A DNA stretch of 40,485 nt from Heterotrichella gracilis. Taxonomy: Eukaryota; Sar; Xanthophyceae; Tribonematales; Xanthonemataceae. The DNA lies in assembly GCA_032358255.1 (NCBI GenBank), contig JAULBX010027152.1, positions 1-40,485 of the forward strand. The letters run 5' to 3'. Below, in pieces: positions 1 through 40,485 of this stretch. The stretch's first letter is position 1, and every line of letters starts with the position of its first letter. The position numbers and the translations under genes are program-made. A model generated the notes under the pieces. It worked only from the letters and a program-made list of their open reading frames with translations. It was not told the origin of the DNA and did not search any database.

Positions 1-876
1 TGGGGTGAGGCATACCCAGACATGCTAACCTGGCTTCAAAGCTGGAAAGCAAATACTTACTTACTTACTTACTTACAGTTTACTCCTGCGCCCCCCCCAT
101 CCGATTGGAACTTGCAAGGCCAATCGTTGGCCTCTTGCCCTCCCGGCAAGCAACATAAGGCAGATCTCTGGACAGTGCTCACCAGGGACTCCTCGGTAGC
201 GCCATGGCTCCTGACCTCCATCCATGCTATGCCTTACAAGTGTTGCCCTCGCACCCACCACCACTTCAGCAGACAGGTACGAACTTACCAAGGCGCCTGC
301 CACATGCCATGGCATGCCAGTACCACGAGATATGTCATCTAGTTCCGGACTCGAGAAGAAGCGCTGCACGGCATCACATACTTTAAGCCATAAACCCTAC
401 AGATACTGCAGCAAGACTGACAATGTCCCTGTGACTTATTCCATGCGGTCACTACCATGGTTTTTCAAGCTGTGGGGCCTAGGGGATTCCGAACCTTGAA
501 AAGGGGATGCAGGGGTTTTGGGGGGATGGCTACGGGCGCTGCTCACTGCACGTTCACTTCTGCTGCTTATTCTTCGCATGTGGACTTTCTGTAAACAATG
601 CATATAATGTGTTGCACATATGCATGCATGCATTGTGCCGTTTTACTCTCTGTACTTAAGTTGCTGTGTTGGGCCTTCTTGCGCGGAGACGTGTGCACAA
701 AAGTTATTTGCAGTAGGTCTTGAGGCTGAACTTCCTCTTGTTGGCTCCACCGAGTAGCATTCTTCGTCGTCTGCAACAACCTCCACCTTCGCAGAGAGGC
801 CCAGATCCTTATGTGGGGCTGTTTCCTCCGCCCAGCTGCCTTCCCTACCAAACCTGCTTGCTGTTGACGCGCAAAC
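1..876. other. gene-poor stretch
   Basis: No coding region can be supported here. Short open frames on both strands lack splice context and family similarity. The stretch holds an (ACTT)n microsatellite at about 53-76 and one copy of a diverged dispersed repeat at about 133-345, which recurs at about 7290-7480. It may include the promoter of the candidate exon that starts at 877. Confidence 0.5.
133..345 (+). repeat. diverged dispersed repeat, copy 1
   Basis: This stretch resembles 7290-7480 in the same orientation. Shared blocks in the same order include GGCAAGCAACATAAGGCAG, GTGCTCACCAGG, AGCGCCATGGCTC and a downstream ACATGCCA-type block, separated by small indels. No terminal inverted repeat or coding capacity is visible. 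It may be an old transposon fragment or a segmental duplication. Confidence 0.5.
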
Positions 877-1161
877 ATGGCCCTTGCCTTGTCAGCAGCT
901 CACTCCCGCCAGGTACTTTGTGCCAAGGCAGCGCCTAGGCGTTCTGTATGCCATGTCATCAGCTCCAAGCAGGGCAAGAACGGGCCCTCACGTGTTGCCG
1001 CTGTGAACAAGGCCAAGCGTCAGCTGCCTCCAAGCGCGTCTCCAAGCCACTTCAGCCAGGAAGCGGGGATGGAGGGTGGTCAGTGGTGGGTCTTAGTGGG
1101 TGTCCTCTTTTTCGCCTTTGAGCTCCTCTCTCCACAGGCACCCAAGGCCTTGCCATCGTAG
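877..1161 (+). CDS. candidate first exon, possible chloroplast transit peptide
   Basis: The reading frame from the ATG at 877 begins MALALSAAHSRQVLCAKAAP. It stays rich in Ala, Ser, Arg and Lys with almost no acidic residues for about 65 codons, which is the composition of an algal chloroplast transit peptide. Codon choice there looks coding. Beyond about 1075 it becomes doubtful, and an acceptor-like TCTCCACAG ends at 1140. A hydrophobic run (MRAWILLPCILACATFAF) is encoded at about 1197-1250 in another frame. An acceptor-like CCCAAACAG at about 1286 precedes a short frame containing LAYELYLQAGYFSLF. These could be exons of a small plastid membrane protein, but I could not join them in phase. 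I recognise no family, and the printed end is only the end of the open frame. Confidence 0.3.
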   Translation: MALALSAAHSRQVLCAKAAPRRSVCHVISSKQGKNGPSRVAAVNKAKRQLPPSASPSHFSQEAGMEGGQWWVLVGVLFFAFELLSPQAPKALPS

Positions 1162-3830
1162 CATTGGACGGGGTTCTTCCACAACAGGGGATAGCATGAG
1201 AGCATGGATCCTCCTCCCATGCATCCTGGCTTGTGCAACCTTTGCCTTTGTGACACTAATCGCTGCTGCTGGCTTGTCCCAAACAGGTGGTGTCAAGGAC
1301 CAAAGATGCCTTGGATTCACCTCTGGCATATGAGTTATACCTTCAGGCCGGCTATTTTTCGCTCTTCTGAGTCCAGCTCTACCTCCTGTGGTTCACCAAA
1401 TATGTCATCTTGGCCAGTCACTTCGCCGAGTGAGTGGGGCAGGTAATATAGGGGGGGCGAGGTTGTGCCTTTTTTTTGGGAGAAACAAACCACGCACCAG
1501 GAGGGTGGGCACCGGTGCACACACTGATGTGCATAACTGCACGAGGAAAGCAAAGTATTGAAGGTATCTTTGGACGTCAACGCGCGTTTCCACTGAGTGC
1601 TGTGTGGCATCGAAGAACCCCTGCGCTTTGCCCTAAAGCCATACAAGGCACCCGTATCCAAGTTTGACAACTGGTTTTCCGCGCAGGCCTGTCAACTTGA
1701 ACCCTGCGGGGATAGCTAGAGCCCAAGTGGGAATACGCCTGTGCTTTGCCCCGCGCTTTGCCCTCCGCTCATTGTGAACGAGGCGCGACACCGGAAGGGG
1801 AGGGTTGACCCGCTTGCAGCGTATGGGGAGCAGGCATCTTGGCTGGCTAAGGTACAGAAAAATGTTGTAACATACTCAGTCTGTTTATCCACTGCTAATA
1901 AATACCCTACACGGCATATAAGCAAATTGGTATTATCCACAATTGTTTACCAACATCATCTGCATCTGCATGGGCATGGGCATCTGCATCCACATCTTAT
2001 TGATTACCACCATCACTGATACTCTCTGTTCTTGTCGTGAGCAGATGCCTGGGAAATGTCACAGATGCCGTTCGAACATGGATTCTTTACAGCAGTGGTG
2101 AAGGCAATAGCGACAGGTCATCGCAAAGAGGACTGAGACGTGTACTTCAGCTTCCTGTGTAATGCAGCTCACTACGGGGACTTGATCAGATCACCAGCAT
2201 CAGATCACTAGCGCAGATCACTTGGCAGCCAGGCAGTTGTGCTGGGTCACACACGGGGGCCAGGAGAATTGAGAAGGGGTAGAAGGGGAAGCTTTGCCCA
2301 GGGGGATGGGCTGACGCAGCTGGTGTGCAAAGGAGGGAGTAGCCCAACGCTGAGCAAGGTTTTGAATGCCTGTAGCTTGGTTTGAGAACCTCATTGGGGT
2401 ATATGATCTCATTCACTGTTTGAGCCTGTGTCTTAAGGAGGACAGGGCAAAGAGCGGGAGGGAGAGCCCTTGTAATGTTGTAGTGTGACGCAGCCTATTA
2501 TGTTATAACATAATTATTGGAAGCTTAAATCGAATTGAAAGTAGTACAAGCAGTTTATGGCGCGCCTGACGTTTAATGTAGAGTCAATATTTGCTGATGT
2601 CACACATTATAATTGACATCAAGCTGCAGCCTGCAATACCGCTGTTTTCAGAGGTGTATAACGGGCATGCACACTATTATGCTGTCCTCTTGCAACTTTG
2701 GATATGAGCCTCTGATATCTAAGATCCCGCACACCGCGTGGCAGCGCTGAATAGCGCTAAGGCCACGATTTTCAAGATGCTCATGCAAGTACACTCTAAG
2801 AGTTGTGTCAAAGGGTTCGACTGTGCGAGATGCGGCCCGCCGAGGATGCCGTATACATATATGCGATTGGGGGCCCTACTAGATGATGTAGTGATTATTC
2901 ATTGTTGGCCATTTTTACCAAAAAACTCGATGACACTTACAGACAGTTACTCCTGCATCCCCCACCTGGTAACCCAGGCTTACCACTGCCAGCCTGACCT
3001 CCCAAGCTTTAAATCTAGAAGCTTTCAGTTGATTGTATCCATGTGACAAATGTCCCTCAGTTTACAGGCATTTATTGCCACAAGAAAACCCATAAAGAAG
3101 CATACATACATATGTACTAGTAGGCCGCATGCGCAGACGATTGCTAGATTAACTCCTTGTCAAACCAACTTGGAGTACCATTGCTGGAACGCATGCGCTG
3201 GGACACACAGAATAATAGCTAATTATAAAAACTTGGCAAGCAAAATTGCACACCATTATTGGGATCATTGAAACTATATTAAACAACGACAACGCACTTC
3301 CAAACACAGCTTCAGAAGTAACTCACAGGTCTCCGAGACTGATCACTCCCTGAGATCCCCTTGAAGCCAGTGCCCAGGGCTGCATCTCAGCTATAATTGT
3401 GTAATGATACAAAAAGGGCACAATGCCAAGGGGTGCCACACACGCCGGGAGACCCTCCGGCACATGGCTCCTAAGGAGGAGGAGTGGTTAAAAAGGGGCA
3501 TTCAACATACTATGACACAACGTAGGTACGTTACATACGTTAGGTACAAGAAGCAAAAGAAGTAGCAGCAATCAGTAATGACATGTGTTGAGGTCAAGCA
3601 TTAAGCAAGCATGGCATCCCACCAGGTGAGAACCAGGTGGGAACGTTGATGCACCGGAAAACCTAAACCCTGCATAGTGGCGTTCACGAGAGTCTCAAAC
3701 CACATTATGGCGCACAAGAAAAGGGTTCACTGTCCCATGCACAATCACTGACACTGTCACCTGCTCTTTGCAAAGCGGGTTGATGTTTCTTCTTTGTGGG
3801 TAGCACTGCCCTGCCAGCAGGCACATCCTC
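1162..3830. other. no confident gene
   Basis: Possible exon fragments of the 877 candidate may extend to about 1440, where a donor-like GAGTGAGTGG occurs. From there to 3830 I see only short open frames, AT-richer sequence, and a perfect 18-bp palindrome at 2497-2514. The part nearest 3830 probably carries the 3' end of the membrane-protein gene on the minus strand. I did not find a convincing TGTAA-type polyadenylation signal for it. Confidence 0.4.
2497..2514. repeat. perfect 18-bp palindrome
   Basis: The sequence ATTATGTTATAACATAAT is its own reverse complement and lies in an AT-rich patch. No flanking duplication was found, so there is no evidence that it is mobile. It may be a chance hairpin or a protein-binding site. 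Confidence 0.5.
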
Positions 3831-5632
3831 CTATGGCACAGCTGAATCCTCCTGAGACGCTGCTGGCCTGTCATCGTGGCTGGCGACTGGCAGCTGAACT
3901 AGCAGCTCCGGGGCCAGGGGGGTAATGATGATGTGGTCTTTGCAGGGGAGGTCACTGGCGGGGGCCATGTGGGTGCTGCCAGGTGGCGCCAAGTCGTCAT
4001 CACCCACGTGATCAATGGCCGGCATGGGCGCCAATGCTGTGGCGCCACCTGGCACCACGTGAGCAATCCCCAGATGTGTGGTGCCAGGTGGCGTCATGTA
4101 GATGCTGCAATCCATCACGGGGATCAGCTTGGTCACCACCCTGGGTTCCCCCCCCTCCTTAATCGCATAGTCCACCTTGTGGTCGGGCTGCAGCACCAGC
4201 ACTGGGTGCAGCACATGGCTTGCCACTGTCCAGGGTTCCTCAGGGTCTGCATCAGAACGATATGTATGTAAACTCAGGTCGAGGTAGGGAATTCGAGTGA
4301 AATAGTCAAGAAAAATAGAAAGAATAGATGTTGAAATATTCCATGTTTCAATGTAGTGCTCCTCCACCAGCACTGGGTGCAGGATTGGGCCCATGCGAGG
4401 GTCAGCGGGTTGTGCAACAGGATCCAATGTGGGTACACAACAAAATGTAGTTTGCTGTCTTGCTTTAAATCAATTAAATCTTAGAAACAAATTAAAGGCC
4501 GTATATGCAAACCAGTGAATGTAAACAGTGACATCCGGATACACAAAAATGTGGACCTGGGAAATGTAATCTGTACATGGGCAACTGGCGTAGGGCCGAT
4601 GAAAGGGTAATAAGATAATAAGAATAGTCCTATTATTATCTTATTACCCTTGCCGATGACGGATGGGAGTGCCTATCTGTTCGTTCCTTTACTTCTCTGC
4701 ATATGGGCAAATGAACATGGGTATTTCAACATGAAAGTGACGTTCTGCATTTACCTTGTTGCTCCCCCTCGTCCTCCCTTGGCTCCCGTCTGCCCACCTT
4801 GCACACGCGCAGCAGTATCCAGGAAATGAGCAACACGTTGACCAGCACCAGGCCCCCCACCATAAGCATCTGGCTGCTGCCGGAAAAGTCATGCCTGTGC
4901 TCGGTGTCGGTGCTGGTGCTGGTCTGTGGGTTGGGCGGGGGCGGGGGTGGGGTGGCAAGTACGGTCTGCGTGTATGGGAAAGGGATTGGTAATCCTTGTG
5001 GGGCGAATAAATTTGTGGGCTGTGATGTCATTCAGATGTGGTCACTCCATGACAAGCCATGTGCGTTTTCTGGCATGAGGTGTTACCATGGTACAATAAT
5101 ATCCATCTAGGATTGAATTCCCCCCACTGGCAGCAGGATCTGTGAGTTCTAATGATAAAAAATGATCCATGGATAATTCATGCCCATGTACGCAATGGCA
5201 ACGTGGTCTTACACAACCCGTCATGCAATCACGCACCAATGCAGCCACTGCAAATATGTGCATTCACATGCAACCGCGGTTAACATGCCAAGCATGCCAA
5301 GAATAGCTGCGCTCTGGCCACACCTTTGCAGGATCGCCCTCAGTGTTTTGGCTGACGTTGCCTTGGGACTCGGCCAACCCCCCTTCCAAGATGCGTCGCC
5401 AGGTGGCATGCTGTGGCGCATCCACAGGGTCCAGGTGGCGATGCCAGATGGCGGGCTGCGATGCATCTGGATAACCATGTGCCCACGATGGTCCAGTAGT
5501 CATTACAGTTACTACGATCGCCAGCCCAGCGTTTAGTGCCAGGTGGCGGGCTGTGGCTGCTCGACGTCGCTCCTTGTGGTGTGGTGGGTGTGCGATACGG
5601 GGGGTTCCCACGGTGCTGATGCTCCGCTGCAT
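3831..5632 (-). CDS. orphan single-pass membrane protein, 3 exons
   Basis: The model joins exons 5632-5324, 4965-4755 and 4246-3831. Junctions are AAG|GTGTGG, CACGCAG|ACC, AAG|GTAAAT and GATGCAG|ACC. All phases close, giving 311 residues plus stop. Residues about 1-36 are basic. They are followed by a hydrophobic run with LNAGLAIVVTVMTTG ending SWA|HG, which could be a signal peptide or anchor. Exon 2 encodes a Pro/Thr-rich stretch and then a clear membrane segment (MLMVGGLVLVNVLLISWILL) followed by basic then acidic residues (KVGRREPREDEGEQQ), as in a stop-transfer. Exon 3 encodes an acidic, Pro-rich tail with imperfect PPG(S/T) motifs (TPPGTTHLG, APPGSTHMA). I recognise no family. By topology it could be a type I surface protein, but this is inference. 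A short echo of exon 3 sequence lies in the intron at about 4358-4385. Confidence 0.6.
4358..4385 (-). repeat. echo of exon 3 segment in intron (membrane protein gene)
   Basis: The string CACCAGCACTGGGTGCAG at about 4194-4213, inside exon 3, recurs in direct orientation at about 4366-4383 in the upstream intron. On the minus strand both encode HPVLV. Confidence 0.55.
4603..4651. mobile_element. 49-bp palindromic mini-element with 8-bp target duplication
   Basis: The arms AAGGGTAATAAGATAATA and its reverse complement flank a short centre containing ATAGTCCTAT. The element is bracketed by the direct repeat GCCGATGA at 4595-4602 and 4652-4659. An 8-bp duplication is typical of hAT-type transposition, but the element is far smaller than ordinary MITEs. 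A related copy lies at 36374-36420. It sits in the second intron of the membrane-protein gene. Confidence 0.7.
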
Positions 5633-5639
5633 GGGATGC

Positions 5640-7829
5640 TGAATACAATGGCCACCGAAAAATAGATTAGGGGTTGATAGACTAGAATTTCGCCCGGGCA
5701 GCTGTGTGGATCTGCTGATGTGGGTGGGTGGGGCGCTCTTTTATCAGAGTGTTTGAGGTGGCTGGTGCTGCCCAGTTACCCTTGCGGCCCCGCGTGCTGC
5801 AGGGGTGGTCTGTACCCTTAGGGTTTTGCGCGTGTTGCCTGAACCCTAGAGGGGTGTGCGCCTAGAGGGTGTCCTGCCCAGGTACCCTAAAGGGTGTGGC
5901 TGCCAGTACTGTGTGGAAGGTGGGGTACGCCAATGAGGGCGGTATCAGTATCGTCACACAGGGGAGGGACTGCATTCCTTTCTCTCAGCCTTGCTTGCCA
6001 CTGCCTGCCTGGTTGTGGTGTAATCCTGAGGGGGGTCCACCTGTGGCGCAAACCCTAAACCCCAGCTTAGGGTGGCTGGTGGCTGGCTGAAACTTCGACG
6101 GAAGTCCTGCAAAGGCAGGGGTTTGATGTCATCTGATGGGGAGTTCCAGGCTTAACTACAGAGTAAAGGGAATTTAGCAGAGCGACATAGGGTCAGGATA
6201 GACAAGATTCCTGCAGGGTTTCGTATGTGCTGGGTCTGCAAACCCTAAGCAAGGCATGCAGAGTGCACTGTTGCAAAGACCCCTGTCAATTGGCAAACAA
6301 GCTGAAATTCTATTATATGACGAGCACTCGCAGCATGTTGCTGAATTGAAGGAGCAGCTGCTGCCCATAGGCACCAAAAGACAACCCGGATCGCCTAGAA
6401 AGTCAAAGCGCGTGCTTACGGCTGCTGCTTCCGACGCAGCTTCCGTGGTTATATGGTTGAGTGCAACTAAGATCGGCTGCTTAAAGCGTGTGCCAAACGT
6501 GAATGTTGAAAACCTGAGCCGTCCGTTGTTGATCACGTAAGGGAAGGTGTAATCATCCGAACGGTGGCCAAATCACGACATAGCCAACAAGCACACCGCA
6601 CCACCCTCTGGAAGTAGGGTGAAAAGCATCTAACAGCGCTGTGCACGGTATGTATACACGCAGCGGGGTGTAGACGTTGGTGGCTGAGGTGCAAATGACT
6701 CATGCACAAGAGATACAAAAATATCCTATAATATCTGTCTAGGGGGCGAGTGGGCCTCATTAGATCCCGCCAAAAAGCGAAGGTTGTAGCTGTTTTGTCG
6801 TCACAACAGGCTTCTACAAACATGACGCATCAGGTAGATGCGCCGATGTTGATGCCGATGTTGGGTGTTTTGAAACGGGCCAAGATGCATGCATGCACAT
6901 ATATGTATGCATCGACATACCTTTTCACAGTGGAGAGGAAGAACACGTGGGAGAGCAAGAAGGAGGTATACTGGTAAGCAGCAAACACAGCTTTTAAGTC
7001 CTTTGTTCTGGTCTAACAAAGGTTAGCCAGGTTCTTAAGCTGAAGTATGCACTCCGAGTGAGTGTTATGTGATGTGACTCATCGATTTAAAATCGGACAT
7101 TAAATCTGTCGTGGCCATGACGTCGCCACACACAAATCCCCAACCTGACGGATCCTGAAGAAACCACGACAAGCACGTCTATGCTTATAAGCAGTGAGTG
7201 TCGGCTAGGAATAGAGCTGCCCAGTCCCTTTGTTTGCAACCTGGCGTTAGTCCTGCATCCATTATGGGTATGTATGGCCCTTCCCCAAAGGAGCTGGCAA
7301 GCAACATAAGGCAGTGCTCACCAGGACTCCGTGGAAAGCGCCATGGCTCGTGATAAGCACCTTGCTATTGTTTATATGTGTTACCTTCACAGGCACCACT
7401 ATTAGCAAACAGAAACCAACCTGACAAGCTACCATGGCACGGCAGAATGAGACATGCCAAGACATGCCAATTGGGCGCAGACTCGCGCAGAGATGCGTAG
7501 CACCACAGATCAGGCCCTCAGGGTATTGTGCGAACTTGAAAATTTCAATGTGACTTGTGTCATGTGCCTTGCATGCTGTTCGATGGCCTATATGTGGTCC
7601 CCAGCGATAACACAAATTTGAACTCCTATTTGTCAAGTGTGCGCATGACAAGCAACGTTCACATTCACTATACCACATCTTCAGTTGGGGATGTATTTGA
7701 CACTACGTGCCACAGAAAATCAAAGCTTAGGTATTTGCAGCCTACGCTCGATGGACAAAACCACAATGTCACCGCTGATGCGGTTGCTGAAGCATTCACG
7801 ATAAACCTCCACCCACCCCTGCCAACCGC
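5640..7829. other. no confident gene; telomere-like fragments and a dispersed repeat
   Basis: Degenerate CCCTAAA/TTAGGG-like fragments occur at about 5810-5890 and 6050-6070. Open frames such as one at 6256-6540 (+) have no recognisable domain or convincing splice context. The second copy of the dispersed repeat is at about 7290-7480. The right part should hold the 3' untranslated region of the YABBY-like gene. Confidence 0.4.
7290..7480 (+). repeat. diverged dispersed repeat, copy 2
   Basis: This is the partner of the repeat at 133-345, in the same orientation. It shares GGCAAGCAACATAAGGCAG, GTGCTCACCAGGACTCC, AGCGCCATGGCTC and a CAGACATGCCA-like end, but lacks a short insertion present in copy 1. 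The ages and boundaries cannot be set by eye. Confidence 0.5.
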
Positions 7830-10800
7830 TCAGTGTCCCTCCCCATGCACACCCTCACCACCCACCCCTTCCTCCCCTTGCGCCCCCTGCCCTCCTTGCA
7901 CTGCTGCCCCCGGTGCCTGGCCCATGGGGACGAGACCCAATGGCAGTGGTAGGGCGCCCAAGCCCAGCGCCCTGTCCCCCCCGGGCAATGTCAGGGAGGG
8001 GGACCTTGGCGGCGTGGGCATTGTTATGAACGGCTGTGATCCTCCCAGGGAGGCAGAACGTGCATGAGCGGGGATTGCAAAATCTGGCTGTGAGCCCAAG
8101 GACGATGCCCTTTGGCTGTCCGGCGACACCAGGCCCGGCTGCGCAGGCATTGAAGCTGGATCTGCACGCTGGGGATCAGCCCTGAAGTTGAATTCCCCTG
8201 CATCCTGAGTGGGTTCGAAGACACTCCTGGGCTCTTCGGGGGCATTGCCTGTGCCCAGCTGCGCTCCCTCCTGCTGTGTATTGCCTGTGGCCATGTGAGC
8301 CGCCTCACCCGCCTCACCCACCATGGTCCCCGCTCCCACTTGCGCTGTCAGGCCCTGGGCAACAGCCTGGGTTGATGCTGCTGCTGCATCACCTGCTGCC
8401 GCCTGGTCCTGACCAGCAATCACCTGCTGTGGGGCACCATCCGCTGCTGCTGCACCACTGCCCGGGGCAACCCATGCATTCCCCCTGCCTGGCGCGTCCA
8501 CAGTAGTCGCTCCACCTGTCGCACTGCCAGGTGGCTCCTCAGCAATGGCCCCCTGTCCAGTACCGCTACCCCCTTGCGCCAAGTGCATGCGCACACCCTC
8601 GCTGACCACTCCGCCTGCTGCAACACCCTGCCCCGCCTCCCTGCCCTCCTCAACAGTGTAATCACCCCCCTCGGCCATATGCACATTGGAGAATTTCTCA
8701 ATGACAATGCCGCCCGCTCCACTGCCAGGTGGCGCCTCCCTGTGCTGCTCACCAATGTTATCACCCCCATGCACGTTGGACCCCCCCACTTGGCCCATCT
8801 CAGATACGCCAAAGGGGCCCAGGGGCTCGGGGGATGGGTTGGTTGCCTTTGGTGGTGTGAAACTGAAGCTTAAATCGCTGAAATCGATGGAGGAGTGGTG
8901 GATGAGCCCCGGGGTTGTGAAGGGCTGGTGGGTGTGGTCCGGGTCGGACAGGAAGGTGGTGTCTGTGGGAGGTGCAGGGGTGGCGGCGCCTGGTGGGGGG
9001 GCGGTGGGTGTGGTGGGTGGGACGCATTGAGGAGCCTCTGTAGTGGTGCCTGCGACATGGCAGTAGAACAAGTTGGTCAGCAATTGGAGATTAAATTGTA
9101 CAATCCACAGATCATTAGAGGGCTCTTTGTAAGCACATTAAAAAGAACGCATAGTCACATCAGTGATGACTACAATGCAAGTCATGATACAATTGCAACA
9201 ATGAACCATGCTTCCCCGCACTAGCTACATACAGCCAATGACATGTCATAGGCTCCACCAACCACACAGATGCATCTGCCAATGGTCAAGAACAAGCAAC
9301 TCACCCTCCTGTGGCGCTGCATCCATCCCCCCTTGGCCCCCGGTGCCTCCCGCCATCCTAGCGCCATGCGTCTCCACCCTCACCACCACCTCCGCCCCCT
9401 GCGGCTTCATCATCACACCCACACCCGCGCCCCCACGCCCATCCAGCAGCGCCTGCGCCTGCGTCTGGGACATGACCACCACCGGAGGCACATCCAGCAT
9501 GGGTCCCGCCATAGGCATGGGCACTACCCGCCCAGGGCTACTCTCCCTATACCCCCCCGCCGCCACCCCGCCACCACCACCCCCCTCCCCTCCGTTCCCA
9601 CCCGCCACTCCCACGTGGCGGGCGGTGGACAGGGTCTGGTGCACCCCATCCGAGGAGGTTCTGCTCCCAGTCATGAAGGTGAGCTCAGTGCCCAGGTGCT
9701 CAGAGCTGATTGGGGCTGTGAGGGCGCCAGGTGGCAGCGCCTGAGGTAGGGTCTGGCCAGTGGGGGGTGGGGCTGCGGTGGGTCCCAGGGGGGAGGGTTC
9801 TGCCGCTGTGCGCCTGCGCTTGGCTGGCTTGAGCGGGGAGGACTGCCACTGTAGGGGGGGAAAGGGGCGCAACTTAGGGTGATGTGAAGGATTTAAGGTT
9901 TCAGATATAGGCTGGATTGAGCGGGGAGGATTGCCACTGGAGGACGGGAGGGAAGGGGGTGTCATAGGGTGTTGTGAAGGGTGTAGGGTTTGCGTTCTTG
10001 GGTTCAACATTTATGTTGTAGGGCGCAGAGTTCTTGTGTAGGAGGCACAAGGGGGTTTCACGTTGTAGCATCAAGCAGGGGCCAGGGCAGAGCAGGGGGT
10101 CTAATCGTGGGGGATTTGGACTGGAAAAGGGGGAGCGCGCACATTCTAGGGGTTTGTGAAGGTATTCTGTATTGCTCTTCGAAGACGCTCCTAAATGAGA
10201 CCAGCCAATAATGCTTGACATTGGTATGGATGTCAGCGCCTCTTACCGCAATGGCCGCCAGCTTGAACGCATCCTTGTGCACCATGTTGGGGTCAGTGGC
10301 CTTCATGCGCGCAATCTCCTCCCTGCGACATATGGTGCACATACGTGTCAGCAAGGGTGAAGTGTTTCTAGCCCAACTGATTGCCACCTGCCAATGACGC
10401 TGGGCTGGTGTGGTTGTATGCACAACAGCAGGCATGGGATGGAGCTGTGTTGCAAATGCCTGCAAAGCATCACTTTGCTGCTAACCACAGCATTGCACTG
10501 GTCAGCAACAAGAGGAATTACATGGTCAGCAATACATGCGTAGCACCTGCTTCCTGGCACATGCCATATGACACCCATCGATTCAGACAATCAGTGAAGC
10601 ACAGATCTCAGGGAAAGCAAGTGCTTATCTGGCTGACAAACATTGAAATCACTCATTTCTCCCCTAAACCTGTACTGTACTAACTGCGTGACCAAAGGTG
10701 TGAAAGGCGCATGCTGGGTATCCCATCATCTCACTGCACTAGTCCGCACCTGACAAACAGGTTGTAGGGCGTCAGCTCGCGAGGCTTCTTCTCTGCAAGC

Positions 10801-13800
10801 ACAGCGCACTGCAGTCAGCCATGGCACTTGACCCTGGCATTGCGGCTGACAAAAGTCTATTGATTTTCATTAATAATGCTTTATTGAACTTCATTTGCAG
10901 TATGTTTTACTTAGGTTTATTCCCATGAGCCCAGGGCAACAGCAGGGAGGTTACCAAAGTAACCCATTGAAGCGTACCACCAATGGCGTTGCCAAGGTGG
11001 ACATGTGCTTTGCTAATGAGTCTTGAGGCAGGCGCCTGTGCAAAGGAGCACAAGGTGGCGGCGGTGGAGTAGGTCCTACAGGACGGGAGTAATGTGCACT
11101 CCAACACCTTTATAAATATGGGAATGTGCGCGACATGTTAACTTGGCGGACTCCATCCACTGTAATGATGGGGTTACTTGGGTAATATCTTCACCACAAT
11201 ATTGGCACCATCTTAACAATGACAAAACCAAGTTAAACAAGTTCCACACGCTCCCATAATCATAAAGGTGTTTGAGCGCACACTACTCCCGTCCTTTAAA
11301 ACGTACTTGTTGGGGAAGCCAAACACTTTGTAACAGAATTTTATTCCAATCTCAACCTCTGGTGTAAAATGATCTGGGCTCACCATTCACGGGCTTGTCC
11401 CTTTTGTCCTTTTCCCCATTTAATCTAAACTGCACTCATTAATGCAATTGCCAACAGCGATGGCCGCCATTTTACACACCATCTCAATACGACACCAATC
11501 GGTCCGCCATGCAAACTACTAAACAATAAAAAAAGTACTAAACAAAATTTATCTACTCCTACCTTTCACGGGCTTATCCCCCTTGCCCTTCTTCCCGCTT
11601 GACTGCGTCCCCTCGTGGTGGTCACTGGAGGTCCCTCCCTGGGAGGCGCTGGTGTGGGTGGCAGGCGGGCGCTGGGCGTCGGGTGCGTGCGGGGCCTGCT
11701 GCAGGTACTGCGGCTGGGTTGGCATGGCTGCGGAGTAGATGTAGTACTGCTGCCCGCCCTGCAGTGAAACAAAAGTACGTTGGGCAGGTTGGTAGGTACC
11801 AGTGACTACACTCGATGCAAATGGCCACACATTAGGTAGGTGACCACGCACGAGGCTGGCTCAAGAAACCTCTCGCACTCCACAACTTCCTTAGTAAACG
11901 CCTTCATGCTTCGGGATGACGAGCCTCTTTGCATAAATCATATATCCTCTATTTCGTGAACTTGCCAAGCGTGCATTGACGAGAGTGCATAGTGCTTGGA
12001 AATCGTGGATGCATCCTATCCTTAAGCGACTAGAGCTGTTGAGTACCGTGAAACGTGCGCAGCAACTCAAACGCTGCTGCAGTGTTTGAGGTTGCTGTGA
12101 AGGCGCATGGCACACATGAATCTGGCAGCTCAAGGTTTGGGTGCATCCACGTTTTCCAGGCTAGGCTTCAATAAATGCTTACTAAGAGGTGCCTGTGATG
12201 TTTTACCTGTTTTCTAAAGTAGGCTAATATGCATGTGGTGCAACGCATGCACATGTGCTGTCCAACATACAGCAATAACAGGTGTTCCAAGCCAACATCG
12301 GCTGTCAAGCATACTCACCTGCGATACGCCAGGCATGGACACCCCGGCATCTGCTGGTCCAGGCGCAGCCTGCTGCTGGAAGGACACATTCCCAGGTTGG
12401 GTGGCATATCCGCTCCCCGAAGAGCCCACCAAGCCCTCCTGCTTGTAATACCCACCATAGCCGCCATTCACGCCCTGCGCCTGGCCCGGGGGCCCTACAG
12501 CGTGTTGCTGTGGCGGCTGACGTGCCAGTGTGTACGCCTGCCCCGCCTGATTGGACAACTGCTGCCGGGGCTGGTTGCTGCCCGCGATACTGACGTTCAT
12601 GTGGTTCTGGTGCGCGGATGCGGCTGGCTGCTGCACCACATATTGCTGCTGCTGTTGCTGAGGGGCGTACTGCACCGTAAATTGAGAGGAGGCTGCATAG
12701 GACTGGCCGGAGGGCGCAGCACCACCGCTGTCCACCGAAATGTAGCGGGGTTGCTGCAGGGACCCTGTGTCAGGCATGGTGTACCTGATCTGGGGCATCT
12801 GGGAGGGGCCGGGTGCGTGCCCGTGGCCCATACCATGGCCTGGCATCTGGGGAGGTGCGGGTGCGTGGCCGTGGCTCATGCCATGGTCTGGCACCTGGGG
12901 ATTGAATGCAGAGGCGGCGTACTCGGCAGCGGAAGGGAGCTTCTCGTGGGCGGGCTGGTGGGTTTGGCCCCAAGGGTTGAATTGCTGCTGCTGCTGCTGG
13001 TGATAGTAGCCCTCGTTGCCTTGGCTTTGGTAGTGTGGTTGTAGAGGCGGGACAGGTGGCAACTCACCCTGCAAAAACATACACAGATGGGTTTTACGCT
13101 TGCTGTGGCTGGATGCAAGCTGTGCAACCAGTGCGTAAATCGCAGGGATCAATGTGCGGAGGTACTTGAGTACAGCCTCAAAACCCTAAACCCTAAACCC
13201 CCACCTGATCCTCAGCGTCGATTGGGGAGTCCAAGCGAACCTCCAGCAGCCTGCACAGGACCACATGGGATGTGATTGCATGGGCAAAATGTCTACACAA
13301 AGCCGGGAGCCATCACTGATGGGCACAAAACTCTAGAGCTGCCACAACTGCCCAGCGTGATGGTTGAAGGTGTGCAGGTGGATGCTATCCGTGTTCCCAG
13401 AAGTTCAATCGGATCCCCGGGTGCGGCACCTCCAAACCCTCTGTAGGGATGTTCTGCGCCCACTTGGTGAAGGCCTGCCCTCAATGCAAGGACCTCCAGA
13501 GGGCACCGAAGCACGCTTCCCAACAAAATGTCGGGAACGTGTGCTCGAGCACCTATTGGAGGCATATGCATGGAGGGAAGTTCCTCACATCGTGAACGCA
13601 GGGCGTCCTTTCAGAGGGTTTGGAGGTGCGGGATTTGGCTATCTTAACAGCATTGGCATGCTGCCTCAATGAAGAATGTAAATTAGAAGTTTAAACTGAA
13701 CTGGTTTGTACTTTTTGGTGGGCGCCCAATGCAGCACATAAATGCAGCACATATATGCACGTATACACATGTCTCTTACTCATGGGACACTTGCTTAACA

Positions 13801-14495
13801 TTTTCTAATAGCCATATCTTAACATGCATGACTTACTTGTGGCAGTTACCACAGCGCACGATGACTGGCGCACTGATCTGCTGGCCAGCCGGCACTGTCA
13901 CCTGTGGGGCGCACACACCATCATCAATACTTGGCAAAAGACAGTCACGAGGTTCAATCATGATACTCCATTGTGCGTTTAAAAGCTACATCCTCGATCA
14001 ACCTCGGTTTTTATTTCAAATACTGAATTACATGGCAATTGCTGACAGTTCAAGGATTTGCACACTGGCGGCATGCATTGATGCGCACAACCCTAGTCCT
14101 TTGCTACCAATGCAGCTTGCAAGTTTCATTTTATGTGGAACTGAATTGCATGTAAGAGATGCAGGTATCACAGCCATGTCAGCGGTTTGGCAACGCCATA
14201 CCTCCAGCAGGGCCCCACAGTCAGGAGCCTCGCACTGCACCCGCAGCAGCTGGTCTTCCCTGAGGAAGGCATTCTGCTGGTCAATGCTGTAATACTGCTG
14301 TGCAGGGACAGCGGGTCCTGGTGGGTTGAATGGCTGGGGAGCCTGTTCGTGTTGCTGGGGCAAATGCTGCTGCTGCTGCTGCTGCTGCACGTTCTGTTGC
14401 TGCTGCTGGAAGACATTGTTCAGCTGCTGGAACTGCTGCTGCTGCTGCCACTGCTGCAGGAAGTTCTTGTACTCCGCGCTGTTCAATGACTGCAT
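7830..14495 (-). CDS. YABBY-like transcription factor (C2C2 zinc finger + HMG-like YABBY domain)
   Basis: Eight exons: 14495-14202, 13901-13837, 13068-12319, 11758-11563, 10792-10750, 10322-10247, 9848-9305, 9049-7830, giving about 1060 residues. After a Gln-rich N-terminus, exons 1-2 encode a zinc finger: VQCEAPDCGALLE joined to VTVPAGQQ, then VIVRCGNCHK. The likely ligands are C88, C93, C115 and C118; plant YABBY proteins have CxxC in the first pair, here Cx4C. Exon 3 is a Q/G/P/H-rich linker of 250 residues. Exons 5-7 encode the YABBY domain: EKKPRELTPYNLFV, REEIARMKATDPNMVHKDAF, KLAAIAWQSSP, matching the plant pattern YNxFI-EEI-RIK-NP-HREAF-AA-W. A basic KPAKRRR follows, likely a nuclear localisation signal, then a disordered Gly/Ala/Pro tail. 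The exon 2 donor (phase 2) does not fit the exon 3 acceptor (phase 0); a missed mini-exon or a one-base error is possible. DNA binding is expected from the family. The start is the first ATG in the Q-rich exon, so an upstream exon is possible. Confidence 0.8.
9905..9946 (-). repeat. echo of YABBY-gene exon 7 start with acceptor
   Basis: On the minus strand CTCCAG|TGGCAATCCTCC resembles the true exon start CTACAG|TGGCAGTCCTCC at 9848, and would read WQSSPLNPAY against WQSSPLKPAK. It lies about 80 bp upstream in the preceding intron, in direct orientation, with a degenerate CCTTAAAT-type stretch between. Confidence 0.75.
11080..11295. mobile_element. foldback / MITE-like element in an intron of the YABBY-like gene
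   Basis: The left end AGGACGGGAGTAATGTGC and the right end, read as reverse complement, AGGACGGGAGTAGTGTGC begin inverted arms that stay similar for about 54 bp (next blocks CACCTTTAT and ATGGGA). Weaker complementarity continues inward (TGTTAACTTGG against TGTTTAACTTGG). There is no coding capacity. I see no clear target-site duplication, so the class is undecided; the long arms recall foldback or Mutator-derived MITEs. It lies between exons 4 and 5. Confidence 0.6.
14365..14388. repeat. (TGC)8 trinucleotide tract encoding poly-Gln
   Basis: Eight uninterrupted units encode a Gln run in exon 1 of the YABBY-like gene (CAG/CAA on the minus strand), in a wider Gln-rich region. Such tracts are length-variable by replication slippage. 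Confidence 0.85.
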
Positions 14496-14499
14496 TTTC

Positions 14500-17100
14500 A
14501 AAGCTGCAATGTGTTAACTCCTGCTCTTGCAAGCAGCGACTGCACAGTCACTGCGTGCAGATGCTAAGGTACTCGATGTAGGTTGCTATTTGCCTGCACA
14601 ACGTTCAGCTTGTGGCTGTCATGGTGGCACCGCAGGCATCGCTGCTTTTACCCACTGGTCAGCTGTTTTCCTACTGCTCAGAATTGTGCATTATGGCTCC
14701 CACTCAGGCTGATCAGCATATCCTCGGGTGCCAAGCCCTGCAAAATAAAGGGCTATTTATCAGCATGGCATTGTCCACACCACTTTACAAGATAGATCAA
14801 AGAAAGACAATTGTGGGGGAGCTGAGGCTAGTGCAGCAGGGATGGTGCCGAGCCTAAAACCACCAGCGCCAAACTACATGGAGCAGGGGCAATGCGCGCG
14901 GTCCATCCAGGCTACTGCAGCAGGGAGGGTGCCCGCCTGATGTATCGCGGGTACCGGCCCTATTCCATGCCTGCTAGCGCTGGCAATCAAGGCTTGGCAC
15001 CACTGGTGGCACCCTGTTGCAGTACCTTCCCAGCTCGTCCACACGTATCCTTTTTTGACCTAACTCTCAGCCAAACTCACGAGTCTCGCATGAGTCTTTG
15101 AAGAGCAGCCACAGGGCCAGGCCCTGGAACTAATACATTCCATGCCCTTGAATGATCCCTGCTGCAGCAGCAGGGTTTCGCTGCTGAAACGGGTTCTGTG
15201 TATCAAAGACAGGAGTACAAGATCAGTGACAGCATTTAGCATGGCCCATAATTGCCAGAGGCTGGTCCAGGAGCATGTCTACAACATTCTCCTTTGGAAG
15301 CACTGCAATCCATACTGAGTGCTTGGCACCAAGGGGTTTAGCTGCATTATGATGTATGAAAAAAGGTTCCTGGTAACACAGTGGTGGGTGAATACACAGG
15401 GGCCCTTGTTCATGCTTCCCGCAAAACCCTTGGAATCATTCAAGTTGATAACACGGTCCCAACGTTCAACATGGTGTCCCTCCAAAACGGTTGGTGAGAC
15501 AATCTTGTAACACCCATGTGCACAATCACTGACTCTGGGCATGGGCTTGTACTCTCTTAGGCAGTCACACACAGTCACTGGCACGAAGCCAACACTGTGT
15601 GACACGAAGACAACAACGTTACACTCAAAAGCCCAGTAAATGGATTTATGAACGGCGTCGTGACCGGCCCAATGGCATTCATGGGCAGTTTCTGTGTGGG
15701 CGCCATGCGAAAGGCAAAGCTTTGCTGTTGACAGCAAGCTGGCATACCTGCTCCCAATTGGCCGAATCCTCAGCCTGAAGAGAGTCTCTTGAGTGCTTAT
15801 TGGACGCCTTGCATGCGCAGAAAGACCTCGGTCACACACAGCCGACCCACCCACACTTGCTGCAAGCCATATCGACAAGGAAACACGCCCAGGCGGGCTA
15901 TCCCGGATGAAAACATGCAAAAAGGGGCTCGCACGTCTGGTAACCGATAGACCAACCATGCACACGAGGAGAGGGCACCCTTTGAGCGGCCTGTCTGCGT
16001 TTAAACCTTTGCAACTCTCGTAGCAGCGTCCTGTGTGGGCAACCGACAAAAGGTGGTCGGTTTCGGACCACGCTTTGCTTCAAGGTCGCACTCGGACAAG
16101 TTGGTCGGACTGTCCTAGCCATGTGGGCAGCGGTCGTGGTACGATTACTGTACGCGGCTGTTGGACGGTCGAATGATTCTCGTTGCTGCGAAACGCCATG
16201 GGTAATGATCAATTATCGCATAATCAGGGGGTGGAGCTGATCAGATGGGTGATCAGTGAACCATTTACCATGATCACAAGCCATTGCAGCTCCATTAGAG
16301 CCTGCATGACATGACATGATCATTTGTAGTCATGACCGATCGCGGTCATGCAAACTTGGAAGCAATCTTAAACCTTGGAATCAGCCATCTATTCAGATTA
16401 CTAATAGGGTATTGGTAAGGGTTTTGCAGCACAGCACCATGGCATGCCTGGCTGCAAGCTGACTCATAGCTTGGAGGACATAGCTGCAAGCAATTCTGGA
16501 GCTTTATAGCTCTGTTTGAAGGTCCAATGTATTCTTGAAACTCCATATGCCTAATGTAATCTCTCTGCACTGGTTTTGAGTACGCTAAATTGAGTGGCCA
16601 GACTGCCACCGAGTGCCCATTGCAGCACACAATCACTGTACATGACACCTTGCTGTTATCACAGGGATTCCACATGCAAGGCAAAAAGCAGGACTTGTCA
16701 GCAATATTCCTGAGACAATGGTTCAACGCTGCAGCAAATGGGTCACCATTTGATGGGAATACAGAATCCGCATGCAATCTGCAAAGAAGAAGAAAGAAAG
16801 AAACAAAATGCCCGGGGGCCCCACACACGGCAGCACACCACAACCAGCAATGTTAACAAGCAACTTTCAACTTCCAAGTAGCAGGATACTATGTCACTCA
16901 TGTGCACAATACAGCATGAAACATTCAAACTGTGGTACACCGCCCATGAGTGCACCAGTGAGGTAATACCCATTGTTTGCCTCAGAAAACAATCCTGTGC
17001 ATTGGCGCAACCATGAGAGAAGTCTTGGACAATATGCCCCCCACTTCTCCCTCCCCCATGTCCACTCCTCCCCAACACCAAACCCACTCCCTCCCTCCCT
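14500..17100. other. intergenic region
   Basis: No coding gene is supported. A 256-codon open frame on the minus strand (16049-15279) has Cys/His-rich, family-less content and no splice context. The region separates the 5' end of the YABBY-like gene from the 3' end of the DUF1295 gene. It contains a cluster of TGATCA palindromes at 16206-16322 and a hairpin at 16331-16350. The YABBY-like promoter should lie just to the right of 14495; no TATA box stands out. Confidence 0.45.
16206..16350. repeat. cluster of TGATCA palindromes and a hairpin
   Basis: TGATCA occurs five times (16206, 16238, 16250, 16271, 16317). It is followed by CATGACCGATCGCGGTCATG at 16331-16350, an 8-bp stem around ATCG. 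The cluster could be a binding platform or chance. It lies about 1.8 kb upstream of the YABBY-like coding start. Confidence 0.4.
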
Positions 17101-17104
17101 CCCT

Positions 17105-17195
17105 AGGGTTTGCGCTCCGCCCCCTCCTCCTCCTCCCGAGCAGCCCAGGCCAGGACCTGGGTGTGGCATCGCAGTAGGTCCTCCAACCAAACCAG
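17105..17195 (-). repeat. echo of the last DUF1295-gene exon, downstream of the stop
   Basis: On the minus strand this stretch reads YCDATPRSWPGLLGRRRRG against the true C-terminal YCDATPRFWPGLPGRRRGA at about 17310-17375. It is in direct orientation about 205 bp beyond the true copy and lies after the stop codon, so the duplication is not confined to introns. A heptamer fragment (GGGTTTAGGGTTTG) ends the true copy and CTAGGGTTTG ends the echo. Confidence 0.75.
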
Positions 17196-17306
17196 TCCTT
17201 GCACCACCCCAATGATTCTGCTCCAACCTGGACACTGCATATGCCACCACCAACAAAATGAGTGCTCCCCCTGCTCCTCCCCCTCCCAAAGTGCAGGGTC
17301 TGGGGT

Positions 17307-19783
17307 TTAGGGTTTGCACTCCGCCGCCCCCCTCCTCCTCCCGGGCAGGCCAGGCCAGAACCTGGGCGTGGCGTCGCAGTAGGCCTTCCAGCTGGGATCA
17401 TCCTTGTATCGCTCTGCCTGCTTGCGGTCCAGTCCTGCCGATGAGCTAATCATAGTGTAGGTGATGAGGACTGTACCGAGCAGGCTAGCTGCCAGGCCCA
17501 GGGGGCTTGCGGCGTACCCTGCGCGCAACACATGACATTGAAAATGAATGAAAATAAACAATAAATTATCATAATATATAAGAATACAAAATCAGCCTTG
17601 CAACGGGGAGACGTACACACTAAACCCGGGAACCATGCTTTGCAGGCGCCCACATGGCAGGGGGTGAGATGGTATAGGGGGGGGGCATCCACTCTAAGCA
17701 GGGGATAGTATAGGAGATGAGGGCAACACCAAAAAGCTGGCTGCTAGGGGCTAGCGGCGTACTCTGCACGCGAAGCATGGGGCGAGTCCAGCAGGGGAGG
17801 GGTAGATTGTCAACCCTAAACCATCCCTTGGCCACGCCAACACAATGGGGTTGAGAACAATCTCACCCTGAACCCTAAGCATGGTGCAGACACGATGGCA
17901 ATACTAGTGATGTAGCATGCACGCGCCACGCGGCAAGAGAACGAGAACGACCTCTATGGATATGCATAAGGTTCAAAACCCTTAACCAAAAACCCTAGAT
18001 CCTGATCATGGTGTCCATCACTCTGCCACCCTCACCTGTCGCCCCTGCCAGGAAGTTGCCCCACCAGAACACCACCTCCCCCTGGTAGTTAGCGTGCCTG
18101 CTCATCTTATACACCCCCTTGTCGCAGAACTTGCCAGGATCCTCCCTCTTGGCAGCCAGCTTTGTCCAATCGGCAGCCGCCTCCAGCGCCAATCCCCCAG
18201 CCGCCAGCACCAGTCCCAGTGATGTGAGGGGATCCACTCCCATGCCTGCTACCGAGCTGACAGATGTGGCGTGCAGGTGGCAGGGGAGGAACATGAGGGT
18301 GTACATGGTGGACACCCCCAGCCACATGCCAATGCGGGCACCCACGGGCAGCTTGTCTGTTTTATCCATGGACCCTACGGCAGGGTTTTGAGCAGATATC
18401 AGGGAAAATGACCAAGGTTCCATTTCCATGCCATCTGCTGAGCGTATAGGTGGCATGGCAGGAACATGAGGGTGTTCGTGCATGATACCCCCAGCCCAAT
18501 TTCCATGGGCAGCAGCTTGTCTAGCTTTTTCATGGACCCTAGCGAGGATTTTCCGACAGGGTGTAGGGTAAATACTGCACATGCAGGCGGGCCAATTACG
18601 TGCAGCTGGTGTGCCTTTCCTACAGACCCTACGGAAGGGTTTTGAGTTAGGGCGTTGGGATACACAGTGCATGTAGTGAGTCTGTGCCTGTCACGCAGGT
18701 AAACCCTAAACCTTAAGTCACTCACCGCTGATCTTCTCATTGTAGCTGGGTGAGGAGTGCATCCTGTACCACAGGAAACCTGCCAGGCACACGCCATAGA
18801 CCACACGCAAAACCTAACCAGAAAACCCTAATCTCCGTACCCCAAACCCTAATCCCCACACCAAATACCCTAAACCACTCACCGCTGATCTTCTCGTTGT
18901 AGCTGGGGGAGGTGTGCATCCTGTACCACAGGAAACCCGCCAGGCGCACGCCATAGCCCAGCACCAGGGCCGCGTGCAGCTTGGGGGTAGGGGCGGGGGA
19001 GCCCCGGGACAGCCACAGGCACAGCGCCCCTGGGGAGGGGAGGGGAGGGGGTTGTCAGTGATGCATTCTTCTGATCAACGGTAGGGATAATCTCTGGGAT
19101 TGGGTGACCCACAGTATCTCACTGCGCGCCTGGCTGGTGGGGTGGTTGGGGAAAGCGGTAGGGTTTTAAGGTAAGGGTTTGGGTTGGGCAACCATTCAAG
19201 CAGCATAGGCGGGGCAGGGGGTGGGGCGCAGAAGGACATCCACAAGCAGCGCGCTGCAAGGGATAGCCACAGAGACACACACCTACATGTGAGGAGGAGA
19301 GGAGGGGCTATAGCGGTGGGTTTTGCGTCAGCAGGAGGGTATTGGGTCAGCGGTAGGGTTGGGGTGAGATGTGCTGCCGTGGGGTGTCTCCATAGCCAGC
19401 TGTCTTAGGGTTGGGCAGGGGTCTGAGGGTTTCAGATGGTGCGCCCCACCCGCCATGTACTGCCATGGAGCTGCCATAGCCCACGAGGGTGTCTGCTAAT
19501 GGTTTATGATTAGGGTATCAGGGGTTTAGGGTGTTACAATCCACCCCACCCTGTGCTGCCATGGGGGGCCGTGCCATAGCCCGTACAAATGCCTGCGTAG
19601 GGTTTATTACTAGGGATGATGTCTAGGGTTTAGGGTATAGGGTTTTGCACCCACCCTGTGCTGCCATGGAGGCGCCATAGCCCAGCGAGATGAACCACAG
19701 CGGTCGCTTGAACCCTACGGCAGACGCCAGCAGGGATCCTCCCAGGTACAGCAGCGGCTTGGGCAACATGGCGAGGAGCTGGG
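17307..19783 (-). CDS. DUF1295 / steroid 5-alpha-reductase-like membrane protein
   Basis: Coding exons seen are 19783-19655, 19029-18883, 18374-18036 and 17518-17307, with matching phases and GT-AG ends. They encode about 275 residues with several hydrophobic segments (PLLYLGGSLLASAVGF, LVLGYGVRLAGFLWY, TMYTLMFLPCHL, SLGLVLAAGGLALEAAAD, LGLAASLLGTVLITY). The signature KMSRHANYQGEVVFWWGNFL and the C-terminal DRKQAERYKDDPSWKAY match the NADPH-binding C-terminal part of the DUF1295 / 3-oxo-5-alpha-steroid 4-dehydrogenase superfamily, which reduces double bonds in lipid or sterol-like substrates at the endoplasmic reticulum or plastid. The substrate is unknown. An acceptor precedes the first exon in phase 1, so a 5' exon is missing from this model; otherwise translation may begin at the ATG at 19769. 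The stop codon lies in a CCCTAA telomere-like unit. Confidence 0.8.
17695..17775 (-). repeat. echo of DUF1295-gene exon 5 start with acceptor
   Basis: Minus-strand GTGCAG|AGTACGCCGCTAGCC resembles the true CGCAG|GGTACGCCGCAAGCC at 17518. It continues with TCATCTCCTATACTAT against TCATCACCTACACTAT. It lies about 250 bp upstream in the intron, in direct orientation. Confidence 0.7.
18452..18545 (-). repeat. echo 1 of DUF1295-gene exon 4 start with acceptor
   Basis: On the minus strand CTAG|GGTCCATGAAAAAGCT followed by ACCCTCATGTTCCTGCCATG repeats the start of the true exon at 18374 (GTAG|GGTCCATGGATAAAAC, then ACCCTCATGTTCCTCCCCTG). The reading is GSMKKLDKLLP against GSMDKTDKLPV, with small deletions. 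Confidence 0.8.
18588..18642 (-). repeat. echo 2 of DUF1295-gene exon 4 start with acceptor
   Basis: A second, more diverged copy reads CAAAACCCTTCCGTAG|GGTC on the minus strand against the true CAAAACCCTGCCGTAG|GGTC, then GSVGKAHQLHVIG against GSMDKTDKLPVGA. It lies about 110 bp beyond echo 1, so three acceptor-bearing copies are arrayed in direct orientation. Confidence 0.75.
18718..18802 (-). repeat. echo of DUF1295-gene exon 3 end with donor
   Basis: Plus-strand CACTCACCGCTGATCTTCTC at 18718-18740 matches the true exon end at 18876-18895 almost exactly. Identity continues through ATCCTGTACCACAGGAAAC and CACGCCATAG. The donor GGTGAGTG is retained in both. Between them lie four AAACCCTAA-like units. 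Confidence 0.85.
18820..18875. repeat. interstitial telomere-like tract (example)
   Basis: Several AAACCCTAA-type units occur here. Comparable tracts are seen near 13183, 17297, 18704, 19504, 19613, 19810, 19890, 20614, 21402, 24180, 24405, 24779, 26741, 28771, 30600, 35430, 36050, 37067, 37498, 38391 and 38555. Each usually has two or three units with errors. Confidence 0.85.
19368..19590 (-). repeat. three successive echoes of DUF1295-gene exon 2 end
   Basis: The exon edge CCTGTGCTGCCATGGAGGCG at about 19654-19673 recurs in diverged form at about 19551 (CCTGTGCTGCCATGGGGGGC), 19452 (CCATGTACTGCCATGGAGCT) and 19371 (ATGTGCTGCCGTGGGGTGTC). Each copy continues into CCATAGCC. The copies are spaced about 80-105 bp apart and are separated by TTTAGGG-like runs. 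Confidence 0.8.
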
Positions 19784-19920
19784 CTGTGGGGCAAGGGGGG
19801 TGATGAATTGAAAACCCTAAACAAAAACCCGTAAAACCCTTGGACACCTTGGTGAAGAGTGTAGGCTTTGTGCAAGGGGCGGGGGTCACTTGAACCCTAA
19901 ACCCTGAATCTTTTGGCACC

Positions 19921-19957
19921 ACAACCCAGGAGCTGGTCTGTGGGGCAAGGGGCGAAG
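19921..19957 (-). repeat. echo of DUF1295-gene exon 2 start with acceptor
   Basis: Plus-strand AGGAGCTGGTCTGTGGGGCA at about 19928 repeats the true acceptor edge AGGAGCTGGGCTGTGGGGCA at about 19774. The gap holds AAACCCTAAACAAAAACCC and AACCCTAAACCCTGAA. Confidence 0.8.
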
Positions 19958-19959
19958 GG

Positions 19960-21456
19960 TGTGGGAAGCTGGTGGGTAGTGGGGTGCTGGATCCTGGAAT
20001 CGGGGTTTGCGCGTGAGCGTGCGCAAGGTGGTTCCAACTTAGAGACAGAGAAGAATTGTGCGGTGGCAAACGTGTGACGGTGGCGGAGTTTCGAAACAAG
20101 GTTAGGCGGTAGACATGGGGGTGGCGGTGCTTCTCGAGCGCTGCAGCGCGGTGGTTGGCACCTGAAGCGTGCATGCAACTGATAGAAAGCGCGAAATCCA
20201 ACTATTACAGCCTCACACAGGGCCTGCATGGGTTGCTCACCGGGGGTATGCATGCATGAGCGACGTCACATAAGCGACATGCATGCATGGCATGCGATGC
20301 TGCCCGAGACTCACTCGCTTGCACGTGCCTACACCTCACTCGCTTGTATAACCTATAAGCGTGTCAGTGGTTCACGCAAAACGCCCTCAGAGCAAACCGT
20401 GTGTCCAAAGGTTTGGCCTTACCAGTATTCGTGGGTAAACACGTTGAAGAGTTCGTGTAGAAGCGACACCAACGTGCAGTGAGGCTGTGGACACTTTGGA
20501 AAGCGGGCCTGGTATTTGGGAAACCGGGTGTATATTTATACGCCATATAACGACCATGTCGACTTTGGTTGCAACTGCAGTCAGTCTAAGACTTCAGGCC
20601 TGGAATGGGATCCCAAACCCTAAACCCTAAAATTCCCTTGCAAGGCTGGTTGGGGATGCAACCATCGGACTGCACAAGGGTGTGTCATAAGTAGGGACCC
20701 TGATGCAACGTGCTCTGAGCTACATGGCCTAGTATTGCAAATGATACAGCTGGTGTGCCGCTCGGCGTCCTACCACATGGTACCTCTTCAATTATCAAAC
20801 CAATCAGCCCTGAGGGCAGTGCCCCCCATTGCGAATGTTTTTGCCAAACGGCCTACGTAAACCAAGCCAAATTGGGCTATGCCAGCAATTGTGGCCCAAA
20901 CGATGCGTCCCCCTTTCAGAACCTATTCTTTCTCGTTTCTAGGAAGTGATCATCTGCAGCAACGTTGCCTTTTGACAACTTGCAACAAGCCAGCACCAAT
21001 TACTGTGTGTGCGCGACAGCCTTAAACCCCAACTAGGAAACTGTGCGCATCGATGAGCAGCAACAACTGGCTGAAGACGATGCTATTTGACTTGAATATT
21101 GAACTTTCCAAAATCCCATGTCTATGTACCAGCAGCACGGAATTGCGCATACCATATGGAGGGCTGTCAAGTCAATATGACAGCGCCAATGGCAAGTGTG
21201 GCATGGCCTTACCCTGCAGCTGCTCCTGCTTGAAGCATGAAGGATGAAGTGTGTGTGGAAATAGGCCAAAAAGCTCGCCCAAACTTGCACATGCGTGCCA
21301 CTAAAACGAGAGCCATAAATTGCACGGTTTTGACAAAAGCTGTGCTGCAAAAAACGGCAAAAAAGGGGCTTCAAGCACGCCCATTGCTTGAGCACCATAA
21401 AAAACCCTAAGCTTAACCCATAGACAACCCATGAACCCTAAACCCAAACCAGCGCC
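19960..21456. other. intergenic region
   Basis: The left part may contain the missing first exon of the DUF1295 gene: an open frame ending upstream at 20201 (-) is basic and Ser/Pro-rich, but its donor is unclear. Heptamer units occur at about 20614-20632 and 21402-21445. I saw no other gene. Confidence 0.4.
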
Positions 21457-24400
21457 CTACTGCTGGTAGCCTGAATAGCCGGACAGCGGGTACCCTGATT
21501 GCTCAACATAGCCAGGCTGGGTGTAGGAGGATGGCGCTTGGGGCACCGGGGGGGCGGGGGCGTACTGGGCGCCATACCCATATCCACTCTGAGGTGCAGG
21601 TGCAGGTGGCTGTGGCTGAGGTGGGTGGGTTGGTGGAGGGTAGGTAGAGGCAAAGCCCAGTGGCCCCCTGTACTGCGCCCCCCCTGGTGCCAAGGGCTGC
21701 TGTGTGGGGTTGGCGGTCGCCGGGTAGGGGCTGGGTTGCGCCTGCACAAGGGGTGGAGGCGGGGTTTGGGATCAGTTGCGTGTAGCTCTGGGCGGTGATC
21801 AAATGACATTTGAGCAAAGGTACTGCACATGGCTGCATTGCTGAATGCGGTGCACATGACTCGCCCACTGACTGGCCAAAGCTAGCCCACAGTGGTGTGG
21901 GTAATTTTGAGCCCACCAGCCCACCCACCAAACGCCCACCCACTCCCTCCCCTGCCGGGCAAAACCCTTCCCATGCAGCCGACTCAGCCATGCCCAGAAT
22001 TACATGCAGGAACACGCAAGGTACACTCCGACCACCCCAAACTCCACCCGCACACCCCACACGTTATACCCCACCCCACACGCACCATGACAGGCGGCAT
22101 GTACCCCCCCTGCGGCGGCTGTGGTGCTGCCACCTGGGCGGGCGTTGGCACCTGAGTGGGCACCACTGCCTGCTCCTCGCCTCCTTCAAACCCGTGATCG
22201 GGGAAGGCCAGGAACAGGCCTCCCTTTTCGCCACCAGCGCTTTGCTGCCCCCAGCCGGCCGCCGCCTGGGAGGGGGGTTGGTTCCACCCTCCCGCGCCTT
22301 GGGATGGGGCTTGGGATGGGGGCTGGTTCCATTGCCCAGTGGTTTGGGAGGGGGCTTGGTTCCACCCACCCATGCTTTGGGAGGGTTTCTGTGGGGATGG
22401 TTGGTTCCACCCGCCTGCACCTTGAGAGGGGGGTGCGGGGCGCTGGTACCCCCTCCCCCTCCCCCCACTCGCACCAGCGGCTGGGGCGCCGTAGTGCACG
22501 GGGGGGGCCTGCACCGAGGGGCCCCGCATGGCGGTTGAGTAGTCCCGTTTCCTCCCCTGCCCACTCCCCCCTTGCGGCGCGTACCACCCCTGCCCTCCCG
22601 CGCCATACTCTGGAGCAGGCGCATACTCTGGCCTCTTCCACTCCCCAGCCCCCGTTTGGGGGTAGCTGGCCCCCCCTCCCGCACCATACTGCGAGTGCCG
22701 CTTCATGGGTCCCCTCCCTCCTTGCTGCGCGTACCCCCCTTGCCCGCCATACTCTGCAGCAGGCGCATACTCTGGTTTCTTCCACTCCCCACCCCCTGAT
22801 TGCGGGTACGGCCCCTCCCCTCCCGCAGCATACGTCTTTGGCTCCCACCCCCCCTGCTGGGGAACAGCCGCCACCCCACCCGCACCATACTCATCCCCTT
22901 GCTTTGCCTCCCCCCCCCCTGCTGTGGAGGGGCAGCCGCCACCCCAAGACCCTCTCCAAAACCCTCCTCGCGTGGCTTTTTCTTGGGTGGCTCATCCTCC
23001 CCCCCAACCCCATGATCGGGGAAGTCCAGACACGTGCCCCCACCCGAGCTCCCAAACCCCCCAGAATCCCCAAAGCCATCCCCAAAGCCGCTGGTATCCG
23101 CTTGGGATGGCACCGGTCCCCACGGGGTCCTCTCGACCTTGTGTGGGGGCCGCACCCACTTGCTCTGTTTGCTGCCTCCAGCACCGTACTTCAAACCAGG
23201 GCCCTCTGTTGGGGGAGCATCAGCCATGGCTGTTGCAAAGTCCCGCTTCCCCCTCCCCCTGCCCCTGCCCCTGCCCCTCCCCCCTCCCGCATCATAGCCC
23301 CCCCTTCCCCCTTGCTGGGAGTACGCGCCGTCCCCTCCCGCGCCATAGCCTCCCCTTCCCCCTTGCTGAGTGTATGATCCCTCCCCTCCTGCACCGTAGC
23401 CCCCTCTCCCCCCTTGCTGAGGGTATGATCCCTCCCCTCCTGCGCAATAGCCTCCCCTACCCCCTTGCTGGGAGTGTGCCCCCTCCCCTCCTGCGCCATA
23501 GCCTCCTCTCCCCCCTTGCTGGGGGTATACACTCTCCCCTGCCCCGCCATAGCCCCTGTTTCCTGATACGGGGATTTGGTTCACCCCCTCACCACCATAC
23601 TTGAGCCCATTGCTGGCGCCATACCCCCCCACGGGTGGTGGGGCGAGGGCAGCGGCCAGAGTGGCCGGTGGGGGTTGAGGGGCTGCGACCATTGGTGTGT
23701 GTGGGGTGGGGATGGCAGCGGCTGGAGGGGCGGGTGGAGGGCCGGACGGGGGGGCGGGAGGGGGTACAACAGCCGGGTAAGCGGGAGGAGGAACAGCAGG
23801 TGGGGGAACGGGAGGGGGACCGGCAGCCAGGCGCCCCCCAGGTACGAAACCCTGACCTTGGGAGGGGGTGGGGATGGCGGGGGTGGCGGCGCCCACCACG
23901 CCATAGCCCCTGTTCCCTGACATGGGGATTTGGTTCAACCCGTCACCAGCGCCGATCCCCAGGTGGCCGGGCCTGGGATTGGACTCCTGCAGGGTGGGGA
24001 TGGGATTGGGGGTCATGGCGGTATCTACAGGGCAGCTGCAATGCATGTGCTTTGGGTAGGGGGCAATGTGCACCAAGGGTACCTGGTAAGGGCATGCAGA
24101 TGAATATTTCGGGCCCAGAACACCTTCCAAGAGGTGGACCCACTCCACACCGTAAACCCCATACCCTACTCCCTACCGAGAGGATGCACATACACCCTAA
24201 ACCCCAAACCCTACCCATGAAGATGCACATGGATCCACGTGTTCCCACCCCATGCACCTGCCCCCCACCCACTCGCACCGCTTTCCGCTTCTTGCTGGAA
24301 TTGATTAGATCCCAGGGATTGACATCCACCAGCAGCGCCTCGATCATGGCGGTGGCCGCCACCTGGCGGGCGTCCTTCTTGGTGCGGCCCTGGGGGATTG

Positions 24401-27400
24401 GGGTTTGGGTTTAGGGATTGAGGTTAAGGGTTTCACGGCGCTGTGGAATTAAGGTATGGTGGCAGGATGGGTGGGAGATGGGGTGTGGCCATGGCGCACA
24501 TCTGGTAAGCATCCTTTTTGGTGCCGTCATTTTCAGGTGGGGTTAGTCCGCGGTGGAGCAAAACAGTTCAGGGGCATGTTGCAGTTGATAGTTCTATGCG
24601 TGCCCCAGGTGGATGCGGTAAAAGCACAGTTCTATTCTTAACCTGGAGGGGTGTCATACTCAGACGTGGCATAGGGCCTGCACCCACACCCCTGACTGTC
24701 GCAAGCTGGGCAAGGGTTGCTGGTCAATCCTAAGCACTGCTGCCACGCATGGGACCGGCGCTAATATACGAAACTGTTTTAGGGTTTAGGGTTTTTTGAC
24801 CTTTGCTCTAAAAGGCCGGATGCAAGAAAGCAGCCACGTATCTGGATAACCGTCAGATTGGAGGTATCGTGCACCCACCCTCCCGATGCCGTTCCGCTAA
24901 TCTTTTACATTAAATTTGCCCTTATAACCTTCTTAACCGACCTAAAGCTCGAGCTGAAGTGTCCATAAAGCTCACACCGCGACCAATAGTCACATAATAC
25001 AGGGTGTCACGCACTCACCCTCCCTGTGCCCTGGCTGTGCACCACGCTCCCGCCCAGTCCCTGCAGCTTGACCTCTGCAGTGAAGGGGCCTGAATCCTTG
25101 TCAGCCGTCTCACTGTACTTGAGCTGCGCACGCAGGGGTTGGGGGTTAGAATGCAGGGTTCAGGAATGTAGAGTATACAATGTACGGGTTTTTGGGGCAG
25201 TGCAAGTGCAATTTCGTCGCCATCAGCTTTCCCACTGTACTTGAGCTGCGCACGCAGAGGGTGGATGAATGGGTCAGGGGTTAAATGTAAGGTTCGGAGT
25301 TCGATGCATTGTAGTGTTTGAGCGTCGGTGCAAGCCAACTAACAGGACGTATAATTTCTGCCCCTCCGCCGCACCGTGCACCCTCTTTGGTTGCACACTC
25401 ATACAGACAGCAGTTGGGACTGTGTGGACCTCAAAAAGTCATCAAAAGGTTCTGGCCTCGTTGTTTTGCTGCACCTCACAACCCCTAGGGATAACTCCAA
25501 ATACTAAGGATTTCTCGGTCTCGAACCCTAGGTTTCTGATGCACCCACCTCAGTTGCACACTCATGCAGCACCGACAGCCCTAAAACCTAAAAACCCTTG
25601 CCCACACCCACCTCATAGCCCATCCTGGTCGCGTATTCGTGCAGGATAGACAGCGGCGACTTGTTGGACTGCTTGGGCTGTGCCCTGCAGGTCATGAGTA
25701 GGCTGTGGCACTTGGGGTACTTGAGCAGGGCAGTCTCGGGGTCCTCCAGTGCATCCAGCGCCACCTCCGGTGCCGGTGCAGCTGCCGGCGTGGCTTCTGC
25801 GGCCGCTGCGGGTGCCGGTGGGGCCTCTGTGGGTGCCGCGGTGGGTGCCGCGGTGGGTGCCGCGGTGGGTGCCGCGGTGGTTGCTGCGGTGGGTTCATCG
25901 GTAGTTAACATTGAGACCGGTGATGCACAGTTTACTGCCATCCTAGGTTTTGTTACATGCAGACATACTTCCACAGTCCATGCAGATAAATCTCCATAGA
26001 AACAACGCAGATGATGAGCAGTCAAATAGCCGAAACAGCATTGCGATCACACCTGTTGCTGGTGTGGTGCTGGCTGCTGGAGTGGCAGTGGTTGTTGCAG
26101 AGGCGGCCGGTGTGGCTGCGGCTCCCGGAGTGGCTGTGGCGGCGGCTAAAGCCGCTGCCAATGTGGTGGGGGCTGCCGGTATGGTGGTGGGTACTGGTGC
26201 AGCGGTGGGTGCTGGTGTGGCGGTGGCAGCTGGTGGTGGTGTGGCTGTGGCGGTGGCTGCTGGTGTGGGGGTGGCTGTGGCGGGTGGCGGCGTGGCGAAC
26301 GCAATGGCGAGGGCTTGCGCCACCGCAGCCTTAGGGTCTGCGGTCTTCCTCAGTATGTCTATGAGGGTGGTGAGGCTGGGGGCTGGCTCGGCCCCGGCGG
26401 TGGACAAGGGGGCTGAGATGTCTGGCTGTGCGGGGAGGGAAGCTAGGATATCGTCGAGGTTGCGGTTGGACAGGTGGACCGCCACGGGGCACCCACACAA
26501 CTGCGAGAGCAGGGGAGGGGGTCAGGAATAGGTCTAACTAGTAGTTGGGATGAGACATGAGGTCAGCAAAACACCGGAGAAAGTCTTGAGAAATATTGGG
26601 AGACCAGTGATGTACTAAAGTCCTCCCAAAGGCATTAAAGACTTTGAATTTGGGTCAATATACCATGCGCTGCTGGTCCAACGTTAGTGGCACGCCGCAT
26701 TAGTTGAGGTTAAGGGTGATCCAGCCTGCCTCCTTCACTTGCGTTTAGGGTTTATGGTTTAGGGTAGTTTAGGGTAATCAGCCAACCTCCTTCACTTGCG
26801 TTAAGGGTTTAGGGTTGAGGGTATTCCAGCCCACCTCCTTCACTTGCGGGCACGCCGCCTCCGCCGCCGCCCGGTCCGCCATGCACACAAACCCGTCCCC
26901 TCTGCATTTCCTGCTCGCCCCCCTGTACCGCATCAGCCTCACGCTCAGAACCTCGCCCAAGGAGGAAAAGGCAGCCGTGACCTGCTCCTCAGTAGCGATG
27001 GGAGGCAGGCCGCCGATGCAGACCTCGGTGCCAGACCCTTGCGTAGGGCTTTGGGCAGGGGTGGGGTCGGCGGTGTCCCTGCAGGGTGGGGTGCGATGGG
27101 GTTGGCCATGGGATGGTGTGGGGCGCACTTCCTGCTACTGTGCGTGCATGCAGCATAAATGCACCGGTCCCGCACACTTTGCTATGACAAGCAGCGGTGG
27201 ACAGCAGTGAACGTGGATCAGACTTACATGCCGCTGCCGCCCTCTGCCTGGGTCCCCTCCCCTGTGGCTTCATGCCTCTTCTCCCCTTGCACACGCTCAC
27301 CCCCCTCATCCCCACTCGTGACCAGGGCTGCACCACCACCCTCCTCCCCTTCCGCGGCCTGGGCTACAACACCAACAGGTTCTCCCCCTTCACCTTCGAC

Positions 27401-27916
27401 TGGAACACCATGGGCTGCAGCCTCCTCCCCTTGTGCATCCTCTGTTACAGCAACAGCAGTCACCTGCCCTTGAACACCCTCGCCAGGTTCTCCCCCTTGC
27501 GTATCCTTCCCTTGTGGATGCTGGGCTGCACCCACAGGCTCCCCCCCTTGTAAACCCTCCCCTCCAACACCTGCCGCTCCCCCTTGCGCATCCTCCCCTG
27601 CTACACCGCCAGACTGCTCCCCTTGTGCGTCCTCGGGTGCACCAGCGGGCTCTTCCTCTTGAGCACCCTCTGCAGGTTCCCCTTGGACGTCCTCCCCTGC
27701 TACATTGCCAGGGTCTCCCCCTTGTGCATCCTCGGGTGCACCAGCAGGCTCTTCCCCTTGTGCGTCCTGGGCTGGTAGGAAGTCAGCAAGTCGGGGTTCT
27801 CTCCCTGTTGCTTCAGCTGGTGTGGCGCTGGGGTGGGGCTCCTCCGCAGTTTCAGCAGCTGTCACTGGTTCAGCTGGCAGTGGAGAGAGTTGTGGGATGC
27901 TGCCTTCGGCGTGCAT
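21457..27916 (-). CDS. RNA-binding protein: RRM + dsRBM + Gly/Tyr/RGG-rich tail
   Basis: Eight exons: 27916-27228, 27078-26835, 26500-26053, 25934-25612, 25123-25019, 24389-24279, 23986-22086, 21741-21457. All phases close except exon 7, one base short, giving about 1368 residues if corrected. Exon 1 is acidic with EDAQGE-type repeats. Exon 2 and the start of exon 3 form an RRM: RNP2 EVCIGGLPP, RNP1-like RKCRGDGFVCM, then LCGCPVAVHLSNRNL. An Ala/Thr/Pro-rich linker follows. Exons 4-6 form a dsRNA-binding motif: SPLSILHEYATRMGYE, FTAEVKLQGLGG, then RTKKDARQVAATAMIEALL. The tail has YGAGG..QQGGRGG repeats, an RG tract, two copies of a KRD(F/Y)xTAM...FPDHG module, and a GY/PQ-rich end (YGYGAQYAP, SGYSGYQQ). 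It probably binds structured RNA and may form condensates; the specific role is unknown. No DZF, RNase III or deaminase domain is visible. Confidence 0.82.
22910..22919 (-). other. 10-G homopolymer with apparent one-base frameshift
   Basis: On the minus strand the frame reads PPQQGGG up to this run. Downstream the repeat-like peptide (DEYGAGG, VAAVPQQGG, WEPKTYAAGG) is in the +1-shifted frame. Exon 7 has 1901 bases where a multiple of three is needed. Eleven Gs would restore the frame. A sequencing or assembly error is the simplest explanation; a real allele is possible. Confidence 0.7.
23290..23545 (-). repeat. 51-bp coding minisatellite (17-residue unit, about 5 copies)
   Basis: The unit encodes AGGEGSYPQQGGRGGYG with variations (AHSQQ, YTQQ, YSQQ, YC, YD). 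It sits in the RNA-binding protein's RGG/GY tail and runs into an RG tract. Copy number is probably variable. Confidence 0.85.
25230..25257 (-). repeat. echo of dsRBM exon 5 start with acceptor
   Basis: Plus-strand CACTGTACTTGAGCTGCGCA followed by CGCAG occurs at 25233-25257 and, identical, at 25111-25135, where it is the true start of exon 5 with its acceptor. The copies are 122 bp apart in direct orientation. The gap contains degenerate GGGTT runs. Confidence 0.9.
26718..26800 (-). repeat. two echoes of the RRM exon donor edge
   Basis: The true exon 2 end CCACCTCCTTCACTTGCG (26831-26848) is followed in the intron by CAACCTCCTTCACTTGCG at 26783-26800 and CTGCCTCCTTCACTTGCG at 26726-26743. 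Each copy abuts a TTTAGGG-like tract. On the minus strand all three read GTGAAGGAG, but only the first two keep a GT donor (GTGG, GTTG); the third has GC. Confidence 0.9.
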
Positions 27917-29041
27917 GCTGGGACTGTAGTGATCCCAGCGCTCCTCAGCTGCCCTTCAGGTGGCGGATAGGAAGCAATGGCCTGGGTGTGATTGAGCTGG
28001 AGGTGAATGGAGGAATTGGGCACAGAGTGAGTGGAGACATGTCATGACAGGGGTTGGGCCAGGAGGTGAGTGGGGCATAGGAAGTGACAGATGGGCCTGA
28101 GCAGAGCGACAAATGTAGGGCATGGGAGAACAGGGGTTGGGTGAGTAGGCAGGGACGTGGACGTGCGTGTGGGTTGGACAGAAGATAAGCTTGCACCATG
28201 CTACGTGAGTGGTGGGAAAAGATGCTGGAAAATTTCGCCCAACACTAGCAGGCCGCACACAGCACGCGGCGGGGCCCATCCAAGGGTGCATCCCAGTCAG
28301 GCTGGATCACCTCACAGGAAGGCTTGACAGCAGTCGGTGCAGCGAAAGAGCGTTGCTATACCGCCCAATACCACTTGATAAACTTCAAGCTTGGCACAGT
28401 TACATTTGCATGCATTAATGCATCCACCATGTGTACGGTTTGGGTTCGTAGGCTTACCTATAGGACAGCAGCTGAAGCCCGGAAACAAGCAGAAACTGCC
28501 CAATAACGCGTTTCCTGTTACAGTACCGCAAAAATAGGCTACAGAGTTGTGGTGTACAGTCTTCGTCCTACACGAGACAGCCCGAGAAGGACCAGATGCA
28601 TGTACACAGAGCCCTCGGCTCACATCTATCGGACTCTGTACACTCAATGTTTGGAGGACTTCACCAGGACTTAACCAAAAGATCGGGCGTGACGCTCCGA
28701 AGCAGAGAAGAGAAGCAAATAGCAACACAAAAAAGAAAGACCATTTCCACCCACAAAAACCATTTCATTTTGGGTTTAGGGTTTTAGAGTCCGGCACATG
28801 ATGTGCTGAAGTGACACAAGGTGGTAATAGCCGCGCCTCGCACCTCTGTCTACCATAGATAAGACATACCTCCCTGCATTGAATTGATAACACTCCGAGA
28901 TAGCCATGTCTAGAGTGTTGGGTAGATCTAGGTTGCATTCCGTTAGCATGCCGTTGCAAAAGGAGTGCACCGCACCACGCCAGTAAACGGTTAACGGGCC
29001 AAAAAGACAGCCCTGAAACGCAGAACCCTTATCCATGCACA
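27917..29041. other. divergent intergenic region
   Basis: This is the space between the start of the RNA-binding protein gene (-) and the start of the 162-aa gene (+), so it should hold both promoters. No clear TATA box was seen. Open frames here look random. A GGGTTTAGGGTTTTAG tract lies at 28771-28786. Confidence 0.5.
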
Positions 29042-29932
29042 ATGTGTGACCCTGGGGAGATCGCGCTTGCCATGCGCAGGCTGCGCCTGTGGGGGGACGT
29101 GCAGGAGGGGAGCTCTGAGTACACTTGCGACAATTTCGAAGCAGTGCAGCGCCTCATGCGCCGACTTGTGAAGCTCAGCCCACAAAAAATGTCGCTGTAC
29201 ATCGAGTTTGAGAACCGGGAAGGGTTTGTGCACCCTCACGCGGCGCCAAAGCAGGCCCATCTCCTGTTTCCAGGTAAGGGTGGTGGGGGCATGGTGGGGA
29301 CGTGGCTAGTGTTTGCAGAAGGCTGTGCACCCAAGGCAGCCCACAGCTGCAAGTGTATAAAGCGTGTTGCAACTGGCCATTGAATGTCATGTATAAGGCA
29401 ATTGTATTCCTGTCTCCCTGTTTGGCGCTCCTGTACTGTGAACCAGGTGCGTTTCAGCCTCTACCCTAGGGGCACAGATACAGCAAGTTTGCAGCTTGTG
29501 ACCCACTGGAACATCACGCAAATTAGTGTGCCCAGAACCTTACTTCTGTTCCCTGCAAAAGCCTGTGCACTGAGAGCTGAAGCCAGGGTCGCAGGTCTGG
29601 GCATGCACCCCCCAACGCAAGACCTAAGGCTTGCAGTTGTGCCAGCACAAACCACAAACCCTTTCCTCATCACAGGCTGCGTCCAGCCCTACCTCCTAGA
29701 CTTTGTCTCCGAGCCCTTCACCTTCACCATCACAGACACCTCCCTGAGCCCCGGCTGCCCCTGCTGGTCCCTGCGCAACATCTTCGAGAGCGAGCAGTGG
29801 GTGAAGATGATCTACGACCCGGACGAGCGCTGCCAGTATTTTTACAAGTACCACGACCTCAAGCCGCAGAACGTGACCATCATCGGCGCAGCCGACTTGC
29901 GCAACAGCGTGCTGTGCACCATGCTCATGTGA
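29042..29932 (+). CDS. two-exon protein of unknown function, 162 aa
   Basis: Exon 1 is 29042-29273 and exon 2 is 29676-29932. The splice is CCAG|GTAAGG to CACAG|GCTGC with matching phase. The start is MCDPGEIALAMRRLRL. Codon use in both exons is strongly GC-biased and coding-like (for example GACCCGGACGAGCGC). The protein has an amphipathic N-terminal half (FEAVQRLMRRLVKLSP) and a conserved-looking C-terminal part (GCPCWSLRNIF, SEQWVKMIYDPDERCQYFY, VTIIGAADLRNS). I do not recognise the family, and no signal peptide or membrane segment is visible. An upstream exon is possible because the ATG context is not decisive. It runs divergently from the RNA-binding protein gene. Confidence 0.6.
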
Positions 29933-30452
29933 ACCACTCAGGCAATCTGGTTACCCCCCAGATGCCAAATCTCTGTGTGCCCGTTGCAGAGGCAAGGGTG
30001 ATGAGATCAACCTGTAATGTCACGGGCATCACCTACGTGCCCTGGAAGTGGATAAGACGCTGAAAGCGCGTCATGTTTACTCACAACCCAGCTTGCAGAT
30101 ACATAGTCAGCTGTGCACAACTCTGGGACAAATAGCTCACCATTTCAAAAACAATATACCCTGACCCAAGCCTGCATGCCATACCCCCCTTTTTCACCAT
30201 GACCTTTTTAACTGATCCCATACCCAAATACCAATATCTAGCGCCCAAAGTCGCCTATAAGGGCAAACTCCTCTCTGCAACTCCCATTGCTCCCTCCCCA
30301 TTGCAATCCATTCCCTGCTCTTGACTGTTATACATACTCCCCCTGCCCCCCGTCCGCTGGCCCCAAATGCCCCTCCGCTTCTCGCTCCTGTGGCTGTGAT
30401 TGTGGCTGTGACTGCCGCGGTGCCGTCGTCGTTGCACGCGCCCTCATGACAC
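29933..30452. other. convergent intergenic region
   Basis: This separates the 3' ends of the 162-aa gene (+) and the HugZ-like gene (-). It is C/T-rich, and the only notable site is a TGTAA at 30013-30017. Confidence 0.5.
30013..30017 (+). terminator. possible TGTAA polyadenylation signal
   Basis: TGTAA is the usual poly(A) signal in many chlorophyte algae. This one lies about 80 bp after the stop codon of the 162-aa gene. The pentamer is short enough to occur by chance. Confidence 0.35.
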
Positions 30453-32908
30453 TTAGCTGTCTGCTGTGGCTGTGGCTGTGGCTGTGGCTGAAGCCGCCGC
30501 CGCCGCGGCCGCCCGCGTCATCTCCACGATTGCATCCTTGATCCCCTTGCGGTCCTCCGCAGGCCTGCACCCACAGCGCGGGGTTTAGGTCAGGGTCCAG
30601 GTCCCCAATGCAGGGTTTAGGATTTAGGGTTTGGTGAGGGCAGTGTCAGCCACAGGGGTACCGCATGGGCCATCCCTGCCCCAAGCACACCAAGGGGGTC
30701 AATATTACAAACCAGGGCCACAATACCCCGGTGGGCATCTTCTGCTCGCCAGGCACCGGGATCCATGCGGTGCATACATGTAGCAGTGATGATGGCCTAT
30801 GCGGCGCTCCTGTGGCTGAGCACCGCCCTCCCCAAATGTGGCCATGTGTGTGCACTAGGGGGTTCAACTCTGGTGTGTGGCCCACATTTGGCAATGTACC
30901 AAGCTCGCACTCCGCACGACCGATTGCTAGATACGGCATCGCAATGCATTGCAAAGCGTGTGCACGGCACCTCATATGTGACCCGCGACACCCACCTTGA
31001 GTATGGCAGCCTGCACTTGAACGACTGCCCGTCCCGCTTGCACGCCACATTCATGCCCAGCCTGTCCAGGCTCAGGATCTTGGCCTCTTGCACCGTGATG
31101 CCCACGTAGTGCTTGACCATTGCCACAGTGGAGTCTGCATGGTCCTGGTTCATGTGGCCGGCCACAGGGGCTGAGAAGGGGGCGATGGGGTCGGGGGAGG
31201 CAGCGGTGTACTGGTCACCGGGGATCTGCAAGTTTGGATACTAGGGATGAGCTAATAGACTCTATAGAACCATGACTGTAATCTGACTGTGTAGGCTAAG
31301 CAATGGATGGGTCTCACAAGGACTCACAAGGGTTGCACAATGCATTAAAAAAAAGTGACCAGGGTTCTTGGTCAACAGATCTGCAACCAGCACGCACCCT
31401 TCCCCATGCAAGCCCGCCAAAACCCGCCCCATGAACCAGCATCAGCAAGGGTTTTTGACAAGGGTCTCCAGCGCCACCCACCTTCCCCGCGCGCGCAAAC
31501 CCACCCACCAGCCTCGCCACCAGCACCTGTTCCATCCTGAACCACGTGAAGTCGCCAAAGTCCACCCAGAAAGAGTCGGGGTTGCGGGCCTTGTAGGCAG
31601 CGCGTGCGGCCTCCACCTCCCCCTCTGGTATGGGGGCCACGCTGCCGGTGATGGTCACGCGCCCGTCAGACATGCTCTGCGGGTGGATGGGAGGGTGCTT
31701 CATATTCAAATAATTATATCTGAATATCCAATGATATTTTTTACTATTGTTCATTGTTATTTGGATAATAAGGGGAGGCGGCGCGTGCGTTGGTGCCTGT
31801 TGTGATGCATGATGCATGGCTACACAGAACCCTGGCATCCTCATCGCCTACCCGGCCCATCCGCCTCATGCTGGGCCTCCTGCACCCCCCCCATCCTCCC
31901 CAATCCATGTCACCACCCTCATGCACTTTAGGAGGGTGCCATGTGAACCGCCACACCACCCAAACCACCGCCAAACCCACACCACCACCCACACCCACCC
32001 CGTCTCCCACGCACCGCAAATCCAGGCGTGGTGACAGTCAGGCTGGCCCTGCCATCCTTGCGCAGGTCGCCCGTGTGAGCAGACATTGAGCTGAAGGCAA
32101 ACAGGGGCCGGCCCTGCTCATCAGGCGCATACTCGACCACCGAGCCGGAGGGAAACCCTGTTGGGTCTGTAGCGCTGCAGGGGGGGAGTATGTGGGTGAT
32201 GACAGGGGAGGAATCCAGGGCCATGTGTGATGTCGTTTGTGGCGCTGCAGGGGGTGCTGCCTTGTGTTTGGCATGAAAACCGTTGCTGGCCCAGCTTGGC
32301 CCTCCCCAGCCACACCCACCACCGCCGCCACTGCCACATCCGCCGCCACAGCCACAGCCACAGCCACCATGCTACCTACCTGAGTGTTGAGATGAGCCCA
32401 GAGCATGCACCCTCTCCCCCTGTATCCCCCTCCTAAAACCCACCAACAATATCACCAACACCACCCGTATCCCCCACCATACCCCCCACCTGAGCGTGGA
32501 TATGACCCCATACTTGGCACCCGCCACCAGCGTGCGCGCCTCCTCTGCCATCCCTAGCCGGGGCGCAGACTGCTGGTGTTGCTGGAAGGCGAGTATCTCT
32601 GGATCCTGCGCTTGCTCTGAGTAGGCACTGCTATTGGGGACTTGGTGGCCTGGGTGGGGTGGGTGGTTGAGGAGGTGGGTTTGTGGATGGGGTGGTATGA
32701 CCAGTTGTGGCAATATGTCGGTATTCGTGGCATACATTATGAGCTGGCTAGGGTCGTGCAGTAGGGTTTTGTGTGCAGAGGGGTGCAGAAGGGTGAGTGG
32801 GTCAAGGGCGTGGCCTGCGGTTTTTGTGACCCACCACTTTGTAGTAGGGTTTTGCAGTAGGGTTTTGCACAGCCACTCACCACTTTGTGTCTCCTGCTTT
32901 TCGGCCAT
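30453..32908 (-). CDS. HugZ-like FMN split-barrel + DUF2470 protein
   Basis: Six exons: 32908-32881, 32640-32490, 32174-32015, 31676-31482, 31225-30996, 30564-30453, with closed phases (291 residues). The exon 2 acceptor is a weak AAG chosen to fit phase; a stronger TAG 10 bases on does not fit. Domain 1 is a pyridoxamine-phosphate-oxidase-like split barrel: EEARTLVAGAKYGVISTL, GFPSGSVVEYAPDEQGRP, LFAFSSMSAHTGDLRKDGRA, SLTVTTPGF, and SFWVDFGDFTWFRM. Domain 2 is DUF2470: FSAPVAGHMNQDHADSTVAM and KCRLPYSR. It matches the plant At3g03890 / HugZ-like family, which binds heme or FMN and is implicated in heme breakdown or tetrapyrrole regulation in plastids. The ATG at 32908 sits in a good context (GCCATGGCC). 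An in-frame Arg/Ala/Thr/Pro-rich extension without ATG runs up to an acceptor-like CACAG at 33020, so an upstream exon could add a transit peptide. Confidence 0.82.
32163..32258 (-). repeat. echo of HugZ-like exon 3 start with acceptor
   Basis: The true edge, minus strand CTGCAG|CGCTACAGAC at 32174, recurs as CTGCAG|CGCCACAAAC about 75 bp upstream at about 32235-32256. Both are preceded by a C-rich run. The match is short but includes the acceptor. Confidence 0.55.
32378..32400 (-). repeat. echo of HugZ-like exon 2 end with donor
   Basis: ACCTGAGTGTTGAGATGAGC at 32378 repeats ACCTGAGCGTGGATATGACC at 32488, the true exon 2 end with its donor. The copies are in direct orientation 110 bp apart. 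Confidence 0.65.
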
Positions 32909-33031
32909 GGCGGTGACGCGCGTGCGGGCGTGGTGGGGTGGGGTGCGGGTGGAGGCGGGGGTGGCGGTGGCTGGGCGGGTGGGCAGGAGGGCGCGCAGCA
33001 AAAGTGCGGGGCGGGTACCCTGTGGGGGTGG

Positions 33032-33038
33032 TATTTAA
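33032..33038 (-). promoter_or_regulatory. possible TATA-like element of the HugZ-like gene
   Basis: The minus strand reads TTAAATA about 125 bp upstream of the chosen ATG at 32908. If real, transcription would begin near 33005 and the upstream acceptor at 33020 would be irrelevant. Support is only the motif and its position. Confidence 0.2.
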
Positions 33039-33039
33039 G

Positions 33040-34547
33040 ACTGGAGTGGCGGTGTGGGGATGATGGTGTGGTGTGACGAGCCGCGGCGAGTACAAGTTTT
33101 ACAGTTATTTAATCCTTTTCTTATTGTGGTCTGGGTGGCAGGGACAGGGGGTGGTGGTGGTGTGATGCGCCATCGGTGATGGCAGTGTGAGGGTTATGGT
33201 GCGGTGGGAGGGTGGTGGTGGCGGGGTTTGTGGACCTGGGGCGGGGGCCTGTGTACACGCCTGGGAGGGTGAGGTGGTGGTGGGGTGGGGGGGCACTGGA
33301 TGTACTTCAGCACTGATGATGGTGGCAGATAAGGTGCGGAGCTGTTAGTCGTGGCGTGGATTTGATGCCTTCAAAGTATAGTGTTTTATAAGCGGTGCAG
33401 GGTGCGGGTTTATAGTAGTATGACCGAGGGTGCCATGAGATCATGCGTGCAATACTGACCACACATTGCATCGGGAAGCACTGTCCACGGGCAGTACCGG
33501 TTGTATCGTGCCAATGCAAAACAAGGCATTACTATAAAGGTGCTGCAATTCTGGGTTGTGGCAGGGTTTGGACAGGTCTTGAGGTTTGGTAGGCAGCAGT
33601 GCAACCACACCCACATGGTGACATGTGGCTGTCGTGTTAGCCCATATGCATGCGTGGCGGGGCAAAGGCAATTCGACGTACCAACAACTGGCTCGGCCTT
33701 GCGTGTAGGCTGCAAGCAAGCTGCATGGTGCACGAAGTGTGTTCGCAAGCGCAAGTTGCTTGCACGAGGAGCCCACACGATGGCGCCAAACAGCGATGCG
33801 ATATCAGGTGCTGCACAGGTTTCACCGCACGCTTCAACCTTCAACAGCTCTCCCATCGATAGTTGCTAAACCGCGTGTGTGCAATGTCGAAGAGTTTCGT
33901 CGGGTTTGCAATAAACCCGTTTGCAAAGTGGCAACAAATGTGGCTTGTTATTCGAGATGGGAATTTTGAAATCCCTGGAGTTTTATCGGCCGGTTTCGCC
34001 TCTGCCTCCTCAAAACCCGTTTGAAACCGCGGATACCAAGCCAAACTAAAAGCACAGAGCCTGAGCAGGGTTTCATCAATATACCTGGACCCATCGGAAG
34101 TGCTGGCTGATGACGGTTGCTGTTCACAACCCTATCTGAAAGGTTGCCCACACGCTTGCGTGAAAGAAGCCACCCCTCTTTTGAAAACACGGTCTGTCTT
34201 GGCAACACTTTTGAAAACACTTTTGAAAACGCTTTTGAAAACACGCTTCCGGGGCAAAAGCCACTGCCGGAGCGGCCACAATTGTCAACAGTTGCTTTTT
34301 GCTGCGGTTGCTTGGCGCTATATCTTTGGACACTGACACACCGGGGTCCCGGTGTGGGTAGAGAGGATAGGGTAACAAAACAAACACTCCCTGACAAGCA
34401 GCGCAGCCCTGACAGCTGTGCAAAAGAAGCAGGCAAAAGGCGTGTGGAACGACCAAGGACAACGCCTTATCTGTGTGTGTGGAAACACAGCTTTTCGTGC
34501 ACAACTTCCATTAAGTCAGGAAGCAGTATGGTGGGCACTTCGCAACC
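33040..34547. other. divergent intergenic region
   Basis: This lies between the HugZ-like gene (-) and the carboxypeptidase gene (+). Positions 33125-33300 are G/T-rich with GGTGGTGG runs. 34207-34242 holds a 12-bp tandem repeat. No gene is supported. Confidence 0.5.
34207..34242. repeat. 12-bp tandem repeat
   Basis: Three tandem units of ACTTTTGAAAAC (the last begins GC) follow an isolated CTTTTGAAAAC at 34178-34188. It lies about 300 bp upstream of the carboxypeptidase start and could be a promoter element array or a simple satellite. Confidence 0.8.
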
Positions 34548-37500
34548 ATGATAAGCTTGAAGCGGGTAGGATGGCTGTGCGCTGTGCTTGCATCCCTCCT
34601 GCAGCACAGTGCCGCGCAAGGAGACCCTGCGCAAGTGCTGGACAGCCCATCACCGCGACACTTGGCGTATGAAAAGGTACGAAAGGTATAGTGCCATACT
34701 GCTGATGGCCAGCCCAAGCAATACCTTGAACTCAAATATGGGCTTGCATTGACGTCTGGTCGTATCCATATGACTATGTATGCAGACAGTTGCTCCAAAG
34801 CACTATGGAGCCCACACCCCAAGCACACCTCCCTTCGCTCCCATCAAACACAGACCCTTTGGTGCTTCCACCCTCCATGCCCCACTCACTATATCCTCCA
34901 TCCACTACCCAATACACCCTCCATTCCCACCTACCCCACCGCCCACCAGCCAGCCATTCCACCCTCCAGAGCCTAAACAGGCTCTTGCCGCTTCCTACGC
35001 ACAAAGGCCCACCGCCTGTACCCCCTCCGACCACCTATGGCAGTATCATTGATACCATGCCCTGTCTTGCAACTAAGGCCAGATGTTCGGCTCCCATCCC
35101 ACCTTCCCCCCACCTGCTGGCCACTCAGCATACAGGAACTTACTCGACCCTAGACCCTAAACCACACGCTGGCTTCCCACCCGCATTCCCCCCCAACCAC
35201 ACCCCCTCCCATCACCCCCTCTTTAACCACCCTGCTGTGCCCTGTCCCGCAGCTAAAACAGTCCTCAGGCGCCCACCCCGCCTCCCGCCACCTGCTGGCC
35301 CAGTCAGCGGGCGTGAACCAGTATGTGTGGCAAGCCAAGAAACCCCTGCCCGAGGGTGGGGAGTATGTTGAGCGGGCGCTCAGTGGCTACTTTGGGCACG
35401 AGGCGCTGGTATGTAGCGGGGTTGGACAAACCTTAAACCCTAAATCCTAAGCCTTACCCAGTGACTGCTTTGGGCACGGGGTGGGTGGTAGGTACACCTG
35501 GCTGTGGTGGCACACACACCCTCAGCCCTGGATAGGATGCCTACCTTTGTCTCAAAAATGTCAAGACGGTTCTGCATTTGGGGGGCCAATATAGGAGTAT
35601 CTTGCATCGTAGACCAAAATTGCAAAGCAAATTTCTGCCTTCCTCGCCGTGCGTAGGAAGCCTACCTGAATGAGTTCACCGAGCGCTGCGGGACCATATC
35701 CCGCCTGTACAGCATCAACCAACCTGGTTTTAGAATGAAAAATTCAGCAGATCAAAAAATGCATAGCAAGAGAATGGGGAACTTAAATCCCCAATCTCAA
35801 AGTGTAAAGCAATGGAAAGTCTATAACTTCGCCTCAATCTTTGCAGGAGGCTTACCTGCAGGAGTTCAGCGAGCGCTGCGGGTCCATCTCCCGCCAGTAC
35901 AGCATCGGTCAGAGCAGCCAGGGGCGCGAGCTGTGGGTGCTTGAGCTGTCGGACCAGCCAGGCAAGCTCGAGAAGGAGCCCAACGTGAAGTATGTGGGCA
36001 ACATGCATGGGGACGAGCCGGTGGGCAAGTGAGTGGCGCCCACACAAGCGTAAACCCTGAAACCCTGAACCTTAAACCCTTTGTGCAGCTGTGCGCACAT
36101 CCACCGCCGCATTGTGCAGCGCTAGCGCAAGCACCAATACCACAACCATCTGGCATGCACCTCCCCTGTATGTGCGGGGACAAGCGACATGCGTGGGGAC
36201 GAGGGGGTGGGTAAGTGAGTGGCGGGGCCTGGATGCATGTGTCACTGCCAGTGGTGCAGCACCTTGCACCTCCACCCCCACCCCCACCCCCACCCGCATA
36301 CGTGCACCTTCTACCCCCAAATGAAGCATGCATGTGAACCTCTCTGCCATCCCCAGCGCCACCGCCCATGGCCAAGGGTACTAAGAAAACAATAGTCCTA
36401 TCAGTATCTTATTACCCTTGCCATGGCCCATCACATCCCCCCACCTCCATCCCCCCACCCCCCACCAGGCAGCTCCTCCTGGCCCTGGCGGAGTGGCTGT
36501 GCCAGCACCACACCTCCCACCCCCTGGCCTCCTCCATTATCAAGGACATGCACCTGCACCTCCTGCTCTCCATGAACCCCGACGGCTTCGAGACGCACCG
36601 GCGCGGCAATGCAGCGAATGTGGATCTCAACAGGGGGTTTCCGGACCCCATTTTGGTGGATTCTAATGGTCAGATTCAGCCTGAGGCCAAGGCGGTAATG
36701 GATTGGTCCCTGGGGACCCATTTTCTTGCTTCGGCATCCATGCACGAGGTGGGTGGGGTGGACGATGAGGGTTTTCAGGAGCGGGGCTTTCCATTCAATT
36801 TTGAATGCAGGAAATTCGCTCCAGCGTAAACCCCAACCCCATCCCCACTGCAGGGCGCTCTTGTGGCCAACTATCCCTGGGACGGCCACCCCCAGGGCCG
36901 CACCACCTACCATGGATGCCCAGACGATGCCGCGTACCGCCACCTGGCGGCAAGCTATGCAGCTGCGCACGTGCGCATGGCGGGGTCTAAGGAGTTCCCT
37001 CAGGGCATCACCAACGGGGCGGCGTGGTACCCGCTCAACGGGGGCATGCAGGTAGGGGGTGGGGCTAGGGTTTAGGGTTTTCAAAATGTAGGGTCAAGGA
37101 TGAGTATCACCGACGGGGCGGCGTGGTACCCGCTCAATGGGGGCATGCAGGTGGGGGGCGTAGGGTTCGTCCTTGGGGGAAAGTATCATGGTTGAAAAAA
37201 GCAGGAAAAATTGTCCAGCGACAGCAGTTAACTTTTCTTTAAAAAAGGACCTGATGTAAGATCATGCTGATCTTTTCCATGTTGTGCACCCTGTACTAAT
37301 ATCTACCCCTGTGGCTGCCTCAGGACTGGAACTACGTGTATGCCGACTGCCTGGAGCTCACCCTTGAGCTGAACGACGCCAAGTGGCCGCCTGTGGGGGA
37401 GCTGCAGGGGCTGTGGCGGGATAACCTGCCGGCGCTGCTGGCGTTCCCGCTGGTGGCGGCATTCAGCGGGGTCAGGTGGGTGCGGATGCACAAATCTAGG

Positions 37501-40485
37501 GTTTAGGGTTTATACCCAAGGGGCTGTGGACGGACAACCTGCCGGCGTTCCCGCTGGTGGCGGCATTCAGTGGGGTCAGGTGGGTGGGGATGCGCGGTGT
37601 GGGTTCAGGGTGTAGGGTGTAGGGTGTAGGGTGTAGGGTGTAGGGTGTGGGTTCAGGGTGTAGGGTGCATGACAGGGCTGGCTGCACATGGATGCGTGGC
37701 GGCTGTTGTAAGCGCGCTAGAGCGTGTGTGGGGGTATGTGGGGCTGTGGCAGTGGGTATGGCTGTGCACCTTGTGTGCATGTGCTGGAGGCTGTGGCTGC
37801 GGCTGTGGCTGTGGCTGTGGCTGTGCATAAAGTGTTGCCCCCAACCTGGTCCCTGACCTGTGCCAACACCCCGTGTGTGTGCATGTGCAGGGGTGTGGTG
37901 AGCGGCGAGGGTGGGGGTGCGCGGCGCAGGGCGCTGCCAGCTGTCATCCAGGTGGTGGGCATAGACCACGACTCCTATGCCTACCTGCCATATGGAAACT
38001 ACTACAGGTGCGTGCTGAGCGCCATTGCATCACCACAAACGCAATCGCAAGAATGTTGGGACTCCCAGATCTGCACCTTTCGTGCCATTATCGACTCCCA
38101 TGCATTATACACCAAACACAGCAGTGATTCCATTTTGCATGCCCTGCGTGTGGCAATTGTGATACTAAAACACACACATTTCTCACCGTCCTCCCCCCTT
38201 CCCACTTCCCAGGCCGCTTGCCCCCGGCACCTACAACCTCACCGCATGCCTGGAGGGCTACGTGTGCGGCCGCGCGGTGGCGGTGGTGCCCGAGGATGGC
38301 ACTGGAGTGGTGGTGGACTTTGCGCTGCAGCGGGACCCACAGGGGCGCAGCAGTAGCTTGGACGCTGACACGCAGGAGAAGGTGGGTGGTGGGTTTAGGG
38401 TTTAGGAGGGAATTTTGTGATGCAGCGAGACCCACAGGGGGTGCAGCAGCTTGAAGGCAGGCATATAGGGAGAAGGTGTGGCTTAGGGTGTGGCTTAGGG
38501 TGCAGGGTTGGAACCACTGTTTATCATCATCGTGTACTCTTCTGTTTTCAATTAGGGTTTAGGGTTTAGGTTTAGGGTGCAGGGTGCAGGTTTGGAATCA
38601 TTGTTCATCATCATCTTGTACTCTTCTAATTTCAATTTGGTGCCTTCGCACATGTTCTGATCTTGTCCATCCTGTTGTACGGTATATGATCGGTATTTGG
38701 AAAGATCATGATTGATGATTCTTGTCATACAATTTTAATATCATGAGTCGTACTCTCTTGCAGGCGGAGCGCCCCGAGCGCGACTCCATCCACGTGCTGC
38801 ACCGCAAGGCGAGGCTGGCGCTGGCGCACCGCCAGCTCAGCTCGCACCACACGCGCCGCCAGGTACTGCCCTCTCTTACTCTTGCTAGCAGCTGCACCTT
38901 GCTGTTCCACCCCCTCTGTGTTGACATATTTTTGTATCTAAACCCTGTATCCTCCGCACAATTGGAGATTGCCCCTCCCCAATCCCATCTGTGTCCAGCG
39001 CCAGGTTTTGGACCCTGCTTACCTCCGCTTGCTTCCTCAGGTGCTGCTCTCGGAGCTCGCCGGCGCAGCATCAGGGCTGGACGAGCCCGGCAGCGGCCCC
39101 CGGCGCAAGCGGCTGCGCTTGCGCAAGAAGCGGCTGCGGTCGGGGGCCGCGGCAGGGGATGAAGACGGCGGCGGCAGCGGTGGTGGTGCGGAGGGGGCTG
39201 GGGAGGGGGCGGAGGGGGACGACTTTGGGGAGCGGCGCAAGCGGAGGATGCGCAAGCGGCGCCGGCGGAGCAAGGGAAAAGACACGGCGCCGCGCCCCGG
39301 AGTGGTGGGGCGGGAGGATGAGAGCGGGGAGGCTGATCCCGACATGCACCTGCACGACCCCGATGAGCGGGCCGGGGCGGGCGGGGTGGAGGCGCACGTG
39401 AGCGAGAGGTGGGTTTGGGGTTGTAGGGTTTTGGGGTTGGGAAGGGATGGGTGCGCTACGTGCACGCTGGGCAGTCTTGTGTCAAAGTGAATTGTCGAAA
39501 TCGTCATCAAATTGCCCAAGAATCACCAGCAGTAAGTCATGGAGCCAATCCCCCCAGAACCAGATTATGCGTTTGGCATCGGGTTGTAAAAATGTCACGA
39601 GGACTTACTCAATCCTGGATTTGTCATGGTCTAATTGCACAGATTGTTGATTAATGATCGATGCGCACAGGGTGTCCATGGCCGCTGCTGAGGCGGGCGC
39701 AATTGCATCCACTGGGGACGATGAGGACAGGGTCCGTCCCCGCATGGATGATGTGGAGGTGGATCGGGATTTGGATGCCATCAGCAAGCGAGACCCCAAC
39801 ATGAGGTCGCAAGGGTACGTGGCCAGGGTGGAGTGTGTGTGTGGCAGATCTGTACGTGGGAAAGAAAATGAATAGGAAGGCGATGCACCTGTGTGAAGGC
39901 AAGCGCGTATATATCTTCTATTTTTTGCTTTTTTAGAGTCTACAGTACAGGGCACAGTGCTAACCCAACCCAGGCCTCTGGCACTGTGGATCTGCATGCC
40001 AGGAAGTGTTTTCACCCGAAAAAATACATGCGGCGCGTATGATTGTTGGTGAGCTACTCACTTTATCACCAGGCAGCCACATGCTGGTAATAATAATGAA
40101 TAGTAATAATAACAACAACTATTATTAAAGCCAGGCGGCCAACTTGACGTCTTTTGCTGCCGCCACAGGGAGGCGGCTCAGAGCGAAGGGGAGGGCCAAG
40201 GGGAGGGCCAAGGGGAGAGCCAAGGGGAGGGCCAAGAGGAGGTCGTTGAGCCTGCGCCCTCGCTTGTGCGGGACAGCGGCAACGGCAGCGACGATGCAGA
40301 CACCGCCCTGGCTGCCGCCGCCGAGGAACAGGAGGGGGAGAAACAGCAGGAATCGCAAGGAGGGGAGGGGGAAAAGGACGGAGGAGGGGATCAGCAAGGG
40401 GAGGAAGGTGCCTCTGAGGGGGTGCAAGGGGAGGTGAAGGCTGGGGAGGGAGGGGGGACAGGGGGGATTGATGCGCCGGCGGTTA
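34548..40485 (+). CDS. M14 zinc carboxypeptidase, SOL1/carboxypeptidase D-like (partial at right end)
   Basis: Twelve exons seen: 34548-34676, 35253-35408, 35847-36028, 36469-36748, 36854-37051, 37324-37475, 37891-38007, 38213-38381, 38764-38862, 39041-39408, 39671-39814, 40169 to the window end. All phases match, giving 770 residues so far. Exon 1 encodes a signal peptide ([20 protein letters not shown]). The catalytic domain has the zinc ligands H149 and E152 in [10 protein letters not shown] and H248 in ASASMHE, substrate-binding N210/R211 in [15 protein letters not shown], and the catalytic Glu about 330 in [14 protein letters not shown] transthyretin-like domain follows ([32 protein letters not shown]). 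The family removes C-terminal Lys/Arg from secreted peptides; plant SOL1 processes peptide hormones. Family members usually have Gly after the third ligand His, but here Glu follows ([13 protein letters not shown]). After the enzyme domains comes a long tail: basic ([12 protein letters not shown]), then Glu/Gln/Gly-rich repeats, continuing beyond the window. Confidence 0.9.
35056..35131 (+). repeat. echo of carboxypeptidase exon 2 start
   Basis: GCCCTGTCTTGCAACTAA followed later by CCACCTGCTGGCCACTCAGC resembles the true GCCCTGTCCCGCAGCTAA and CCACCTGCTGGCCCAGTCAG at 35238-35310. The acceptor AG has become AA in the echo. The copies are about 184 bp apart. Confidence 0.75.
35457..35490 (+). 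repeat. echo of carboxypeptidase exon 2 end
   Basis: CAGTGACTGCTTTGGGCACG at about 35459 repeats CAGTGGCTACTTTGGGCACG at about 35384 near the true donor. Between them lies CCTTAAACCCTAAATCCTAA. Confidence 0.8.
35657..35725 (+). pseudogene. partial duplicate of carboxypeptidase exon 3 with intact acceptor
   Basis: After the acceptor GCGTAG, this copy reads [20 protein letters not shown] against the true [20 protein letters not shown] at 35847. It is in the same phase as the true exon. It loses similarity after the SI(N/G)Q codons and lacks the true exon's donor and zinc-ligand part. It is either a decayed duplicate or, less likely, an alternative exon. It covers 64 of 182 bases. Confidence 0.8.
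36181..36226 (+). repeat. echo of carboxypeptidase exon 3 end with donor
   Basis: ACATGCGTGGGGACGAGG followed by GGTGGGTAAGTGAGTGGCG repeats ACATGCATGGGGACGAGC and GGTGGGCAAGTGAGTGGCG at 36001-36038, including the donor. CCCTGAA/CCCTTAAA-type units lie just after the true copy. Confidence 0.85.
36374..36420. mobile_element. 47-bp palindromic mini-element, second copy, with 8-bp target duplication
   Basis: The element starts AAGGGTACTAAG and ends TATCTTATTACCCTTG. It is flanked by CCATGGCC at 36366-36373 and 36421-36428. Its right 30 bases match the element at 4603-4651 with three differences, and its left arm has diverged. It lies in intron 3 of the carboxypeptidase gene, within 50 bp of the exon 4 acceptor. 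Confidence 0.7.
37098..37160 (+). repeat. echo of carboxypeptidase exon 5 end with donor
   Basis: GGGGCGGCGTGGTACCCGCT, then CAATGGGGGCATGCAGGTGG, repeats the true exon end at 37016-37056 with only a few changes. Between them is TAGGGTTTAGGGTTTTC. Both copies keep a GT donor, so alternative donor use is possible in principle. Confidence 0.92.
37515..37595 (+). repeat. echo of carboxypeptidase exon 6 end with donor
   Basis: GGGGCTGTGGACGGACAACC, then GTTCCCGCTGGTGGCGGCAT and GGGGTCAGGTGGGTGGGGAT, repeats 37398-37488 with one 9-base deletion and a few substitutions. TAGGGTTTAGGGTTTATACC separates the copies. Confidence 0.92.
37597..37668 (+). repeat. variant telomere-like heptamer array (GGGTGTA)n
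   Basis: About eight units of AGGGTGT with two GGGTTC interruptions follow directly after the exon 6 echo. The period is seven, as in TTTAGGG, but with a fixed T-to-G change, which suggests local homogenisation of a telomere-like seed. Confidence 0.8.
38408..38478 (+). repeat. echo of carboxypeptidase exon 8 end with donor
   Basis: GTGATGCAGCGAGACCCACA, then GGGAGAAGGTGTGGC, repeats GCGCTGCAGCGGGACCCACA and CAGGAGAAGGTGGGTGG at 38325-38387, with deletions. GGGTTTAGGGTTTAGG separates the copies. Confidence 0.85.
38497..38640 (+). repeat. intron-internal direct duplication flanking a heptamer tract
   Basis: GTGCAGGGTTGGAACCACTG with TCATCATCGTGTACTCTTCT at about 38499-38541 recurs as GTGCAGGTTTGGAATCATTG with TCATCATCTTGTACTCTTCT at about 38584-38626. 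AGGGTTTAGGGTTTAGG lies between. No exon is involved, so the process is not specific to splice sites. Confidence 0.9.
40188..40240 (+). repeat. 12-bp coding minisatellite
   Basis: About four units of GGGGAGGGCCAA encode GEGQ repeats in exon 12 of the carboxypeptidase tail. The surrounding tail is similarly Glu/Gly/Gln-rich. Confidence 0.8.

Follow-up and report, generated by a model that had tools for sequence, protein, structure and literature searches.

Partially tandem insertions in rice and paired-nick duplications in Arabidopsis have a unit, filler, unit structure, as do the duplications described below; to our knowledge, neither has been tied to telomere repeats or to exon edges.

Human repair-mediated duplications, of which 824 cases with 4 partial exon/intron donors are described (Pace et al. 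2009, PMC2671141), resemble the present copies in being short, closely linked and separated by filler; they are ascribed to break repair, and splice sites are occasionally duplicated in them. Here, however, most pairs involve exon edges, telomere repeats are abundant in the spacer and the orientation is almost only direct. Telomeric insertions at breaks carry a target duplication at 6 of 130 loci in rodents and 4 of 25 in primates (PMC2246262), as do 3 of 66 interstitial telomeric loci in the horse (PMC7215372). These too are short patches inside a chromosome, sometimes with direct target duplication, but duplication is a minority outcome there and the available portions of the two reports note no link with exon edges, whereas patch and duplication occur together here. 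Small tandem duplications formed by CST-guided Pol-alpha fill-in of 3' overhangs at induced breaks in mouse and human cells are likewise direct and overhang-sized; they arise at breaks and are made by the telomere C-strand fill-in machinery, and the available portions of that study mention no telomere repeats in the gap separating the two copies (PMC8355091). Finally, tandem-duplication intron gain and introners, as presented in the accessible text of their reports, also place direct repeats near splice sites (PMC2891723, PMC9860276), but the repeat described here flanks one intron end rather than both and creates no intron.

We find that exon edges are copied locally together with their splice sites, both in the window (the whole analysed stretch of 40,485 nucleotides, contig C464) and elsewhere in the same genome, a fragmented assembly of 68,512,230 bases in 903 contigs. 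The best reading of these copies, which we call echoes, combines two known kinds of event, repair-mediated duplication and interstitial telomeric insertion, at an unusual scale and with an unusual concentration at exon edges. They bring together three usually separate subjects of study, namely local duplication, interstitial telomere repeats and the borders between exons and introns. Searches of the open-licence literature listed no paper describing copied exon edges that are separated by telomere repeats. We hold with moderate confidence that the echoes are scars of local break repair accompanied by telomere-repeat insertion, the telomere-type patch being a product of that repair.

Echoes in the carboxypeptidase gene and across the window

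Pfam matches in the window comprise an M14 carboxypeptidase, DUF1295, RRM and DUF2470; a further match, to CREG, falls short of its cut-off. The carboxypeptidase gene, our worked case, and the plus strand around it contain the following features, with identities given between echo and exon-side copy.

35058..35129, + strand: older echo of 35238..35308 with the acceptor dinucleotide altered (75%)
35238..35308, + strand: acceptor and exon start (35253), from the scan and edge comparison
35655..35716, + strand: echo upstream of 35845..35906 (87%; use adds 8 stops)
35845..35906, + strand: acceptor and exon start (exon 35847-36028), from the scan and translation
35998..36038, + strand: exon end and donor (junction 36028/36029), from the scan and translation
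36184..36224, + strand: echo downstream of 35998..36038, AAACCCT-type units in the spacer (88%; use adds 4 stops)
37007..37059, + strand: exon end and donor, first copy (junction 37051/37052), from the scan and a protein alignment across ...GGMQ/DWNY... (slash, junction)
37060..37105, + strand: spacer with the telomere-like patch CTAGGGTTTAGGGTTTT, from sequence inspection
37106..37158, + strand: intronic echo of the exon end and donor at 37007-37059 (94%; donor use adds a stop)
37406..37512, + strand: exon end and donor (junction 37475/37476) in two aligned blocks, with TAGGGTTTAGGGTTTA 3' of the donor, from the scan and translation
37519..37614, + strand: intronic echo of 37406..37512 (86-90%; donor use adds 3 stops)
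38319..38384, + strand: exon end and donor (38381), from the scan and edge comparison
38414..38478, + strand: echo of 38319..38384 with a telomere-like spacer (76%)
38480-38556 and 38563-38640, + strand: intron-only duplication with telomere-like units (81%)

The two blocks of 37406..37512 pair 37406-37434 with 37519-37547 (90%) and 37435-37512 with 37539-37614 (86%). Spliced at the exon-side copies, the gene yields an open 418-residue protein that aligns to duck carboxypeptidase gp180 (1h8l) at E 5e-76 and without gaps across the ...GGMQ/DWNY... junction, while use of the echo donors 37150, 37578 and 36214 adds 1, 3 and 4 stops, respectively, and that of the echo acceptor 35657 adds 8. A protein search with one carboxypeptidase exon returned 11 fragmentary relatives, and no second copy of the carboxypeptidase or DUF1295 loci, either paralogous or as an allelic empty site, was found in the genome, the matches being small repeats. 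Two further repeats lie in this region: a near-palindrome of about 50 bp in a carboxypeptidase intron (36373-36423), a small dispersed inverted-repeat element that matches more than 10 other contigs, several on both strands, and a GGTGTAG heptamer array (37596-37667), whose unit is a telomere variant and which has counterparts on many contigs.

The remaining echo loci of the window lie on the opposite strand.

9822..9991, - strand: acceptor edge (9848) with echo 9910-9991 (78%), beyond the span of the original prediction
11366..11596, - strand: donor edge (11562) with echo 11366-11417 (73%), also beyond that span
17104..17390, - strand: copies 17104-17185 and 17308-17390 (88%) at a predicted edge, 17319/17320, exon or 3' flank
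17502..17779, - strand: acceptor edge 17502-17534 (17518) with echo 17747-17779 (82%)
18269..18392, - strand: exon start and acceptor (18374), from the scan and edge comparison
18442-18552 (73%) and 18578-18646 (75%), - strand: two older echoes of the exon start at 18269..18392, from the scan
18703..18803, - strand: echo of 18860..18960 (88% over 101 bp), with CCCTAA-type spacer units on the + strand
18860..18960, - strand: exon edge of the DUF1295 reductase-like gene (donor 18882/18883), from Pfam and the scan
19447..19684, - strand: donor edge 19648-19684 (19654) with echo 19447-19483 (86%)
19774..19952, - strand: acceptor edge 19774-19798 (19783) with echo 19928-19952 (96% over 25 bp)
25101..25264, - strand: acceptor edge 25101-25142 (25123) with echo 25223-25264 (88%)
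26708..26848, - strand: donor edge 26813-26848 (26834) with echoes 26708-26743 and 26767-26823 and TTTAGGG units between, from the scan
32364..32544, - strand: old echo pair 32364-32434 and 32474-32544 (68%), located where an exon edge is predicted in the DUF2470 gene

All four pairs that the original prediction gave as examples were found at essentially the same positions. Homology was checked across junctions in the carboxypeptidase gene only; in general, exon edges are predictions, made without RNA support by a small hidden Markov gene finder trained on the same sequence, which called 435 exons (donor CAG/GTGGG, acceptor TGCAG/G) and overcalls introns at the cost of intergenic DNA. It also mistook certain echoes for exons (those at 37092-37150 and 37521-37579, for example), which bears on annotation. 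At the very start of the contig, positions 1-72 match L026 2176-2247 at 97%, as well as parts of L017 and L015, and represent a dispersed repeat.

Abundance and placement of the copies

The sample, 240,485 bases in total, consisted of the window together with twenty 10-kb stretches from elsewhere in its genome (L009-L028, contigs C2-C13). Self-comparison at a score of at least 20, with the inverted orientation and 5 local shuffles as controls, returned 123 direct local repeats against 5 inverted ones and a mean of 0.0 in the shuffles. A low-complexity filter at entropy 0.85 (score at least 18, same 240 kb) gave 43 direct, 4 inverted and 0 shuffled repeats, and it was relaxed because it dropped true cases such as 37007/37106. 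A predicted exon edge falls within 81 of the 114 pairs whose offset does not exceed 500, in one copy of 60 pairs and in both copies of 21, as compared with a mean of 38.6 and a maximum of 50 in 300 random shifts. The excess persists in the 20 loci outside the window, where 54 of 79 pairs contain an edge against at most 40 in 200 shifts and where 12 loci hold at least one edge pair, so that the genome-wide excess by which the prediction was to be checked is indeed present in the 200 kb beyond the window.

A second scan, which admits overlapping tandem copies as well, returned 83 edge pairs, with 23 further pairs in non-coding DNA and 11 in exons. Exclusion of 12 window pairs in coding tandem repeats left 105, namely 75 edge, 23 non-coding and 7 exonic, with 18 of the edge pairs in the window, close to the 19 or so claimed from inspection of the sequence. 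The copies affect 56 distinct edges among the 794 predicted, 34 donors and 22 acceptors, and recur in direct local orientation on both gene strands beyond chance, in agreement with the earlier claims that both kinds of splice site and both strands are involved. Bootstrapping over the 20 loci places the edge to non-coding ratio at 3.2 (1.7-6.9), and extrapolation from the 57 pairs in 200 kb of contigs C2-C13 alone suggests about 20,000 copies genome-wide (bootstrap 10,000-29,000). Sixteen extra loci (L001, L003-L008, L030-L034, L037-L040; 47,158 bp, scanned with the trained model) include 12 with at least one pair and are no fair sample, since most were fetched by telomere-type motifs. Two stretches of the window, 22200-24000 and 27280-27780, encode low-complexity proteins whose coding tandem repeats mimic echoes in the automatic scan.

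Offsets, mostly 50-250 over all direct pairs, have a median of 168 (10-90% range 91-251) in edge pairs, whose units have a median length of 67 bp; most pairs have a spacer between the copies, and identities span about 68 to 96%. In the 69 pairs whose junction could be placed, the median reach of the unit is 13 nt on the intron side and 43 nt on the exon side. The intron-side reach is 1-15 nt in pairs at least 90% identical, and the unit crosses the junction in 65 of the 69. Multi-copy cases occur at L016 6887, L020 7856 and L011 7060. Serial duplication takes an extreme form at L037 382-1618, where exon-like units are repeated many times over and telomere-type spacers lie between them.

This anatomy bears on two alternative origins. 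Synthesis-dependent capture, in which nearby DNA is copied into an intron break and the spacer is the original intron, would explain why the copies are local, direct and spaced, and nearby-donor events are documented in human (PMC2671141). A captured copy need not hold a splice site, however, yet exonic pairs that lack an edge number only 7 of 105 and the unit crosses the junction in nearly every placed pair, so that we regard this origin as quite improbable. Tandem-duplication intron gain or introners, both of which give repeats at intron ends in other lineages according to the accessible text of their reports (PMC2891723; PMC9860276), seem extremely improbable: a donor in one copy is aligned with an acceptor in the other in 0 of 114 pairs, the donor and acceptor flanks of 374 introns are no more similar than controls, and the spacers do not form a dispersed family, with 0 of 69 covered by inter-locus repeats in the 240-kb sample after masking of telomere 6-mers.

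The concentration at exon edges exceeds what placement alone would give. In 20,000 trials of random unit placement, 3,131 units fell across one edge and 11,927 in non-coding DNA, a ratio of about 1:4 against the observed ratio of about 3:1 (75:23), i.e. a roughly 12-fold edge excess. In simulated duplications (120 events per class and age; neutral divergence 0.02 to 0.3), recovery fell through 0.96, 0.92, 0.88, 0.84, 0.68 and 0.30 for edge events and through 0.95, 0.93, 0.73, 0.64, 0.26 and 0.00 for intron events, detection thus being nearly equal for young events and favouring edges among older ones. Pairs at an identity of at least 85% in the first scan number 25 at edges against 7 confined to introns; from this and the simulation, the edge excess is mostly not one of ascertainment. 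Motif density near edges, detection and the faster loss of intron-only pairs each contribute to it, and we estimate that a several-fold excess is left unexplained after these contributions. Selection would account for the inclusion of the splice site, because exon-internal events would break the gene; a scarcity of events away from exons does not follow from it.

Divergence of the copies and telomere-type spacers

Exon and echo differ unevenly across the 56 distinct edges, with mismatches at 114 of 918 first codon positions (0.124), 111 of 914 second positions (0.121), 180 of 907 third positions (0.198) and 248 of 1,100 positions of the intronic part (0.225), the difference across codon positions being significant (chi-square p 1e-6). 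A mismatch of about 0.12 corresponds to one freely changing lineage and about twice that to two, with extra synonymous change at position 3, which indicates that only one copy is constrained; the pattern fits constraint on the exon-side copy and neutral decay of the echo. Among the 51 echoes whose splice dinucleotide could be aligned, 43 retain it and 8 have lost it, with another 5 left unaligned; such retention would be expected if echoes served as functional alternative or decoy splice sites. That idea is nevertheless very improbable, as the intact fraction does not clearly exceed what neutrality predicts (binomial p 0.25), the echo diverges to the same degree at the first and second codon positions, and the four tested echo sites of the carboxypeptidase gene add 1-8 stops.

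The same divergence speaks to the worry that the copies stem from collapsed or misjoined haplotypes. The assembly is fragmented (903 contigs), but a divergence of 5-30%, one-sided by codon position, is unlike that of allelic copies, the units end near exon edges and the pattern recurs in 12 of 20 other stretches; we give an assembly artefact hardly any credence. Nor do the results support a class of element, for which the original prediction knew no named example: the spacers of the sample share no dispersed family, the copies decay neutrally and the nearest known kinds are scars of break repair.

The pattern TTTAGGGTTTAGGG occurs 5,629 times in the genome against 5 for its reversed form, and arrays of TTTAGGG x7 number 45. 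On six contigs such arrays lie in the first 200 bases and point outward, and five contigs have plus-strand arrays; TTTAGGG is the telomere repeat of this genome. A telomere 6-mer is present in 44 of 66 edge spacers of at least 20 bp and in 9 of 15 non-coding-only spacers, as compared with 20.4% of 3,000 length-matched non-coding segments outside echoes, and densities reach 50.2 per kb in edge spacers and 32.5 in non-coding-only spacers against 5.3 in other non-coding DNA (6-10 times), the top spacer 6-mers being permutations of the telomere heptamer. The claim that many gaps between copies contain heptamer units stands as a tendency rather than a rule. Because duplications confined to non-coding DNA carry the motif too, it belongs to the duplication process rather than to splice sites.

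Spacer 6-mers read away from the exon at 28.0 per kb and towards it at 18.3, while echo-free non-coding DNA holds 3.4 and 3.7 per kb, respectively. Among 56 non-overlapping spacers, 37 contain one repeat orientation (26 of them reading away from the exon), 2 contain both and 17 lack the motif. Two-sided addition by telomerase, with G-strand units near the left copy and C-strand units near the right, found no support (Fisher p 0.07 for the sense orientation, 0.24 for the plus orientation). Ahead of acceptors, CTRAY is most frequent at a distance of 20-30 nt, and CCCTAA becomes more common across this branch-point zone as well, so that splicing may favour the C-strand orientation there; splicing does not account for the motif at large, given the presence of the motif in non-coding-only duplications.

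Counted in 5-kb pieces, echoes become more numerous as the motif grows denser in the sequence outside them (Spearman 0.57, or 0.51 once edges and GC are allowed for), the density quartiles holding 6, 24, 36 and 40 echo pairs for 180, 193, 197 and 223 edges. The motif is also raised past the echo (18 of 34 donors and 11 of 22 acceptors against 31%), which means that the telomere patch may predate the duplication. Such data bring forward a somewhat unlikely alternative, whereby telomere-like tracts came first and were causal, stalling forks or provoking breaks, with the edge duplicated by slippage, template switching or unequal exchange and no repeat added. Consistent with it, echo-free edges of the window and L009-L028 carry outward-reading motif at about 8 versus 3 per kb in their first 50 nt, at donors and acceptors alike; L014 130/232 and L020 412/509 are plain tandem duplications with a telomere tract within the unit, as is the L020 7856 case; and interstitial telomeric tracts are described as fragile in yeast and human (PMC6410037). 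On the other hand, motif cover in the spacer exceeds that past the echo (0.124 vs 0.085 for donors, 0.099 vs 0.055 for acceptors), and in several young pairs, examined by eye, the spacer is not evidently homologous to what follows the second copy, unlike the case of a plain tandem duplication.

Break repair as the proposed origin

Break repair with retained overhangs and telomere-repeat insertion remains our preferred reading, because it joins the direct orientation, the unit-spacer-unit structure, the telomere units and the neutral decay of the echo. If the DNA broke in a staggered manner near an exon edge, or a fork collapsed there, overlapping single-stranded ends would be left, and their fill-in would keep a stretch of about 25-130 bp on both sides; telomere-repeat units, added or captured before end joining, would then complete a unit, a telomere-patched spacer and a second unit. 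Were the unit wholly internal to an exon, the gene would be broken and the allele lost. Across an exon edge, both copies would hold the splice site, so that such duplications would be tolerated, the exon-side copy being spliced and the other decaying harmlessly. Directly observed are local duplication in direct orientation only, spacer telomere patches that occur also in duplications distant from exons, units that take in the splice site, constraint confined to the exon copy and the stops that use of the four tested echo sites would add; we infer the break, its staggered form, the fill-in by telomerase or CST/Pol-alpha and the selection against exon-internal events. The edge excess, the 17 of 56 spacers without motif, the lack of support for two-sided telomerase addition, the motif beyond the echo and the three echo-free light-harvesting loci count against the break-repair reading.

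A broader proposal, that exon edges are preferred sites of telomerase-assisted break repair, that the process has shaped intron sequence at large and that transcription or splicing (e.g. through R-loops at the G-rich donors) sets the break sites, is in our judgement unlikely. On this proposal, which draws on the outward telomere-like units at echo-free donors and acceptors, a sizeable part of intron-end sequence may consist of healed breaks. If some 20,000 copies do exist genome-wide, this genome would serve as a natural archive of break repair, with the exon copy preserving the ancestral state and the echo acting as a neutral clock.

The scan of the 16 extra loci returned no echo in L033 or in the light-harvesting loci L038-L040; three such loci are too few to judge whether highly expressed genes are spared. 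A photosynthetic eukaryote, most likely a green alga, is indicated by the 43 matches of the genome to the chlorophyll a/b-binding family, one of which best resembles the CP26-type antenna proteins of solved photosystems, with green-algal proteins as the top entries.
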